A DNA stretch of 64,000 nucleotides, taken from positions 21,733 through 85,732 of the forward strand of contig UBNQ01000010.1 of assembly GCA_900466875.1 (NCBI GenBank), written 5' to 3'. The notes below the pieces were generated by a model that ran no database searches, was not told where the DNA came from, and saw nothing but the letters and a program-made list of their open reading frames with translations. Below are positions 1 through 64,000 of this stretch, piece after piece. A program made the position numbers and the translations under genes. Source of the stretch: Hyphomicrobiales bacterium. GTDB taxonomy: Bacteria; Pseudomonadota; Alphaproteobacteria; Rhizobiales; Rhizobiaceae. Positions within the stretch are counted from its first letter, which is position 1. Each line of letters opens with the position of its first letter.

Positions 1-69
1 CCGCGAAGGTCCGGCGGCGGAAAGGCCGACGACCCCCGCCCCGATGACGACTATATCCGACCTTGCCAT
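1..69 (-). CDS. FAD-dependent oxidoreductase, N-terminal fragment
   Basis: Only the first 23 codons lie in the window; the rest runs off the left edge. Reading from the ATG at 69 on minus, the peptide begins MARSDIVVIGAGVVGLSAA. This is a textbook Rossmann dinucleotide-binding start (GxGxxG) of the DAO/glycine-oxidase family. It follows the DapA-family gene on the same strand about 107 bases downstream. In rhizobial hydroxyproline clusters an FAD D-hydroxyproline dehydrogenase (HypO) accompanies a DapA-like deaminase and a GntR regulator, so that role is an inference from context. The substrate cannot be read from this fragment. Confidence 0.75.
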   Translation of the reverse strand, partial: MARSDIVVIGAGVVGLSAAGPSR

Positions 70-135
70 GTCCCCGATTGTCCCGTCTTCGCGCGGCCGT
101 TTGCGGCTTCACGCATGTTCCCCTCTTTCTGATGC

Positions 136-165
136 AGCAAAGCCCTCCTGGGGGAGGGCTTTGCT
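136..165. terminator. Strong hairpin between DapA-like gene and oxidoreductase
   Basis: A perfect 13-base inverted repeat (136-148 with 153-165, arm AGCAAAGCCCTCC) closes a 4-base loop just beyond the stop of the minus-strand DapA-family gene. There is no clear T-run on either side, so it may be an attenuator or mRNA-stabilising hairpin rather than a full intrinsic terminator. Confidence 0.5.
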
Positions 166-175
166 CGTTCCAAAA

Positions 176-1138
176 TCAGGCCTTGCAGCTCTGAACCGCG
201 CCGGGCAGCTTGCTCCAGTCGGCGTACCAGCTGTCGAAAAGTGTGAGCTGCGCTTCCACATAACCGCGCTGGCTGTCGGAAAGCACGTCGGTCTCGATGA
301 AGTTCAGGGCGAATTCCTTATTCCCCTTCAACACCATCATATGCTTGAAATAGAGCACCAGATCCGGGCCTTCATCGAAGGAAGAAAGCACGCCGAGCGC
401 TTCCTCCAGTTCCCTGGCGCGGGTACGCGCGTCCGCGTCGCCATTGGCCGCGGCCTGGGCGAGATTGCACAGATGCAGCACTTCCTTCGGCAGCACGTTG
501 CCGATGCCGGTGATCGCGCCGGTGGCGCCGCAATTGACGTATCCGTGGTAAACGGCGGTATCGACACCGATCATCAGCGTCACGTCGTCGTCGCGGCTGG
601 TGATGTTTTCCGCCGCATAACGCATGTCGTCCGGACCGCCGAATTCCTTGAAGCCGACAAGGTTCGGGTGTTCTGCCCGCAGCGCGAAGAACAGGTCGGC
701 GCGGGTGGCAAAGCCGTAATAGGGGCTGTTGTAGATGACCGCCGGAAGATCCGGCGCCGCCGACAGGATCGCCTTGAAATGCGCCTTCTGGGCGGAGATC
801 ACCGAACCGCGCGACAGAACACGCGGGATGACCATCAACCCTTGAGCGCCGACCTTCTGGGCGTGCGCGGCAAGCGCCACGGCGCAAGCGGAGTTGATCG
901 CGCCGGTGCCGACGATGACCGGGATGCCGGCTTTCACCAGGCGCTCGACGCCTTCCATGCGCTGCTGATCGGTCAAAAGCGGCCAGTCACCCATGGAGCC
1001 GCAATAAACGACGGCCGACATGCCGGCCTCGATCAGCTCCTTGCCCTTGGCCACCAGCGCGTCGAAATCCGGCGTGCGGTCGCCTTTGCAGGGGGTCATC
1101 AAAGCCGGTACGACGCCGGAGAAAATCGTCGATTTCAT
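176..1138 (-). CDS. Dihydrodipicolinate synthase (DapA) family lyase/deaminase, putative HypD-type
   Basis: A 320-residue class I aldolase-type TIM barrel of the DapA/NanA family. The Schiff-base lysine is visible as K164 in VGFKEFGG and the partner tyrosine as Y136 in VIYNSPYYG. The usual GTTGE substrate loop reads GSMGDWPLLT (47-56), so true dihydrodipicolinate synthase activity is unlikely. The length is normal for the family. It sits between an FCD-type GntR regulator and an FAD amino-acid oxidoreductase. In S. meliloti this combination belongs to trans-4-hydroxy-proline breakdown, where HypD deaminates 1-pyrroline-4-hydroxy-2-carboxylate. That assignment is inferred from context; another keto-acid aldolase or dehydratase role is possible. 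Confidence 0.85.
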   Translation of the reverse strand: MKSTIFSGVVPALMTPCKGDRTPDFDALVAKGKELIEAGMSAVVYCGSMGDWPLLTDQQRMEGVERLVKAGIPVIVGTGAINSACAVALAAHAQKVGAQGLMVIPRVLSRGSVISAQKAHFKAILSAAPDLPAVIYNSPYYGFATRADLFFALRAEHPNLVGFKEFGGPDDMRYAAENITSRDDDVTLMIGVDTAVYHGYVNCGATGAITGIGNVLPKEVLHLCNLAQAAANGDADARTRARELEEALGVLSSFDEGPDLVLYFKHMMVLKGNKEFALNFIETDVLSDSQRGYVEAQLTLFDSWYADWSKLPGAVQSCKA

Positions 1139-1216
1139 CTTGCAAGTCCTCGATATCGAAACGGCCGGCGGAGACGATCCCTAGCCTCTGACGGAAAGAA
1201 TACTCCTTCCGCAATC

Positions 1217-1228
1217 TTTGTCGACAAA
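1217..1228. promoter_or_regulatory. Candidate GntR-family operator (TTTGTCGACAAA)
   Basis: A perfect 12-base palindrome lies in the 104-base gap between the GntR gene and the DapA-family gene. The core TTGTCGACAA resembles operators of FCD-type GntR regulators. The same TGTCGACA core recurs at the start of the regulator gene (1960-1967), which fits control of both genes by this regulator. Binding is inferred, not shown. Confidence 0.4.
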
Positions 1229-1242
1229 AAAAATACAAGACC

Positions 1243-1968
1243 TCAGAGTTCGATATCGATGCGGTCGTTGCGGGTCAGAAGTCGGCCGATCTGTTCGACG
1301 ATCTGTTCGCCATGCGCCTTGCCGAGACGGTCTGCGGCAACCACGTCACGCGCCTCGACGGCGGCAATGATCTCTTCGTGCTCATCGACATACCGTGGCG
1401 GCAGGCGATCCTCGTAGGATTGATAATAGAGACGCAGCATCCGGCGTCCTTCGCCGAGCAGCCGGTCGAAAAAGTTGCCGTAATAGGCATTGCGGCCGGC
1501 AGCCGCGATGGCCGAATGAAACTCGGCGTTGGTGGCGATCATCGCTAGCGCATCCTGCGCCGCCACAGCCGCGCTGAACTCGGCTTGCTGCACGCGAATA
1601 ACGACGAGATTATCCGCTGTGTGGTGCTGGGCGGCCAGTCGCGTGGTCACGCGGTACATCAGCACCAGCGCATCGAAATAAGCGGGCATGCCGAGGAAAT
1701 CGATATTAGACACCATGGTCGACCGGTTCGGCAGCGTCTCGATCAGTCCTTCGCCGGCAAGCCGCACCAGCGCCTCGCGGATCGGCGTGCGCGACATGCC
1801 GAACCGTGCAGCAAGCTGCACCTCGTCTATCGCACTGCCGGGCGAAAGCTTCAGGTCGAGAATTTCGTCGCGCAGCAGATCATAGACCAGTTTGACCCCG
1901 GACCCACGCTTGCGCTCGGTGATCTGGCTCGAATCGTCTTTGGTCATTTGCGCCTCTATTGTCGACAT
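1243..1968 (-). CDS. GntR-family transcriptional regulator, FCD subfamily
   Basis: A 241-residue protein with an N-terminal winged helix (about 26-88; DNA-recognition part AARFGMSRTPIREAL) followed by an all-helical FCD ligand-binding domain (about 95-230). FCD regulators usually repress catabolic operons and are released by the substrate or an intermediate. It is the first gene of the minus-strand group, 104 bases ahead of the DapA-family gene. Palindromes TGTCGACA over its own start codon and TTTGTCGACAAA ahead of the next gene suggest autoregulation. Together with the neighbours it could be the HypR-type regulator of hydroxyproline use; that is inference. Confidence 0.85.
   Translation of the reverse strand: MSTIEAQMTKDDSSQITERKRGSGVKLVYDLLRDEILDLKLSPGSAIDEVQLAARFGMSRTPIREALVRLAGEGLIETLPNRSTMVSNIDFLGMPAYFDALVLMYRVTTRLAAQHHTADNLVVIRVQQAEFSAAVAAQDALAMIATNAEFHSAIAAAGRNAYYGNFFDRLLGEGRRMLRLYYQSYEDRLPPRYVDEHEEIIAAVEARDVVAADRLGKAHGEQIVEQIGRLLTRNDRIDIEL
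1960..1967. promoter_or_regulatory. TGTCGACA palindrome on the GntR start codon
   Basis: This eight-base palindrome overlaps codons 1-3 of the GntR gene and shares its core with the palindrome at 1217-1228. A bound regulator would block translation initiation or transcription of its own gene. It may simply be coding sequence, since it is short. Confidence 0.25.
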
Positions 1969-2326
1969 GATGTCTTTTCATCCTACCACCATTCAGCGCG
2001 ATCCGTGAGGTGGAGGCCTATCGATCTATCGGGGGAGGGATGGGTCGCATCGAGCGGATGGTCGCGGCGCTGTTTTGAAAATCAATGAAGAGCGTGAGCA
2101 ACGTCCTGATATGGCCGGTCGAGATGAAAAGAATGCCAATTTCCGCCGCATCTTAGCATCAAGCGCATGCATTTCCGGTCCGCCTCGAATTCGGCAGCCA
2201 GCTAATTTTGGATAAACGTCATTATCTCTTCATTTTTCTCAGATTGTGGTTGATCCCGGGAAATTCATCGGTATATATCGCGGCCGTTCCAACGTTTTGG
2301 GTCAGCAGCGACACAGGACATTTTAA
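1969..2326. other. Intergenic region ahead of tRNA-Ser
   Basis: 358 bases between the GntR gene (leftward) and the tRNA (rightward). No ORF with a supportable start or family resemblance is visible. It should hold the promoters of both genes. Confidence 0.5.
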
Positions 2327-2416
2327 GGACAGGTGGCCGAGTGGTTTAAGGCGCACGCCTGGAACGCGTGTGTGCGTGAAAGCGTACCGTGGGTTCGAAT
2401 CCCACCTTGTCCGCCA
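2327..2416 (+). tRNA. tRNA-Ser(GGA)
   Basis: A 90-nucleotide class II tRNA with encoded CCA. The acceptor stem GGACAGG pairs with CCTTGTCC, the anticodon loop is CTGGAAC (anticodon GGA), a long variable arm follows, and the T-arm contains GGTTCGAATCCC. Its 3' end is repeated imperfectly at 21760-21775, which marks it as the probable integration target of the island on its right. Confidence 0.97.
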
Positions 2417-2418
2417 TT
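2403..2418 (+). other. Putative attL: 3' end of tRNA-Ser
   Basis: The bases CACCTTGTCCGCCATT match 21760-21775 (CACCTTGTCTGCTATT) at 14 of 16 positions. P4-type integrases commonly recombine in tRNA 3' ends, and such an integrase sits just inside the right-hand copy. The two mismatches suggest an old, drifted insertion. Confidence 0.5.
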
Positions 2419-2470
2419 ATTCTAAGTAACCTATTGTTTTCAATGATCTTTCGAGATCAAGATTTGACCG

Positions 2471-2491
2471 GCCCGCCACGCAGCCCGCCAC
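2471..2491 (+). repeat. Left copy of 21-base direct repeat (two CCCGCCAC octamers)
   Basis: Two CCCGCCAC octamers, spaced 12 bases start to start, form a 21-base sequence repeated perfectly at 21606-21626. Both copies lie close inside the putative att sites. This is the placement expected for arm-type binding sites of an integrase with an N-terminal arm-binding domain. The arm-site role is inference. Confidence 0.6.
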
Positions 2492-2669
2492 GGTCGAAAA
2501 GCGCTGCCGATAACAGGACCCTCCCAAAAAAAGTTTCGCAAGCCTATTGCCAGATGAGATCGGCTTAGACTAAACGGAACGTAACGGAAACGTAGATTCG
2601 ATATTCGAACGTTCCGTCCCTTATGCGCAAGATGTGCTGTTCCCATTAATTTAACTTTTTGGAGACCGC

Positions 2670-3077
2670 ATGGGCAACCAAGCGCAACTTTCCCTTTTGG
2701 ACGACTCCCACCCGGAGCTGCCGCCGCCGCAGCCCCGTGATGAGATCGTCACCATCCCCATCGCTCAGCCTACTCTTTCTGCCGCGGATCTTGTGCCTGA
2801 CGTCAGCGAGACGAGCCCGAGTGCCGCATCGGCGCCAGACCGCGTGCCGAAGGCGCCACCTTCCAAGCGCATCGTCAAGCCGGTGCCGAAGGACGACGAA
2901 CGCTATCTTTCGGTAAAGGAAGTCGCCGGTCGTTATAGCGTCAGCGTTCAGACCGTCTGGCGCCACACCAAGGATAGCCCTGACTTTCCGAAGCCCATTA
3001 AGGTTCTCAGCGGATCGACCCGCTGGAAGCTTCGTGATCTCGTCGCTTACGAGGCTTTCCGCCAGGAGGCCGTGTAA
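2670..3077 (+). CDS. AlpA/excisionase-like helix-turn-helix protein
   Basis: A 135-residue protein. Residues 1-75 are low-complexity and proline-rich. Residues 79-130 form a MerR/AlpA-type winged helix (YLSVKEVAGRYSVSVQTVW, then PKPIKVLSGSTRWKLRDLVAYE). This pattern is typical of excisionases and AlpA regulators of integrative elements. A good Shine-Dalgarno (TTTGGAGACC) precedes the ATG. It overlaps the next gene by one base (TAATGA), so the two are probably one transcript, followed 211 bases later by an integrase. The likely role is to direct excision or regulate the element. The proline-rich front half is unusual for AlpA and might be a partner-binding tail. Confidence 0.7.
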   Translation: MGNQAQLSLLDDSHPELPPPQPRDEIVTIPIAQPTLSAADLVPDVSETSPSAASAPDRVPKAPPSKRIVKPVPKDDERYLSVKEVAGRYSVSVQTVWRHTKDSPDFPKPIKVLSGSTRWKLRDLVAYEAFRQEAV

Positions 3078-3517
3078 TGACCGCCTCTACTTCGGACAAG
3101 AAGCCGCGCCGCAACCGCCAGAGCGAAACTGCCGCTAAGATCAACGAGCTTTACGACAGCCAGGATGTCATCAAGCTCTATGGCATCAACAGGAATACGC
3201 TGCTCAACTGGATTAAGGCCGGCTTAACTTACATTGAAAGCGAGCCACGCCTGTTTCTTGGGGCCGACCTCAATGCCTTTCAGAAGAAGCGTAATGGTAA
3301 CTCCCGCAAAAATGTCGGCGCCTACGAAGGATATTGCCCCGGCTGCCGGACAGGTCACAGCTTGCTTGTCGGAGATATCCGCGTGAAACCTATGAGCACT
3401 GGCAATTTCCGGGTCTACCGCGCCTGCCCTGATGGCGCTGGAGAGGCTGGAAAGTGGTTCTCCAAGGAAGACCTGGCGGTCATTTACCAGCTGCGGGAAT
3501 CCAATCCCGGAGCCTAG
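3077..3517 (+). CDS. Helix-turn-helix protein with Cys motif, mobile-element accessory
   Basis: A 146-residue protein coupled to the excisionase-like gene by overlapping stop and start codons. Residues about 27-70 (SQDVIKLYGINRNTLLNWI) look like a MerR/excisionase-type DNA-binding helix-turn-helix. The C-terminal part has a CPGC pair (C87, C90) and a later C117, which might bind a metal ion together with a histidine (H94). No specific family was recognised. Its place between an AlpA-like protein and an integrase suggests a part in integration or excision control. It has no signal peptide or membrane segment, so it is cytoplasmic. Confidence 0.6.
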   Translation: MTASTSDKKPRRNRQSETAAKINELYDSQDVIKLYGINRNTLLNWIKAGLTYIESEPRLFLGADLNAFQKKRNGNSRKNVGAYEGYCPGCRTGHSLLVGDIRVKPMSTGNFRVYRACPDGAGEAGKWFSKEDLAVIYQLRESNPGA

Positions 3518-3728
3518 ACTCCAGACTAATATGCTTCCTTTGCCCGCTCTCGGATTGTGCAAAATCGCGCAATCCGAGTCCGGCCACGCCAAGCCGCACT
3601 AAGCCGCCTGACGGCTACAGACCCCATCGAAAGAAATCTCTCCCGATACCCGAAGCTTAGAGGCAACGGCCGCGCACCCGCGGGCTTGGCCCTCATTTCA
3701 TACAAATTCCATATTAAGGAACACCAAC

Positions 3729-4838
3729 ATGCACAACATCCTCTCGGCTAATGCCAAGATGGTCTACCTGTACCAGAATGAGCTCAAACAGGCTCGTGGC
3801 TACAATGCCAAGACCGTTGATGCGGTCTTGCGCCATATCTGGCACTTCGATCGACACACTTGCTCTACCGATTTCCGTAAGGTCACGCGCCAGGCAATCG
3901 CCCATTACAAGGAAGACCTGGTCGGCGGCACTATCGGCAAGGACAACAAGATGCGCTCGCCGTCTACGATCGTCCATGCACTCGGCGCCCTCAAGGCGTT
4001 CTTCGAATGGCTTTCTGTCCAGTCCGGCTATCGCTCGATCAAGACCGATCTCTGTGCCTATTTCAATTCGTCTCGGGAGCAGCGCGAGCTCGCAAGCGCG
4101 GCCGGTCAGAAGTTCGTGCCGACGATGGAACAGCTTCGCGAGGTCATCAAGCACATGCCGGCAGAAACGCCGGCTCAGCGTCGGGACCGTGCCATGATCC
4201 CAGCGCTGCTTCTGTTCGGTGTACGCGACGGCGCACTGATTTCGCTGCGCCTCAAGCATGTGGACATCGAGAGCAAGCGGGTGTTTCAGGATGCCCGTGA
4301 GGTGAAGACGAAGTTCAGCAAGACCAACATGGTTGACTGGTTTCCGGTTGGTGAGGACATGGAGACGATCCTGATCGAATGGGTCAAGGAGTTGCGGGCG
4401 CTGGGCGCCGTCGATAATGACCCGCTTATCCCGACCGCGCCGTTCAAGCCCTGGGTAGGGCGGCCCAAGATTGAGCTCGCCTTTCTGGTCACGGCCGCGC
4501 CGATCCGGAATGTCCTGAAAAAGGCCTCGGCCGCTGCCGATGTGACCTACTTCAAGCCTCACGCAATCCGCTCCACTGTAGCGAGGTTGTTTGACGAATG
4601 GGCTGCATCGCCGAAGGAGCTCAAGGCATTGAGCCAGAACCTCAGCCACAAGCACATCGGCACGACGTTCAAATATTACGGCAACCTCGAAGACGAGACC
4701 AAGTGCGCGATTATCTCCAATATGCGCGAACGCCATAAAAACCCGATCAATGAACAGGTCGCGGAACGCTTTCACAACGCAGCGCCGGAGCTGAAGACCG
4801 CAGTCTTGGCGATCTTGAAGATTGGTGAGACTGCCTAG
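3729..4838 (+). CDS. Site-specific tyrosine recombinase (integrase)
   Basis: A 369-residue phage-type integrase. The N-terminal SAM-like core-binding domain spans about 7-115. The catalytic domain (about 125-340) shows R166 (GVRDGALISLRLKH), H278-x-x-R281 (KPHAIRSTVARLF), H307 (LSHKHIGTTF) and the nucleophile Y316. AAGGAAC precedes the ATG. It is the third gene of a small rightward module with two helix-turn-helix proteins and ends beside a strong hairpin. It is unrelated in layout to the integrase at 20370-21569, because it lacks the DUF4102 arm domain. So the region probably received more than one element, or this gene serves a separate function. Confidence 0.85.
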   Translation: MHNILSANAKMVYLYQNELKQARGYNAKTVDAVLRHIWHFDRHTCSTDFRKVTRQAIAHYKEDLVGGTIGKDNKMRSPSTIVHALGALKAFFEWLSVQSGYRSIKTDLCAYFNSSREQRELASAAGQKFVPTMEQLREVIKHMPAETPAQRRDRAMIPALLLFGVRDGALISLRLKHVDIESKRVFQDAREVKTKFSKTNMVDWFPVGEDMETILIEWVKELRALGAVDNDPLIPTAPFKPWVGRPKIELAFLVTAAPIRNVLKKASAAADVTYFKPHAIRSTVARLFDEWAASPKELKALSQNLSHKHIGTTFKYYGNLEDETKCAIISNMRERHKNPINEQVAERFHNAAPELKTAVLAILKIGETA

Positions 4839-4844
4839 AAAAAA

Positions 4845-4877
4845 ATGGCGCGGCGCCCGTGAGGGGCGCCGCGCCAT
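4845..4877 (-). terminator. Intrinsic terminator between convergent genes
   Basis: A perfect 14-base GC-rich stem (4845-4858 with 4864-4877, arm ATGGCGCGGCGCCC) has a 5-base loop. A run of A on its left gives a U-tract to transcripts coming from the right, so it best fits the minus-strand capsule gene. It could also stop the integrase transcript. Confidence 0.85.
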
Positions 4878-4906
4878 AACCCGCAATATCCCGCGCCGCA
4901 CTCCGC

Positions 4907-6805
4907 TCAGTGTGGTGGCGTATCTCGCATTGTTAACCTCAAGTGCTCCATGACGCGTGCTTCGATCTCGGCAGCGGCCTTCTTTCGATCCCTAAGATCA
5001 ATCGCGTAGCGCTTCCGCAGCAGGAACCAGAACTTCCGCAGCTCATCCGGCGTCAGCCTGGTTTCTCCGGCAACAAACTGAGCCGCAAAATCGCCCGGCT
5101 GGCGGCACACAAAACAGCCGGCCATGTAGTCGGCCCGGCCGAACACATAAACCGGCTTCTCATGCAGTAGAGCCTCGGCGCCGACGCCGGAATTGACGAC
5201 ACAGACGGCCAGGGCCTTCGGGATGATGGCGTGGATGCTGGAATAGACTTGGGTGACCCGTCCCTCGGCAACAAGCTTCGACAGAAACCGCGAAACTTCC
5301 GGCGTCGTGCAAAGCGGATGCCGCTTGATAACAACGGAAAGCCCTTTCGCCTCGGCTGTCCGAACAACCTCTTCCACCATCTCGAACAGGCTGAGATAGG
5401 CGAGCTGGCTGACGGCGTCGCCGATCAACTGCAAGGCAACGAAGATGAAGTTTCCCGGCAGGTCCTCGCTATCAGACACGGCGGCCTGCCTGTATTTCGA
5501 CAGATTGCCGCCGATGACACGCTGTTTGTCAGCCTCGAAAAATGCAGCGGCCTCCTGCTGGTCGACACCCGCAGCGCGCAACTGCTGCAACGACAAATCC
5601 GAAAACTCCGACCAGCCTGCATAACCGCGGCTATCGAAGCTGAAGAGGGACGGCCTGTCCGTTTCCTTGAAATGAAGCCCCAGCTTTCCATGCGATATCG
5701 TGTGGTAGGAAAAGCTGGGGACGGGGAGGTCAATGAAGCCGTGAGTTCTGAGACGGCTCCGGACCGCATAAGCAAGCTTATTATTTTCGAACGCTGCAAA
5801 CACGGCCGAAAGGACGAACCTGATATCGGCGCGAAATCCCGGATAGTCGATCTTGTTCTTCCTGAAGCCAGCAGCAGGCATAAGGATTACAGGCCGTTTG
5901 TCCAACGGTGTGCGCGCTCCCGCAGCGCGGGCCAAAATATCCTCGTTCGCCATGCTGACTGCATGGCTGTAAGCCTCGGTCTCGTTGATAAGCGAGACAA
6001 CCTCAACCGTAAGCCGGCGTGCCTTCGCCATATCTGCTACATGGGGATGTTTCAGAAACGCCAGCGCGCCCTTCAGATCAAAGAGGCTCAGTTTGGCAGC
6101 AACAACATCGCCGATATGCGCCCGCGAAAGAGGCCGACTTTTCTCGACCTTCGCTAATTGTCCGATGAGACATGTAACCGCAGCAGCAAAAATGTCCTCG
6201 CGATCACAGGCTTCTGCGGAAAGTGCGGTTGATAGAGGAAGCGTAAGATCAATGTAGTCGGGCTCGGCCCGCATGAAAGTCAAGCCGTCTTCGGCAAGGC
6301 GTTGGTGATATCTCAGCTGATCAGCCTGCCCTTCGCCCAAATCACCAGATGAGGCTCTCGCCCCATCACCGGCAAGCCTCGATGCCGCCTCGGACAACAG
6401 GACCGAAGCTCCAGCAGACAAATGCGGATGCCGCCGAATTTCCTCAAGGCGCCGCGAATGCCCAGGATCGACCACCTTAGCGATGTAGGTACTGATGGCC
6501 CAAAACGTGAGTTGTTTTCGTTTTGCATACCGAAAGAAAATGTCTTCAGCCGCTGCCGCCCGCCCGGCGTGATATTCGATGAGAAGACGACCTTCGAAGA
6601 TAAGAGCGGCAGCCTTTCTTGCGGCGTTGAAGGGAGGCAAAAGCCAGGCTGCAGCGGCGAGAATGATACGCATGGCGGGTAAGGTCCGACCAGCGCGTAC
6701 TCTTGTCTCAAAAAAGCTAATCATATTCGTCCTAAACGCACCCGTCGCTGCGATAGTCACTGATAGCATCGAACTGCGAACCATAGCCTTAGAGGGTTCC
6801 GTCAT
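4907..6805 (-). CDS. Capsule/surface polysaccharide biosynthesis protein, KpsS/LpsZ-like
   Basis: A 632-residue protein. The C-terminal 150 residues carry the capsule-synthesis signature: a KRHP motif (VIKRHPLCTTPEV), then SSIHAIIPKALAVCVVNSGVGAEALLHEKPVYVFGRADY, as in KpsS/KpsC and rhizobial LpsZ/RkpZ-type proteins. These proteins act at the inner membrane in Kdo-linker addition or chain-length control of group II/III-like capsules. The first 300 residues show no domain I recognise. Either the ATG at 6805 or the one at 6724 could be the start; the latter has a better ribosome site (TTAGGACGA). It is the outermost capsule gene of the island and is separated from manC by only 117 bases, so the two may be cotranscribed. 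Confidence 0.7.
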   Translation of the reverse strand: MTEPSKAMVRSSMLSVTIAATGAFRTNMISFFETRVRAGRTLPAMRIILAAAAWLLPPFNAARKAAALIFEGRLLIEYHAGRAAAAEDIFFRYAKRKQLTFWAISTYIAKVVDPGHSRRLEEIRRHPHLSAGASVLLSEAASRLAGDGARASSGDLGEGQADQLRYHQRLAEDGLTFMRAEPDYIDLTLPLSTALSAEACDREDIFAAAVTCLIGQLAKVEKSRPLSRAHIGDVVAAKLSLFDLKGALAFLKHPHVADMAKARRLTVEVVSLINETEAYSHAVSMANEDILARAAGARTPLDKRPVILMPAAGFRKNKIDYPGFRADIRFVLSAVFAAFENNKLAYAVRSRLRTHGFIDLPVPSFSYHTISHGKLGLHFKETDRPSLFSFDSRGYAGWSEFSDLSLQQLRAAGVDQQEAAAFFEADKQRVIGGNLSKYRQAAVSDSEDLPGNFIFVALQLIGDAVSQLAYLSLFEMVEEVVRTAEAKGLSVVIKRHPLCTTPEVSRFLSKLVAEGRVTQVYSSIHAIIPKALAVCVVNSGVGAEALLHEKPVYVFGRADYMAGCFVCRQPGDFAAQFVAGETRLTPDELRKFWFLLRKRYAIDLRDRKKAAAEIEARVMEHLRLTMRDTPPH

Positions 6806-6922
6806 TCGATGATTATATCATTCTTGTTATCTGTTTGTGCGTAATGCTAGCTTCAGCGCCGTTACCTTTCGCGTCGATAAGTATCGGCATCTAGCGTAAA
6901 TTTAATCACGACTATTGTAGGA

Positions 6923-8350
6923 TTATCCTCGTCCGAACTCGTCGACAATGCGGATGATGTCGTCTTCCCCGAGATAGGAACCGGTCTGAACCTCGATCAT
7001 CTCAAGCATGATCTTGCCGGGATTGGCGAGACGATGGACTTCACCCTGCGGAATATAGACGGACTCGTTTTCGCGAACGATCTTGATTTCATCGCCGACA
7101 GTGACTTCCGCAGTCCCCTTCACGCATATCCAGTGTTCGGACCGGTGATGGTGCTTCTGCAGCGACAGCTTCTTGCCCGGCGTGACGAAAAGCCGCTTCA
7201 CCTGGAACCGGTCGCCATTGAGGATCGACGTGTATCCGCCCCAGGGGCGATAGGATGTCGGATGGGTCTGGGTCAGCGCTGCGGTGCTTTTGGCAGATCC
7301 GAGCATCTTGACCAGCGAGCCGACGCTCTGGCTCTCGTCGAGCTTGCCGACATAGACCGCGTCCTCGCTAGCGATGACGGCAACACCGTCAAGGCCCTGA
7401 ACGGCGAGATGGCTGGTTCGCGACATAACGAGCGAATTGCGGGTGTTGACGACCGTGGCATTGCCGAGCGCGACATTGCCGTCCGTATCCTGCTTGCCGA
7501 GCTTCCATACGGCATCCCAGCTGCCCATGTCGGACCAGGAGAAGGAGGAGGGGACGACGGCGGCATTTGCCGTCTTTTCCATGATCGCATAGTCGATGGA
7601 AATGTCGGTCGCCTTGCCGAAGGCGTCTGCATCGAGACGCACGAAGTCGAGATCGTTCTGTGCCTTGGCAACGGAAGCTGCTGCCGCATCGGCCACTGCA
7701 GATGCGTATTTCTGCATTTCCGACAGGACGTGTGCGGCACCGAACATGAAGATACCCGAGTTCCACAGGAATCCGCCGGCATCCAGCATCGCTGCGGCCT
7801 TATCTGCATCCGGCTTTTCGACAAAGCGCTTAACCGCCTTGGCACCGTCGCCGAGATCCTTGCCGACTTCGATATAACCGTAACCGGTTGCCGGCTCGGT
7901 CGGCATGATGCCGAACGTCACGAGCTTTCCGGCCTTCGCTGTCTTGAGAGCGATATCGATCGCGCTCTGATAGCTCTCGCCGGAGACGATCTCATGATCG
8001 GAGGCGAGAACCTGGATGATGGCGTCATCACCGAATTTCTGCATCACATAGGCGGCTGCGGCGGCAACTGCCGGTGCGGTATTGCGTGCCGTCGGCTCCA
8101 GCAGGACCCCGGAAAGCTTCATGCCGAGTTCTCGCGCCTGCTCGGCCACGAGAAACCGGAAGTCCTCATTGGTGATGACGACAGGCGCTTCGTAATGATT
8201 GCTGTCGGAGACACGCTCCAGGGTTTTCTGGAACAGGCTGAGATCATCAGTGAACTGGATGAACTGCTTCGGAGCGCTTGCACGCGAAAGCGGCCACAGG
8301 CGTGTACCCTTGCCGCCCGCCATGATTACCGGAATGATCTTGTCAGTCAT
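6923..8350 (-). CDS. manC: Mannose-1-phosphate guanylyltransferase / mannose-6-phosphate isomerase
   Basis: A 475-residue type II bifunctional enzyme making GDP-mannose from mannose-1-phosphate and GTP, usually with a phosphomannose isomerase activity. The nucleotidyltransferase signature GGKGTRLWPLSR lies at residues 12-23. The C-terminal cupin domain (about 350-470) includes QKHHHRSEHWICVKGTAEV and ends in the usual GSYLGEDDIIR stretch. Full length. GDP-mannose feeds capsule, LPS or exopolysaccharide sugars such as mannose and fucose. It lies beside the KpsS-like gene, consistent with precursor supply for the island polysaccharide, although housekeeping use is also possible. Confidence 0.93.
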   Translation of the reverse strand: MTDKIIPVIMAGGKGTRLWPLSRASAPKQFIQFTDDLSLFQKTLERVSDSNHYEAPVVITNEDFRFLVAEQARELGMKLSGVLLEPTARNTAPAVAAAAAYVMQKFGDDAIIQVLASDHEIVSGESYQSAIDIALKTAKAGKLVTFGIMPTEPATGYGYIEVGKDLGDGAKAVKRFVEKPDADKAAAMLDAGGFLWNSGIFMFGAAHVLSEMQKYASAVADAAAASVAKAQNDLDFVRLDADAFGKATDISIDYAIMEKTANAAVVPSSFSWSDMGSWDAVWKLGKQDTDGNVALGNATVVNTRNSLVMSRTSHLAVQGLDGVAVIASEDAVYVGKLDESQSVGSLVKMLGSAKSTAALTQTHPTSYRPWGGYTSILNGDRFQVKRLFVTPGKKLSLQKHHHRSEHWICVKGTAEVTVGDEIKIVRENESVYIPQGEVHRLANPGKIMLEMIEVQTGSYLGEDDIIRIVDEFGRG

Positions 8351-8677
8351 GCTTGCCCGCCTTGCGTCATTTTGTGCTCAGTGCCGGAATGGTGTCCATC
8401 CCGTTATAAAGGAAGAGGAATCTAAATCTTTGTTACGATTACATATGTCCTCTTTAGCGCCTCGGTAACCTTAGTGGGAGGGGGGATCTAGAAGTTATCC
8501 TAGCTCCCTCGCAACAGGCCATGCAGCGGCCGGCCTATGACATGTCGTCGGGGAATAACGCCTTTGCTTCTGTGCCCAGCTTGTCTATCCGGCGCAATTT
8601 TCCGTGCCAGTGAGAAAGTTGGCTCACAAGGATAATTACTTTATGTATCCCAACCGGCACCCGAAAGGAGATCAAAC
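8351..8677. other. Gene-free stretch between manC and a small ORF
   Basis: 327 bases with AT-rich blocks. The only clear signal is the AAGGAG ribosome site at 8665-8670, which serves the TTG start at 8678. The manC promoter should lie at its left end. Confidence 0.5.
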
Positions 8678-9043
8678 TTGGATGTAAGGGATTTGATCCG
8701 TGGTTTGGAAAGCGCGGGTCAGCCGTCGCGTTTCCTGGACCGGCAGATTGTACAGATAATCGGTTGGCAGAAGGCCGCAGGTCCGATCGGTGGGGACGGT
8801 CGACCGACTGTTCGGTGGATTCCCCCAGGAGCAAGCAAGCCCAGAAGATGTCCGCTGTACACGTTGGACTTGCACGACGCCTACAGCCTGGCAGTGCAGA
8901 TTGATCCAGATCACATCGGCGCATTCGTGAAAGAAGGCGAAATGTCTCGGGCGCAGCTTGAAGGTGGGGCCGTGGCCTACGGTGCGACGCCAGCCATTGC
9001 GCTCTGCGTAGCTGTACTAAAGCTCAAATACGCGCTTCCTTGA
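8678..9043 (+). CDS. Phage ABA-sandwich-like small protein, paralogue A
   Basis: A 121-residue protein. The TTG start is chosen because a perfect AAGGAG lies 7 bases upstream and no better ATG exists. The sequence holds FLDRQIVQIIGWQ near residue 19 and ends with PAIALCVAVLKLKY. These are hallmarks of small prophage-encoded proteins of the 'ABA sandwich' type, whose function is unknown. It is clearly paralogous to the protein at 17401-17772: shared SRFLD.QI, DAY.L, DP.H..AFV.EG, SRAQ.EG and P.IALC.A. A more distant relative is at 19558-19917. It sits next to a broken kpsM copy, convergent with it. Confidence 0.7.
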   Translation: MDVRDLIRGLESAGQPSRFLDRQIVQIIGWQKAAGPIGGDGRPTVRWIPPGASKPRRCPLYTLDLHDAYSLAVQIDPDHIGAFVKEGEMSRAQLEGGAVAYGATPAIALCVAVLKLKYALP

Positions 9044-9164
9044 CGAAGGTCCTAATATCAGTCGAGAACGCATATAATGGGACGCATCAGTTACATAAGT
9101 TTGCATGAATCATAGGATTGGGTCTCGCTGGCCTATGTTCGCCTCACTATCCGCCATAACGAGT

Positions 9165-9396
9165 CCACGGCCTGAAAGCTTTGGAAGCCAAATACCCCGA
9201 GGAATAGAATAGCGCAAAACTGCCCGATTGTGGAACGCGACCGACGGCAGTTATCAGCAATGACATGATGCTAATAAACGCGATGTTCTCTAGGAACGCC
9301 GCAAATAGCCGCTTGGGCTTCGACCGTATCGGATGTGGCTATTTCTCTGATAATAAAGGCAGAGACTATCCTCATATGGGTCCCAAAATAGCCCAT
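9165..9396 (-). pseudogene. Degraded kpsM (capsule export permease), 5' part
   Basis: Reading leftward from the ATG at 9396, the DNA encodes MGYFGTHMRIVSAFIIREIA, then after a one-base shift RYGRSPSGYL. After a second shift it encodes FLENIAFISIMSLLITAVG and later SGSFALFYSSGYLA. This follows the intact permease at 16604-17377 (MDYLRTHLRIVSAFIIREIA, RYGRSPGGYL, FLEPIAFIALMSSLMSAIG, TSFTLFYATGYLA) almost residue by residue. The copy has at least two frameshifts and stops matching after about 75 codons. It is a relic of a duplicated or replaced capsule-export gene. Confidence 0.85.
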
Positions 9397-9524
9397 TACC
9401 GGACATCGTGACGTCGACGAAACTGGAAATTCTGAAATGTTGACCGAAGCTGTCGAAAATGGTCCCGCAGTTCAACTGCAGAGGATATCACATGTTTAGA
9501 AGCAAGCAGAGCCTGCTTCAATGT

Positions 9525-10631
9525 TTATGGTTGGAGCCGCTCGCGAGGAATTGCGTACAAATCGGTTTCTGAGTGATACGCGTCGTGGTGGCCGATGAAA
9601 AAAGCGTAATCGGGTACCGTTTCGCGTATCATCAGTGGCAATTCAAATAAATCTTCATGTCGATGATAAATGCTAATTTGAAGCTTCGGGCGGTGCTTAA
9701 GAATAACCCGTTGTGCGCCTCGGATCGCAGCCGCCTCAGCACCCTCCACATCAAGACTGATCAAGTCACATCTATCTAGGTCGAGATCGTCGATACGCTT
9801 TGTCGGTACCGTGATATTGCCTTTAACTTCAAGTCTCGACGAGCCATCCGACGTTGCGGAGAATCGCATCAAGCCGTTTTCGTCAGCCAATGCTAATTGA
9901 AGCAGCTCAACGTTTGTTACCCCGAGTGTTTTGATTGATTTTATTATTGCGTCAGCATTCGTTGGGTCTGGCTCAACGGCAAATACCTGACCCCTCGGTC
10001 CAACCGACCTCCCAAAAGCAAAAGATGTGCGACCATTAGATGCGCCCCCGTCAATCACAGTGTCACCAGGCTCGGCACACACTAAGGGGTGACAATATTC
10101 CCGGTACTTGGCAATGCGGAGATACCCATGATCGCCGGTCACTCTGTGTTTGATGACCGAGGCGTACGATAGCCTGCTCTCCTCATCTTCGAGCATCTCG
10201 AATACGGATTGCAGCTTTCCTGAGTAATCTGCGAAATAGGAAGGATAGAATTTCGAGTTTCGAAATTTTGGGTCCCGATCAAGAACTAGATCTGAGAGGC
10301 CGTAGCGAGCTAACTCCACACATTTGCGCCGAGCCGATATTCCAAAGACAATACACAATAGATGCGGAGAGGTGTTTATACGTTTTGTCTTCATCAACAA
10401 CGATGAACCCACATCACACTTGACATCCTTTACCGTTGCAATGGCAAACGGAGGGCGCCCTGCTACTCCCATATACCAAGCAATAGCGTCTGACGCTTCA
10501 TCCGCTGTGCAAAAAATAACGGCTTCACGCTTTACGTCTGATTTGTCGAAGTAACGGCGTTGCCTTAGCGTGGCTGATAGGTAGGACGGCAGATACATTC
10601 GGGACTTCCCTAACGAACTCTGGATTTTCAT
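9525..10631 (-). CDS. FkbM-family SAM-dependent methyltransferase
   Basis: A 368-residue protein. Residues about 170-330 form a Rossmann methyltransferase with the SAM-binding motif DTVIDGGASNGRTS, the acidic post-motif VFAVEPDPTNAD and the FkbM hallmark DLISLDVEGAEAAAIRGAQ. The first 150 residues are not recognisable and may bind a carrier or partner. FkbM enzymes O-methylate sugars or polyketides; next to capsule genes, a polysaccharide O-methyl decoration is likely. It lies downstream of the glycosyltransferase on the same strand with a 131-base gap. Base composition is visibly poorer in GC than the core genes. Confidence 0.8.
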   Translation of the reverse strand: MKIQSSLGKSRMYLPSYLSATLRQRRYFDKSDVKREAVIFCTADEASDAIAWYMGVAGRPPFAIATVKDVKCDVGSSLLMKTKRINTSPHLLCIVFGISARRKCVELARYGLSDLVLDRDPKFRNSKFYPSYFADYSGKLQSVFEMLEDEESRLSYASVIKHRVTGDHGYLRIAKYREYCHPLVCAEPGDTVIDGGASNGRTSFAFGRSVGPRGQVFAVEPDPTNADAIIKSIKTLGVTNVELLQLALADENGLMRFSATSDGSSRLEVKGNITVPTKRIDDLDLDRCDLISLDVEGAEAAAIRGAQRVILKHRPKLQISIYHRHEDLFELPLMIRETVPDYAFFIGHHDAYHSETDLYAIPRERLQP

Positions 10632-10762
10632 AAAACGGCTTGCTGTGACCGCAATCAGCGTGCCCTGTCCTCAAAAGTTGTCATCGTGCTTTCAGTAGTC
10701 TCGTTAGCTTCTGGCTCTGCGGCGCGTCGCAAGGATAAGCCTTTATGGATATTCGAACCAAA

Positions 10763-12280
10763 TCATCTGAGCATCCGCTCGAACATCTGCTCAAAGTCTG
10801 ATCTAAACAGCTTGGAAACGCGGTAGGCTTCATCTTGCGAAAGCTGCATGTCGTTGCGTGAATTTTCCGTGGACGTCAGGAAGGATTGCACGGCCTCTTT
10901 CAAACTAGGCGCGTCATCGATGGAGATCACGAGGGTACTTTCCGGCAAGGATTTTTTCGCGACTGCGTTCGCAAGTACCGGTCGCCCAGCAATGAGACTT
11001 TCTACGATTTTGAAATTTAGTCCTCCCTGTCGTATAACCGGGCACAACGTCGCATCAACTGCAGCATAGAAATGTCGCAGAGAAGGGACGATACCCAGTG
11101 GGATTAGTCCTTTTGTTTTCTTTCGAGTTTTCGCAACATACTTGCATATGTTGCCAGCGACCATAAGCTTTGCGTCAGGTCGCTGAGAAAGGATTACAGG
11201 CCAGATTTTATCGAGGATATAGTCGATAGACTCACGATTTGCGATCATATCGGTTCCTATGAAACCAAAGATGAGTCCTCCACTTCGTTCTGTCTTGATC
11301 GGACTAAGCCAAGAAAAACTAGGGTGAAGCAGCTGCGATTTCTCGGCATAGCCTGCGAGCTTCAGCTCCTCTAGATCTCCTTGCGAGATCGCAATTAGCG
11401 TATCGGCTGCCTTAAAACGATCCAGTTCAGCCTCCCTATCTTGCGTTGCTGCCTTTTGATCATCCGGTCCGTTCCCAACCCCGTCGCGGACGTAACTTAT
11501 GTCGTGGCAATCCACGATGCATCGTGCCGCACCGGTCAGCCGCTTTACATCCTTTGGCATGGTCCATGTGTGAGAGAAAAGGACGATTTTAGCAGTACCG
11601 CACTGCTCCAGCAGGAACTCCTCATATGGCCTGCTCTTGGCAAGTCTGGTTCGCACTGAGAAACGCTTTGCTTCTGCCGCTGAAGGTTTTAGCCTCAGTA
11701 GCTTATGAACCTTGTCAGTGAGAGGAGATTGCTTGGTGCCTAATGCGCACAAGTCGGCGGAGAACTGTCGAAAAAAGCTAACATATTCTGCGGTATGCGA
11801 AAGAGAAAAGTCACCGATTGTTACCTTCCAGCCGCAACGGACAAACTCAAGAAATAAGGAAAGCGCGCGTTGCCTGGATCCGTTCACTGTCGGCAGCATC
11901 AAGCCCGGATAAATAAACACTGCTTCCTTGTCGGAGGCCGTCGAGAATTCGCGCTGAAAAGGATAGGACTGAATCCGATCATCATCGAAAGCCATAAAGC
12001 GCGGCAACGAGGATGCCATTACAGTTGGCAGCACATGCTCCAAGGCTTTCCCAAATGATCCAGCTCGTAAAACAACATCTGTTACTTTTTGAGAGCCCGA
12101 AAAAATTTCGAATGCCGCCAATCCTGTAGCGCTCAAATCGAAAGCACTCAATCTCATCCCTTCAGGGGGAGCTGTCTCCGGGACCCCAATATAAGCGATA
12201 AGCTCCCCGCCATAGTGGATATTAAGGGACGAAAATTCGACTTCTGAAAGAGCTTTGTCAGGGGAAAATACAACAATCAA
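10763..12280 (-). CDS. Glycosyltransferase family 4 (GT-B) protein
   Basis: A 505-residue GT-B enzyme. The C-terminal nucleotide-sugar domain is recognisable: GLIFGFIGTDMIANRESIDY, a hydrophobic AKLMVAGNICK strand, GIVPSLRHFYAAVDATLCPV and then the donor-binding stretch GGLNFKIVESLIAGRPVLAN. No signal peptide, so it is cytoplasmic or membrane-associated. Its start overlaps the stop of the KpsC-like gene by 4 bases (ATGA), so the pair is translationally coupled. It probably adds a sugar to the capsule repeat or to the Kdo linker. Donor and acceptor cannot be read from sequence. Confidence 0.8.
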   Translation of the reverse strand: MIVVFSPDKALSEVEFSSLNIHYGGELIAYIGVPETAPPEGMRLSAFDLSATGLAAFEIFSGSQKVTDVVLRAGSFGKALEHVLPTVMASSLPRFMAFDDDRIQSYPFQREFSTASDKEAVFIYPGLMLPTVNGSRQRALSLFLEFVRCGWKVTIGDFSLSHTAEYVSFFRQFSADLCALGTKQSPLTDKVHKLLRLKPSAAEAKRFSVRTRLAKSRPYEEFLLEQCGTAKIVLFSHTWTMPKDVKRLTGAARCIVDCHDISYVRDGVGNGPDDQKAATQDREAELDRFKAADTLIAISQGDLEELKLAGYAEKSQLLHPSFSWLSPIKTERSGGLIFGFIGTDMIANRESIDYILDKIWPVILSQRPDAKLMVAGNICKYVAKTRKKTKGLIPLGIVPSLRHFYAAVDATLCPVIRQGGLNFKIVESLIAGRPVLANAVAKKSLPESTLVISIDDAPSLKEAVQSFLTSTENSRNDMQLSQDEAYRVSKLFRSDFEQMFERMLR

Positions 12281-14424
12281 TTTACAATGTCCTTCGCAGG
12301 TCCGCCTACGATACGGTCACGCCGGACGCTTATGTATCGGCACATATCAGTAACGCCGATCCGTTCGTTTTCGTCGGGATCATAATAAAGCGAAGAAGCC
12401 ATGTAGGCCCAATAGAAAATATCTTCTATTGACCTATTCTTGCTTCGCCAGTCCAGCTTGAGCCTGTCATTTGTCTGCCCCCACCCAGCGTAGAACGGGG
12501 CACCATAAGTGTTAACTTTTACCCCACCGATCAGAGCTTCAAACCCCATGCCAGATGTAACAACTGACACTTCGTCGACGTGATCGAACAGCGCGTACGG
12601 GTTGCTTTCTCCATCATGGATTAGAATATTAGGATGATCCAGGAGGCCTCCCAATATCTGTCTGCTGAAATATGATCCCTTGCCTCCGATGGTGCCATCG
12701 GGATGTCTCTTAAGGACGACCAGCGCGTTGTCATCTCTCACTACGGCGTCCATCACCATTTGTCGGAAGGAATCTTCGGTACCAAGGCCGCTTGGCACCG
12801 ATTGATCTCCGAGGCGCTGATCGACCAAAAGCACCTTTTTACGTCTGTCCTCCGCCCATTTGGGGGCGATATCTGGAGCGTGATTGTATTTGCTTATGCG
12901 TTTTGATCTTATCTCGGTCAGGGCGGCTTGGCTCTGTGTCAACTCGGCCGGTGAGATCTTCCAGTCGGACGCAAGCATCGCCTCGATGCGAGACCAGCTT
13001 CGGGCATCGTAATAAGGATTCATGTCGTCGATTAAGAAGGAGAGTCCAGGGTTTCCGCCCAGTCCTATTTCAACGGATCGAATGAAGCCGTCCTCAATGA
13101 AGAAAAGTGGACCTCCCACTGCTGAGGCATTTTTGTACAAATTTAGGTTGCGTCCGCTCTCATTTGCACCCCACTGAAGAAAAGCAAAGGCGGGCGCCAA
13201 ATTAGCAAACGATGAGCCTCCAGCCGTTACGCGATCTTTGGCGTCAAACGCAGGCAAGAGATACTTCTGATAACCCTCCTGTACGATTTGATTTTCCTTG
13301 CTTGCCGTGAGAGCCAACGGAGCATTTAGAGAGCCGGCAAGCAGGCGGCTTCGATAGCAATTCCCTATGTCGTGATTTCTATTCCACGCACCCAAACTCG
13401 AGGACCAGTTATGAAGGGCTTGCCGACTAGTAACACTGTGCTCGAAACGGCGGATATTGCTGAGATATCTTTCACTTGATTCCAGCGCATGCGCCAGGTA
13501 GCTGACATTGGCATCGCCGGAGTGCTCTTGAGCAGCTGTCGGCCTGGCTAAAATAGCGCGCTTGGTTGTCAGCAGCATCGCGATAAAATTGGCGGCAGAA
13601 AGCCTGCCTCTCATTAACGACACGAACCTGCTCTTTGAAATGCTCTTTGCAACTGTCTGAAGAATTAACTCCTCCACAGAATTGTCAAAAATCACCAGTG
13701 GCTTTCGTCGCTCATTTGCGTCGTCGACCGCGCGTGAGAGTACATCGTTCCAGATATTTATATCGGTCAAGCTAGGATGCCTTATCAATACAAACGCACC
13801 GTCATCGATCGGAAGGCCGGCGAGGAAGCAAACATTTCTGATGGCAATCAGCGAGTTCCCCTCAGCGCGCTCGCCAAGCAGAGGAGACCAATCGCAATAG
13901 ATGGAAAAGACCAAGGGACTTAAATGAGAGCTCTCCGCAGCTAGTGTTGCTTCATTGGCAGCGTTGCCTACCTCAATAATTCCGACTTCAAGTGCGGCAC
14001 AAACCTTTTGGACAATTCGCTCAAGCCAGCCCTTTTCGTTTGCCATGACAAAAACGGGCGTCTTTTTGCTGTCGGTGCATGCGGAAATGATTTGCATAAC
14101 GGCAAGTCGGAGCGCATTAGGCTCTTCCTGTATTTTCTTCTTATCCAGTTTCCCGGTGAAAAGGCTTCGAAACTTCAGATGGCCAAATGCGCTGAGGTCG
14201 CAGTTACCTTGCTTCTCAAAATCCTCCCAAAATTCATCTATGGGCGAATTCAAAAGCGATATTGCGATGATGTCTTTATCTGGGCGAGCAATACGAGCCA
14301 GGTAATCGGGCACTAGGATCGCTGAAGGCTTGGGGTAAAGTCCGGGCGCTTCTCGCCCGCCGTGCATACGCCTCACAATGCCCGAAATTGCGTTCGGGAT
14401 ATGTCGAATGATTCTCAGAGGCAT
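12277..14424 (-). CDS. KpsC-like capsule beta-Kdo transferase
   Basis: A 715-residue protein. The last 250 residues show the Kdo-transferase module of KpsC and related proteins: KKVLLVDQRLGDQSV, KRHPDG, a DEVSVVTSGMGFEALIGG stretch and the hallmark NTYGAPFYAGWGQTNDR. In KpsC two such modules alternately build the poly-Kdo linker on lyso-phosphatidylglycerol. Here the front half is more divergent (a weak FFIEDGFIRSVEIG-type match near residue 445), so one module may be dominant or altered. It is first in the leftward transcript with a GT4 and an FkbM methyltransferase. The 354-base spacer to the divergent FkbM gene should hold the promoters. Confidence 0.8.
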   Translation of the reverse strand: MPLRIIRHIPNAISGIVRRMHGGREAPGLYPKPSAILVPDYLARIARPDKDIIAISLLNSPIDEFWEDFEKQGNCDLSAFGHLKFRSLFTGKLDKKKIQEEPNALRLAVMQIISACTDSKKTPVFVMANEKGWLERIVQKVCAALEVGIIEVGNAANEATLAAESSHLSPLVFSIYCDWSPLLGERAEGNSLIAIRNVCFLAGLPIDDGAFVLIRHPSLTDINIWNDVLSRAVDDANERRKPLVIFDNSVEELILQTVAKSISKSRFVSLMRGRLSAANFIAMLLTTKRAILARPTAAQEHSGDANVSYLAHALESSERYLSNIRRFEHSVTSRQALHNWSSSLGAWNRNHDIGNCYRSRLLAGSLNAPLALTASKENQIVQEGYQKYLLPAFDAKDRVTAGGSSFANLAPAFAFLQWGANESGRNLNLYKNASAVGGPLFFIEDGFIRSVEIGLGGNPGLSFLIDDMNPYYDARSWSRIEAMLASDWKISPAELTQSQAALTEIRSKRISKYNHAPDIAPKWAEDRRKKVLLVDQRLGDQSVPSGLGTEDSFRQMVMDAVVRDDNALVVLKRHPDGTIGGKGSYFSRQILGGLLDHPNILIHDGESNPYALFDHVDEVSVVTSGMGFEALIGGVKVNTYGAPFYAGWGQTNDRLKLDWRSKNRSIEDIFYWAYMASSLYYDPDENERIGVTDMCRYISVRRDRIVGGPAKDIVN

Positions 14425-14778
14425 TTGCGTCTACCGTTCTGGACCGACACGCAGGTCCGATGCGAGCCGTTGGATTTGGCAATCAAAACTCGTCTGAACA
14501 ATCATATAGCCGCGTATGATGTCAATGTCGCAGATGTCGAGGCCAGCGATTGTCGTCGCATGGATGATCCCATTCTGAGAAACAGACAAGCACTAATTCT
14601 TTGTTTTTGTTCGCATCGGATTCTGGAATCAGGAAGCCTGTTGGCTCGAAAGTCTGTTTATCCCTGCCTCGTAGCCTTGTCGATGCTGCAGGACGGTGCG
14701 GGATGGTTTGAAAGATACTGTTGTAAGAAGAAGGGAACCGGGCGGGCCGGTTGATTTTCTTCGAGAAACGTAGTTCAG
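14425..14778. other. Spacer between divergent capsule genes
   Basis: 354 bases between the KpsC-like gene (leftward) and an FkbM methyltransferase (rightward). Overlapping ORFs here have no family resemblance or ribosome sites. Presumed promoters of both transcripts; no specific motif was identified. Confidence 0.5.
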
Positions 14779-15726
14779 ATGGTCGAAATTGCATTGTTGA
14801 GGATGAGTATGTTTGGTCTTGGCGGTCGGCGGCACAGCGAACTTTTGGCTGAAATTATCAGTCTGCGAAAAGAGATACAGTTGCTGCGCGAAGAAAGAGC
14901 AGCAGAGAACATAACACGCCAGATAAAATCGATAAAAAATAAAATTGTAAGCGCGGAAGAAATAGAGAGTATAATCAATGATCGCATAAAGAAATCGTTT
15001 AGATTTAGTGATAGTCTTTCGATTGCAATCGCAGCGCACTCTGAGAGCTTGGATAAGGTTTTTACCATATATAACTCGCAGATTGGCTGTAAATTCTACC
15101 TTCCGAACGGCCGGTCGGATCATGTTCAGCGAGAAATAGTTCGAACATCCGATTTCTACGAAGCGAAAACGCTGACGTTCCTAAGAAATTCGGGGTTGAT
15201 CCCTGTTGCCCCTGCTGTTGTCGATGTTGGAGCGAACATAGGAAATCATAGCGTTTTTTTTGGAAAGATAATGAATGCGTCAAGCATAGTGGCTTTCGAG
15301 CCTAATCCGCCGGTATTTTCCATCTTGAATCGAAATATTGAATTGAATGAACTCTCTGATGTTGCGCGGTTATATTGTGCTGCGGCGGGGAATATTCGTT
15401 CAAAAGCTAGAAGTGCCGGGCATAAACTCAATAATCTTGGAGAAAACTCGATTGTGGAGGACGAGACAGGGGATATCGACATACTGCGCTTGGATGACCT
15501 GAATCTATCTGCCGTCGATTTCCTAAAGATCGACGTTGAAGGTTACGGTTCAATGGTTTTAGATGGTGCCCGCCAACTAATTTCCGCACACCAGCCAACA
15601 ATTCTTATGGAGGTCACCTCTAGCGCTGAGCGAGAGGCAGTTAAGCGATTGCAGAGTGAGTTCGCATACCGAATCCATTCGGATTTTGGACGGGACCTTA
15701 TACTGACTGCTAGTGGGAAGTCTTGA
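14779..15726 (+). CDS. FkbM-family methyltransferase, second copy type
   Basis: A 315-residue protein. An N-terminal coiled-coil-like region (about 20-75, rich in E, R, K, L) is followed by a SAM methyltransferase with PAVVDVGANIGNHSVFFG, SSIVAFEPNPPVFS and DDLNLSAVDFLKIDVEGYGSMVLDGA, the FkbM hallmark. It shares only the family motifs with the enzyme at 9525-10631, so the two are not a recent duplication. The ATG at 14779 is used here; ATG 14806 has a closer GAGG and is an alternative. Strikingly AT-rich compared with the flanking chromosome, suggesting transfer. Likely a sugar O-methyltransferase of the island polysaccharide. Confidence 0.8.
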   Translation: MVEIALLRMSMFGLGGRRHSELLAEIISLRKEIQLLREERAAENITRQIKSIKNKIVSAEEIESIINDRIKKSFRFSDSLSIAIAAHSESLDKVFTIYNSQIGCKFYLPNGRSDHVQREIVRTSDFYEAKTLTFLRNSGLIPVAPAVVDVGANIGNHSVFFGKIMNASSIVAFEPNPPVFSILNRNIELNELSDVARLYCAAAGNIRSKARSAGHKLNNLGENSIVEDETGDIDILRLDDLNLSAVDFLKIDVEGYGSMVLDGARQLISAHQPTILMEVTSSAEREAVKRLQSEFAYRIHSDFGRDLILTASGKS

Positions 15727-15892
15727 TGCACCTGTTGAGCCGGCGGCGCAACATCTGGGAAAATTACTAACTTGGGGTCGCGAACTGAATGCGCCGACGG
15801 CTGCAAATCTCATGGTATTGATTGCCACTGAGAGTCGACCCGGCGGTTCCACCGAGGATTGGCTCTAGTGCACTTATGCTGACTCGTGATTG

Positions 15893-16196
15893 TTAGGTTG
15901 CGTCGATCAATAGCGCCTGCAGAAGATCGAGTTTGGCTCGTCCGTACATTTGGCGTTTGATGAGCTTCAAGCGCGTGATCTGGCCTTCTCTCTGACCGTT
16001 GACCAAGTTGAGATGATTGCGTTTCTGACGGCACGGCATCGAGGTCCTTTGCAACGTCACCGGCAAACAATCCGGCTAAATTGCTCTTTGCCGTTTCTAG
16101 CCATTCGTCGAGCTTCCGCGCGGTCTTCGAGCGGATCATGGACTTGAAGTCGCCAATAGCTGTGATCGCCACACCGGTGGGTGTGTTGGACATGGA
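15893..16196 (-). pseudogene. ISL3-family transposase remnant (C-terminal end)
   Basis: The leftward reading gives FKSMIRSKTARKLDEWLETA, then in shifted frames RNAIISTWS, and finally NGQREGQITRLKLIKRQ and MYGRAKLDLLQALLIDAT before a TAA. The GQ.EGQI.RLKLIKRQMYGRA block is the conserved C-terminus of ISL3-family transposases. At least two frameshifts and the missing front two-thirds make it inactive. No terminal inverted repeat was recognised. It is evidence of past insertion in the middle of the capsule region. Confidence 0.85.
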
Positions 16197-16302
16197 TTAC
16201 TCCGGTGTTAATGATGTCAGGTCAGGAGTTCATGCATCCGCGTTTACAAGCCGCATAAGATGCAATACCCGTATCTTGACTATTCGATGGAGAAGTACGG
16301 AG
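16197..16302. other. Short scar region with an orphan C-terminal-looking reading frame
   Basis: One plus-strand frame in this stretch and just beyond reads RVYKPHKMQYPYLDYSMEK and then YGGDF before a stop at 16311-16313. It has no start upstream within open frame, so it looks like the 3' end of a gene lost when the insertion element decayed. No family was recognised. Confidence 0.3.
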
Positions 16303-16464
16303 GTGATTTCTGACGAACAGCACTACCGCGAACGCCATGATTTCTTCGAACGAAACGAGCTATCAGCCGACGCGCTGCGGGCGGCATTGAGCTGTGTGGC
16401 CATCGATGGCGACGAATTCAAAAAACTCTGGACGGGGCGCTGCCAAGCGGTGTGGCACCTCTAA
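16303..16464 (+). CDS. Small hypothetical protein (53 residues)
   Basis: A GTG start preceded by CGGAGG, overlapping the end of the orphan frame upstream, opens a 53-codon frame containing YRERHDFFERNELSADALR and ending in CQAVWHL. The protein is charged, soluble and of unknown family. The overlap suggests it was once translationally coupled to a gene now lost. It may be a decayed leftover. Confidence 0.3.
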   Translation: MISDEQHYRERHDFFERNELSADALRAALSCVAIDGDEFKKLWTGRCQAVWHL

Positions 16465-16606
16465 TTGAACTTCTCGCACTCGCGGGTAAGCAGTTTGCTG
16501 ACGAGAAGTGATCACACTCAAATCTGGCTGAGGATGAAGCCGAAGGCGGAACCAAGCCTTCCACCTGATCCAATCGTTTATCAGCGATTGAACAAACGGA
16601 ATAATG

Positions 16607-17377
16607 ATGGACTACCTCCGGACACATTTGCGGATAGTCTCTGCTTTCATAATCAGAGAAATCGCCACGAGGTACGGTCGAAGCCCTGGTGGTTATCTTT
16701 GGGCATTTTTGGAGCCGATAGCTTTCATTGCCCTTATGTCATCATTGATGTCAGCGATCGGGCGATCCCCGCCTATGGGTACAAGCTTCACCCTTTTTTA
16801 TGCCACCGGCTATCTCGCGTTCAGTCTTTACAGAATTATGGAGAACTACCTGACGTCGGCGGTGAGCGCGAATAGGAGCCTTCTCAGCTATCCCAGCGTT
16901 GCAGCATTCGATGCAGTTGTTGCCCGCTTTATCCTGCAAGCGGGCACATCGGTCGTGGTGTCGGTAGTAATCATTCTGGGTGCATTACAGACTGTTCGCC
17001 ACCCCATATCGCTTGACTGGGCGCGGATTCTCGAAGCGGCCACGGCGGCATGGATAATGGCTATCGGGGTCGCGCTCTGTAACATTACACTCTTCTTCAA
17101 GTTCCCTTTATACCGGAAGGCTTATGAGAATTTAACGCGGCCGCTGCTTTTGATTTCCGGTGTTTTCATCCTGCCAACGCATGTGCCCCACCCGTATAGG
17201 GAATGGCTGCTTTGGAATCCGGTTTCCCACATCGTCATCTTGTTCAGGCGGGGATTTTATGGAGCCCCTGGTCATGACGGATTGGACGTGCAATTTCTCA
17301 CTATCACCGTATGCACGGCATTTTTCCTTGGGATGCTTATTTTCACCGTATGGCCAATAGGTCGATTGAGGGACTGA
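16607..17377 (+). CDS. kpsM: ABC-2 type polysaccharide export permease, KpsM-like
   Basis: A 256-residue inner-membrane permease of the KpsM/RkpT2/Wzm group. It starts MDYLRTHLRIVSAFIIREIA, followed by RYGRSPGGYLWAFLEPIAF, the conserved amphipathic entry, and about six hydrophobic segments from residue 35 to the end. The second ATG (16607) is preferred over 16604 because the broken paralogue at 9396 begins at the corresponding codon. KpsM pairs with the ATPase KpsT to export lipid-linked capsule; no kpsT is present in the window, so the ATPase must come from elsewhere or be lost. An ABA-sandwich-like gene follows only 23 bases downstream. Confidence 0.88.
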   Translation: MDYLRTHLRIVSAFIIREIATRYGRSPGGYLWAFLEPIAFIALMSSLMSAIGRSPPMGTSFTLFYATGYLAFSLYRIMENYLTSAVSANRSLLSYPSVAAFDAVVARFILQAGTSVVVSVVIILGALQTVRHPISLDWARILEAATAAWIMAIGVALCNITLFFKFPLYRKAYENLTRPLLLISGVFILPTHVPHPYREWLLWNPVSHIVILFRRGFYGAPGHDGLDVQFLTITVCTAFFLGMLIFTVWPIGRLRD

Positions 17378-17400
17378 TTATTTGATGGAAAGGGTATTTT

Positions 17401-17772
17401 ATGAATTCGCGCACCGTTATTGAAAACCTGAACACAGCTACCGGCGCCAGTCGATTTCTTGATAGCCAAATCGCCTTAGCTATCGGTTGGAGAAAGGTGC
17501 GTAATCCAAAAGGCGACGGCGGCGCCAGAAACACATGGTTTCCTCCCGGATCCGACGAAGCCGCGATTTGCCCATTCTTTACCTCAAGCCTTGAAGATGC
17601 TTACTATCTATCGAGCCTTGTTGACCCAGGCCATGCCGCAGCATTCGTGAGAGAGGGGGCATCCTCTAGGGCGCAATTTGAAGGCAGTGAGCCATGCTAC
17701 GCGCCGACGCCACAAATTGCGCTTTGCATCGCTGCCCTCACACATGGGCAGAAATTAGGGAGACTGTCCTAA
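17401..17772 (+). CDS. Phage ABA-sandwich-like small protein, paralogue B
   Basis: A 123-residue soluble protein with ATG start and GGAAAGGG upstream, 23 bases after kpsM and probably in the same transcript. It aligns along its length with paralogue A at 8678-9043, including SRFLDSQIALAIGW, FPPGSDEA.ICPF, DAYYLSSLVDP and TPQIALCIAAL. Prophage genomes carry many proteins with this layout; no biochemical role is known. Its tight link to a capsule permease, repeated beside the broken permease, is unexpected. It could be a passenger from a phage or an island-specific factor. Confidence 0.7.
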   Translation: MNSRTVIENLNTATGASRFLDSQIALAIGWRKVRNPKGDGGARNTWFPPGSDEAAICPFFTSSLEDAYYLSSLVDPGHAAAFVREGASSRAQFEGSEPCYAPTPQIALCIAALTHGQKLGRLS

Positions 17773-17775
17773 TCT

Positions 17776-18603
17776 TCAGCCAAAGAATGCTTTCATCGCT
17801 GTAGCCAGTGGTATCTCGCCGGCACGGTATTTACCGAGAATTTCGGATCTCCTGAGCCTCATTCTGCCTTTAGCGCCGTGCGTCATCAATGCATGGATCC
17901 GCTCCGCGTAACGCTTGTAGACCTTGCGCTCAAAGTGCTGTGGCTCCCGACCTCGCGAGAGAGCTGGCGCGACTTTCCGCAGATACTGAATATCTATGCT
18001 CGCAGGTACAACCAATGAATCCTGGAAGGCGACCGCCCATTGCTTACGCTCCAGCGACTTGTAGTTATTCACCGGGAAATGAAGGAAGACTATCATTGCG
18101 CGCGGCTGCTTCTTTCTAAGATATCGGAGAAGACAGTTGAAGTTTTCCGCGGCTGATTGAGGAGTAAGCCTTTCTCCCAATTGAAACCCTGCGGGCGCTT
18201 CCCCGTTCGGGTAACTGCAAAACACGTCTTCCCCATCAACGTTATAGAGCCTCGCTACGAGGTCCATAAAGTTGTCTACCAAGATCAAGTCGAAGCTGAC
18301 TTTTTCGATCGCCTCCAAAAATTGGATACCGTGAGGCAGTTTGTGCCTGCCTAATCCTTCTACCGACTGGTTGAGGAGGAGGTTATATGCTGTGAACTCC
18401 CCCTCGCCGCCTGGCTCGACGTGCATTCTACCGCTCAACTCTCCAACAGATTTCAGCCTGCGACGTCCCTGCACAAGAAGATCGACAAGCTGGTCGCTCC
18501 TGTTGTGATATACGCTTGTAACTCTTTGAGCTCCGGGCATGTACGCAGCTACTCGATTTGAAAGACACGAACCAACTGTTGCAACCAGCACGATAAAATC
18601 CAT
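17776..18603 (-). CDS. Hypothetical protein, possible SGNH/GSC-type polysaccharide-modifying enzyme
   Basis: A 275-residue protein without signal peptide or membrane helix. The N-terminal strand VLVATVGSCLSNRVAAYM (G11, S12, C13) resembles the nucleophile block GSC of SGNH-like proteins found in capsule clusters. DLILVDNFMDLVARLY and MIVFLHFPVNNY follow as plausible further strands. A catalytic Asp-His pair near the C-terminus is not obvious, so activity is uncertain. It converges on paralogue B with a 3-base gap. Possible roles are acetyl- or acyl-transfer or removal on polysaccharide; alternatively the resemblance is superficial. Confidence 0.5.
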   Translation of the reverse strand: MDFIVLVATVGSCLSNRVAAYMPGAQRVTSVYHNRSDQLVDLLVQGRRRLKSVGELSGRMHVEPGGEGEFTAYNLLLNQSVEGLGRHKLPHGIQFLEAIEKVSFDLILVDNFMDLVARLYNVDGEDVFCSYPNGEAPAGFQLGERLTPQSAAENFNCLLRYLRKKQPRAMIVFLHFPVNNYKSLERKQWAVAFQDSLVVPASIDIQYLRKVAPALSRGREPQHFERKVYKRYAERIHALMTHGAKGRMRLRRSEILGKYRAGEIPLATAMKAFFG

Positions 18604-19557
18604 CTCACCTGACTAAGAATTTAGTGCATCCATTAGGATGGCAGGCCTGTCAAGCAGGCCGCTCATTAGAACTCAGTTTCGCAAGTGATTTGCCCTCTGA
18701 GCAAGACGGTAGTCTCCGGCTCCAGCCGCCTCTTGGACACCAAATATCAGACCCGAACCAAACAGGTTGATAGAAATCACAAGCAAATTTTGCGCAGCGG
18801 CACATATAAGCAGCGTCCTACCGCTACCTAATGTTATTCCTTGTGCTACCGAAATTGACCCAATGTTATATAGCCACTTTCATGTTCAACTCGAAGTGGG
18901 AGGCCATCGATCTGGAGACTGCCAGTACAGCTTAATGCTGTGCAGGCAATATTGAACTAGGCAATCACCTCCTGCCCCTTCTTCCGAAATCTTCCCTTCT
19001 GAGCCGAGGATGCCACCGTTCCCTAAACATGCGGACGCCGGTCCGGTCCTCCGGGAAGGAGATATCAGCCCGCTGCCACCTCATGTAGGCAGCAGTGGAA
19101 CCGCCAGTGACTGCTTCATTGAGAACGGATACGGTAAATCCGGTCGGGGTCGGGACACCGCCGCTTTCAATCGGATCGATTGATGCGCCTGGCACAACCT
19201 CTTCAGTCGTCGCATTGACGCGCCAGAATCCTCAGTTCGACGCGCCGACTGCTAAGGGGAAGGTCCAGAGGCCGATACTGACTTTGAATTTTGCGCCTCA
19301 AACGCCCGCAGTCTGCACAAACTGCTAAGAGATGGCGTGGTCGCAGTCGAACTCAAACAATGTCCGCGACAATCTCACCCTCACCGACTGCAAAGCCAGA
19401 CGGCGCGAGGCTCGCGATCGGAAACCGCTGTTGCATGAGCTGATCCTACGGTGAATCAGCGGCGTCTGCTTCCGAGACAGCAACAAAACTGAGTAATAGC
19501 CAATTCTCAAATGAAATATCAGGCGACGCCGGGTCAGTTCTCAGTGGCAATCACCAC
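18604..19557. other. Gene-poor stretch with one degraded reading frame
   Basis: 954 bases with no supportable intact gene. On minus, 19270 down to 18965 reads KVSIGLWTFPLAVGASN, a stop, then GFWRVNATTEEVVPGASIDP and further to a stop near 18965. Residues flow smoothly through the internal TGA, which suggests a pseudogene broken by a nonsense change. I do not recognise the family. The rest looks like decayed DNA. Confidence 0.4.
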
Positions 19558-19917
19558 TCATAGGCTAGATAGAGTTCCGTTCGGCTGATTATCTCGCTGC
19601 ACTTTCATGAGTAAAGCGGCTATGCACAGCGCAAGAGGTAGGGATGCAGCTTTCGCGATATACTTAAGCTGGCCAACGCGGACGCTTGCGGCTTGTGGTT
19701 CCCAAGCGCAAGCGATTACATCGCCGGAAGCAAACATATCGGCCAGCTCAAAAGCTACCTGGAAATTGGTTGTATACGGAGGAGGAGAATTAGCTTCAGA
19801 GTCCGGTTGATCTTCGTTCTGAGTTTGCCTTGTAAACCCGACGACATCAGCAATGCGTGCATCAAGGCCTTCCGAGCCGACTTGAGCGCCCTGAAGACTC
19901 TTGATCAATTCTATCAT
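19558..19917 (-). CDS. Phage ABA-sandwich-like small protein, paralogue C
   Basis: A 119-residue soluble protein. The internal ATG at 19917 is preferred because AAAGGAAAACC sits just upstream; the longer frame to 19962 adds a basic, non-homologous leader. It starts MIELIKSLQGAQVGSEGLDARIADVVGF and contains QLKYIAKAASLPLALCIAALLM, the shared C-terminal helix of this family. It is clearly more distant from A and B than they are from each other. Isolated between two gene-poor stretches near the right end of the island. Confidence 0.65.
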   Translation of the reverse strand: MIELIKSLQGAQVGSEGLDARIADVVGFTRQTQNEDQPDSEANSPPPYTTNFQVAFELADMFASGDVIACAWEPQAASVRVGQLKYIAKAASLPLALCIAALLMKVQRDNQPNGTLSSL

Positions 19918-20369
19918 CGCGGTTTTCCTTTCTTCTCTGATTTTTAGCGCCCTCCTGGGCATTCACTATGAACTTGTTGGAATCAAAGAGCAAAAGCTAT
20001 CCGTCCACATTCAATCGATGGCCCATGAGGCGTATTCAGCCTTCCTGGCTGCATTGGGTACAATGTTGCTGGCCAGCTCCATTTCCGCACCGAACCCCAA
20101 GATGTCATATCCGATGCAGGACTAAAAAGTTCCAGCTTTTTCGCTAAGTTGTCGGATGATTTCGAAAGAAGATTTAATCCGCATCCTTTTAGCCGCTCAG
20201 CTATAGTTATGGTAGGTGGGCTAACCTGCCGCTGAGGTTCAGCAGGCTGTGGTTAAGCTCTCACGCTTTCCTCGGGGGGGGGGCTGCCTTGATTTCTGGC
20301 TTATCAGAAGGTGGAGCTTTCTTGCTTTGAAGGAGGGTGCGGAATAGATGCTAAGGCATTACGGAGGGT
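19918..20369. other. Gene-poor stretch ahead of the right-hand integrase
   Basis: 452 bases with no supportable ORF. A run of ten G residues at 20274-20283 stands out. The ORF on plus near 19901-20125 lacks a ribosome site and family resemblance. Confidence 0.45.
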
Positions 20370-21569
20370 TTACAAGAGTGCAAAGCTCTCCCACTCCAGC
20401 ATCATCGCCCGCCGCTGCTCCAGCAAATCCGTCCGGTGATACGCCGCCTCCACCGCATTCTTGATGGTGTGCGCCAACGCCCGCTCGGCCAGATCGCGCG
20501 GATAGCCGCTCTCTGACGCCCAGTCGCGGAAGCTGGAGCGGAAGCCGTGGGCGGTGGCGAGGCGGCCGGGGGTGTCGCTTTCGATCTTCTTGTCGCGCAG
20601 GAATTTGGTGAGCACCATGTCGGTCATCGGCTTGCGCGAACGCGACGGAAAGACCAGGCCTTCGCCGGTCTCTGACTTGTCGAGCTGCCTTTCCAGGATT
20701 TCGATTGCCCTTGGCCCGAGCGGCACGCGATGCAGCACCTTGCCCTTCATGCGGAGGGCGGGAATGGTCCAGATCGCGTGAGAGAAGTCGATCTCGTCCC
20801 ATTGCATCTGGCGCAGCTCGCCGGATCGGCAGGCCGTCAGGATAAGGAGCTCCAGCATCAACCGTGACACAGTCTCTCCCTCCTGGAGCATCGACATGAA
20901 TGCTGGCAGCTCTCGCCAGGGTAGGGCCGGTTGGTGCTCGACGCGCTCGCGCTTGCCGGGTTGCTTCGGCAGGATCTTGTCAACGACGCCGACGGGGCTG
21001 GCCAGAATGAAGCCATGAGCTGCGGCCCAGTTCATGACGGCATCGCAACGCTGTTTGATGCGGGCGGCCGTTTCCGCCTTCTTGAGCCAGATTGGCTTGA
21101 GGCACGCGGCGAAGTCGGCAGGGGTGAGGTCGTTGACCAGCCGTTTGCCGATTTTCGGAAAGACGTGCTGCTCAAGTGACGTCATCCATTGTTCGGTGTG
21201 CTTGCTATTGCGAAAACCTTCCGCCTTGTCGGCATGATGCTGGCGGGCGGCAACCTCGAAGGTCGGCACCGAAGCCAGGCGCGCTGTTTCGCGCTCCTGT
21301 GCTCGCCGCAGGTCGAGCGGGTCCTTGCCGTCCTCGATCGTTCCACGTGCTTCCATGGCCCTGAGCCGGGCGTCGCGGATGGAAATGGTCGGGTAGCTGC
21401 CCAACCCCATTTCTCTGCGCTTGCCGGTAGCCGGTGACACGAAACGCAGGATCCATTTTCCGGTGCCGGCCGACGTCTCGGTGGGAACGAGATAAAGGCC
21501 CGGCACAGTGCCATCGGAGACAGGCTTGTCTTTCGGCTTTATCTTCCGCGCCTTCGCGTCGCTCAACAT
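20370..21569 (-). CDS. P4-type tyrosine integrase (DUF4102 arm-binding domain)
   Basis: A 399-residue integrase. The N-terminal arm-binding domain (about 1-90; LYLVPTETSAGTGKWILRFV, GLGSYPTISIRDAR) and a core-binding domain (about 100-190) precede the catalytic domain with R248 (TACRSGELRQMQW), H341-x-x-R344 (HGFRSSFRDWA), H367 and nucleophile Y377 (AAYHR). This family typically inserts islands into tRNA 3' ends. The start codon lies 37 bases inside the CCCGCCAC repeat and about 190 bases from the putative attR, the expected arrangement. Full length and with all catalytic residues, so possibly still active. Confidence 0.92.
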   Translation of the reverse strand: MLSDAKARKIKPKDKPVSDGTVPGLYLVPTETSAGTGKWILRFVSPATGKRREMGLGSYPTISIRDARLRAMEARGTIEDGKDPLDLRRAQERETARLASVPTFEVAARQHHADKAEGFRNSKHTEQWMTSLEQHVFPKIGKRLVNDLTPADFAACLKPIWLKKAETAARIKQRCDAVMNWAAAHGFILASPVGVVDKILPKQPGKRERVEHQPALPWRELPAFMSMLQEGETVSRLMLELLILTACRSGELRQMQWDEIDFSHAIWTIPALRMKGKVLHRVPLGPRAIEILERQLDKSETGEGLVFPSRSRKPMTDMVLTKFLRDKKIESDTPGRLATAHGFRSSFRDWASESGYPRDLAERALAHTIKNAVEAAYHRTDLLEQRRAMMLEWESFALL

Positions 21570-21605
21570 TTTCGATCCTCAAATCACCTCGGAGGCCTCT
21601 CTCTA

Positions 21606-21626
21606 GCCCGCCACGCAGCCCGCCAC
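21606..21626 (+). repeat. Right copy of 21-base direct repeat (two CCCGCCAC octamers)
   Basis: Perfect copy of 2471-2491, placed just upstream of the P4-type integrase start. Its position inside the putative attR mirrors the left copy inside attL, consistent with arm-type integrase sites and possible autoregulation of int. Confidence 0.6.
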
Positions 21627-21759
21627 AAGATGCAATATTCGGCGATATGGGTTGAGAGCGGTTGAGATAAGTGATGGTAGAAAATTATCTTGATTTACAT
21701 ATAGTTATGAGATTGTTTGGTGTAGAAATGAGATGATATGAGACGGCCTAAATGGCAGG

Positions 21760-21775
21760 CACCTTGTCTGCTATT
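21760..21775 (+). other. Putative attR: imperfect copy of tRNA-Ser 3' end
   Basis: CACCTTGTCTGCTATT matches the last 14 bases of tRNA-Ser plus two flanking bases at 14 of 16 positions. It lies about 190 bases outside the integrase start. It is most simply the leftover of the original tRNA end displaced by integration. Confidence 0.5.
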
Positions 21776-22000
21776 TATAGAGGGAGGGCTTTGCTTTTCA
21801 GGCGCCGGTCAAGACGGGTTCTGGGGGATCCGTCACCTGCTGCTCTCATCGCTTTACAGGTTCATACACTGCTAAAAAACAGACTTAGAAATCAAAACCA
21901 TCGAGGCCATTGCGAGAATGCACGCAATAGCTTCTGCGCGAATTATTGATGGGTGATATCCTGCGATCAGCAGCGAATTTCATGTTGGGGGTGCCTGAAT

Positions 22001-22219
22001 ATGTCCGAGCTAGATGACCTTCTCCGTCAGAAGGCTGAAATTGAGGCGCGCATTGTTGAAGTGCGGGCACAAGAAATAGACCGTTTAAAATTGGAGTTTG
22101 CCACACTTGCGTACAAACTACGCGAACTGAATGGTCTGCCTAAGACTCTCGTTGAGATTTTTACGGACAAGGCGGGGACATTTAACTCGTTCCGGGTGAT
22201 GAATGTTAAAAAGCCATAG
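22001..22219 (+). CDS. Small coiled-coil protein, H-NS N-terminus-like
   Basis: A 72-residue protein. Residues 3-40 form a strong amphipathic helix (LDDLLRQKAEIEARIVEVRA, then QEIDRLKLEFATLAYKL), reminiscent of the dimerisation helix of H-NS/MvaT-type proteins. The C-terminal DNA-binding AT-hook-like motif of H-NS is absent; the tail reads FTDKAGTFNSFRVMNVKKP. The ATG at 22001 has only a modest ribosome site (GGGGGTGCC). It lies just outside the putative attR and 24 bases ahead of the next ORF. Function unknown; an H-NS antagonist is conceivable but unproven. Confidence 0.4.
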   Translation: MSELDDLLRQKAEIEARIVEVRAQEIDRLKLEFATLAYKLRELNGLPKTLVEIFTDKAGTFNSFRVMNVKKP

Positions 22220-22243
22220 CTCGCAACGTTGGGGCCACAAACT

Positions 22244-22828
22244 ATGGACCTAGCGTATCTTGCAAGGAACGTGGCATTGGCTGAGCGCACACGATCCAGA
22301 ATGCTGCAGTCGGGATTTACGATCAGCGGCCAAAAGATCTGGAGTGAAGATGAGGATTTTGTCTGCCGGATATTCTATCCGGACTATTTTGCGATGTGCC
22401 AAATATTGGACACCCGGTCCAGGAAGGCGGTCCAGGCGCGCTGTGGGCGGCTCGGTTTGATACCTCCTCGCCAGGCTTGGCAGTGGTCGGCCAAGCAGCA
22501 GTTGCGGAAGCTTTATCCAGAGGCCACCAGGGAAGAAATTTGCGATGCTTTCCCGGGGGTGGAGTGGCAAAAGATACAGTCAGCGGCGCGATATTATGGA
22601 TATCGTAGAAAGAAAAAGCCCTACAAGGTGACGGGCGTGCTCTCGCTTGATCAAAGCAGATGTCGTTGCTACGAGATTAAATGGACTATGCGTGATCTCG
22701 ATGAAGAGGCGGGTACAAACCGCTACTTTCAAACGCGTGGATACCGAAGCGGGTCACCCAATTTTAAGGCTATATATAGAGGTGTAAAGGCACTCGGCGG
22801 CCATCTGGAGGTCAGGTGGGATGCATGA
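22244..22828 (+). CDS. Hypothetical protein with two SANT/Myb-like helix-turn-helix repeats
   Basis: A 194-residue basic protein. Two units of similar layout are visible: IWSEDEDFVCRIFYPDYFAM with RSRKAVQARCGRLGL (about residues 32-75), and QWSAKQQLRKLYPEATREEI with WQKIQSAARYYGYRRKKK (about 79-125). Each has the leading W, acidic/helical spacing and final xxxRLGx or YYGYR of Myb/SANT-type DNA-binding repeats. A C-terminal region (130-194) is unclassified. TTG 22229 is an alternative start, but neither start has a good ribosome site. Probably DNA-binding and of mobile-element origin, as it lies between the island border and tRNA-Phe. Confidence 0.5.
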   Translation: MDLAYLARNVALAERTRSRMLQSGFTISGQKIWSEDEDFVCRIFYPDYFAMCQILDTRSRKAVQARCGRLGLIPPRQAWQWSAKQQLRKLYPEATREEICDAFPGVEWQKIQSAARYYGYRRKKKPYKVTGVLSLDQSRCRCYEIKWTMRDLDEEAGTNRYFQTRGYRSGSPNFKAIYRGVKALGGHLEVRWDA

Positions 22829-22876
22829 TCAGGCAAAGCTTTTGCTTTTCAGATACATCAGAATTTTCTGAAAAAA

Positions 22877-22952
22877 TGGTGCCCGGAGGCGGATTTGAAC
22901 CACCGACACGCGGATTTTCAATCCGCTGCTCTACCAACTGAGCTATCCGGGC
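22877..22952 (-). tRNA. tRNA-Phe(GAA)
   Basis: A 76-nucleotide tRNA with encoded CCA on minus. The acceptor stem GCCCGGA pairs with TCCGGGC, the D-arm is AGCTCAGTTGGTAGAGC, the anticodon loop TTGAAAA gives anticodon GAA, and the T-arm is GGTTCAAATCC. Its 3' end faces the island, so this tRNA borders the variable region on the right. Confidence 0.97.
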
Positions 22953-23487
22953 ATCCAGGCTTCGAGCCTTCCGGTCTGTACCGGCAGGGGTCTGAACCCC
23001 CGGAAGCGAGCGGGGTTATAACATCTTGTTCGGCCATGTCCAGCACCCCGCGCGACTTTTTTGACAGGTTTGCGAAAATTTAAAATTTCCCTGTAAAATC
23101 AGTTGGAAATCGGCCTGCCGCCGAGGGGTGGCCGACATGGCCCTTGTGGATATCCGTTGGTTTCGGACTACAGGCTCCGTTCCAGCATCGGCAATTGAGG
23201 GCAGGGCAGCCTGCTTGGACACGGGCGGCGGCGTCGCGCAGTTGAGTGCGATAAGCAGGCTGCAAAGGCCGGCTATGTGGGCTGTGAGCCTATTTGCCCA
23301 TCAGAAGAGCTTAAACGGCCGCGCGAGCAGCGCCTTGCCCCGCACAGGCTCACGCAGAGAGCCTCGCGGTTCACGGTCGACGGAGGAATGCGCTCCGTCC
23401 GTGGTCATTTGTGTTGGTGTTTTAACTCTTGCGTCCACACGTTCCGATGGCGAGAAAATTGCCTTCACGATTGCGCGGTGATGCGTT
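22953..23487. other. Intergenic region between tRNA-Phe and yacG
   Basis: 535 bases. Frames open on both strands but none has a convincing start, ribosome site or family match. It should hold the tRNA-Phe promoter on its left; I see nothing else. Confidence 0.5.
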
Positions 23488-23706
23488 TTACTCGCGTCCG
23501 TCCAGATCGTCATCCGCCTTGCGCTCGTCGTCTGCCACCGGGATGGCGTAGGAGCCCTTCAGCCAGCGCGACAGGTCGAGCGTGCGGCAACGTTCGGAGC
23601 AGAAGGGATAGTCTTCCCGCGAGGAGGGCTTGCCGCATTCCGGGCAGGGACGGCCTTTCCTGAGCGGCTCGACCTTGCCGCCCGTCTTGATCGGTTCGGA
23701 TGTCAT
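23488..23706 (-). CDS. yacG: DNA gyrase inhibitor YacG
   Basis: A 72-residue zinc protein with the YacG signature: C21-x-x-C24 and C36-x-x-x-C40 (CPECGKPSS, YPFCSERCRTLDL), followed by RWLKGSYAIP. YacG binds GyrB and inhibits DNA gyrase in E. coli. It is last in a minus-strand run after maf and infA, the usual rhizobial order. The acidic tail (DDERKADDDLD) is variable in the family. Confidence 0.93.
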   Translation of the reverse strand: MTSEPIKTGGKVEPLRKGRPCPECGKPSSREDYPFCSERCRTLDLSRWLKGSYAIPVADDERKADDDLDGRE

Positions 23707-23778
23707 GGGAGCAACTCCTTTCAGTCAAATCATCAAATAGCGTCGGCAAGCTGCGAGCCGTGCCGGCGAGGCCTTCAA

Positions 23779-24399
23779 TCAGGCCTCTGGCCAGCCCTGC
23801 GCAACGTCAAAACCTTCTCCTGCAAGGAGCGTCGTCACGTCGTAGAGCGGCAGCCCGACAACGTTGGTGTAGGAACCGACCAGCTTCTGCACGAAGGCAC
23901 CCGCAATGCCCTGGATGGCATAGGCGCCCGCCTTGCCGCGCCATTGGCCGGACGCGATGTAGTTTTCGATCTCGCGGGTCGAAAGCCGCTTGAAGCGGAC
24001 TTTCGTTTCGACCACCTTCTGGCGAAACTGCCCACCGGGTGTGACCAGACATATGCCGGTGTAGACCCAGTGGCCGCGGCCGGACAGAAGATGCAGCGCG
24101 GACGATGCTTCTTCCGTATATTCGGTCTTTTCAAGGATACGACGGCCGACGGCAACGACCGTATCGGCGGACAGGATGTAGCTGTGCCGCCAGGTCGGGT
24201 CGTCCTTGATCGCGCCATAGGCGGCTTCTGCCTTTTCGCTCGACAGCCGACGCGCGAGCGAACGGGGATGTTCGGCACGCTTCGGTGTTTCGTCGATATC
24301 CATCGGCATCAGCCGGGCGGGCTCGATGCCCACCTGGTTGAGAAGGTCCAGACGGCGTGGCGAACCCGATGCCAGTATCAGCTTTTGCTCAAGCGCCAT
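23779..24399 (-). CDS. maf: Maf-like nucleoside triphosphate pyrophosphatase
   Basis: A 206-residue Maf/Ham1-fold enzyme that hydrolyses non-canonical or modified nucleoside triphosphates. The signature [19 protein letters not shown] lies at residues 6-24; [16 protein letters not shown] and [29 protein letters not shown] complete the active site. It is 25 bases downstream of infA on the same strand, a conserved pairing in Rhizobiales. Confidence 0.93.
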
Positions 24400-24424
24400 T
24401 TCAGGCCGTATCCTGCCGAAAAAA

Positions 24425-24643
24425 TTACTTGAAACGATAGGTAATACGGCCCTTGGTCAGGTCGTAAGGCGTCATTTCGACCAGAACCTTGTCGCCGGCG
24501 AGAACGCGGATACGGTTCTTGCGCATGCGGCCGGCCGTGTGGGCGATGATTTCATGTTCGTTTTCGAGCTTCACCCGAAAGGTCGCATTCGGCAGCAGTT
24601 CCGTGACGACGCCCGGAAATTCAAGGACTTCTTCTTTAGCCAT
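24425..24643 (-). CDS. infA: Translation initiation factor IF-1
   Basis: A 72-residue S1-type OB-fold protein beginning [20 protein letters not shown] and ending [10 protein letters not shown], full length and canonical. It binds the ribosomal A site during initiation. The ATG at 24643 is chosen over the longer upstream frame because it matches the universal IF-1 start. Confidence 0.98.
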
Positions 24644-24784
24644 GTATCGGTTTTCTTTCTGTGTAAGGTCGGGCAGGCAGGAATTTTCGTCCGCCGCCTC
24701 GAAATTTGGGCGGAAACTACACAATCGTGTCCGGTTTGTGAACCACGCCTAATAGCTATTCTTCTGCACGCACAATTTAGCCGC

Positions 24785-25276
24785 TCAGCCGCTTGCCGGC
24801 GGTGCGCGCCTGATGGGTTTCATCCGCTTGTCTATGAGCTTCCACAGGTGGTCCCGCACCTGTCGATAGGCATCCAGCCGCTGCTCACGGGTTCCCGTCA
24901 CCACCGTCGGGTCCATGGTCGGCCAGTAGACGACATCCACGGCATGCGAGCGGGTCAGCTCCAGTGCCGTGTGGTGTGCTTCCGGTGCCAAGGTGACGAT
25001 CAGGTCGAAAAAGTCGTCTTCGATCTCTTCCAGCGTCCGCGGTTTGTGCGGGCGCTTGTGGTTGAGCGAAAGCCCCACTTCTTCCAGTACGACATCGACA
25101 AATGGATCAGGTTCACCGGAACGGACGCCGGCGGACTGTATGTAGATATCGGGTTGCAGCAGGCTTTTTGCAATGGCTTCCGCCATCGGCGATCGGATCG
25201 AGTTCTGTCCGCACATGAACAGGATGGCCGTCGGAATGCCGATTTCCTGTTTGCGGTTCGGTGCGTCGGCGGTCAT
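24785..25276 (-). CDS. Low-molecular-weight protein tyrosine phosphatase family protein
   Basis: A 163-residue protein with the P-loop CGQNSIRSP (C-x5-R-S) near residue 22 and a C-terminal stretch DVVYWPTMDPTVVTGTREQR, as in arsenate-reductase-like LMW phosphatases. The start at 25276 gives the P-loop its usual distance from the N-terminus; a longer frame starts at 25306 and overlaps the upstream gene. The loop lacks the usual second cysteine (C-x-GNICRS), and the general-acid DP pair is part of TMDPTV. Substrate unknown. It sits directly behind the UPF0262 gene and ahead of infA. Confidence 0.85.
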   Translation of the reverse strand: MTADAPNRKQEIGIPTAILFMCGQNSIRSPMAEAIAKSLLQPDIYIQSAGVRSGEPDPFVDVVLEEVGLSLNHKRPHKPRTLEEIEDDFFDLIVTLAPEAHHTALELTRSHAVDVVYWPTMDPTVVTGTREQRLDAYRQVRDHLWKLIDKRMKPIRRAPPASG

Positions 25277-25277
25277 C

Positions 25278-25751
25278 TCAGCCGCGCCAGTAGAGAACGC
25301 AGACAAGCGTGAAGAGCCGCCGGGCGGTATCGAAGTCGACGCCGATCTTGCCGTCCAGCCGGTCCATCAGGGTCTGCGAACCTTCGTTGTGAATGCCGCG
25401 GCGGCCCATGTCGATCGCTTCGATCCGGGATGGCGTGGCGGTCTTGATCGCCTCGTAATAGCTCTCGCAGACCATGAAATAGTCCTTGATGATCCGCCGG
25501 AACGGCGTGAGCGACAGGATGTGGGTGGCGACATCCTGATCCGTTTCGGTCGTGATCGTCAGCACCAGCCGCGCATTGACCAGCGAAAGCCGAAGTTTGT
25601 AGGGCCCGCCCGCATGGCCGAGCGGCGTGAACGAGTTTTCCTCGACGAGATCGAAGATCGCGACCGCGCGCTCGTGCTCCACGTCAGGAGTGGACCGCCC
25701 GATCGAGTCGTCCAGAACGACATCGCAAAGACGAAACTCCCCGTGGGCCAT
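25278..25751 (-). CDS. UPF0262 family protein
   Basis: A 157-residue protein of the alphaproteobacterial UPF0262 family: [56 protein letters not shown]. No known activity and no membrane segment. It lies 3 bases after hisD and 1 base before the LMW phosphatase, so the three are almost certainly one operon. Confidence 0.9.
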
Positions 25752-25754
25752 CCG

Positions 25755-27053
25755 TCAATCTCCGGGGTTAAGGCGAATGGCGACCGAACGGGCATGGCCG
25801 TCCAGGCCTTCGGATTTCGCCAGCGTGATCGCCGCCGGTGCAAGCTGCCGCAACTGTTCGGCGCCCAAGCACAGGATCGACGAGCGCTTGACGAAATCGA
25901 GCACGCCGAGGCCCGACGAGAACCGGGCGGAACGTGCCGTCGGCAGAACGTGGTTCGATCCGCCGACATAATCGCCGATCACCTCCGGCGTGTGGCGGCC
26001 GATGAAGATGGCGCCTGCATTGATAATGCCGGGCAGAAGCGCGTCCGGATCGGCAACAGCAAGCTCCAGATGTTCGGCAGCGATGCGATTGGCGAGCGGC
26101 AGGGACTTTTCGAAATTTTCGACCAGAATGACGGCGCCGAAATCGCGCCAGCTCGCGGTGGCGATCTGGCTGCGCGACAAGGTTTTCAGCTGCCGTTCGA
26201 CGGCAGCCTCGACCGCTCGGCCGAAATCGACGTCGTCGGTCATCAGGATCGACTGGGCGCCGGCATCGTGTTCGGCCTGGGCCAGAAGATCGGCGGCGAT
26301 CCAGTCCGGATCGTTTTCCCGGTCGGCGATGACGAGAACTTCGGACGGTCCGGCAATCATGTCGATGCCGACCGTGCCGAACACCTGGCGCTTGGCGGCG
26401 GCCACATAGGCATTGCCGGGGCCGACGATCTTGGCAACTGGCGCAATCGTCTGGGTGCCATAGGCAAGCGCCGCGACGGCCTGAGCACCCCCGACGCGGT
26501 AGATTTCGGTGACGCCGGCGATGCGGGCAGCAGCCAGCACGGCCGGATTGATCTCGCCGCCGCCGGCCGGCACGACCATCACGACGCGCGGCACGCCGGC
26601 AACCCTGGCCGGCACGGCATTCATCAGGACGGAGCTTGGGTAGCTTGCGGTACCGCCCGGCACGTAAAGACCGACGGCTTCGATCGCCGTCCAACGGGAA
26701 CCCAGGCCGACGCCGATCGCATCCTCGTAGATGTCGTCCTTCGGCATCTGGCGGGCATGGTGTTTTTCGATACGCCCGGCGGCAAATTTCAGCGCGTCGA
26801 TGACGGCCGGATCGGTAGCGGCGAAGGCGTCATCGACTTCGTCTTCCGAAATGCGAATACCGGTCTTCGCCAGATCGACGCCGTCGAAACGCGAGGAATA
26901 ATCGATCAGTGCGGCATCGCCGCGGGCGCGCACGTCGTCGATGATGGCCTTGACCACGGCATTGACGTCTTCCGAGACCTCGCGTTTGGTCGACAGAAAC
27001 GCCTTGAACTGCGCTTCGAAATCATCGGATGTCTGTTCAAGCCAGAGTGCCAC
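25755..27053 (-). CDS. hisD: Histidinol dehydrogenase
   Basis: A 432-residue zinc enzyme oxidising L-histidinol to L-histidine in two NAD-dependent steps. Family blocks are present in order: AVGLYVPGGTASYPSSVLMN, VAALAYGTQTIAPVAKIVGP, GIDMIAGPSEVLVIAD, LLAQAEHDAGAQSILMT (zinc-site Gln and His) and IAAEHLEL. Length is typical. It heads a minus-strand group with UPF0262 and an LMW phosphatase. Confidence 0.97.
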   Translation of the reverse strand: MALWLEQTSDDFEAQFKAFLSTKREVSEDVNAVVKAIIDDVRARGDAALIDYSSRFDGVDLAKTGIRISEDEVDDAFAATDPAVIDALKFAAGRIEKHHARQMPKDDIYEDAIGVGLGSRWTAIEAVGLYVPGGTASYPSSVLMNAVPARVAGVPRVVMVVPAGGGEINPAVLAAARIAGVTEIYRVGGAQAVAALAYGTQTIAPVAKIVGPGNAYVAAAKRQVFGTVGIDMIAGPSEVLVIADRENDPDWIAADLLAQAEHDAGAQSILMTDDVDFGRAVEAAVERQLKTLSRSQIATASWRDFGAVILVENFEKSLPLANRIAAEHLELAVADPDALLPGIINAGAIFIGRHTPEVIGDYVGGSNHVLPTARSARFSSGLGVLDFVKRSSILCLGAEQLRQLAPAAITLAKSEGLDGHARSVAIRLNPGD

Positions 27054-27108
27054 GCGGGTCGTCCTTCCAGGTCCATGCCGTCAATAGGCCGGACACACCC
27101 ACATGTCG

Positions 27109-27540
27109 TCAGGGATGGCGCGGCCTTGTTGGGGTTTCCCACGCGCCGCCGATATCTGCAAGTGCGACTTCAATGCATTCGACATCCAATTCGATCGCAG
27201 CTTTGCCGGAAAGCACCAGTTCGATCGTGCCGTCAGGGCCGTCGCCTTTCTGGGCAAAACGGATTGCCAGAAGCGACATCACGTCTTCCTTGCGGGCGCG
27301 ATTGATGCCGTTGGAGCGAACGGCTTCCACCCGCTTCAGCACAAGCGCTGCGCGATGGCGTTCAAAGCCTTTTCGCCTGCCTTCCGCGGCGGCCCAGTCG
27401 AAGCGGTTTGCAGCAAGCGAAAATGCCTTCTCCGAGGCCGACCAGTGCAGATCGCCTACCTTGAATACCGCATCCTGCATATGGGCGGATACGACGCCCA
27501 GATCATCCGTATCGAGAGCCAGAAGCTTCAGCTCGGTCAT
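27109..27540 (-). CDS. DUF2948 family protein
   Basis: A 143-residue protein starting MTELKLLALDTDDLGVVSAH, with AVFKVGDLHW and RFDWAAAEGRRKGFERHRAAL, the profile of DUF2948, an alphaproteobacterial family of unknown function usually located next to hisD. The internal ATG at 27540 is used because it matches the family start; the frame opens at 27585. The gap to hisD is 55 bases. Confidence 0.88.
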   Translation of the reverse strand: MTELKLLALDTDDLGVVSAHMQDAVFKVGDLHWSASEKAFSLAANRFDWAAAEGRRKGFERHRAALVLKRVEAVRSNGINRARKEDVMSLLAIRFAQKGDGPDGTIELVLSGKAAIELDVECIEVALADIGGAWETPTRPRHP

Positions 27541-27683
27541 GCGTCTCGTCCATCCTTGCACCGCCTTGCGCGGCTGTTGTTCCATTATCAGGAGATAGGA
27601 TGGGCGATTGCGCTAAGCAACCGCATCGGCGCACTCTTCGCCGCAATCGGTGGGATTAGAGGGGATTTCTGCAGGCGGGCGCC

Positions 27684-27944
27684 TCAGGTCGGATCCGCGA
27701 GAACTGTTTCGCGACCTGAAGGCCTCAATGCCCGGTTGGTCTTGACGATCGTGTGGATGAGCGCGTCGTCATCGCGGATACCCAGCTGATAGAACCGGAT
27801 CGCCATGGCCGCCAGCCGTTCGGCCGCAGGGTCATGACGCGACATGCAGGCGATATAGCGTGCCGTCTCGAAGATCGTCTGCAACCGCTCCAGTTCGTCG
27901 GGGCCGATCGGTTCGTATGCTGCTGCGGTACTGGACATGTTCAT
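27684..27944 (-). CDS. Conserved small protein of unknown function
   Basis: An 86-residue soluble, helix-rich protein: GPDELERLQTIFETARYIAC, RHDPAAERLAAMAIRFYQLG, DDDALIHTIVKTNRALRP. It has the look of a compact conserved rhizobial protein rather than a chance frame, with a start preceded by CAAGGGATGAAC. No function can be given. Confidence 0.6.
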   Translation of the reverse strand: MNMSSTAAAYEPIGPDELERLQTIFETARYIACMSRHDPAAERLAAMAIRFYQLGIRDDDALIHTIVKTNRALRPSGRETVLADPT

Positions 27945-28140
27945 CCCTTGCTTCCCCCAAGGATCATTCTTTTAGCTTAATCTAATAAATGAGCTTTTCT
28001 CGCGGATGGGAAAGCGACAATGCGAGATGGCGTTAGCAGAGGGTAAATGCCGGCCCAACGCGACCTTGTCCGACGCGTGGGTGAGTGCCTAGATAAGGAG
28101 GGCAGGGGCGGCGCAGGCTGCCAGTCAGGCGGCAGGGAAT

Positions 28141-28689
28141 ATGGACCGGAGTTTCTTTGAACGCGAGGCCATGATCGTGGCGCCTGAACTGATCGGCGTT
28201 GAGCTTTATCTCGGTGGGGCCGGCGGCATCATCATCGAGACGGAGGCTTATGAGCCCGATGATCCCGCCTCGCACAGTTTTCGCGGCCAGACCATCAGAA
28301 ACCGCAGCATGTTCGGCCCGGCCGGTCATGCCTATGTCTATCGTTCCTACGGTATTCACTGGTGCCTGAATTTCGTCTGCCGGCCAGGAAGTGCCGTGCT
28401 GATCCGTGCGGTCCAACCGCTTTCGGGACTGCAGGAGATGGAACTTCGCCGGGGCCGCAACGACCCTCTGCTTTTGTGTTCAGGCCCGGGCCGGCTATGC
28501 CAGGCGCTCGGCATCACCATCGCTCATGACGGGGTGTCGCTGTTCGAGGAACCGTTCAGCCTGAAAGCATCCGCAGGGCCGGCCCTCGTTTCGACCGGCC
28601 CCCGCATCGGTATTTCGCAAGCCATGGACCATCCCTGGCGCTTCGGCCTTGAGGGATCGGTCTATGTCAGCAAACGCTTTCCTGGCTGA
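28141..28689 (+). CDS. DNA-3-methyladenine glycosylase (AAG/MPG family)
   Basis: A 182-residue base-excision repair enzyme removing alkylated purines. Family blocks: LIGVELYLGGAGGIIIETEAY (catalytic Glu region), DDPASHSFRGQTIRN, MFGPAGHAYVYRSYGIHWCLN and GPGRLCQALGI. Complete. It is the only plus-strand gene in this part and ends 5 bases from the convergent bcsB. Confidence 0.94.
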   Translation: MDRSFFEREAMIVAPELIGVELYLGGAGGIIIETEAYEPDDPASHSFRGQTIRNRSMFGPAGHAYVYRSYGIHWCLNFVCRPGSAVLIRAVQPLSGLQEMELRRGRNDPLLLCSGPGRLCQALGITIAHDGVSLFEEPFSLKASAGPALVSTGPRIGISQAMDHPWRFGLEGSVYVSKRFPG

Positions 28690-28694
28690 ACAAT

Positions 28695-31199
28695 TCAGCG
28701 GCGCCCGAGCAGGCTGAGCAGTCCGCCGGTCGCAAGCCCGAGCAGCACGCTGCCGGCCGCCAGAAGCAGGGCGTAGGACATAATATTGTCCGACAACCAG
28801 TTCGCGGTAATCAGCCTTGCATTGCTGAAGCTCAGATCCTGCGTCGGCATGAAGCGGAACCAGCTGACCGGGACACTGCCCATATCGTCCTCCGCACCGC
28901 TGTAGACGGCGATGCGACCGCTCATCTTTTCCCATTCCGCACGGCTGGAAATCTCTCGCATGCCTTCGTCGAGCTGAGTGCTGTCGGGGGCAAGGACTGC
29001 CGTCCAGGTTCCCTGTCCTGTCGGATCGCTTTCCTGTGCAACGATGAGATGCGCCGATTTCGGCGGCTTGTAGAGTTCGTCGGTCGGCGGCGCGAAGCGC
29101 AGGGCGGAAAGCGACAGGTCGTAATTGTCCTTTGCCCAGCCGCTCAGTTCCTCGAATTGCCGGCTGACGAAATTGCTGGTGGAGCGCTGCTGCCAGTCCT
29201 GCAGGCTGATGCTGGGAGGCGTCACCGTCTGGGGCGTGATCTCCGGGCTCCAGCTGTTGCGGCTGTCCTGATCGATCTTCAGCTGTGAGAGGACATTGAG
29301 CGGCATTTCCGAAATGCCGCCGACGAAGATCGCATTGCGCTCCGCCATACGGGCGGCCGACATGGTCACGTTGAGCGGGATCACCCGATGTGATGCGCTG
29401 GCGATCTTGCCGGCAAAGGTGGCGGCGGCCGAAAGCGTCGGCTCGTCGATCCGACCCAGGAACAGTGAGACCGGCTCCTGGCCCATGAAGTACGGAAAGC
29501 CGATGCCGGCCGTGGCGGCGACGTTCGGAACCTGCGCAATGCGGGCAAAGTCCGGCATGTGGAACTGCGACGTGCCGAAGATCGCAAAACGTGGTTTTTC
29601 TTCGCTGCTCGCGCCGGGCGCGCAGGATGCGTCGGAGGCGGTACGCAATGCGGCTTCCACGGTGATCGTGTTGACGCCCGGCCGGAAATGCCGGAGCGTC
29701 AGTTTGATCGGAAGATGCCGCAGGACTGCACCGCCTGCCGACGTGATCGGCACGGTGGAGGCGATATTGCCGTTGACGAAGATGTCGAGATGGCTGCCCG
29801 GCAGGATGTCCGACGTATAGGCGGCATCCAGCAGGATGCGGGCCTCGCCATAGGCATTGGCGTAGAAATCCGCCGGCACGCCGATCGTGAAGCTGGTTCT
29901 GAACAGACGGCCGGTGAATTCCTGGCTGCTGACGCCGAGCGCCGAGAAGTCGAGCACAGTATCGGAAAACAGCAGCGGCGTGTCCATGCCGTGCCAGTTT
30001 TCAGTCGAAAGCGTGTTGAGCCTTTGTGTCGAGCGCCCGTCGAGTGAGGCGACGAAACTGTCGATCAGGCCGTCGATCGAAGGCCAGCTCGGGCCGGAAA
30101 GCACGAGAGAAGAAACGCCGTTGCTGCGGGGATAGTCGACGAAGCTTGCGGCCGCAGAACTGTTGCCCGAAGCGGACATGCTCGGAATCACCGCCCTGAG
30201 TTCATCACTCGTGCCGATGAAGACGGCGACCTCGCCGGGGTGGATCTCGCCATCCGCCTGCCGGCTGAAGGTGAACGACTGGTTTGGCATTCCGGTCAGC
30301 AGGGCAAGCCCCTGGGCGAGCCGCATCAGCGTGTCGGTCGCGCCGAGCTGGTCGAGGGCCGGCGCGATGATCCTGAAGCGGGTATTGCCCTTGCCATCCA
30401 CACCGATGGCTCTGAGATCGTCCAGCGTGCCGAGGCGCCGGTCGTTGGCGCCGTCGAAGGACAGATAGGTTTTGGAAGGATCGACATCCGTCCACAGTTC
30501 GTAGGTGGATTCGATCGTGCAGTCGGTGCGATGCCGCTGGCTGGTGCCGAAGCGCACCATGTTGCCGCCCGCCTTGAGCAGTCCGGCCGGGATCTCGAAG
30601 ATCCGTTCGGAAGGCTGCTCGGCCGAAGCGATCGTTTCGGCGGCAACGACCACGTCGTTGATCGTGATGGTGAGCTTCGAGGTTTCCGGCGCGACGAAGA
30701 TCGAGTTCTGGTAGGCGACATTCAGCCTTGCCGCACGACCCGCCTGATCGGCGGTCAGATAGACAGACCAGGAGCGCTGTTCCATCTCGCCGTTCAGGCG
30801 CATGTCCGCGAACGGCAAGAGGTAACGACGCGTCTGGTCGACGGTGCTGGTCGCGGCTGTCTGCGCCGGCTGGGTCGATGCCGACGAGGGCGCGGATGAC
30901 GGAGGCTGGGCGCTCCATTGCGTCGGCGCGGTCTGTTGTGACGGCGGTGCGACCGGCCTTGCGATCGGCGGCGTTGTGGGGGCTGACGGAGCCTGGCTCG
31001 TCGGCGCGGGCTGAACTGGTGGCGCAATCGGCACGGGATTGACGGGCACGGGCGCGCGGGCGGGCGGAGCAGGCGGCGGTGTTTCCTGAATGCCCCGGTC
31101 ACGGCGTTCCGTGCCCATGTCGAACGGCGATGAGCCTTGCTGCGCGACGGCCGGAGCGGCGGTGCAGGCGAGGAGGGCGAGGACGATGAGTTTGTTCAT
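28695..31199 (-). CDS. bcsB: Cellulose synthase periplasmic subunit BcsB
   Basis: An 834-residue periplasmic protein anchored by a C-terminal helix (SYALLLAAGSVLLGLATGGLLSLLGRR). The N-terminus MNKLIVLALLACTAAPAVAQ is a signal peptide, which supports the start at 31199 over a longer frame. A Pro/Ala/Gln-rich linker covers about residues 30-115, followed by carbohydrate-binding and flavodoxin-like repeats (TIESTYELWTD, GQEPVSLFLG). BcsB guides the nascent glucan from BcsA across the periplasm and is needed for catalysis. It lies 11 bases downstream of bcsA in the same operon. Confidence 0.93.
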   Translation of the reverse strand: MNKLIVLALLACTAAPAVAQQGSSPFDMGTERRDRGIQETPPPAPPARAPVPVNPVPIAPPVQPAPTSQAPSAPTTPPIARPVAPPSQQTAPTQWSAQPPSSAPSSASTQPAQTAATSTVDQTRRYLLPFADMRLNGEMEQRSWSVYLTADQAGRAARLNVAYQNSIFVAPETSKLTITINDVVVAAETIASAEQPSERIFEIPAGLLKAGGNMVRFGTSQRHRTDCTIESTYELWTDVDPSKTYLSFDGANDRRLGTLDDLRAIGVDGKGNTRFRIIAPALDQLGATDTLMRLAQGLALLTGMPNQSFTFSRQADGEIHPGEVAVFIGTSDELRAVIPSMSASGNSSAAASFVDYPRSNGVSSLVLSGPSWPSIDGLIDSFVASLDGRSTQRLNTLSTENWHGMDTPLLFSDTVLDFSALGVSSQEFTGRLFRTSFTIGVPADFYANAYGEARILLDAAYTSDILPGSHLDIFVNGNIASTVPITSAGGAVLRHLPIKLTLRHFRPGVNTITVEAALRTASDASCAPGASSEEKPRFAIFGTSQFHMPDFARIAQVPNVAATAGIGFPYFMGQEPVSLFLGRIDEPTLSAAATFAGKIASASHRVIPLNVTMSAARMAERNAIFVGGISEMPLNVLSQLKIDQDSRNSWSPEITPQTVTPPSISLQDWQQRSTSNFVSRQFEELSGWAKDNYDLSLSALRFAPPTDELYKPPKSAHLIVAQESDPTGQGTWTAVLAPDSTQLDEGMREISSRAEWEKMSGRIAVYSGAEDDMGSVPVSWFRFMPTQDLSFSNARLITANWLSDNIMSYALLLAAGSVLLGLATGGLLSLLGRR

Positions 31200-31210
31200 G
31201 GGACTCGCTC

Positions 31211-33388
31211 CTAGCCTTTCTCTGCGCCGCGGGACTTGCCGAGGTCGCGCATCAGGTAACCGAGACCGCGGCTCGTCTGGTAGACGGAGAGCCACAGGAA
31301 CCACAACGTGCCGCGGAACAGACCCGGATTTTTCCGCCGGGCGGTCTGGAACTGGGTCCATTGCGCCGAATTGGCGAACATCAGGTCGGCGATCAGCCGA
31401 TGATCAAGAGCCTTCTGCGGCACGTAGCGGCAGCCGACCGACGTCACATCGCCGGTGCGGTCGAAATTGCGGATATCGACCGGCAATTCGCTGATCGGCA
31501 GATCGCTGAACGGCTGGAAGCGGATATGACCGATCGTATCCTTGGCGATACCCGTCGCGCCCTCGGTGTAAACCTCAAGCTGGGCTCCATGCACCGAGAC
31601 GTTGTTGATCGTTGCGGTGTACCATTTTCCATCGATGCCGAACTCGCAGCGCCGGCTGATCTTGACGCGACGCGAGGCCTGGCGTTCGCCGCGCTCGGAG
31701 ACAACGCCGAGGGCGCAGCCTGCGATGATGATGTTGAGCAGGTTCCAGCCGCCGACCACGAGCGTCACGTCGGCCTTGAATGGTTCGGTATAGAGTTTGT
31801 AGATGCTCATCGCGAAGGCGACGATCAGGATGAAGAAGATCACGAAGAAAGGCCGGCTGACTTCGGAAAGACGGCTGACCGAAACGGATTCGTCCTTGGC
31901 CGTTACCTTGAAGGTTGGCGAGCGCGGGTTGAGCATGACCGAGATGACGGCGGGCAAAAGATGCACCGTCTGCACATATTCATAAAGCTCGGAAATCCAC
32001 GGCCAGCGGAACGAACCGTAGAGATAGTTCTGCATCATCATGTTCACCGCCATATAGGTCAGCGAATAGACGAGGAATTCGCCGCCCGACGAGGTGAAGA
32101 TTTCCAGGTCGAAGAAGATGTAGAACAAGGGCGCGAAGAGGAAGATCGTCCGCGGGAAGGGAAACAGCCAGAACAGCGTCGACGACATGTAGCAGAGACG
32201 CTGCGCCAGCGAGAGGCCGCGTTTCAGCGGCGGAAAACGGAAGCGCAGGATCTGCATCATGCCCTGCGCCCAGCGCGAGCGCTGGCCGATGAAGCTGGCG
32301 AAGGTCGCTGGCTGCAGGCCGGCGATCAGCGGACGGTCAACATAGATGCTGTTCCAGCCGAGACCGTGCAGGTCGAGCGCCGTTTCGCAGTCCTCTGTAA
32401 TGCTGACGCCGGAAAAGCCGTTGGAGACCTCCAGCGCCTTGCGGTTCAACACGGCGGCCGAGCCGCAAAAGAAGGACGCGTTCCACTTGTCGAGACCACG
32501 CTGGATGATGCCGTAGAACATCTCGTTCTCGCTCGGCATCTTTTCGAAAGTCTGCAGGTTGCGTTCGACGGGATCCGGGTTGAGGAAGAAGTGCGGCGTC
32601 TGCGCGAGGAAGAGTTTGGCGTCCTTCTCGAAATAATGCACCGTTTCCAGTAGGAAGTCGCGCGTCGGCGCGTGGTCGGCGTCGAAGACGGCGATCAGGT
32701 CGCCCGTCGAATGGGCAAGCCCGTTGTTGAGGTTGCCGGCCTTGGCATGTTCGTTGCGCTCGCGGGTGAGGTAGTTCACCCCCATTTCCTCGCAGAGCTG
32801 CTTCAGTTTTTCGTGGCGGGCCTCGGCCGCACGCGCGTCGGCGACATTGCTTGCCTTGCGCTTCTGTATCGTGCCGCCGTCATCGAGCAGCCAGACGGTC
32901 AGCTTTTCCGGCGGATAGTCCATGTTGCGGGCAGCCGCCAGCGTATTGGCCAGAAGCTGTTCGTCTTCGTTATAGCTCGGCACGAAGACATCGACGGTCG
33001 GCAGGTTGTCGTCGCTGCTGGAGCGGCTGCTCGGACGCGCCGGTGGCAGCGGCATGGCGACGACAAACAGGCTGAGCGACAGCATCAACACGCTGTACAT
33101 CTCGGCCAGATAGACCAGCATGCCGGGAATGAAGTTTTCGAGCTGGTTGACCGGCGGCAGCGTGCTCGTCGTGCGCCAGTAGACATAACGCAGCACCATG
33201 CCTGTACCGAAGGCCAGCGCCACCAGTCGCCATTTCCCACCCACGTCCAGAAGCTTGATGATCGCCATGACGGTGACGATCAGGATGCTCGCGATCAGCT
33301 GCGTGCGCGTGTTGATCGGCAAGGTCACGAGCAGGATGATCATGACCGTGGCAATGGCCCAGATGAAGGCTGAATATAGTGTCCTCAT
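31211..33388 (-). CDS. bcsA: Cellulose synthase catalytic subunit BcsA (UDP-forming)
   Basis: A 725-residue membrane GT2 enzyme polymerising glucose from UDP-glucose. Catalytic residues are all visible: D169/D170 (WLLDDGGT), D236-A-D238 (VFDADHAP), the TED motif at 331-333 and QRSRW at 369-373. Several transmembrane helices surround the GT domain. A C-terminal PilZ domain keeps R568-x-x-x-R572 and N595-x-S-x-x-G600, so c-di-GMP activation is expected. Starts at ATG 33388, 40 bases after bcsN. Confidence 0.96.
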   Translation of the reverse strand: MRTLYSAFIWAIATVMIILLVTLPINTRTQLIASILIVTVMAIIKLLDVGGKWRLVALAFGTGMVLRYVYWRTTSTLPPVNQLENFIPGMLVYLAEMYSVLMLSLSLFVVAMPLPPARPSSRSSSDDNLPTVDVFVPSYNEDEQLLANTLAAARNMDYPPEKLTVWLLDDGGTIQKRKASNVADARAAEARHEKLKQLCEEMGVNYLTRERNEHAKAGNLNNGLAHSTGDLIAVFDADHAPTRDFLLETVHYFEKDAKLFLAQTPHFFLNPDPVERNLQTFEKMPSENEMFYGIIQRGLDKWNASFFCGSAAVLNRKALEVSNGFSGVSITEDCETALDLHGLGWNSIYVDRPLIAGLQPATFASFIGQRSRWAQGMMQILRFRFPPLKRGLSLAQRLCYMSSTLFWLFPFPRTIFLFAPLFYIFFDLEIFTSSGGEFLVYSLTYMAVNMMMQNYLYGSFRWPWISELYEYVQTVHLLPAVISVMLNPRSPTFKVTAKDESVSVSRLSEVSRPFFVIFFILIVAFAMSIYKLYTEPFKADVTLVVGGWNLLNIIIAGCALGVVSERGERQASRRVKISRRCEFGIDGKWYTATINNVSVHGAQLEVYTEGATGIAKDTIGHIRFQPFSDLPISELPVDIRNFDRTGDVTSVGCRYVPQKALDHRLIADLMFANSAQWTQFQTARRKNPGLFRGTLWFLWLSVYQTSRGLGYLMRDLGKSRGAEKG

Positions 33389-33428
33389 GGCGGACTACCT
33401 CGATGAGAGCCGGAGACGGACAACGGGA

Positions 33429-34448
33429 TCAGCGGCAGACAACGTCTGCTCCGTCGGTTGCCATGGTGCAGGATGGAGACGGTACGGTCACTCTTTGCGC
33501 GGCCGGTATCGTTGTGCCGGATGACGAAGCGGCGTAGCCGGCGGACGGACCGCCCGTCAGCGACGAGTAGCCGCTGCCGGAAGGAGACGGCACGCGCGGA
33601 CCACGGGGCTCAAGCTGGGGCTGCACGACCGGCGGCGGCGCCACGGCGCGCGGAGCCGGCTGGACACGGCGCACCTGCACCCGCGGCGCATAGGATGTCG
33701 TCTGGCGCGGCGGCAGTGTCTGGACGATCGGCTCGGCGGAAGCCGGACGCGGATAGATGGGCGCGCCCGTGGTCCCGACTGCGGAATTGAACTCGCGGTT
33801 CGCGCCGTAAGGATTCCAGCCGAGAGCATCGACCGAGGCGTTGATCGTGAAGTTGTACATCACTGAAAGAAGCTTTGCTTCGGTGGCATTCGCCTCGCAG
33901 GTCCGAAGCCGGATCTGGATCACGCCGTAATTGGCAAACGGCGTTCCCTGGTCGCGCGTGCGGATCTGCTGCCAGGCATAAAGACACAGATCGGAGCCCC
34001 TGCCGCGCCCGAAGGCATAACCGAAGGGACCATAGGCGTTCTGGACATAGAATTGCGACTTCGCCATCGCGACCCGCGGCAAGGCCTGGCGCATTTCGGA
34101 CGAAATGCGTCCCTCGGTGATCGAGGACATTCCTAGACTGTTGTCGGCGTGACGGTAGGCGCTTTCCGTGCCGAACAGCTGGACCTTCAGCATGTTCTGG
34201 CCGGGCGTGGAGGCATCGGTTCCCAGATGGATATCCTGGCTGATGGCGTTGTTGAAACGCCTTTCGATGATGCTGACGACGGCAGGTCCCGCCGGCGGCG
34301 GCATGACCATCGCCTGTTCTGGCGGCACGCTCTTTATGAAAGCCTCGGACTGGATCGGTTTTCCGGCACATGCGGTGAGGCCGAGTGCTGCAAGGCCGAC
34401 AAAAGCCGTCAATATCGAGCGGCAGCTCCATTGTGGCTGCAAGGTCAT
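33429..34448 (-). CDS. bcsN: Cellulose biosynthesis protein BcsN
   Basis: A 339-residue lipoprotein-like protein. The start at 34448 gives a signal sequence with lipobox LTAC and Cys27; upstream ATGs at 34466 and beyond add residues without family support. The middle part (FGTESAYRHADNSLGMSSIT, QNAYGPFGYAFGR, LYAWQQI) matches the BcsN family found in rhizobial (type III) cellulose operons. The C-terminal 110 residues are Pro/Ser-rich. It is first in the leftward operon bcsN-bcsA-bcsB and divergent from the TPR gene. Role unknown; probably an envelope accessory for fibre export or attachment. Confidence 0.85.
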   Translation of the reverse strand: MTLQPQWSCRSILTAFVGLAALGLTACAGKPIQSEAFIKSVPPEQAMVMPPPAGPAVVSIIERRFNNAISQDIHLGTDASTPGQNMLKVQLFGTESAYRHADNSLGMSSITEGRISSEMRQALPRVAMAKSQFYVQNAYGPFGYAFGRGRGSDLCLYAWQQIRTRDQGTPFANYGVIQIRLRTCEANATEAKLLSVMYNFTINASVDALGWNPYGANREFNSAVGTTGAPIYPRPASAEPIVQTLPPRQTTSYAPRVQVRRVQPAPRAVAPPPVVQPQLEPRGPRVPSPSGSGYSSLTGGPSAGYAASSSGTTIPAAQRVTVPSPSCTMATDGADVVCR

Positions 34449-34706
34449 AAAGTGTCTGTCCGTCATCGAAATCCAGTCCTGGGGCAGACACGCATTACTC
34501 ATTGCCCGCTTTCTGCGAGGTCGCCGGCCGTCATCTTTTCGATGCCTGCCGGTTCGAGTCACCTTTGTGTATTCGTGATTTCTTATTTACTGACGAAATC
34601 TAAATTGTTCGTTAACTATATGCCCTCATTCTTTAACCAATTGCTGTCAAATATGGCTTGTGTTCGCAGGCCGAAACGATCTGGACGGACAGGGACCGGG
34701 GTGCAA

Positions 34707-37046
34707 ATGCGGTTTTCGCTGATCTCTTTAGCCGCTTTCGGCATGGCCGCAGTGGCATTGATCGCTTACAAACGGACGTCTGACGTCGATTTCAACGAGA
34801 TTACCGGTTCGTTGACTTCGGCCGGTTCGGTTTCGCCGGGCGCAGATGCAAACCGCACGGCCCGGGTGCAGGCGCCGCAGCCGACAGCAGCATTGACGGA
34901 TCAGAGGTCAGGGCGCCCTTCGCTGGTGGTCGCCCAGTCGCAGCCCGCATCCCCGGCACTTCAGCAAAGCGCGCAGATTTCGCAGCAGTTCCAGAGCCAG
35001 CCCCAGGTCCAGCCGTCCGGACAGACGCAGCCGAGGCAGGGCGCTCAGGCGCCTGCCGCAGCCCCCCAGGTCGATGAAAGCGCGCTTCGTTATTTCGCAG
35101 CCCGCGGCGACACCGCCCGGCTCGAAGCAGAGATTTCCCGCCTGCGTGCGCTCTATCCCAACTGGACGCCACCGGCCGATCCGCTGGCGGCGCGCCCGAC
35201 CACCGACCCGCAGCTGGAGAACATGTGGGATCTTTATGCGCAGGCGCGTTATGCCGACGTTCGCAAGGCAATCTCGGATCGCCAGGTGGCGGAGCCGAGC
35301 TGGCAGCCGCCGGCCGATCTTCTGGACCGGCTGAAACTCGCAGAGGCGCGTACCCGCCTGACGGCGGCGTCGGACGCGAAGACCTATGACGAGGTCATCC
35401 GCATCGCGGCCGAAAACCCGACGCTTCTGACCTGCAGCGAGGTGGATGTACTCTGGCGTCTGGCGGAAGCCTTTGCCGATACCGACCGCATGCCGCGGGC
35501 GCGCGACGCCTATCTCTACGTGCTCAGCAATTGCGACAATCCGTCGGAGCGTCTGGCAACGGTCCAGAAGGCGAGCGAACTGCTGACGCCCGACATGATC
35601 GAAGACCTTCTGTCGAAAGAGCGGCCCGGCGCTGACGGGCAACCCGAATTCGAGAGCCTGCGCGACGATCTCGCCCGCCGTCTGGTCGGCGAGGGCAATA
35701 CCGACGAGAAGCTCGTTGTTGCCGAAAAATATCTGTCTCGTCTGGAAAGACTGGCGGAGACCGATCAGCTGGCGTCCGACGCTCTGCTTCTCGGCTGGTA
35801 TCGTTACCGCCGTGATGATCTCGGCGGCGCCGAGCGCTGGTTCCGCAAGGCCTTTACCAAGGAAGAGACAGCATCTGCAGCCGAAGGCCTGGCGCTGACC
35901 CTGACGCGCCAGAACTCGCCGCTCGAAGCCGAAAACGTCCTCTACAAGTGGCGCGACAGCTCGCCCGGTTCGAAGGCCGCCTATATGGCCGCCGTCGCCA
36001 ACCTTCTGGCCATCGATCCTCCGCCGATCCTGCAGGAGGAAGTGCTGTCGCGGATGGCGCCGGTGGTCATCGAGGCCAAGGATGCCGCAGCGGCTCAGCA
36101 GTTCGGCTGGTATGCGCGCTACATGCGTCAGCCGGCGACAGCCGCCCAGTGGTTCGCCGCCGCCTTGACCTGGAAGCCTGACGACGAACCGTCCGCCTAC
36201 GGCCTGGTTCTGAGCCGCAACGACCTCGGCGACAGGGCCGGCGTCGCGGCGATCCAGCGCACCTGGGCCGGCAGGTCCGACCGTATCGCCAATCTCGGCG
36301 AGGATGATCGTCGTCGCCTTCAGGGGCAGGATTATCTGTCGCAGCTGACGCCGCCGCCGCAGTATCCGGCCCAGCAATACCCGGTTCAACAGCAGCAAGC
36401 ACAGCCGCAGCCGCGCCAGCAGCAGCCTTATGTCCAACAGGCTGATCCCGGCATGGCGCGGAGCTATGCACCGACACCGGTGCAGAGAGCTGCGCCGCGC
36501 GTGGTTCGTGCGGCTCCCGCCCGTACGGCCCCGGTGAACCGTGGGTGCGCTTCCACGGTCGACCCGCGTCAACTCTCTCCCGATCAGGCTTTGGCCCGCG
36601 GCTGGTGCCTGATGGATCTCAATCGCCCGCTGGAAGCCGCACAGGCATTCGATGTCGGCACGATGGCCTCGTCCCAGGCCGCCCGCTCCGATGCCGCTTA
36701 TGGCAAGAGCCTCGCATACCTGCGTGTCGGCTTGACCGACAAGGCGGCTGCCGCGGCCACCATCGCGCCGCAGAACAACACCCGCGCCGTCGAGCTTCAG
36801 TCCTCGATCCTTGCTGACCGTGCGGTCAACGCGTTCAAATCGGCGCGTTACAGGGAGGCGCTGATCGCACTCGACCAACGGGCCCAGATCGTTCCTGAAC
36901 AGACCGATCTGATGAGCCTGCGCGGATATGCCCTGCTGAACCTCGGCCGGCAGGGGGAGGCCATGCGCATTTTCCAGGCTCTGGCCGATCTCGGCAACAA
37001 GGATGGATTGCGGGCAATTGCAGACCTTACAAGCCGCGGCAATTGA
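34707..37046 (+). CDS. TPR protein of cellulose synthesis, BcsK/BcsC-like
   Basis: A 779-residue protein. The start at 34707 gives a short N-terminal membrane segment (MRFSLISLAAFGMAAVALIA), followed by a Gln/Pro/Ala-rich linker (about 50-120), multiple TPR-like helical pairs (about 200-470), a second Gln/Pro-rich linker (about 545-615) and further TPR units to the end. It has no outer-membrane beta barrel, so it is not a full BcsC. Type III cellulose clusters encode a TPR protein called BcsK in this position, divergent from bcsN. Likely a periplasmic scaffold bridging the synthase to the envelope. Confidence 0.75.
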   Translation: MRFSLISLAAFGMAAVALIAYKRTSDVDFNEITGSLTSAGSVSPGADANRTARVQAPQPTAALTDQRSGRPSLVVAQSQPASPALQQSAQISQQFQSQPQVQPSGQTQPRQGAQAPAAAPQVDESALRYFAARGDTARLEAEISRLRALYPNWTPPADPLAARPTTDPQLENMWDLYAQARYADVRKAISDRQVAEPSWQPPADLLDRLKLAEARTRLTAASDAKTYDEVIRIAAENPTLLTCSEVDVLWRLAEAFADTDRMPRARDAYLYVLSNCDNPSERLATVQKASELLTPDMIEDLLSKERPGADGQPEFESLRDDLARRLVGEGNTDEKLVVAEKYLSRLERLAETDQLASDALLLGWYRYRRDDLGGAERWFRKAFTKEETASAAEGLALTLTRQNSPLEAENVLYKWRDSSPGSKAAYMAAVANLLAIDPPPILQEEVLSRMAPVVIEAKDAAAAQQFGWYARYMRQPATAAQWFAAALTWKPDDEPSAYGLVLSRNDLGDRAGVAAIQRTWAGRSDRIANLGEDDRRRLQGQDYLSQLTPPPQYPAQQYPVQQQQAQPQPRQQQPYVQQADPGMARSYAPTPVQRAAPRVVRAAPARTAPVNRGCASTVDPRQLSPDQALARGWCLMDLNRPLEAAQAFDVGTMASSQAARSDAAYGKSLAYLRVGLTDKAAAAATIAPQNNTRAVELQSSILADRAVNAFKSARYREALIALDQRAQIVPEQTDLMSLRGYALLNLGRQGEAMRIFQALADLGNKDGLRAIADLTSRGN

Positions 37047-37418
37047 TCGGGTAAAACCTCTGCTTGCAATTTCCTAAATGGTGTCCCGATACCGCTCTAT
37101 CTTCCGCTGTTCTATAGCAAAACAGCCGATATCCATGGTCCATTAACCTTCGCGCAAGGAATTAACCATACAAATTGGACTATACGGCGAAAAGGGGACG
37201 ACTGCGGTCTGCTCACCAAGGCATGAAGCCGCCAAGGCCGTACCGGTTTGAATCCGGTATCCACTCTTGAAAAGTCAGAAAAACTGCGATGACCGCTTTT
37301 GCACGGCACGGATTATTTCCCGTAGTCGAGACAATCGTTGTTCATCTCCAGTCTCTGACCCGCATGGCTTTTTTCACGCCGGCTTTCCGGTTCGTGTGGT
37401 TTTTGGGGACGACTTTTG
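37047..37418. other. Leader and promoter region of the chemotaxis operon
   Basis: 372 bases without a supportable gene. It holds two direct ATTAACC heptamers (37142-37148 and 37161-37167), 19 bases apart, resembling CtrA half-sites. About 75 bases further is a small hairpin (stem TACCGG at 37241-37246 with CCGGTA at 37254-37259, loop TTTGAAT) that looks like a tRNA T-arm. The surrounding GC-rich stretch may fold as a 5' leader. Confidence 0.4.
37142..37167 (+). promoter_or_regulatory. Paired ATTAACC motifs upstream of the chemotaxis operon
   Basis: Two identical ATTAACC heptamers start 19 bases apart, upstream of the chemotaxis operon. CtrA sites in alphaproteobacteria read TTAA-N7-TTAA; the spacing here is 15 between TTAA cores, so they could be two half-sites or an unrelated regulator's repeat. 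Confidence 0.3.
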
Positions 37419-39035
37419 GTGCAGGACACGCCAAGCGAACAGGTTCGACGTCGCCAGGCAGGCAGCCTTGGCGAGAGACTGGCATTTGCCGGGCTCGACG
37501 GGGATCTGTGCGACCTGCTCCGCCGGTGTCGCCCCCAGCTCGAAGGCCATCTGAAGAACGGCCTGCGCGATCTTTTCCAACGCCTGCAATCCTCTCCCGA
37601 AGCCTCCAGCCATTTCGAGACCGAACAGCAGGTCGACCGGCTGAACGACCTTCAGGCCTCCCACTGGGCAGTGCTCACGGACGCGCGTTTCGACGCGCTT
37701 TATGCGGATCGCGTCAAGGTTCTGTCCGATACCGAAAGCCGCATGGGGCTAGACCCGCGCTGGCACATTGCCGGCCATTCGGTAATGCTGGAACACCTCA
37801 TCCTCGGCGCGGTGGAGGATTTTGCCCCGCGTTCATTCCTTCCCGGCGCCCGTCGGCGCGAGCTGGAATTGCGCGACCTCATCGCCGCCCTCCTGCGCCT
37901 GGTCATGGTCGACGTCGAAATCGCCGTATCCCTTCGTTTCAACGAACTGCGGCAGAAGCACCAGCGCGCATTGGCCGACCAGCGCAGCGCCGATCAGGCC
38001 GAAGCGGTCGATACCTTTGCCGCCGTCATCGGTGCGCTCGCAGACCGTGATCTGACCGCCGCCCTGCCGCACGACGTGCCGGAAGCCTATCGCGAACTGA
38101 CCGACCTCCTGTCCGGTGCGATCGGCGGGATGCGCACCTCTGTCAGCATCATTGACAGCGCCGGCATGCAGGCTGTCGGCCTGACCGATGCCATGGCGCG
38201 CAACGCCTCGACTTTCGCTGCCGCTTCCGAAGAGCAGGCGCGCCGGGCACAGTCGGTACACAACGACCTTCATCAGCTCTCCGCCCTCGTCAAGGAAAGC
38301 GTTGCCGGAACCTCCGCTGCCGAAAATGCGGCTGTCGCCACCCGCCGTTCCGTCGAGGAAAGCGGCGAGATCGTCGGTCGGGCCATCAGCGCCATGACCG
38401 ATATCGAGAATTCGGCCGAAAAGATCGGCGAAATCATCGGCGTCATCGACGAGATCGCCTTCCAGACCAACCTTCTCGCGCTCAACGCCGGCATCGAAGC
38501 GGCGCGCGCCGGCGATAGCGGCCGTGGTTTTGCCGTCGTCGCGCAGGAGGTGAGGGCGCTCGCCCAGCGTTCCGCCGATGCGGCCCGCGAGATCAAGACA
38601 TTGGTCACAGGTACCAAGAGCCAGGTCGGCGCAGGTGTCGACATGGTCCACCGCACCCAGGCCGCGATCGGCGGCATCGTCCAGCAGGTCGGCGCGATCA
38701 ACGATGCGATCACCGGTGTCGCGCGCCGCACGGTCGAGCAAGCCGATGGCCTGAACCGCGTCACCTCCGAGATCGGTTCGCTCAGCCACGAGATCGGTGC
38801 AAATGCGAGCTTTGCCCGCAATACCGGCGAAAGCGCCGATGAACTTCATACCGTCATTCTCGAACTGGGCCGTACCGTGCGCGAATTCCGCATCGCACGC
38901 CAGCGCAACGGCGAGGACGGCTACGAGGACAGGCGCGCGCCGGCTCAAGCGGCTGGCGGCGCGTTGATCGACCGATATCACGCATCGGCAGAAGCCGAGG
39001 CGCAACCCTTTTTCAAACGGCAAGGAACACGCTGA
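37419..39035 (+). CDS. icpA: Soluble globin-coupled chemotaxis receptor (IcpA/HemAT-like)
   Basis: A 538-residue cytoplasmic chemoreceptor; no transmembrane helices. Residues about 10-165 form a protoglobin-type sensor: H82 in [20 protein letters not shown] is placed like the proximal heme His of HemAT, and [17 protein letters not shown] follows. Residues about 250-500 are an MCP signalling domain with the canonical tip [20 protein letters not shown] and [21 protein letters not shown]. The GTG at 37419 is chosen because GGGGAC lies 8 bases upstream. It heads the che operon, as icpA does in S. meliloti. Likely an oxygen or redox receptor for aerotaxis. Confidence 0.9.
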
Positions 39036-39328
39036 TGGCAGCAAGGAAGGCCGCATCGGGAAAACTGGCTCTCTCGCCAGTTCTCGACCTCAACGAAGCA
39101 TCGGTGCTGCACGGCAAGCTGATGTCCATGCGCGGCAAGGACGTCGTGATCGATGCTTCGGCGGTAGAGCGTGTCGGCGTGCAATGCGCCCAGGTTCTGG
39201 TTGCCGGCGCCGCCGCGTGGCAGGCCGACAAGAAGTCATTCCTCGTCGAAAAGGCATCGGATGCCTTTGAAAAGACGATGCAGCTGATTGGAATCAGCGA
39301 AACCCAGTTAATTGCTAAGGAGATCTAG
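39035..39328 (+). CDS. cheS: STAS-domain chemotaxis protein CheS
   Basis: A 97-residue STAS-fold protein (VLDLNEASVLHGKLMSM, VVIDASAVERVGVQCAQVL). In S. meliloti the protein encoded here (CheS) binds CheA and enhances dephosphorylation of CheY1, helping phosphate flow to the sink. The ATG overlaps the TGA of icpA and the stop is 2 bases before cheY1, so it is translationally coupled in the operon. Confidence 0.88.
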   Translation: MAARKAASGKLALSPVLDLNEASVLHGKLMSMRGKDVVIDASAVERVGVQCAQVLVAGAAAWQADKKSFLVEKASDAFEKTMQLIGISETQLIAKEI

Positions 39329-39330
39329 CA

Positions 39331-39696
39331 ATGAAGAAAAAAGTACTGACCGTGGATGATTCACGGACGATCCGGAACATGCTTCTGGTGACGCTCAACA
39401 ATGCCGGTTTCGAAACGATCCAGGCAGAAGACGGCATCGAAGGCCTCGAGGTTCTCGAAGGCTGCAATCCGGATGTCATCGTCACCGACATCAACATGCC
39501 GCGTCTCGATGGCTTCGGCTTCATCGAAGGCGTGCGTCGCAACGAGAAATACCGCGCTGTTCCGATCCTGGTCCTGACCACGGAAAGCGATGCCGAAAAG
39601 AAGAACCGCGCCCGCCAGGCCGGCGCGACCGGCTGGATCGTCAAGCCTTTCGATCCGGCAAAACTCATTGATGCGATCGAGCGTGTAACCGCCTGA
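39331..39696 (+). CDS. cheY1: Chemotaxis response regulator CheY1
   Basis: A 121-residue single receiver domain. The acidic pair DD (9-10), phosphoacceptor D53 (VTDINMPRLDG), switch Thr in LVLTTES and K in IVKPF are all present. In S. meliloti CheY1 acts as a phosphate sink drawing phosphoryl groups from CheY2-P through CheA. It lies between cheS and cheA. Confidence 0.93.
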   Translation: MKKKVLTVDDSRTIRNMLLVTLNNAGFETIQAEDGIEGLEVLEGCNPDVIVTDINMPRLDGFGFIEGVRRNEKYRAVPILVLTTESDAEKKNRARQAGATGWIVKPFDPAKLIDAIERVTA

Positions 39697-39712
39697 ACCG
39701 GGAATTCCTCCG

Positions 39713-41941
39713 ATGGATATGAACGAAATCAAAGAGATCTTCTTTCAGGAATGCGAAGAACAGCTCGCTGAACTGGAATCCGGTCTTCTCAAGCTGAACG
39801 ATGGGGATCGCGACCCCGAGACGGTCAACGCCGTTTTCCGCGCCGTTCATTCCATCAAGGGAGGTGCCGGCGCTTTCGGTCTGGAAGAACTCGTGGCCTT
39901 TGCCCACGTCTTCGAGACGACGCTGGACTGCGTACGCTCCAACAAGCTGGAGCCGAATCAGGATGTCCTGAAGGTCATGCTCAAGTCGGCCGACGTGCTC
40001 GCCGACCTCGTCACCTGCTCGCGTGATGGCGGCAGTGTCGAGGAAAGCCGCACTCGCGGACTGGTCAAGGAACTGGAAGCTCTGGCCAATGGCGAGGCGC
40101 CGCCGGCCGCTGAGGCGCCGAAGGCTGCAAAGCCCGCCGCGGCTCCGGTCGTACAACCGACCGACGACAGCGGCTTCCAGCCTATCCCCTTCACCTTCGA
40201 CAGTTTCGGCGACGACGAAGCCGTCGAGGATCAGTTCACCTACGAGGTCACCTTCAAGCCGACGCGTGAACTCTATTCCAAGGGCAATGAAGCAGCTCTT
40301 CTGCTCCGGGATCTGTCCCGCCTCGGCGAGATGAGCATCGCCTGCGACATGGACCAGCTGCCGGCGCTGGAAAGCATGGATCCGGAAGCATCCTATTTCG
40401 GCTGGAAGATCTCCATCACCACGCCGAAGTCCGAGGATGAAGTCCGCGCCGTCTTCGAATTTGCCGAATGGGATTGCGAACTGGATGTCAAGTCGGCGGA
40501 AACAGCCGAAGGCGAAGAACTGCCGATGATCCCGGTACCGTTCGATCTCTCCGCGCTCGACGACGAGCCGGCGGAGGCCGTTCAGCCGCAGGCCGAGACT
40601 GCCGCCAAGGCCAGCGTGCCGGAAGCAACCTCGAGTGTCGCCAAGGCGGTCAATGCCGCAGTCGAAAAGAAGGAAAGCGCTGCGACCGCCGCTGCCGCTG
40701 CTGCCCAGAACAATGCAGCCGCCGCATCATCGGTCGGTCAGACGATCCGCGTCGATCTCGATCGCGTCGACCGTCTGATCAACCTCGTCGGCGAGCTTGT
40801 CATCAACCAGGCAATGCTGTCGCAGAGCGTCATCGAGAACGACAATAACGGCGTCTCCTCGATCAATATGGGTCTGGAAGAGCTGCAGCAGCTCACCCGC
40901 GAGATCCAGGACTCGGTCATGGCCATCCGCGCGCAGCCGGTGAAGCCGGTCTTCCAGCGCATGTCGCGTATCGTCCGCGAAGTGGCCGACATGGTCGGCA
41001 AGCAGATCCGCCTCGTCACCGAAGGTGAGAATACCGAAGTCGACAAGACGGTCATCGACAAGATCGCCGAACCGCTGACCCATATGATCCGCAATGCCGT
41101 CGACCACGGCATCGAGAGCCCGGAAAAGCGCGAAGCTGCCGGCAAGGATCCGGAAGGCACCATCAAGCTCTCCGCAAAGCATCGTTCGGGCCGCATCCTG
41201 ATCGAGCTCATCGACGATGGCGGCGGTATCAACCGCGAGCGCGTCAAGCAGAAGGCGATCGACAACGATCTGATCAGCCCCGATGCCAACCTGTCGGACG
41301 AGGAAATCGACAACCTGATCTTCGCTCCGGGCTTCTCGACGGCCGACAAGATCTCCGACATTTCCGGCCGCGGCGTCGGCATGGACGTGGTCAAGCGTTC
41401 GATCCAGGCGCTCGGCGGCCGTATCTCGATCTCTTCGCGTCCGGGCCTCGGCTCGACCTTCACCATGAGCCTCCCGCTGACGCTTGCCGTCCTCGACGGC
41501 ATGGTCGTCACCGTGGCCGGCCAGACGCTGGTCGTGCCGCTGACGGCGATCGTCGAAACGCTTCAGCCTGAAGCCTCCGCCATCCACTCCTTCGGCGCGA
41601 ACCAGCGGCTCATCTCGATCCGCAACTCGTTCTGCCCGCTGGTCGATGTCGGCCGCATCCTGAACTTCCGCGCCAACCAGGCCAATCCGGTCGACGGCGT
41701 GGCGCTGCTGGTGGAATCCGAAGGTGGCGGCCAGCGCGCCCTGATGGTCGATGCCATCCAGGGACAGCGCCAGGTCGTCATCAAGTCGCTCGAGGCCAAC
41801 TACACCCACGTTCCGGGCATCGCCGCGGCAACCATCCTTGGCGATGGACGCGTGGCGCTCATCCTTGATGTCGATGCGGTTGTCGGCGCCTCGCGCGGCC
41901 AGTCGCTGAAGCCTGAAATGTCGCTCGCAGCTACGGGATAA
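39713..41941 (+). CDS. cheA: Chemotaxis histidine kinase CheA
   Basis: A 742-residue CheA. P1 Hpt domain with H46 (AVFRAVHSIKGGAGAFG), an Ala-rich linker near 135-150, the P2-like region (about 160-260), a long Ala/Glu linker (about 275-335), the P3 dimerisation domain, the P4 HATPase domain with N box HMIRNAVDHGIESPEKREAA and G boxes DDGGGI and GRGVGMDVV, and a C-terminal CheW-like P5. It phosphorylates CheY1, CheY2 and CheB in response to receptor arrays. Complete and in its normal operon place. Confidence 0.97.
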   Translation: MDMNEIKEIFFQECEEQLAELESGLLKLNDGDRDPETVNAVFRAVHSIKGGAGAFGLEELVAFAHVFETTLDCVRSNKLEPNQDVLKVMLKSADVLADLVTCSRDGGSVEESRTRGLVKELEALANGEAPPAAEAPKAAKPAAAPVVQPTDDSGFQPIPFTFDSFGDDEAVEDQFTYEVTFKPTRELYSKGNEAALLLRDLSRLGEMSIACDMDQLPALESMDPEASYFGWKISITTPKSEDEVRAVFEFAEWDCELDVKSAETAEGEELPMIPVPFDLSALDDEPAEAVQPQAETAAKASVPEATSSVAKAVNAAVEKKESAATAAAAAAQNNAAAASSVGQTIRVDLDRVDRLINLVGELVINQAMLSQSVIENDNNGVSSINMGLEELQQLTREIQDSVMAIRAQPVKPVFQRMSRIVREVADMVGKQIRLVTEGENTEVDKTVIDKIAEPLTHMIRNAVDHGIESPEKREAAGKDPEGTIKLSAKHRSGRILIELIDDGGGINRERVKQKAIDNDLISPDANLSDEEIDNLIFAPGFSTADKISDISGRGVGMDVVKRSIQALGGRISISSRPGLGSTFTMSLPLTLAVLDGMVVTVAGQTLVVPLTAIVETLQPEASAIHSFGANQRLISIRNSFCPLVDVGRILNFRANQANPVDGVALLVESEGGGQRALMVDAIQGQRQVVIKSLEANYTHVPGIAAATILGDGRVALILDVDAVVGASRGQSLKPEMSLAATG

Positions 41942-41949
41942 CGGGGTCG

Positions 41950-42435
41950 ATGAGCGTATCTTGTGCCGTGAAGTCTCTTTCGCAGGGAAGCCGGGAGCTG
42001 ATCGCTTTCCGGATTGGCGATCAGGAATTTTGCGTGAACATCATGTCCGTCCGCGAGATCCGCGGATGGACGTTAGCCACCCCGATGCCGCATTCGCCGC
42101 CTTATGTCATGGGCGTCATCAATCTGCGCGGCGCGGTTTTGCCGATCATCGATATGTCCGCGCGACTGGGCATGAAGCCGGCGGAGCCGACGGCCCGCCA
42201 TGTGATCATCGTCGCGCAGGTTAAGAGCAAGGTGGTCGGCCTCCTGGTCGAGGCCGTTTCCGATATCCTTACGATTACCGATGATAATATCCAGCCAGTC
42301 CCGGAGATCTCTTCGGACCTGGAAAAGCTGTACGCGAGGGGAATCCTGGCAATCGACACGCGGATGATCTGCCTGATCGAACTGGAAGCCCTCTTCCCTG
42401 AGAAAGCTCACGACAAGGAAAGTGAAGCTGCATGA
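41950..42435 (+). CDS. cheW: Chemotaxis coupling protein CheW
   Basis: A 161-residue CheW-fold adaptor: LIAFRIGDQEFCVNIMSVRE, PYVMGVINLRGAVLPIIDMS. It links MCP tips to CheA. The stop overlaps the start of cheR by 4 bases (ATGA), showing translational coupling. Confidence 0.96.
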   Translation: MSVSCAVKSLSQGSRELIAFRIGDQEFCVNIMSVREIRGWTLATPMPHSPPYVMGVINLRGAVLPIIDMSARLGMKPAEPTARHVIIVAQVKSKVVGLLVEAVSDILTITDDNIQPVPEISSDLEKLYARGILAIDTRMICLIELEALFPEKAHDKESEAA

Positions 42436-43340
42436 TGCCGTTGGGCGCGCTTGATAGCCGGCAGTCGCCGGATGAGGTACTGGCGAGCGGAGAATATCCG
42501 CTGACGCGCCGTGATCTCTCCGAGATTGCTGCAATGATCTATGCCGATGCTGGAATCTATCTCAACGATTCCAAGGCTTCCCTTGTCTATTCGCGTCTGT
42601 CCAAGCACATCCGCAATCTTGGGCTTAAGGGCTTCAGGGAATATTGCGTGCTTGTCTCTTCGCCTGAAGGTGCTGCGGTTCGTCGCGAGATGCTGTCGCA
42701 TCTGACCACGAACTTTACCCGCTTCTTCCGCGAGAACCATCATTTCGAGCACCTGCGTGACGATGTCCTGCCCGGCCTGATCAACCGCGCCAAAAGTGGT
42801 GGTCGCGTTCGCATCTGGTCGGCCGCCTGCTCCGACGGACAGGAACCCTATTCCATCGCGCTCACCGTGCTGGCGATGTTCCCCAATGCCGCCGATTACG
42901 ATTTCCGCATCCTGGCGACCGATATCGATCCCAAGATCCTGGAGACCGCGAGGGCCGGCGCCTATGACGAGAACGCTCTGGAAAGCATCTCGCCGGCCAT
43001 GCGCAAGCAATGGTTCCGCGATGTCGATATCAACGGCCGCCGCAAGTGCCAGATCGACGATCGCGTCAAGAAGCTGATCACCTTCAACGAACTCAACCTG
43101 ATGGCCCAGTGGCCGTTCAAGGGCGGTTTCGATGTCATTTTCTGCCGCAACGTGGTGATCTATTTCGACGAGCCGACGCAGGTGAAGATCTGGTCCCGCT
43201 TCGCATCGCTGCTTCCGGATGGCGGTCACCTTTATATCGGCCATTCCGAGCGCGTGTCGGGAGATGCCAAGCATCACTTCGACAATATCGGGATCACCAC
43301 CTATCGCTACATCGGCAAGCATGCAGGGAGGAAGGCATGA
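42432..43340 (+). CDS. cheR: Chemoreceptor methyltransferase CheR
   Basis: A 302-residue SAM-dependent methyltransferase of receptor glutamates. The N-terminal helical domain (about 22-90) precedes the catalytic domain with [32 protein letters not shown] (SAM site), [11 protein letters not shown] and [14 protein letters not shown]. Two adjacent ATGs open the gene; the first overlaps cheW. The stop overlaps the cheB start by 4 bases. Confidence 0.97.
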
Positions 43341-44386
43341 GTGCGCCAGCGCGCGTCCTGGTCGTGGACGACAGCCCCACGATGCGGGGCCTGATCACTG
43401 CCGTACTGAATTCCGATCCCGACGTCAGCGTCATCGGTCAGGCCGGCGATGCCATGGAAGCGCGTGCTGCGATCAAGCAGCTCAACCCGGACGTCGTCAC
43501 GCTCGACATCGAGATGCCGAACATGAACGGGCTCGAGTTCCTCGAAAAGATCATGCGCCTGCGACCGATGCCGGTGATCATGGTCTCGACCATGACCCAT
43601 CACGGTGCCAATGCGACGCTTGCAGCGCTGGAAATCGGCGCTTTCGACTGTGTCGGCAAGCCGGCTCCGGGAGAGCGCCGTCCGTTCATGGATCTCGCCG
43701 AGAAGGTCAAGGCGGCTGCCCGCTCGGGCCGCAAGTGGACGACCTCGTCCGCGTCGGCACCGGTTGCGCCGCCGATGTCCGTTCACGAATACCGCGTCGG
43801 GCGCAAGGTTGTTGCCATTGGATCTTCTACCGGAGGGGTAGAGGCGCTGATTGCGGTGTTGCAAAAATTCCCGCAGAACTGCCCTCCGACAGTAATCACT
43901 CAACATATGCCTCCGACGTTTACGAAAAGTTTTGCAGAACGTCTTAATCGTATCTGCGCTCCTGTCGTGGAGGAAGCAACCGATGGTGCGCGCCTGGAGA
44001 TCGGCAAGATCTATCTCGCGCCCGGCGGCGACCGACATCTGCAGGTGGCAAACCCGTCAGCACCATGCTGCCGGCTGGTCGAGAAGGATCCCGTCAACGG
44101 TCACAGGCCGTCGGTCGATGTGCTTTTCGATTCAGTCGCGGAATTGGCCGGCCGCAATGCGGTTGGTGTCATTCTGACCGGCATGGGGCGCGATGGGGCC
44201 TCCGGACTTCTGAAGATGCGCAGCGCCGGCGCGCGCACGATCGGACAGAACGAGAAGACCTGTGTTGTCTATGGGATGCCGAGGGTCGCCTATGAACTGG
44301 GCGCCGTCGAGCTGCAGCTGCCATTGGGCTCCATTGGAGAAGAAGTTTTGAAATTAACTGCCGCCCGAAAAGAAGGTACCGAATAA
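43337..44386 (+). CDS. cheB: Chemotaxis methylesterase/response regulator CheB
   Basis: A 349-residue two-domain protein. The receiver domain has phosphoacceptor D57 ([13 protein letters not shown]); a linker near 130-155 precedes the methylesterase domain with catalytic Ser in [15 protein letters not shown], His in [17 protein letters not shown], and Asp in [11 protein letters not shown]. It removes methyl groups from receptors for adaptation. The true start at 43337 overlaps cheR; longer frames are chance. CheY2 follows directly after the stop. Confidence 0.97.
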
Positions 44387-44776
44387 ATGTCTCTCGCTGA
44401 AAAAATCAAAGTTCTGATTGTCGACGATCAGGTCACCAGCCGTCTGCTGCTCAGCGAGGCTCTGACGCAGCTCGGCTTCAAGCAGATCACCTCCGCCGGC
44501 GACGGCGTGCAGGGCATGAAGATCATGACCGAACAGCCGCATCATCTTGTCATTTCCGACTTCAACATGCCGAACATGGACGGCATCGGCTTCCTGCAGG
44601 CCGTGCGCTCCAACCCGAGCACGAAAAAGGCGGCTTTCATCATCCTGACGGCCCAGGGCGATCGCGCGCTGGTGCAGAAAGCAGCCCAGCTGGGCGCCAA
44701 CAACGTTCTGGCCAAGCCATTCACCATCGAAAAGATGAAGGCCGCTATCGAAGCGGTGTTCGGAGCCCTCAAATGA
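44387..44776 (+). CDS. cheY2: Chemotaxis response regulator CheY2
   Basis: A 129-residue receiver domain with DD at 13-14, phosphoacceptor D58 ([12 protein letters not shown]), switch residue in FIILTAQ and K in VLAKPF. In S. meliloti CheY2-P is the motor-acting regulator that slows flagellar rotation. Its ATG directly follows the cheB stop and its own stop overlaps cheD by 4 bases. Confidence 0.95.
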
Positions 44777-45327
44777 ATGAAGCCATGGTCAGGCGCGTCC
44801 ATATCATCCAGGGGGAGTACAAGGTCATCGGCGACCCTGACGTCGTCCTGTCGACGATATTGGGATCGTGCGTGGCTGCGTGTCTGCGTGATCCTGTCGC
44901 CGGTGTCGGCGGCATGAACCACTTCCTGTTGCCGGGCTCGGGCGGGGCCATGGCATCGGGAGGTGACGCGACACGCTATGGTGTGCATCTGATGGAACTG
45001 CTGATCAACGGCCTCCTCAAGAAGGGCGCGCGGCGTGACCGGCTTGAGGCGAAGGTCTTCGGCGGCGCCAAGACAATCGCAAGCTTCTCGAATGTCGGCG
45101 AACAGAATGCGGCCTTCGCAATGCAGTTTCTGAGAGACGAAGGCATTCAGGTCGTTGGTTCTTCGACAGGCGGCGAACACGGCCGAAAGCTTGAATACTG
45201 GCCCGTTCACGGACGTGCCAGACAATATCCGCTGACCGGCGCGGAAACGCAACGAACAGTCGCGCTCGAACAGCGTCCTGTCCGTACGCCGCCCAAACCA
45301 GTCGACAACGCCATCGAATTTTTCTGA
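44773..45327 (+). CDS. cheD: Chemoreceptor glutamine deamidase CheD
   Basis: A 184-residue CheD with catalytic Cys and His visible in [16 protein letters not shown] and [10 protein letters not shown], plus the conserved [20 protein letters not shown] block. It deamidates receptor glutamines and tunes adaptation. Translationally coupled to cheY2. Confidence 0.96.
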
Positions 45328-45352
45328 TTGTCTCCTCAATTCATATCTTGGA

Positions 45353-45748
45353 ATGGCTATGAACGACATTGTTACGCCGACGACCTCTGCCCCGGAGGAG
45401 GCCCTGCCGGATGTTTTGATGCGGCTGGTTTCCGAATTGCATGACGTCGCCTATCTGATCGAGCGGGTGGAGCCGCAGATTCTTGAGGTGGGCGGGGAGA
45501 ATGTCCTGCAGTCGCCCGACACGATCAAGATCTTGCAGGGCATCGATCTTGCCGTGCAAAAGACGCGCGGTCTGGCTGAATTCATCGACACCATCACCGG
45601 CTCCATTCCCAATGAATGGAAAGTGGACGTTTCCACGGCGCTCAGCCTCGTCAAGCTTGCCGACATGCAGCGGTCGCTGGCCAGCGGTTTGCGCCATGGC
45701 CATTCGCAGCCGCTCACCAAGGCTGCCGGCGATTTCGATTTCTTCTAG
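45353..45748 (+). CDS. cheT: Chemotaxis protein CheT, CheZ-like signature
   Basis: A 131-residue acidic helical protein, last in the che operon as cheT is in S. meliloti. A D-x-x-x-Q motif (D65, Q69 in IDLAVQKTRGLAEFI) sits on a predicted helix, as in CheZ-type phosphatases of CheY-P. The first 20 residues are flexible and the C-terminus is FDFF, a short tail similar to regulator-binding peptides. The gene name rests on position and length; the phosphatase role is an inference from the motif. Start ATG 45353; 25 bases after cheD. Confidence 0.8.
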   Translation: MAMNDIVTPTTSAPEEALPDVLMRLVSELHDVAYLIERVEPQILEVGGENVLQSPDTIKILQGIDLAVQKTRGLAEFIDTITGSIPNEWKVDVSTALSLVKLADMQRSLASGLRHGHSQPLTKAAGDFDFF

Positions 45749-45884
45749 TCCATAAAGAGCGGTTCGCGAACTCTCGCGCCTGCGCCCCACATTCCAGATC
45801 GCGGAAATGTTCGCACAAGCTTCGCCTCTTAGGGTGCGGCTTGAGCAGTAGCTCTATAACCGTGTTCGGCGATGTGGGAACAGA

Positions 45885-47558
45885 ATGAATCTGTTAGCTC
45901 AATTTTCACAAATTCCTAGAAATCTGGCGTCTCTCGGCCAGACAAAACTTATTGCTCTGGCTGCTGCAGGTGCGATCTCTATCGCGATCGTTATTGCCGC
46001 TGCGATGTTTGTTAATAAGCCTGCCTACGAGACGCTCTATGTGAACCTTGAGTCTAGCGATCTCAATCAGGTCAGCATGGCGCTTGCCGAAGCCAATATG
46101 GCGTTCGAAGTCGGTGCCGACGGCAAGAGCATTCAGGTTCCGGTCGGCAATACCAGCAAAGCACGGTTGATGCTGGCGGAACGTGGACTTCCGAACAGCT
46201 CAAACGCCGGTTATGAACTTTTCGACAATGTAGGCTCACTCGGCCTTACCTCCTTCATGCAGGAAGTGACACGCGTTCGCGCGCTCGAGGGCGAAATATC
46301 CCGCTCGATCCAGTCGATCAGCGGCGTTTCCGCAGCCCGCGTTCACATCGTCATGCCCGATGTCGGAAATTTCCGCCGCGCGCAGCAGAAGCCGACGGCC
46401 TCGGTGATGATCCGCGCCGGATCGTCGACGGGCCGCAAGGCCGCATCTTCGATTCGTCACCTCGTGGCTTCGGCCGTTCCGGGACTTGATGTCGAAGACG
46501 TCACGATTCTTGATTCCACCGGCCAGCTGCTCGCCTCCGGCGACGACGGAGGCAACAACCAGCTCAGCCGTTCGCTTGGCATCGTCCAGTCCGTTCAGTC
46601 GGAAATCGAAACCAATATCGACAAGGCTCTTGCGCCGTTCCTCGGCATGGACAACTTCCGCTCCAGCGTTACGGCCGCGTTGAATACCGACAGCCAGCAG
46701 ACGCAGGAGACCGTCTACGATCCGAACTCGCGCGTCGAGCGCTCCGTTCGTGCGACCCGGGAAAACGCACAGTCGCAGCAGTCGGCCGACGACAACGCGG
46801 CAACCGTCGAGCAGAACGTGCCCCAGGCTGCGCCCGAACAGGGCGGCAATAACGGTCCGAAGTCGTCCGATCAGTCCGACAAGCGCGAAGAACAGACCAA
46901 TTACGAGATCAACCAGAAGACCATCGCCACGACCCGCAACAGCTATCTGATCGAAAAGGTCTCCATCGCTGTTGTCGTCAACAGGGGCCGCATCGCCCAG
47001 ATGGTCGGTGAACCCGCAGACCAGGCCAAGATCGATGCCTATCTCGCCGAGATGCAGAAGATCGTCAGCTCTGCCGCAGGCATCAGCTCCGATCGCGGCG
47101 ACGTCGTCACCCTCACGGCAATGGACTTCCTCGAAACCCAGTTGCTCGACGAAGCCGCCAGCGGTCCGAGTGTTACGGAAGTGCTCACCCGCAATCTCGG
47201 TGGCATCATCAACTCGCTGGCCTTCCTCGGCGTCGCCTTCCTGGTCATCTGGCTCGGCCTGCGTCCCCTGGTCCGCACGGTTGCCGGCAACAATGCATCG
47301 GGTGAGACGGTTGGCGAAGGTGCCGGACTGGAACTGCCCGACTTCTCCCCGGCCGGCGGCAGCCCCGCCCTCATGGACGGTTTCGGTGCGGACTTCGGCT
47401 TCGACAGTTCGGGCGACCTCATGGGCGACGACGACGGCGACGGCTTCAACCGCCGCGTCAAGGAAGGCCCGGAAAAGCGTCTCGCGCGCATGGTCGAGAT
47501 TTCCGAGGAGCGCGCCGCGAAAATCCTCCGCAAGTGGGCTTTTGAAAAGGCCGCCTAA
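45885..47558 (+). CDS. fliF: Flagellar MS-ring protein FliF
   Basis: A 557-residue membrane protein with two transmembrane helices (about 24-45 and 435-455) flanking the periplasmic ring-building motifs (SNAGYELFDNVGSLGLTSFM, RALEGEISRSIQSISGVSAA). The C-terminal cytoplasmic tail (RRVKEGPEKRLARMVEISEE, then RAAKILRKW) binds FliG. It is the base on which the flagellum is built. A 136-base spacer after cheT holds a GTTCGCGAAC palindrome (45762-45771) and presumably its own promoter; an intrinsic terminator follows the stop. Confidence 0.96.
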   Translation: MNLLAQFSQIPRNLASLGQTKLIALAAAGAISIAIVIAAAMFVNKPAYETLYVNLESSDLNQVSMALAEANMAFEVGADGKSIQVPVGNTSKARLMLAERGLPNSSNAGYELFDNVGSLGLTSFMQEVTRVRALEGEISRSIQSISGVSAARVHIVMPDVGNFRRAQQKPTASVMIRAGSSTGRKAASSIRHLVASAVPGLDVEDVTILDSTGQLLASGDDGGNNQLSRSLGIVQSVQSEIETNIDKALAPFLGMDNFRSSVTAALNTDSQQTQETVYDPNSRVERSVRATRENAQSQQSADDNAATVEQNVPQAAPEQGGNNGPKSSDQSDKREEQTNYEINQKTIATTRNSYLIEKVSIAVVVNRGRIAQMVGEPADQAKIDAYLAEMQKIVSSAAGISSDRGDVVTLTAMDFLETQLLDEAASGPSVTEVLTRNLGGIINSLAFLGVAFLVIWLGLRPLVRTVAGNNASGETVGEGAGLELPDFSPAGGSPALMDGFGADFGFDSSGDLMGDDDGDGFNRRVKEGPEKRLARMVEISEERAAKILRKWAFEKAA

Positions 47559-47585
47559 GGCGAAATCACGGAAATATGAAGAACA

Positions 47586-47614
47586 GGGTCGGACGAAAGT
47601 CCGGCCCTTTTTTT
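47586..47614 (+). terminator. Intrinsic terminator after fliF
   Basis: A 9-base stem (GGGTCGGAC with GTCCGGCCC, one G-U pair) with GAAA loop is followed by seven T residues, 28 bases after the fliF stop. It separates fliF from visN transcription. Confidence 0.92.
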
Positions 47615-47853
47615 CGTCAATTGGAACGAATTCGGCTGCGTCACTTTAATACGGGATGTGACACTCGCGCAGCATCTGGGGATATTCGAGCAGCGCATGA
47701 TGGTATTTGCGCGGGCTTCTCTTACACTGAGGCTGATTCGTCGGCGGTTTCGAGGCTCCCAAGCAAGGGGTGCAGCAGGTGTCGGTAACACAGGAACTCG
47801 GATAGGCTTCTTCGAGCGAGGTCTTAAATCGACGCAGCAGGAGCAGATAACGA

Positions 47854-48591
47854 ATGGAGTTATCGGGCATGGATGTTTCGGGGCAAGGGCGCGCTCTTCA
47901 AGGGGTCGATCACGATCGGATCATGTCCCGCGAAGAGCTGGTCCGCAGCCTTTCCGCCCTGACCGGCTCGGAAAATCTGCAGGTCATCATGCGATTGCTG
48001 GCAGATCATGCCGGCGCGTCGCATTTCCTCCTGGCTCGCTACGACCTCATCCAGGAACAGGGGCTAGACTTCATCGTCACCTCGAACTGGCCGTTCGATA
48101 TCGTCCGGCGGCTTGGTTCCGAACTGGCCAGCGCCTATTCGCGGTCGACGGAACTCGAAAAATGTTTTTCGGTTCTGACCCCAGGCTTTGCGCTTCTGCC
48201 GGAAGAAGTTGTCCTGCCGGACAAATTGAGCCGCCAGTATTGTACTTTGACCTTTTCCGTCGGCCGGACGCGTTTTTCGCTGATGTTGCTGTTCGTCGAA
48301 GGCACCATCCTGTCCCAGGAGCATTTGAGGGAAGTCGGGCTTCTTGCCGCATATGGGGCAAGTTTCGTGGAAAGCGTGGAATCGCGCACCGAGCGGGATT
48401 TCGAGTTGACCGAACGGGAACTCGAATGCCTCTTCTGGATCGCGGAGGGCAAGACCAGCGACGAGATCGCGGTGATCCTCGGCATCTCGCGCAATACGAT
48501 CAACAACTACATCACCAGCGTGATGCGCAAAACTGCGACCAAGACCCGCTCAGAGGCGATTGCCTACGCGGTTCGCAACAATCTGGTATAG
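47854..48591 (+). CDS. visN: LuxR-family motility master regulator VisN
   Basis: A 245-residue protein with an N-terminal ligand/dimerisation domain (about 20-165) and a C-terminal LuxR-type helix-turn-helix (FELTERELECLFWIAEGKTS, GISRNTINNYITSVM). VisN works with VisR as a heterodimer that activates rem and thereby flagellar and chemotaxis genes in S. meliloti and Agrobacterium. CAGGAGC lies upstream of the ATG. It follows fliF and its terminator, so it likely has its own promoter in the 240-base spacer. Confidence 0.93.
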   Translation: MELSGMDVSGQGRALQGVDHDRIMSREELVRSLSALTGSENLQVIMRLLADHAGASHFLLARYDLIQEQGLDFIVTSNWPFDIVRRLGSELASAYSRSTELEKCFSVLTPGFALLPEEVVLPDKLSRQYCTLTFSVGRTRFSLMLLFVEGTILSQEHLREVGLLAAYGASFVESVESRTERDFELTERELECLFWIAEGKTSDEIAVILGISRNTINNYITSVMRKTATKTRSEAIAYAVRNNLV

Positions 48592-48603
48592 GGCGGCAAC
48601 GGA

Positions 48604-49350
48604 ATGGGTTACTCGCGAGGCGGCACAGCGGAAGGAGCGGGCAGCGCTCAATACCTTCGCTTGCAGCGTGGATCGAGCAGATCGGATATCTTTCCGAAAC
48701 TGGTCGCCATGCAGAAAGCCCTAAAGGCGCGTAACTTTGCTGTCTTCCGCATCGCCGGTGCCGGGCTTCCGAACAAGCGCAAGCTGGTGTGCGAACTCGA
48801 TAACTGGGGCGCCGACACGACCGAGATCAGCAGTCGTCTGCTCGCCGAATTCGAGGAAACGCTGCTCGATCACGTGGAGATGTCGCTGCTTCCACTCGTC
48901 TGGAGCGGTGCCCGACCCGGCGCCACGCTGGATGCGGGAGAGTTTTCACCTTTGGTTCGGCGGCTTGAGACGGCTGCCTTGTCGTTCTCGGGTGTTGTTT
49001 TTCCCGTGCGTCTGGGGGCGCTCGGCAACGGCTATGTCGCGTTCTTCGCCGACCAGCTTGCCCTCACGGCGGGCGCAGTGATCGACCAGCATGTGGAAAG
49101 CTGTCAGATCATGATGGATCTGCTGGCGTTGGACGAGCGGCGCAGTGTTCCGGCCGAATCGCTGAGCGAGCGTGAGATTGCCTGCCTGCAGCTGGCAGGG
49201 GATGGCCGGATCAGTGAAGAGATCGCCGAAAAGCTCGGTCTTTCCGTCCATACCGTCAATGCCTATCTGGGCTCCGCGACGATCAAGCTCGACTCGGTCA
49301 ACAGGATCCAGGCGATCGCAAAGGCGATCAGGCTCGGTTACATCACCTGA
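48604..49350 (+). CDS. visR: LuxR-family motility master regulator VisR
   Basis: A 248-residue partner of VisN. N-terminal sensory domain (about 25-165) and C-terminal helix-turn-helix (SLSEREIACLQLAGDGRISE, KLGLSVHTVNAYLGSAT). It starts 12 bases after visN, so the two are made together. It converges on flhB with a 13-base gap. Confidence 0.93.
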   Translation: MGYSRGGTAEGAGSAQYLRLQRGSSRSDIFPKLVAMQKALKARNFAVFRIAGAGLPNKRKLVCELDNWGADTTEISSRLLAEFEETLLDHVEMSLLPLVWSGARPGATLDAGEFSPLVRRLETAALSFSGVVFPVRLGALGNGYVAFFADQLALTAGAVIDQHVESCQIMMDLLALDERRSVPAESLSEREIACLQLAGDGRISEEIAEKLGLSVHTVNAYLGSATIKLDSVNRIQAIAKAIRLGYIT

Positions 49351-49363
49351 GTTTTTAGAGCCG

Positions 49364-50440
49364 TCAGCGCCGGCCGCGTTTTGCTCTCGCCGCATAGACG
49401 CGATGGATCAGTTCCGCCACGGCCTTGTAAAAGGGCGGGGGTATGACGCCTTCGACGGTCACCTGCGCAAACATCGAACGCGCAAGCGGCGGATCCTCGA
49501 ATATGGGGATGTTATGCTGCTGCGCCACCTCGCGGATTTTCAGGGCGACCAGATCCTGGCCCTTGGCGACCACGATCGGTGCTTCGCTTTCACCCTGGGC
49601 GTAGCGCAGCGCCACGGCATAATGGGTCGGGTTGGTGATGACGAGCGTGGCGCGGGGAACGTTGGCCATCATGCGCCGCCTTGCACGGTCACGGCCGATC
49701 GACCGGATGCGGGCCTTGATGATCGGGTCGCCCTGCGACTGCTTGAACTCGTCCTTCACTTCCTGCTTGGTCATTCGCATGTTCGAATACCAGTGATGCC
49801 GCGTCCATATATAGTCGACGACGGCAAGAATGCCGGTGGCGAAGAGGATGATGATCATGATCTTCTTCATCACGACCATCATCTCGACGAGCATGACCTG
49901 CGGGTCGGAGAAAAGCGCGTCAAGCGACCGGAAATAGTCGGCTCTCAGCACGATCACCATCACCACCGAGACGACAATGATCTTGAACATCGATTTGCCG
50001 AACTCGACCAGTCCCGCGACGCTGAAAAGACGCTTCCACCCCTGCACCGGCGAGATCCGGTTATATTGGGGCGTGATGCGCTTCAGCACGAATTCCGGCA
50101 TGTTCTGCGCAAAGTTGGAGCCCAGTCCGAAGAGCACGAAGAGAACGGCGACCGGCAGCAGCATCGCACTGGCATCCCAGGCCAGCCGAACGGAGAGCGA
50201 GACGAGGTCGTTGGCGGTCTGAAGACGCCATTGGTCGGGCTGTTCCAGAATATCGCGCAATGTTTCCGCCAGTCGAGCGGCACCGGTTGGCAGGAAGAAG
50301 ACCAGATAGATATAGAAGGCGAGCGACGTGGCGAAGATTGGGATTTCTCGTGACGAGGGCGTATTGCCCTCCGCCATCGCGTCCTGAATCTTTTTCTCTG
50401 TCGGGTCTTCTGTTTTACTGTCCTTGTCCTCGTCGGACAC
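49364..50440 (-). CDS. flhB: Flagellar export apparatus protein FlhB
   Basis: A 358-residue membrane protein: four transmembrane helices (about 30-210) and a cytoplasmic autocleaved domain with the NPTH motif ([20 protein letters not shown]). FlhB switches export specificity from rod/hook to filament subunits. It is the last gene of the leftward flagellar block, 269 bases after fliG, so it may have an additional promoter. Confidence 0.97.
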
Positions 50441-50708
50441 GAGCGCCTTCCTGACGGCCCTGGAGCAGACCCCGCAAACTACACGCGTCTCCCGTTGTCT
50501 CTATGGAAACGGGCACGCTGTAGAACCTAGAAACGATATATCCATCCGATGGCCGAGGCTTCCGGATCGATGCACAAGCTGGCATTGGACATTATGCGTG
50601 GGATCGAATGGGGGCAATCGCCGGCCCCGACGGTATCGCGGTTATCAACAGCGACCGATACGGCGCCGCGCGCCGAATGTGGCGCGCGGAATTTTTGGGC
50701 ACGGCCGG

Positions 50709-51770
50709 TTAGGCCGCCGCACCCTCTGCCTCTGCCTCTGCCGGAGCCTGGGCTTCGGGATCCTTGAGGATGATCTGGCCCGAGCTGGCGAGACGCAGCG
50801 CTTCCTGTGCGATGGCGCGGCGCGCGATCGCGATTTCGCGCGGGTTCGTGCCGGGCATCTCGACCTGAAGGTCCGATTCGATCATGCGGCGCGAACGCGG
50901 GCTGATCGACGACAGGACGCTTTCGCGCAGCTGTGCCGAGGACGTTCTCAGAGCCATCGTCAGCACTTCGCCGGAGATGTCGTTCAACAGCAGCACGCGG
51001 CTGCGCTGCGGCATGAGGAGAATGTCTTCGAACAGGAAGATCTTCGGACGAACCTTGGCGACGGCGTCCTGGCTGATCTCCTCGAGCGAGTTGAGCAGCG
51101 TATCGACGTCGGGCTTGGTCAGTTCGTTCATCAGTTCTGCGACCTTCATCGGGCCGACGGAGTTCTTCTCGCGCTCGATCTCGTTGATCAGGTCCACGAC
51201 CTTGTTCTCGATGATCTGGGCGGCCTTCGGATTGACGTTCTTCAGGTTGACCGTACGGTTCATGATGTCGGCGCGCTGGCCGTCGGGCAGCTTCAGCAGC
51301 ACCTTGGCACCGAAGACGGATGGCAGCATCGAAAGAATGTAGGCCACTGTCTGCGGATGTTCGCGCATCAGGAAGGTTGCGATGAAATCCGGATCGGCTT
51401 CCTGAAGCCGGTCCCAGATGGATTCTTCGTAAGACTGGAAAGCCATGCGGCGTCCAAGAAGACTGTCGACCTCTTCCGGGGTCAGGCCTGCTTCGAGAAT
51501 GCTTTCGATGACCTTGGCGTTGTCCATGAGGCCTGCACCTTCGGTGAACAGGTCTTCGAACTCGTTGACGAGCTGTGCAAGTTCATTCGGCGGGATGGTG
51601 CGCAGGGTCTGCGCTGCGGCGATGATCGCCTGCAGTTCCGCCTGGGTGAAAAACTTGAGCAGCTTTCCGGCGACATTCTTTCCCATGGCGAGCAGCACCG
51701 CAGCCGCCTTTTCCGCCTGGGAAAGAGGTTTGTCTGTCAATGCCCCGCCGAAGTCTTCAAAGTCCATCAT
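50709..51770 (-). CDS. fliG: Flagellar motor switch protein FliG
   Basis: A 353-residue rotor protein. FliGN, FliGM with EHPQTVAYILSMLP, and FliGC with ILLMPQRSRVLLLNDISGEV and TSSAQLRESVLSSISPRSRR are visible. FliGC carries charged residues that interact with MotA. A Glu/Ala-rich tail ends the protein. The start could be 51770 or 51767. It follows fliN by 32 bases. Confidence 0.97.
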   Translation of the reverse strand: MMDFEDFGGALTDKPLSQAEKAAAVLLAMGKNVAGKLLKFFTQAELQAIIAAAQTLRTIPPNELAQLVNEFEDLFTEGAGLMDNAKVIESILEAGLTPEEVDSLLGRRMAFQSYEESIWDRLQEADPDFIATFLMREHPQTVAYILSMLPSVFGAKVLLKLPDGQRADIMNRTVNLKNVNPKAAQIIENKVVDLINEIEREKNSVGPMKVAELMNELTKPDVDTLLNSLEEISQDAVAKVRPKIFLFEDILLMPQRSRVLLLNDISGEVLTMALRTSSAQLRESVLSSISPRSRRMIESDLQVEMPGTNPREIAIARRAIAQEALRLASSGQIILKDPEAQAPAEAEAEGAAA

Positions 51771-51802
51771 GGTCTTTTTCCTCTTTGCTTCCGACTTCCT
51801 GA

Positions 51803-52399
51803 TCAGGAAGCCTTGGAGCTCATGACTTCAATGAGCTTCACGCCGAAGCGAGTATCGTCGTCCTCGAGAACCGTGATCTCACCTCGGGCAATGCGGCGCC
51901 CGTTGACGGTGATATCGACCGGTTCGCCGATCTTCTTGTCGAGCGCCACCACGGCGCCTTCCTGGAGGTTCATCAGATTCGAAACCGAAATGCGACTGGT
52001 TCCGAGCACGACATGCACATCGATGGGGATATCCATGATGAGGTCGAGGTTGCTGTTCAGTCCCGAGCCTGCAGTCTGTCTCGTCTCGGATGAGGCGAGG
52101 CCGAAATCGTTGCTCGAGCCATAGTCGCTCGATGCGCCGAAATCATTGCCGCCTCCGAAATCGCCGGCTGTGCCGAAGTCGCTGGTGGTTGCGACGTCGC
52201 CGAATGCCGGCAGTTCGGAAGCCGTTTCGTCGCCGCCCGGAAAGTCGAAGCCGAAACTGTCGTCAGCCGCCGGCGCCGTGCCGTCGGCATCGTGTTTCAT
52301 CACGCCGCGGAGTTCGTTGACTGCATTGTCGAAATCGAAATCCGAGTCTGAGGGGTTCAGTGCGTTTTCGTCCGTCGAAGCTGTTTTCTTTGTCGCCAT
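51803..52399 (-). CDS. fliN: Flagellar motor switch protein FliN
   Basis: A 198-residue FliN. The C-terminal SpoA domain (about 105-195: [40 protein letters not shown]) is canonical; the first 100 residues are acidic, Gly/Asp/Ser-rich with FDFD- and DFG-type repeats, long compared with enteric FliN but usual in Rhizobiales. It builds the lower C-ring with FliM. 70 bases after fliM. Confidence 0.95.
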
Positions 52400-52469
52400 G
52401 AAAGTAGCATTCCCGTTCTAAATCAATCGACTACTGGTCTGTCGCCGCAAGGCCCAGAGGTCCTTCGCT

Positions 52470-53432
52470 CTAGCCGAGCAAATGTTTCAAAATGTCGTTT
52501 TCGTTGCTCACATTGTCCTTGACCCGGACCGTGTAATTCTCGCCGCTCCTGCCGAACTCGCAGTTGTACATTTCGCGACCATTGGCGCTGACATCCACGA
52601 TGATCTCTTCCTTGTCGCGGAAGGCGATCACGTCGCCGGCAACCAGCTTGGAAATCGTCTCGAGCGTCAGGGATTCGAGCGGGATCTTGGCTTCCAGCGT
52701 CACGCGCGACTGGCGGACCTGTTCGGACATGTGATCCGACCAGGCTTCCTGTTCGCGGGAAAAATCGCCCTTCGCCTTCGGCAGGGATATCGTCGTCTTC
52801 AGCAGATATTTCTGCGGAACGACGAGGAAGAATTCGGATGCGACCTTGCCGAGTTTCAGTTCCACGCGGATCGACATGGCAAAAGGATCGCTGTCCTCTT
52901 CTTCCAGCACCGGCCGGGCGTCGGCATTGTGAGGCTTTTCGATCGTCACCTCGAAGCCGCCGGGGGCGTTCACGCCGGAGCGCAGCACCTGGGCTATCTT
53001 GTCGAAGATCACCATCGAGAGATCGAGCTCGATCTGTGACAGCGCCCGCCGCGGCGGCTGGAAAATCGAGTCGGACGTCGCGCCGAGCATGTTTTCCATG
53101 AGCGTGATGACGAAGGCATTGCCGCAGGCGATGACGAATTTCGGGCACCAGTTGCGCAAGGTCGCGTCGGCCAGCACGACATTGTCGCCCAGCTTGCCGA
53201 TGAGTTCGCTCATCGGGCCGGACTTGTAACCGTCGAAGCTCACCTCGACGGCCAGCCCGAGCTCGCTCTGCAGCACGTCCGGCAGGAAGCTCTGATAGAG
53301 GGCGCCGAAGTCCTGGGCGAAGCGCTCCAGTGTCTTCTGGTCGCCGAGCGAGCCCGTCAGGCGGGCGAGTAGGGCCCGCTCCATGGCGGGCCGTGCTTGC
53401 GAGGCTTGATTGCTTCTGTTCATTGTCGTCAT
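52470..53432 (-). CDS. fliM: Flagellar motor switch protein FliM
   Basis: A 320-residue FliM: a middle CheC-like domain (about 45-220) and a C-terminal SpoA domain ([40 protein letters not shown]). The short N-terminus lacks a clear enteric-type CheY-binding motif, as in other Rhizobiales. The ATG overlaps the motA stop by 4 bases. Confidence 0.93.
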
Positions 53433-54301
53433 GCCGCCTTCGTGTCGCCGCCGGGCTTCATCATTTCCTGTTCGACCGAGTCGATCGACGGACGGTCGGA
53501 AGAGGAGATGGTCTTGCGGCCATATTCAAGCGCTACCTGCGGGACCGAGCCGTTCATGTAGGCGAGCAGCGTCTGCTTGACGATGATGTAGAGCCGGTGC
53601 TGTTTGGTACGCACGATCTTGATTTGAGAAACGATCGGATTGCACAGGCAATAAGAAAGGAAGATGCCGAGCATCGTGCCGACGAGAGCTGCACCGATCA
53701 GGCCGCCCAGAACCTCGGGAGATTCGTTGATGTGGCTCATCGCCTTGATAACGCCGAGCACCGCGGCGATGATGCCGAGGGCCGGGAACGCGTCACCCAT
53801 CGACTGGATCGAATGATACGGCTTCATGCGGTCATGAAGGATCGTCTCGATCTCTTCGTCCATCAGCGCCTCGATCTCGTGGGAACGGGCATTGCCGATG
53901 ATGATGAGGCGCACGTAGTCACAGATGAAGGCGGTAAGTTCGGTGTCCTTCAGGACGGTCGGCGCCGACTGGAAGATCGGCGATTCCGCCGGATTGTCGA
54001 TATGCGCTTCGATCTCGTTGCGGGACTTGGTTCTCAGGTCGCGCATCAGCGAATAGAGCACGCCGAGTACTTCCAGATAGGCCCGTTCCTTTGGAACAGC
54101 GTTCTTGAAGATCTCGACGATCGCCTTGCCCGAATCCTTCAGCACCTTCATCGGGTTCGCCATGATGAAGCTGCCGATCCCGGCGCCGCCGATAACGACC
54201 AGCTCGAAGGGCTGCATGAGGAGAGCGACGTACCCGCCCATGGCCATGTAGCCGCCAATGATACAGCCGACCGTGATGACAAATCCGATAATAAGATTCA
54301 T
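53429..54301 (-). CDS. motA: Flagellar stator protein MotA
   Basis: A 290-residue membrane protein with four hydrophobic segments (about 3-25, 30-50, 170-190, 200-220) and the large cytoplasmic loop with [13 protein letters not shown] and [20 protein letters not shown]. It forms the proton channel with MotB. It lies after the unknown flagellar gene (127-base gap) and overlaps fliM. Confidence 0.96.
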
Positions 54302-54428
54302 TGTAAGCTCGTATCCAACGCTTGTCCTGGACTATACCGATAAGGCAGCTGCCTTGCGTGAGACTGTTGTAGGCTTCCCGAAATGTGCGCCCGAACGGTC
54401 GGGAGCGTGACCGGTGAAGCCTCGACGC

Positions 54429-55004
54429 CTATTCGCTGTAGATCTTGCCTGCCGACGTGACGATTTCCCACTTGCCATTGTGCTGCCGCAGGCCCGCAAG
54501 ACGCGAACTGTCCGGCAGCTTCGACCCGATCTGCACGAGGAAGATACCGCTTCCGTTTTCGATCAGGGCGCGGCCGTTGGCCACACGCAGCAGCTTGAAC
54601 TCCGCGCCGCCGGGAAATTCCTGGTTTTCGAAACCGCCTGCATCCGATCCGCCGCCCGATGGCGTTGCCGGTATCGCGGCCGTGGTCAGCCGGTCGGTTT
54701 CCAATTCGCGCAGGAGGGCACGCTCGGCCTCGTCCTGCTGCGGATCGCGCAAAGCGCCGATACCGGCTTCGCCGGCCGGACGGGCATGGCGAACGTCGCG
54801 AAGTCTTTCCCAGCCGGCCACGTTGACCCCGAACTTGTCCTGATTGAAGAACACGTACCAGGGGAAGGCGGCGCACAGCATGGAGAATCCGACCAGCGTG
54901 GCGATGAGCCAGCGGTCGATCGGCTTAGTTTCGGCCGCCGCCATCGCGGAGCTCTGCTTCCTGCCGGAATTGTTTCCACCGAAGAGCCTGATCTTCATGC
55001 TCAT
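54429..55004 (-). CDS. Conserved rhizobial flagellar-cluster protein (unknown function)
   Basis: A 191-residue protein with one N-terminal transmembrane helix (DRWLIATLVGFSMLCAAFPW, about 30-50) and a periplasmic domain ending in FLVQIGSKLPDSSRLAGLRQ and WEIVTSAGKIYSE. This position between fliI and motA matches S. meliloti orf38. It couples to fliI by ATGA overlap. Function unknown; its membrane topology fits a stator or basal-body accessory. Confidence 0.8.
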   Translation of the reverse strand: MSMKIRLFGGNNSGRKQSSAMAAAETKPIDRWLIATLVGFSMLCAAFPWYVFFNQDKFGVNVAGWERLRDVRHARPAGEAGIGALRDPQQDEAERALLRELETDRLTTAAIPATPSGGGSDAGGFENQEFPGGAEFKLLRVANGRALIENGSGIFLVQIGSKLPDSSRLAGLRQHNGKWEIVTSAGKIYSE

Positions 55005-56425
55005 CTCTTTCCTGCCGGCACGGGGCGATTGTTATTGCTGAGAGATGCCTTCAGGGCATTGGCGAGTTCGGTATAGGCGTCGATCACGGCCGCATCGCCG
55101 GGCGACTGCTTCAGCACGTCGTAGATGATCGGGACCTGCTTGACGGCCATGTCGAGATCGGGATCCGCGCCCGGCCTGTAACCGCCGATAAGCCTGAGAT
55201 CCTTCGTCTCCTCGTAAACGCTGATCAGACCCTTCAGCCTGGAAACCAGCCGTTCCTGATCCGTCGTCCAAGCCTTGCGGGCGAGACGTGAGATCGAGGA
55301 AAGCGGATTGACCGGCGGATACCGGCCTTCGTCGGCAAGCGCGCGATCGAGCACGATATGCCCGTCGAGGATACCACGGGTCGAATCGGCGATCGGGTCG
55401 TTGTGATTGTCGCCATCGACGAGGATGGAAATGATCGCAGTGATCGTGCCCGTGCCTTCGATACCGGGTCCGGCTCGCTCCAGAAGGCGCGGCAGCTCGG
55501 TGAAGACGGATGCCGGATAGCCGCGGGCGACCGGCGGTTCACCGGCCGCGATCGCGACCTCGCGGATTGCATGGGCAAATCGCGTCACGCTGTCGGCGAT
55601 GAACAGGACGTTCTGTCCCTGGTCACGAAAATGTTCCGCGATCGTCATGCCGACCAGCGGCGCCATCTTGCGCAGCATCGGGCTTTCGTCACTCGTCGTC
55701 ACCACGATCACGGCTTTGGCGACATTGTCACCCAGCGTATCCTCGATGAATTCGCGCACTTCGCGGCCGCGTTCGCCAACTAGCGTGATGACCACCCGGT
55801 CGAAGGCGTCAGCCTTGGCCAGCATCGACAGAAGCGTCGACTTGCCGACGCCGGACCCTGCGAAAATGCCGAGACGCTGGCCGTAACAGATGGGGGCGAA
55901 GATATCGATCGCCTTCACGCCGGTGCGGAATGCGGTGTCGACACGCCTGCGGGTCATGGACGGAGGCGGCAAGGTGGTGATCGAGCGCGCGACAGAGCCC
56001 TCGCGCAAGGGTCCCTTTCCGTCAATCGGCCTGCAAAGCGAGTTGATGGTCCGCCCGCACCAGCTGTCGCTGGGCGCCAGGCGGAATTCGCCGGTACGCA
56101 GGACAAGATCGCCGACGCCGATCGGCTCGCCCGGCTCGATCGGGCAGACATAGATCACGTCGGGCTCGACGCGGACGACCTCGCCCATATGTGTGCCCGT
56201 CGGACTTTGGTGCGAGACGAACTCGCCGAGGCGTACGTGCCTGGAGAGGCCGCTGACCGTGTAATATCCGGCTGCGATCATTCTGACCCGACCGCCCCAG
56301 GCCAGAACGCTCGCGGGGTTCGCGTAATGCGCTGCCATATCGGACAGACGCTCCAGCCGCGGCATGGCGACCTGCCGGTCAGCGGGTGGGGAATCAGATT
56401 GGGCCGTGGTCGTCATCGGCGTCAT
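55001..56425 (-). CDS. fliI: Flagellar export ATPase FliI
   Basis: A 474-residue F1-beta-like ATPase. Walker A GSGVGKST at 190-197, Walker B LFIADSVTRFAHAIREVAIA, and ALADEGRYPPVNPLSSISRL are canonical. It energises unfolding and loading of flagellar export substrates. It lies 2 bases after flgF and overlaps the next gene. Confidence 0.97.
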   Translation of the reverse strand: MTPMTTTAQSDSPPADRQVAMPRLERLSDMAAHYANPASVLAWGGRVRMIAAGYYTVSGLSRHVRLGEFVSHQSPTGTHMGEVVRVEPDVIYVCPIEPGEPIGVGDLVLRTGEFRLAPSDSWCGRTINSLCRPIDGKGPLREGSVARSITTLPPPSMTRRRVDTAFRTGVKAIDIFAPICYGQRLGIFAGSGVGKSTLLSMLAKADAFDRVVITLVGERGREVREFIEDTLGDNVAKAVIVVTTSDESPMLRKMAPLVGMTIAEHFRDQGQNVLFIADSVTRFAHAIREVAIAAGEPPVARGYPASVFTELPRLLERAGPGIEGTGTITAIISILVDGDNHNDPIADSTRGILDGHIVLDRALADEGRYPPVNPLSSISRLARKAWTTDQERLVSRLKGLISVYEETKDLRLIGGYRPGADPDLDMAVKQVPIIYDVLKQSPGDAAVIDAYTELANALKASLSNNNRPVPAGKR

Positions 56426-56427
56426 TC

Positions 56428-57162
56428 CTACTGGCTACCGCCCAGCGTCCTCATTGCAGAGGTGAAGTTGTCTTCACTTGTGCTCATCAGCGAGGAAATG
56501 CTTTCGAACGCGCGGTTCACCTGGATGAGCTGCGTCATCTCGCCGATGGCATTGACGTTGGACTGCTCGAGGAAGCCCTGCATGACGCCGACGCCCATGG
56601 TGTCGACGACCGGCTGCGGCGCGTCGGTGGGCACGATGCCGCTGTTGTCTGCGCGGTAAAAGCCCTTGTCGAGATCCACGGAGAACACGCCGATCTGACC
56701 GAGCGTCCTGTCGCCCTGCATGATGCGACCGTCCTGCCCGACCTTCGGTGTGGCGCCGCGCGGATCGAGCTGGATCGGAGCGCCGCCCGCATCAAGAACC
56801 GGGTAGCCCTTGGTGGAGATGAGCTCGCCGGCAAGTCCCATCGAAAAACGTCCGTCGCGGGTCAGAACCTGGCCCTGCGGCGTCTGGATGGCGAACCATG
56901 CATCGCCCTTCACGGCGAAATCCAGTGAGTTTCCGGTCTGCTCCAGTTCGCCGTTGCGCATCGACAGGTAGTCGTTGCCCTGAGACACGAAGGCGATCTT
57001 GGTGTTGTTCTCGTTCTGGGTCTGGCTGAGAACCTGATCGAACTTCACCTCGGTCGAGCGAAAGCCGACAGTATTCATGTTGGCGATATTGTCGGAGATC
57101 GTGGTGAGGCGACGCTCGAGAGCGATCTGCGAGGAAATGCCGACATAGATACCGGATTGCAT
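56428..57162 (-). CDS. flgF: Flagellar proximal rod protein FlgF
   Basis: A 244-residue rod protein: N-terminal LTTISDNIANMNTVGFRSTE, the central FSMGLAGELISTKGYPVLDA, and the C-terminal EMTQLIQVNRAFESISSLM. It is first of the leftward block and divergent from flgB across 215 bases that should hold both promoters. Confidence 0.95.
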   Translation of the reverse strand: MQSGIYVGISSQIALERRLTTISDNIANMNTVGFRSTEVKFDQVLSQTQNENNTKIAFVSQGNDYLSMRNGELEQTGNSLDFAVKGDAWFAIQTPQGQVLTRDGRFSMGLAGELISTKGYPVLDAGGAPIQLDPRGATPKVGQDGRIMQGDRTLGQIGVFSVDLDKGFYRADNSGIVPTDAPQPVVDTMGVGVMQGFLEQSNVNAIGEMTQLIQVNRAFESISSLMSTSEDNFTSAMRTLGGSQ

Positions 57163-57377
57163 GGATGTCTCCTGATTTACGGATACGGCGCATGCCCCCG
57201 CGGGGGAGAGCTCTGGCGATTGGAAGAGACAGTTAGAAGCCCGGGCTTGCGCGAACCTGTTTGGGTTGGCGCATGGGAAAATGCGTTCTGCGGCGGCAAA
57301 TCCGAAGGCTGCTCCTACCGCAAGTCCCGCGCAAGATTATCCCTCTAGCTTCCGGGGCAACAAGATGGAGAACAACC

Positions 57378-57785
57378 ATGACCATGCAGCCGATCCAGTT
57401 GTTCGAGCTTGCGTCCAGGCAGGCAGAATGGCTGTCCATTCGACAGCAGGTGACGACGACGAACGTCGCTAACGCGAATACGCCGAAATACCTCTCCAAG
57501 GACGTCACGCCCTTTGATTCCGAACTGAAGTCCGCAAGCGGTCTTGGTGCGATGGAAATGGCCAGAACGAATGCGGCTCACATGACCGCGGACATTGCAG
57601 GCAATGGTCGGGTTGAACTCAAGGACACCAAGCTCAATCAGGAGATCGGCGTCCAGGAATCCGGCAATACCGTCGCCATGTCGGCGGAAATATCGAAGAT
57701 GGGTGAGATCAAGCGGCAGTTCCAGCTGAACACGCTGCTCGTTCAGAACATCAACAGAATGATGCTCACGGCACTGGGTAAGTAA
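57378..57785 (+). CDS. flgB: Flagellar proximal rod protein FlgB
   Basis: A 135-residue rod protein: [33 protein letters not shown], and a C-terminal [20 protein letters not shown]. The ATG at 57378 is used, with ATGGAGAAC upstream; a longer frame from 57261 adds non-homologous residues. It opens the rightward operon flgBC-fliE-flgGAI-motE-flgH-fliLP. Confidence 0.95.
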
Positions 57786-57786
57786 C

Positions 57787-58200
57787 ATGGACGCATTGAC
57801 CGCTTCGCTCAAGATCGCAGGCAGTGGAATGGAAGCCCAGTCCACCCGCCTGCGTATCGTTTCTGAAAACATCGCAAACGCGCGCACCACCGGCGACACC
57901 ACGGGTGCAGACCCCTATCGCCGCAAGATCATCACCTTCGGCGACGAGATGGACCGCGCCAGCGGCATCAGCCTTGTGGATGTCAAGAAAATCGGCACCG
58001 ACCAGGGCAATTTCGTCGAGGAATATGACCCTGACCACCCGGCCGCCAACGACAAGGGCATGGTCAAGTATCCGAACGTCAACGTGCTGATCGAGATGGC
58101 CGACCTTCGCGAAGCCAATCGCAGCTACGAGGCGAACCTGCAGAGCATCAAGCAGACACGGGATCTGATCTCGTCGACAATCGATTTGTTGAAAGGTTAA
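57787..58200 (+). CDS. flgC: Flagellar proximal rod protein FlgC
   Basis: A 137-residue rod protein with ESTRL-type N-terminus ([20 protein letters not shown]) and C-terminal [20 protein letters not shown]. One base after flgB. Confidence 0.96.
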
Positions 58201-58202
58201 TT

Positions 58203-58550
58203 ATGATCGATAGCATTTCAAGCATCGGTACTCTGACGAAATCCAGCGGTCTCGACAAGACGGAGACTTCCGTCAACAGCCTGTCGAACATGCTGGGTGC
58301 CGCCGCAGGCACGGTCGCAACCGGTGTCGCAGGCCCCACATTCGGCAGCTTCCTTGCCGATGCCGCCAAGGGTGCGCTCGATAGCGTCAAGCAGGGCGAG
58401 GCCATGTCCTTTGCCGGCATCCAGGGCAAGGCAACGACGCGTGAAGTCGTCGATGCCGTCATGGAAGCCAATCGGACGCTTCAGACCGCAGTCGCCCTGA
58501 GAGACAAGGTCGTTTCGGCCTATCTCGAAGTCTCCAAAATGCAGATCTAG
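58203..58550 (+). CDS. fliE: Flagellar hook-basal body complex protein FliE
   Basis: A 115-residue FliE connecting the MS ring to the rod: AKGALDSVKQGEAMSFAGI and the C-terminal EANRTLQTAVALRDKVVSAY. The N-terminal 40 residues are Gly/Ala/Thr-rich. Two bases after flgC. Confidence 0.94.
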   Translation: MIDSISSIGTLTKSSGLDKTETSVNSLSNMLGAAAGTVATGVAGPTFGSFLADAAKGALDSVKQGEAMSFAGIQGKATTREVVDAVMEANRTLQTAVALRDKVVSAYLEVSKMQI

Positions 58551-58570
58551 GATAAAGAGGTTTCACGTCT

Positions 58571-59359
58571 ATGAGAGCACTCGCCATTGCTGCAACGGGT
58601 ATGAATGCCCAGCAGACGAACCTCGAAGTCATCGCCAACAACATCGCCAACATCAACACGACCGCATTCAAGCGCGGCCGGGCGGAGTTTACCGATCTTC
58701 TTTACCAGACCGAACGCGCCGCAGGCGTCGCCAACCGCGCCAACCAGTCGGTCGTGCCGGAAGGTGCCAATATCGGTCTCGGCGTGCAGACGTCGGCTGT
58801 CCGCAAGCTGTTCGAACAGGGTGAGATTTCCCAGACGAGCAACGTCCTCGATGCCGCGATCGTCGGCAATGGCTGGTTCCAGATCGAGGGAGGGGACGGT
58901 GCGACCCTTTATACCCGCGCCGGTGCATTCAACAAGGATGCCAACGGGCGTCTCGTGACGATCGATGGCTACGGCGTCATTCCTGCGATCACCATTCCGC
59001 AGGATGCCACAGAAGTCACCATCGCTCAGGACGGTACCGTTTCGGTTCGCATCGGCCAGCAGGATGCCATGACGGAAGTCGGCCAGCTGCAGCTGGCGCT
59101 TTTTGCCAACGATGCAGGTCTGCGCCCGCTGGGTGACAACCTCTTCGCGGTCACCGAAGCCTCCGGCGATGCCGTCGTCGCAGCGCCGCTGGAAGACGGT
59201 TACGGATACCTGAAGCAGGGTTACCTCGAAAGCTCGAACGTCGATTCCGTCAAGGAAATCACCGACCTGATTTCGGCGCAGCGCGCTTACGAAATGAACT
59301 CCAAGGTCATCACCACAGCGGATGAGATGGCTCAGATCGTCAGTAAGAACCTGAAGTAA
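58571..59359 (+). CDS. flgG: Flagellar distal rod protein FlgG
   Basis: A 262-residue distal rod protein: [38 protein letters not shown], and C-terminal [19 protein letters not shown]. An AGAGG ribosome site precedes the ATG; 20 bases after fliE. Confidence 0.97.
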
Positions 59360-59380
59360 CGGATCAAGAGGCGGGCAAAC

Positions 59381-59869
59381 ATGATGTTTCCTAAAGGAAA
59401 TGCACTTCGGTCGGTCGTCGGCGGGGCTATCCTGTCGCTGCTGTTCATCGCTGGTGCCGGATCGCAGGTCGCGGTTGCCCAGCCTCTTTATGCCGTCGTT
59501 CCCACGTCGACGATCTTCCCGGGCGATGTGATTTCCGCAAGCCAGGTGATGGAGGTCGAAGTCACCAATCCCAATCTGGCCGGCGGCTACACTTCAGACG
59601 TCACGGATGTCATCGGCAAGGTGGCCAAGCGCACGCTTGTTCCCGGCAGGACGATCCCCGTCGCCTCGTTGCGCGAGCCTTTCACGATCGAGCGGGGCAA
59701 GGCGATCCGCATCATGTTCAACGTCGGAGGCCTGACGATTTCGGCTTCCGGATCTGCTCTGCAGGATGCCATGGCCGGAGATTCGATCCGCGTCCGTAAC
59801 ACCGAGAGCGGAGTTACCGTCATCGGCACGGTCAGGGCTGACGGAAATGTCGAGGTTGCACAGAAATGA
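59381..59869 (+). CDS. flgA: P-ring assembly chaperone FlgA
   Basis: A 162-residue periplasmic protein with signal peptide (about 1-33, ending AVAQP) and a SAF-type domain (PTSTIFPGDVISASQV, LVPGRTIPVASLREPF) and a C-terminal ESGVTVIGTVRADGNVEV. The stop overlaps flgI by 4 bases. Confidence 0.93.
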   Translation: MMFPKGNALRSVVGGAILSLLFIAGAGSQVAVAQPLYAVVPTSTIFPGDVISASQVMEVEVTNPNLAGGYTSDVTDVIGKVAKRTLVPGRTIPVASLREPFTIERGKAIRIMFNVGGLTISASGSALQDAMAGDSIRVRNTESGVTVIGTVRADGNVEVAQK

Positions 59870-60987
59870 TCGGTAGACTGCTAACAACGATCGCCGCTGG
59901 CCTGCTGGCGCTTTTTGCTGCGGCTTCTGTCGTCCAGGCGGCATCGAATGCGCGGATCAAGGATGTGGTATCGCTCCAGGCCGGACGCGATAACCAGTTG
60001 ATCGGATATGGTCTCGTGGTTGGCCTGCAGGGAACCGGCGACGGTCTTCGTGCATCGCCGTTCACGGATCAGTCGATGCGCGCGATGCTCCAGAATCTCG
60101 GTATCTCGACACAAGGCGGCCAGTCGGCCGCCAAGAATGTTGCAGCCGTCATGGTCACGACGAACCTGCCGCCTTTCACCAGCCCCGGCAGCCGCATCGA
60201 TGTGACCGTCAGTTCTCTCGGCGATGCCACGTCGCTGCGCGGCGGAACGCTGGTCATGACGTCGCTTACCGGCGCCGACGGCCAGATCTATGCCGTTGCA
60301 CAAGGGGCCGTCGTCGTCTCTGGCTTCCTCGCGGAAGGCGCTGCGGCCACGGTCACCGAAGGGATCACCACGGCTGGCCGCATCCCCGGCGGTGCGATTA
60401 TCGAGCGGGAACTTCCGTCGCGCTTCAAGGACTCGGGCAACCTTGTCCTGCAGCTGCGCAATCCGGATTTCTCCACCGCGATCCGTGTCGCCGACGTCAT
60501 CAACGCTTTCTCCACCAGCACCTATCGCATGCCGATCGCCGAGGCCCGGGATTCGCAGGTCGTTTCGGTGCAGAAGCCGCCGCAGGAAGACCTTGCCCGC
60601 CTCATGGCGCGCATCGAGAACCTCGCCGTCGAGACAGATACGCCCGCCAAGGTGGTCATCAACGAGCGCACCGGAACCATCGTCATCGGCGCGGATGTCC
60701 GCATCTCCAGGGTTGCCGTCAGCTACGGAACGCTGACCGTACAGGTCACCGAAATGCCGCAGGTTATCCAGCCGATGCCCTTCTCGCGTGGCGAAACCTA
60801 TGTCCAGCCTCAGACGGATATCGTCGCCGAAAGGGCAGGCGGACCGGTTGCGGTTCTCGAAGGCCCGGATCTGCGGTCGCTGGTGGCCGGACTGAACAGC
60901 ATCGGCGTCAAGCCCGACGGGATTATCGCGATCCTTCAGGGGATCAAGTCTGCAGGTGCACTGCAAGCGGAGCTGGTACTGCAATGA
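59866..60987 (+). CDS. flgI: Flagellar P-ring protein FlgI
   Basis: A 373-residue periplasmic protein with signal peptide (cut after VVQA, about residue 25), followed by KDVVSLQAGRDNQLIGYGLV and GLQGTGDGLRASPFTDQSM. C-terminal LVAGLNSIGVKPDGIIAILQ is canonical. Overlaps motE by 4 bases. Confidence 0.97.
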   Translation: MIGRLLTTIAAGLLALFAAASVVQAASNARIKDVVSLQAGRDNQLIGYGLVVGLQGTGDGLRASPFTDQSMRAMLQNLGISTQGGQSAAKNVAAVMVTTNLPPFTSPGSRIDVTVSSLGDATSLRGGTLVMTSLTGADGQIYAVAQGAVVVSGFLAEGAAATVTEGITTAGRIPGGAIIERELPSRFKDSGNLVLQLRNPDFSTAIRVADVINAFSTSTYRMPIAEARDSQVVSVQKPPQEDLARLMARIENLAVETDTPAKVVINERTGTIVIGADVRISRVAVSYGTLTVQVTEMPQVIQPMPFSRGETYVQPQTDIVAERAGGPVAVLEGPDLRSLVAGLNSIGVKPDGIIAILQGIKSAGALQAELVLQ

Positions 60988-61541
60988 TTGGTCCAGACAC
61001 GTCATCTTCTGCTCGGTCGCGGCCTTGGGAGCGCTCTTCGGTTGCTCTTCCCGTGCTGGCTCTCCTTGGCCTGCTGGTCGCCTTGCCCTCGGCCGATGCC
61101 CAGGAACAGGTTCGCGACACGACCGGCCTGACGAGCGAAAGCGAAGTCCAGCAATATTGCAGCAACATCGCCGACGCGGCGCGTGATCGCCGCTACGCAT
61201 TGCAAAAGCAGGATCTTGAAAAGCTCCAGGGCGAGGTCAACGACCGCATCGCTGTTATGGAGACCCGCAAGGCCGAATACGAAGACTGGATCAGCCGGCG
61301 CAACACCTTCATGAAGCAGGCCGAAAACGGCCTGGTCGATATCTTCAAGACCATGAAACCCGACACTGCTGCCCCTCGTCTGGAGGAAATGCAGGCAGGG
61401 CTTGCCGCCGCCATCGTCATGCGGCTTCCGCCCCGCCAATCCGGTCTGATATTGAGCGAAATGGACGCCAAGAAAGCTGCGGCTGTTGCGTCCATCATCG
61501 CCAGTGCAGCGGATCCCAACACTTCGAAAGATCCGTCATGA
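60984..61541 (+). CDS. motE: MotE, periplasmic chaperone of the rhizobial motor
   Basis: A 185-residue secreted protein: N-terminal hydrophobic signal (about 22-45), a charged coiled coil (about 70-115; YALQKQDLEKLQGEVNDRI), and a MgtE-N-like helical end (VMRLPPRQSGLILSEMDAKK). In S. meliloti MotE folds and stabilises MotC, a periplasmic motor protein. Same place between flgI and flgH. Confidence 0.9.
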   Translation: MIGPDTSSSARSRPWERSSVALPVLALLGLLVALPSADAQEQVRDTTGLTSESEVQQYCSNIADAARDRRYALQKQDLEKLQGEVNDRIAVMETRKAEYEDWISRRNTFMKQAENGLVDIFKTMKPDTAAPRLEEMQAGLAAAIVMRLPPRQSGLILSEMDAKKAAAVASIIASAADPNTSKDPS

Positions 61542-62257
61542 CCAAACTGGCCCCCGCACTTCTCGCTACCGTGGCACTTCTTTCCGGATGTTCGCAGACG
61601 CCTCAGACCATCAGGGAGATCGGCAACGTGCCGTCGATGAGCCCGATCGGCAGCGGCCTGCAGTTCAGCCAGACGCCGCAGCTCGCCTCCTATCCGAAGC
61701 GACCCCAGAACATGAACAACGGCTATTCGCTGTGGAGCGACAGCCAAGCGGCCCTGTTCAAGGACGCGCGCGCGCTCAATATCGGCGACATCCTCACCGT
61801 CAACATTCGCATCAATGACAAGGCGAATTTCGACAACGAGACGGATCTGGAAAAGACAAACAGCCGCAAGTCCGGCTGGAATGCCGACGCGACGATCTTC
61901 GGATGGAACCCGAAGACGGAATCCACATACGGGTTCGACGGAACGTCCGAGGCCAACGGCAAAGGATCGACCAAGCGCGCGGAGCAGTTGACGCTGATGG
62001 TCGCGGCTGTCGTGACCGGCGTGCTGGACAACGGCAATCTCCTGATCAGCGGCTCTCAGGAAGTCCGTGTGAACCACGAAATCCGTATCCTCAACGTTGC
62101 CGGTATCGTCAGGCCGCAGGACGTGGATTCGGAGAACGAAATCTCCTACGAAAAGATCGCCGAGGCACGCATTTCCTATGGCGGCCGCGGTCGCGTGACG
62201 GAAATTCAGCAACCGCCTGTCGGACAGCAGGTCTTGGACCTGTTTTCGCCGATCTGA
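61538..62257 (+). CDS. flgH: Flagellar L-ring lipoprotein FlgH
   Basis: A 239-residue outer-membrane lipoprotein: lipobox LLSGC with Cys18, then YSLWSDSQAALFKDARALNI, GDILTVNIRINDKANFDN and C-terminal ISYGGRGRVTEIQQPPVGQQ. Overlaps motE by 4 bases. Confidence 0.96.
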   Translation: MTKLAPALLATVALLSGCSQTPQTIREIGNVPSMSPIGSGLQFSQTPQLASYPKRPQNMNNGYSLWSDSQAALFKDARALNIGDILTVNIRINDKANFDNETDLEKTNSRKSGWNADATIFGWNPKTESTYGFDGTSEANGKGSTKRAEQLTLMVAAVVTGVLDNGNLLISGSQEVRVNHEIRILNVAGIVRPQDVDSENEISYEKIAEARISYGGRGRVTEIQQPPVGQQVLDLFSPI

Positions 62258-62288
62258 GATATTGGCACGCGCCGGGGAGTGAAACCAC

Positions 62289-62786
62289 GTGGCTATCATG
62301 ACTGAGGACGAAACCGTCCCGAAGAAAAAGAACACGCTCATCCCCATGATCGGTGCCGTTGTGCTGCTGTCCCTGGTGGGCGGCGGCGGCGGATGGCTGA
62401 CCGGCACGCTGATTGCCCCTGCACCGAAGCCCGCCGAGGTGGCTGCAAGCGCGCCGGCCGCCGAGGGCGGACACGGCGCAGCGGCGGAGAATGCCGCCGT
62501 CCTGCCCAATCTTCTGGAACTGGCACCGATCCTGACCAATATCGGCTATCCGGCCGAAAACCTCATCCGGCTGCAGGTCGGTCTGGTTTTCGACGGGCCG
62601 CCTGATCCGGCACTGGCCGAAACCGTCAATCAGAACATCGTGACCTATCTGCGAACCCTGTCGCTGCAGCAGCTGCAGGGACCGCGGGGATTCACATATT
62701 TGAAGGGCGATATCGAGGAGATTGCTAGCCTGCGCTCCCAGGGGCGTGTAACTAAGGTCCTGATTAGGACTTTTGTTGTCGAATGA
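62289..62786 (+). CDS. fliL: Flagellar stator-associated protein FliL
   Basis: A 165-residue single-pass membrane protein: helix about 18-42 (LIPMIGAVVLLSLVGGGGGW), then a periplasmic SPFH-like domain ending IASLRSQGRVTKVLIRTFVV. The GTG at 62289 is chosen because GGGGAG lies about 9 bases upstream; ATG 62298 is the alternative. Overlaps fliP by 4 bases. Confidence 0.92.
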   Translation: MAIMTEDETVPKKKNTLIPMIGAVVLLSLVGGGGGWLTGTLIAPAPKPAEVAASAPAAEGGHGAAAENAAVLPNLLELAPILTNIGYPAENLIRLQVGLVFDGPPDPALAETVNQNIVTYLRTLSLQQLQGPRGFTYLKGDIEEIASLRSQGRVTKVLIRTFVVE

Positions 62787-63517
62787 TTCGTCTCGCGATT
62801 TTCGTTGCCATCGTGGCTCTGGCGCCTGGCCTTGCGCATGCGCAGCAGTTGCAGGATCTGATTCAGGCCCCTGTCGATAGCTCGGCGGCCGCCTGGATCG
62901 TACGTACGTTCGGCCTGCTGACCGTTCTTTCGGTCGCGCCCGGCATCCTGATCATGGTCACGAGCTTCCCACGCTTCGTCATTGCCTTCTCCATCCTGAG
63001 AACAGGCATGGGACTTGCGACCACACCGTCGAACATGATCCTCACCAGCATGGCGATGTTCATGACCTTCTACGTCATGTCCCCGACGCTCGAGCAATCG
63101 TGGCGCAACGGCATCCAGCCCATGCTGCAGAACCAGCTGACCGAAGCGGAAGCGATCGAACGGACGGCGGAGCCTTTCCGCACCTTCATGATGGCGAATA
63201 CCCGGCCAAAGGATCTGGCCCTGTTTGTCGATCTTGCCACCGAGCGGGGCCAGCAGACATCCGAGAACGACATCCCCTATTATCGCGTGCTCATTCCGGC
63301 ATTCATGCTGTCCGAAATTCGTCGCGGTTTCGAGATCGGGTTCCTTATCGTCCTGCCGTTCCTGGTCATCGACATGGTGGTCGCCACGATCACAATGGCC
63401 ATGGGCATGATGATGCTTCCACCGACGTCGATATCGCTGCCGTTCAAGATCCTGTTTTTCGTGCTTATAGACGGCTGGAATCTTCTCGTCGGCTCCCTGG
63501 TCCGATCATTCTCCTGA
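62783..63517 (+). CDS. fliP: Flagellar export gate protein FliP
   Basis: A 244-residue membrane protein with signal-like N-terminus (cut after AHA) and four transmembrane segments; blocks SVAPGILIMVTSFPRFVIAF, VLIPAFMLSEIRRGFEIGFL, DMVVATITMAMGMMMLPPTS, PFKILFFVLIDGWNLLVGSL. It forms the export gate with FliQ/FliR. Last gene of this operon in the window. Confidence 0.97.
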   Translation: MIRLAIFVAIVALAPGLAHAQQLQDLIQAPVDSSAAAWIVRTFGLLTVLSVAPGILIMVTSFPRFVIAFSILRTGMGLATTPSNMILTSMAMFMTFYVMSPTLEQSWRNGIQPMLQNQLTEAEAIERTAEPFRTFMMANTRPKDLALFVDLATERGQQTSENDIPYYRVLIPAFMLSEIRRGFEIGFLIVLPFLVIDMVVATITMAMGMMMLPPTSISLPFKILFFVLIDGWNLLVGSLVRSFS

Positions 63518-63550
63518 AACATCACCAGCGGCGCCCGTAGTGTCGCCCAT

Positions 63551-63582
63551 CAGGCCTGCCCGGCGAGCGTCTGGCGGGCCTG
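63551..63582. terminator. Hairpin downstream of fliP
   Basis: Ten-base stem (CAGGCCTGCC with GGCGGGCCTG) and a 12-base loop, 34 bases after the fliP stop. No T-run follows, so termination would need Rho or it protects the mRNA end. Confidence 0.45.
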
Positions 63583-63867
63583 TCGCATGGATGCTGCAGC
63601 GGCTCCGGGCTATGCTGCTGCGCTGTCGATAGCTGGACTCGCACAGGTTCGGACCTGTACCAAGCCAATTCCTTCCCCCATAGCACCTTCTCCCGCATCC
63701 CGCTCCGGCACCGCTGCTCCGAAACCGGTCTTGGCTGGCAGGAATGGAGGACAACTGGCTACGGTCAGGATTGTCGCTGATGCCGACGTGAGGTCGCGGC
63801 TGGCGGATATGCCGGGATGCGAGGGCAGTACCGTCCTCCAGGCGTAAGGAAGCACCATAAACGCAAA

Positions 63868-63887
63868 TGCCGCGCGAGTGCGCGGCA
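63868..63887. terminator. GC-rich perfect hairpin
   Basis: Perfect 8-base stem TGCCGCGC/GCGCGGCA with 4-base loop GAGT. It has no T-run on either side, but its compactness suggests a transcript end signal. Confidence 0.4.
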
Positions 63888-63906
63888 AGGGCAGGGGATG
63901 CTCACT

Positions 63907-63936
63907 CCACCCTTCCTGCGACTGCCGGAAGGGTGG
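63907..63936 (-). terminator. Hairpin facing a possible leftward gene at the window edge
   Basis: Perfect 10-base stem CCACCCTTCC/GGAAGGGTGG with a 10-base loop. It lies just beyond a possible minus-strand stop codon at 63946-63948, where a terminator for that gene is expected. No clear U-run. Confidence 0.45.
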
Positions 63937-63945
63937 CGGTTGTCT

Positions 63946-64000
63946 TTAATGGTGAGCCTGGCTACTCAGCTCCAGCGCCGCATGCGCCTTCGTATTGCGG
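63946..64000 (-). CDS. Possible C-terminal end of a leftward gene
   Basis: On minus, the last in-frame codons read RNTKAHAALELSSQAHH followed by TAA at 63946-63948, with a hairpin just beyond. The composition looks like a genuine protein end, but only 17 codons are in the window and no family can be assigned. Confidence 0.3.
   Translation of the reverse strand, partial: RNTKAHAALELSSQAHH

Follow-up and report, generated by a model that had tools for sequence, protein, structure and literature searches.

The 3' end of a tRNA-Ser(GGA) gene and a second, displaced copy of that end enclose a set of capsule genes in the 64,000-nucleotide stretch analysed here (the window, from genome G000), raising the question of how this DNA was inserted, whether it can still move and what it carries. 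The initial annotation proposed a polysaccharide island in tRNA-Ser(GGA), a proposal supported by the ends, by the empty site of G007 and by the related islands of G004 and G080. With a probability of roughly 90%, the DNA from the crossover block at 2403-2411 to its repeat at 21760-21768 represents a 19 kb integrative island at the tRNA-Ser(GGA) 3' end, with exchangeable capsule cargo inside a two-recombinase frame. Its features are collected in Table 1.

Table 1. Features of the tRNA-Ser(GGA) island and its borders (window coordinates)
Feature	Position	Strand	Evidence or remark
tRNA-Ser(GGA)	2327-2416	+	ARAGORN; integration target
attL core	2403-2418	+	reads CACCTTGTCCGCCATT; crossover inside 2403-2411
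Left paired 9-mers	2471-2491	+	+68/+80 from core; probable integrase arm sites
Excisionase-like protein, 135 aa	2670-3077	+	phrog_66 E 4.5e-7, phrog_1553 E 2.4e-5
HTH protein, 146 aa	3077-3517	+	PF12728 E 8e-5, under its cut-off; phrog_66 E 1.6e-5
30-bp palindrome before TR2	3549-3578	.	candidate site or operator
TR2, second tyrosine recombinase, 369 aa	3729-4838	+	PF00589 E 7.9e-10
KpsS-like capsule protein, 632 aa	4907-6805	-	PF05159 E 2.3e-9
ManC-type mannose-1-phosphate guanylyltransferase/isomerase	6923-8350	-	PF00483, PF01050
Phage_ABA_S-like protein 1	8678-9043	+	
kpsM relic	9156-9399	-	aa 1-82 matched in three pieces; tblastn E 2e-17
FkbM-type methyltransferase	9525-10631	-	PF05050
Glycosyltransferase (GT4-type)	10763-12280	-	PF13692
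KpsC-like capsule protein, 715 aa	12277-14424	-	PF05159 E 3e-22
Second FkbM-type methyltransferase	14779-15726	+	PF05050
KpsM-like ABC-2 permease, 257 aa	16604-17377	+	PF01061; NF050053 E 3e-21, under its cut-off
Phage_ABA_S-like protein 2	17401-17772	+	
275-aa protein	17776-18603	-	32% relative in G007 C28
Phage_ABA_S-like protein 3	19558-19962	-	
Int, P4-type tyrosine integrase, 399 aa, open frame	20370-21569	-	PF13356, PF22022, PF00589
Right paired 9-mers	21606-21626	+	-154/-142 from core
attR core, displaced tRNA end	21760-21775	+	reads CACCTTGTCTGCTATT
tRNA-Phe	22877-22952	-	convergent with tRNA-Ser

Ends of the island and its tRNA target

The target is the sole GGA copy found in its own genome (one match at E<=1e-22), where the remaining three Ser tRNAs found are GCT, TGA and CGA. 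The recurrence of its 3' end, noted in the initial annotation, amounts to 14 identical positions out of 16. Two sites in the 64 kb window, the query itself included, match 2403-2418 with at most two mismatches, against a mean of 0.06 and a maximum of 1 in dinucleotide shuffles of the entire window; for the 400 bp to the right of the integrase start, an equally good plus-strand match arose in 1 of 20000 shuffles. The crossover falls within CACCTTGTC. At base 2412 the tRNA side has C; the distal copy has T in each of G000, G004 and G080, as has the tRNA of G007 (contig C36) and G014 (contig C49). Since C at 2412 is shared by the remaining tRNA-Ser genes read from this genus, C alone is no island marker. 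The locus thus has the hallmarks by which tRNA islands are recognised: an intact tRNA at one end and a displaced 3' fragment at the other, an integrase gene inside and close to an end, its start 191 bp from the distal core, and an empty site in a relative (G007 C36).

At that empty site, 308 bp separate tRNA-Ser from tRNA-Phe, a second core copy is lacking, and the breakpoint is the same as in the window, not a different one. In the scanned stretches of G007 C36 and G014 C49 the tRNA end is the sole occurrence of the 16-mer, which never appears as ordinary DNA. G014 is the weaker empty-site case: a second core copy is lacking there too, but its tRNA-Ser is followed by 11 kb of different DNA. 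The sequence CCATTTTTCT follows the distal copy of G004 and likewise, at the same locus, the tRNA ends of G007 and G014. In the window, the segment adjoining tRNA-Phe (21776-22870) has a GC content of 0.503 and matches neither G004 nor G007 at the DNA level.

Related islands lie in the same tRNA, between the same outer neighbours, in G004 and G080 of the same genus. The G004 island is spread over two contigs that were not joined, while that of G080 has an interrupted integrase gene and a left module of another type, and the right 9-mers looked for there were not found. The complete layout of tRNA-Ser, excisionase-like gene, HTH gene, TR2, cargo, Int and distal tRNA-end copy recurs in G136 and G323, which represent two further genera, with the distal copy matching at 15/18 positions in both. 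This distal-integrase layout was absent from the examined stretches of G423, G395 and G242; in G184 the distal integrase is found only as a broken copy 58 kb away, with no tRNA-end copy.

The integrase, correctly placed by the initial annotation just inside the right copy, has the Arm-DNA-bind_3, Phage_int_M and Phage_integrase domains, that is, the arm-binding, central and catalytic domains of the P4 type, and its residues HGFR, H and Y are likewise present in the G136 and G323 copies. Paired 9-mers of conserved spacing at both ends, overlooked earlier and newly described here, also occur in the islands of two other genera: they stand at +68/+80 (left) and -154/-142 (right) in G000 and G004, at +68/+80 and -150/-138 in G136, and at +70/+82 and -152/-140 in G323, where GCCCATCA replaces GCCCGCCA at both ends. 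These 9-mers probably bind Int as arm sites. In the proposed mechanism, Int would have recombined an attP composed of arm sites, core and arm sites with the tRNA end, so that an island-borne copy of the last bases would keep the tRNA whole and the former end would be displaced to 21760. The frame consists of Int at the far end and of the excisionase, HTH protein and TR2 at the tRNA end; in a circular form these sides would meet back to back at attP.

Capsule cargo and the age of the insertion

Cargo between TR2 and Int is exchangeable, and here it consists of genes for capsule synthesis and export. The expected capsule genes were recovered, encoding two PF05159 proteins, ManC, a GT4 enzyme, two FkbM methyltransferases and a KpsM-like permease. 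The KpsS-like protein has relatives in the islands of G004 (84% amino acid identity) and G080 (88%). KpsC matched 20 plasmid records, all at less than 60% identity and none spanning 80% of the query. The frame of the KpsM-like gene is unbroken over its 257 codons, and the kpsM relic suspected earlier is also present. KpsT, KpsE and KpsD were not seen among the island ORFs scanned, so the full KpsMTED exporter expected beside KpsC and KpsS in a group 2-type capsule locus was not found; elsewhere in the genome there are a KpsE-like gene (G000 C26, under the family cut-off) and a PF05159 pair. The capsule cargo probably alters a K-antigen-like surface and may thereby change exposure to phages and hosts.

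The remaining cargo is less well characterised. The small proteins described as phage-like belong to a family in which PF18066 (Phage_ABA_S) matches 5 of 12 members, with a best E of 1.5e-4; the first copy in the window has no PF18066 match of its own, a PHROGs search with all three copies gave no match, and a structure search returned no solved match at E<=0.001 (best 1r7l, E 0.029). The 275-aa protein has no Pfam match, and its relative in G007 C28 adjoins KpsC and GT4 relatives. PADLOC gave no match for four window proteins (the 275-aa protein, Phage_ABA_S-like protein 1, the HTH protein and a 199-aa protein). The proposed IS relic was not confirmed, as it comes down to an inverted pair of 27-nt sequences separated by 3.7 kb and ORFs at 15813-16193 and 16465-16872 without a Pfam match. 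However, other marks of foreign content were confirmed: the interval 18603-19558 is gene-poor, with no ORF of at least 80 aa, GC is 0.495 in 9044-17400 vs 0.608 in 24000-64000, and core-type genes (DHDPS family, GntR and Maf) lie on the outer sides. Most cargo genes differ in G323 and G136, and the G323 island carries restriction and reverse-transcriptase genes. Neither relaxase nor type IV secretion genes, which would mark an ICE, were detected among the island ORFs scanned by family profiles; with no transfer functions of its own visible, the island would depend on a helper phage or a conjugative element to pass from cell to cell. From the sequence we infer that the island could excise and, with such help, be transferred.

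The initial annotation overlooked the similar divergence of frame and surroundings: identity to G004 is 0.90-0.95 for the frame and 0.87-0.91 for the flanking genes, with TR2 and Int diverging alike (0.906 and 0.904). This pattern suggests that the insertion is old and its cargo has been replaced, not that everything arrived in a single recent import. Inside the clade, supports in a tree of GntR and Maf (G070 without Maf) are 44-72 and so do not choose between loss in G007 and G014 and separate gains. The same divergence also fits an account to which we give somewhat less than even odds, namely that the island excises no longer and the old insertion has become a scaffold where ordinary homologous recombination exchanges capsule genes. 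The kpsM relic, the gene-poor DNA at 18.6-19.6 kb and the G080 island, with its broken integrase gene and two ends of different type, would all be expected of such a scaffold. However, both G000 recombinases are open and retain their catalytic residues, no damage is seen in the 9-bp block or in either 9-mer pair, and G007 is island-free inside an island-bearing clade, as if by clean loss, although tree supports there are 44-72. The best reading remains an integrative island, apparently long at its site and without visible transfer genes, whose capsule cargo turns over.

The second recombinase and the tRNA-end module

TR2, which had escaped the initial annotation, is the third gene of the excisionase/HTH/recombinase module adjoining the tRNA. 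Its relatives at E<=1e-25 occur in 35 of 394 family genomes, counting G000 itself, and in 25 of 109 genera, and it is also found in four plasmid records (Ruegeria, Rhodobacteraceae and Legionella). We surveyed 27 TR2 loci, made up of 25 of the 37 places outside the own genome, with the remaining 12 left out, plus G012 and G021; G005 (contig start), G080 (broken copy), G014, G071 and G034 fall outside this set. A tRNA lies within 5 kb upstream of TR2 at 18 of the 27 loci, always on the same strand and facing TR2, and within 5 kb downstream at none (L161 and L174 have less than 5 kb of sequence on that side); the nine loci with no tRNA within 5 kb upstream include L159 and L165, which have less than 5 kb of sequence there. 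The catalytic R, K, HxxR, H and Y are invariant in the 16 relatives aligned, out of 26 sequences.

The palindrome preceding TR2 was rejected as a general feature of this recombinase, because in 400 bp upstream of TR2 at 28 loci an inverted repeat that strong was confined to G000, G004 and G136, apart from an unrelated one of like strength at L175. The palindrome occurs once each in the genomes of G000, G004 and G136 and is absent from G007 and G080. None of these five searched genomes has more than one copy, which gives no support to a reaction between two sites in the same island copy.

TR2 most likely acts as an excision helper or as a resolver of circular multimers. Alternatively, it may be cargo, or a remnant of another mobile element nested within the island, with no part in island movement. 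Int alone is sufficient in other tRNA islands, the palindrome is restricted to 3 of 28 loci, and the persistence of TR2 while most G323 and G136 cargo differs concerns its sequence and is no proof of function. We nevertheless regard this alternative as unlikely, given the fixed place of TR2 by the tRNA, behind the excisionase and HTH genes, across genera (18/27 loci vs 0/27 on the other side), its invariant catalytic residues and its Int-like divergence. A defective prophage or phage satellite, suggested by the Phage_ABA_S-like proteins, the excisionase-like gene and TR2 relatives at seven places in IMG/VR contigs, is highly improbable, since no capsid, tail or terminase families were found among the island ORFs scanned and viral stretches yielded TR2 and once a short Int piece by tblastn, but not the rest of the module.

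Beyond the single island, a broader proposal, which we hold tentatively and think somewhat doubtful as a whole, is a family of tRNA-Ser/tRNA-Leu islands, widespread in Rhizobiaceae, with a two-recombinase frame, a non-integrative job for TR2 and interchangeable phage-facing cargo. Such a job could be the resolution of circular multimers at its own palindrome or cargo swapping, and the cargo in question would be capsule, restriction and reverse-transcriptase defence genes.

Relation to known systems

The present work maps a capsule-bearing island in a rhizobium-like bacterium, with a crossover narrowed to 9 bp, paired 9-mers and an empty site, and connects this frame with the defence genes carried in another genus. 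Should TR2 prove necessary, islands of this family would depend on two recombinases, which would change both how such islands are recognised and how exchange of capsule and defence cargo is viewed. Islands in tRNA genes are already known as a kind; for the two-recombinase frame, no description was found in the literature searched by title and opening of the abstract.

Group 2-type (ABC-exported) capsule loci, kps/rkp, contain KpsC, KpsS and KpsM genes. The island likewise has KpsC-, KpsS- and KpsM-like genes and differs from these loci in the three Kps components missing from the ORFs scanned. Strand-biased circularizing integrative elements reportedly possess more than one tyrosine recombinase and are said to use tRNA-independent targets and to have a gene set of their own, neither of which was found in the present analysis. 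They resemble the island as integrative elements (PMC10214605). The tripartite ICEs of Mesorhizobium also employ several site-specific recombinases for one mobile rhizobial system; there, three regions assemble and conjugate, whereas here a single island contains both recombinases and no conjugation genes were seen (PMC5882170).

Parallels also exist with the IntY/AlpA islands of Pseudomonas, which are moved by a jumbo phage and located at tmRNA (PMC12595487). Both have a tyrosine integrase at one end; at the other, those islands have an AlpA-like regulator and the present one a candidate counterpart, excisionase-like by its phrog_66 and phrog_1553 matches (no Pfam family at E 0.001). Both share variable phage-facing cargo, short direct repeats and a lack of transfer genes, here among the ORFs scanned. 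The present island differs in its target, tRNA-Ser rather than tmRNA, in the HTH and TR2 genes behind the excisionase-like gene and in its capsule cargo. The tRNA-gene islands with tyrosine integrase gathered in the Islander database match it in the internal integrase, the restored tRNA and the displaced fragment at the far end; the present island differs from them by having, next to the tRNA, a conserved module that includes a further tyrosine recombinase (PMC4383910).

Island ends and occupancy of the site in relatives

The initial annotation proposed a polysaccharide island between the 3' end of tRNA-Ser(GGA) and a distal repeat of it (the core), and the two copies indeed agree at 14 of 16 positions. 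They are the only core sites with two or fewer mismatches in the window, one being the query itself, and window shuffles gave 0.06 chance sites on average; when the 400 bp beside the integrase were shuffled, an equally good match arose in 1/20000. The P4-type tyrosine integrase (Int) annotated just inside the right copy has arm-binding, central and catalytic domains. Because the core copies differ immediately to the left, the crossover is placed within 2403-2411. Converging tRNA-Ser(GGA) and tRNA-Phe(GAA) genes enclose 2417-22876. GC content is 0.495 in 9044-17400 versus 0.608 in 24000-64000, in line with the foreign-looking content noted initially.

Features at the island ends (window coordinates)
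Feature	Position	Strand	Remark
tRNA-Ser(GGA)	2327-2416	+	
Core, tRNA side	2403-2418		
21-bp repeat, left	2471-2491		
TR2	3729-4838		tyrosine recombinase, PF00589
Int	20370-21569	-	P4-type
21-bp repeat, right	21606-21626		
Core, distal	21760-21775		
ORF	22229-22828		199 aa, no known family
tRNA-Phe(GAA)	22877-22952	-	

Across 60 genomes (including this one, G000), the suggested search for an empty tRNA-Ser site found one in the relative G007, where a single contig carries GntR, tRNA-Ser, 308 bp, tRNA-Phe and Maf. G004 has a left end (88.7% DNA identity to window 1113-4820) and a right end (89.2% to 20388-21776) on two separate contigs, and its distal core copy runs into CCATTTTTCT, as do the tRNA ends of G007 (contig C36) and G014 (C49). 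The G080 island in this tRNA is 13.4 kb long and flanked by GntR and Maf; its Int is interrupted, and its second recombinase is broken and of another type. In G014, 11 kb of other DNA separates tRNA-Ser from tRNA-Phe, and a second core copy is absent at the tRNA-Ser locus. At position 2412, G000, G004 and G080 have C on the tRNA side and T in the distal copy; the tRNAs of G007 C36 and G014 C49 also have T. Since C is also present in the further tRNA-Ser(GGA) genes examined from the genus (seven at the genus-wide site and five others), this base alone is no island marker; T, the base of the distal copies, is the one that belongs to this locus.

The 1.1 kb at 21776-22876, which contains the tabulated ORF, has a GC of 0.503, no DNA match in the corresponding 0.3 kb of G004 or G007, and a 68% DNA relative in G033 (C4:437735). 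The last 24 bases of the facing tRNA-Phe are repeated at a distance of 45.6 kb in G027 and 16.8 kb in G003, and G024 and G025 contain 50-nt stretches identical to its 3' part; this tRNA is likely a second integration spot.

A frame with two recombinases

TR2, the second recombinase, is preceded by an excisionase-like gene (Xis) and then an HTH gene. Its closest models are Xer-type, with scores far under their cut-offs, and R166, K195, H278, R281, H307 and Y317 are invariant among the 16 relatives aligned. At E<=1e-25, TR2 relatives are found in 35 of 394 family genomes, own included, and 25 of 109 genera. Of 27 neighbourhoods (25 of the 37 places outside the own genome at this threshold, plus G012 and G021), some with less than 5 kb of sequence on one side, 18 have a tRNA no more than 5 kb upstream of TR2, on its strand in every case, and none has one within 5 kb downstream.

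One layout reads tRNA-Ser, Xis, HTH, TR2, another tRNA-Leu(CAG), Int, HTH, TR2, and locus L181 has tRNA-Ser(GGA), Int, TR2. The first is complete in two genomes of genera other than that of G000, namely G136 (27.6 kb, tRNA-Ser GGA) and G323 (16.1 kb, tRNA-Ser CGA), both with Int and a 15/18 tRNA-end copy at the far end. Neither far-end feature was found in the stretches scanned of G423, G395 and G242, and G184 has only a broken Int, ~58 kb away. tRNA-Leu and Int precede TR2 by ~11 kb in G291 and by ~22 kb in G354; in G231, the 29 kb upstream contain no tRNA.

Between G000 and G004, DNA identities of the frame (excisionase 0.951, HTH 0.941, TR2 0.906, Int 0.904) overlap those of the flanks (DHDPS 0.906, GntR 0.874, Maf 0.914); frame and surroundings have thus diverged to a similar extent. 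In a two-gene tree (GntR and Maf), supports inside the clade are 44-72.

Inside each end is an identical copy of a 21-bp repeat, GCCCGCCACGCAGCCCGCCAC, and 0.01 occurrences of its 20-mer are expected by chance at three mismatches. Measured from the core, the paired 9-mers of G000 and G004 are at +68/+80 and -154/-142, those of G136 at +68/+80 and -150/-138, and those of G323 at +70/+82 and -152/-140; G423 has the left pair at +68/+80. In G323, GCCCATCA replaces GCCCGCCA at both ends alike, a matched change that would fit a single protein reading both, most simply Int. G080 has a single left 9-mer of the GCCCATCA kind, and a search for right-end 9-mers found none; its island therefore appears to be a hybrid of two frames.

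Capsule cargo and phage-like small proteins

The annotated capsule genes are borne out as KpsS-like and KpsC-like PF05159 proteins, ManC, GT4 and a KpsM-like permease, together with the kpsM relic; two FkbM methyltransferases are also present. In G080 the cargo comprises a KpsS-like protein and another that combines PF05159 with heptosyltransferase domains; its SIS, pfkB/CTP-transferase and HAD proteins resemble a heptose pathway. The G323 cargo includes the R and M genes of type I restriction, together with a GmrSD/AlbA-type protein and a reverse transcriptase (top-scoring PADLOC models RT and RT_UG17), and G136 carries envelope-like proteins, judged by eye from translations. Because 7/7 clade genomes searched have a KpsE-like gene and a pair of PF05159 genes outside the island, the island's genes probably alter a capsule that is made with export parts already resident.

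The three small-protein genes (8678, 17401, 19558) belong to a single Phage_ABA_S-like family (ABA_S), of which PF18066 matches 5 of 12 members. The predicted structure of the first (8678; pLDDT 94.7) best matches phage protein 1r7l among solved structures (E 0.029) and an uncultured phage protein among viral models (E 1.7e-4). At E<=1e-6, G000 has three matches and G080 two, all within their islands; G004 has three, one in its island and two ~1 kb from a KpsS-like gene, and G007 two, one by KpsC-/GT4-like genes and one by ManC. ABA_S genes accompany capsule genes in all four genomes.

On a small G007 contig (C28:1-6255, L208), an ABA_S gene occurs with relatives of the island's 275-aa protein, KpsC and GT4. 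Another ABA_S gene of this genome, at C38:1-791 (L209), adjoins a ManC gene (97% aa over the final 129 aa), and the contig also bears the second tRNA-Ser of G007, which is empty at the window's tRNA-Ser site. A KpsS paralogue (63-66% aa identity) adjoins tRNA-Thr(CGT) in G000, G014, G007 and G027 (L210, L211, L212, L213), has normal GC and looks like a core gene. An island stretch of G004 (C73:28313-31858; L067, L068) encodes a 1181-aa protein with repeated VQVGDGN-like units, curlin-like by eye.

Apparent movement of tRNA-Ser(GGA) and proposed mechanism

Conserved DNA upstream of tRNA-Ser(GGA), common to seven genus members (G005, G015, G002, G001, G016, G034, G021), is retained elsewhere in seven clade genomes, with no tRNA-Ser(GGA) match there. 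In the clade, the gene lies by GntR or follows an integrase that shares 54-56% identity with Int (G027, G070), an integrase remnant (G007 C38) or DNA resembling an integrase flank (G014 C23). At these places it is a whole gene with ~80 bp of upstream DNA (window 2239-2416; G007 C38:21000; G014 C23:52369; G027 C1:1631858; G070 C1:189923 and 193859), and G007, G014 and G070 have two copies each. The gene seems to have moved, and an element may have carried it whole. A second perfect core copy 2.95 kb downstream of tRNA-Ser in G027 (C1:1632013-1634975; L070, L100) may delimit a very small island.

Most likely, integration at tRNA-Ser and excision from it are the work of Int, aided by the excisionase-like protein; TR2 would be a constant component of the frame, with a putative role in the island. 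No description of the two-recombinase frame was found among the matches listed in a literature search of limited coverage; the kind of tRNA island to which it belongs is already known.
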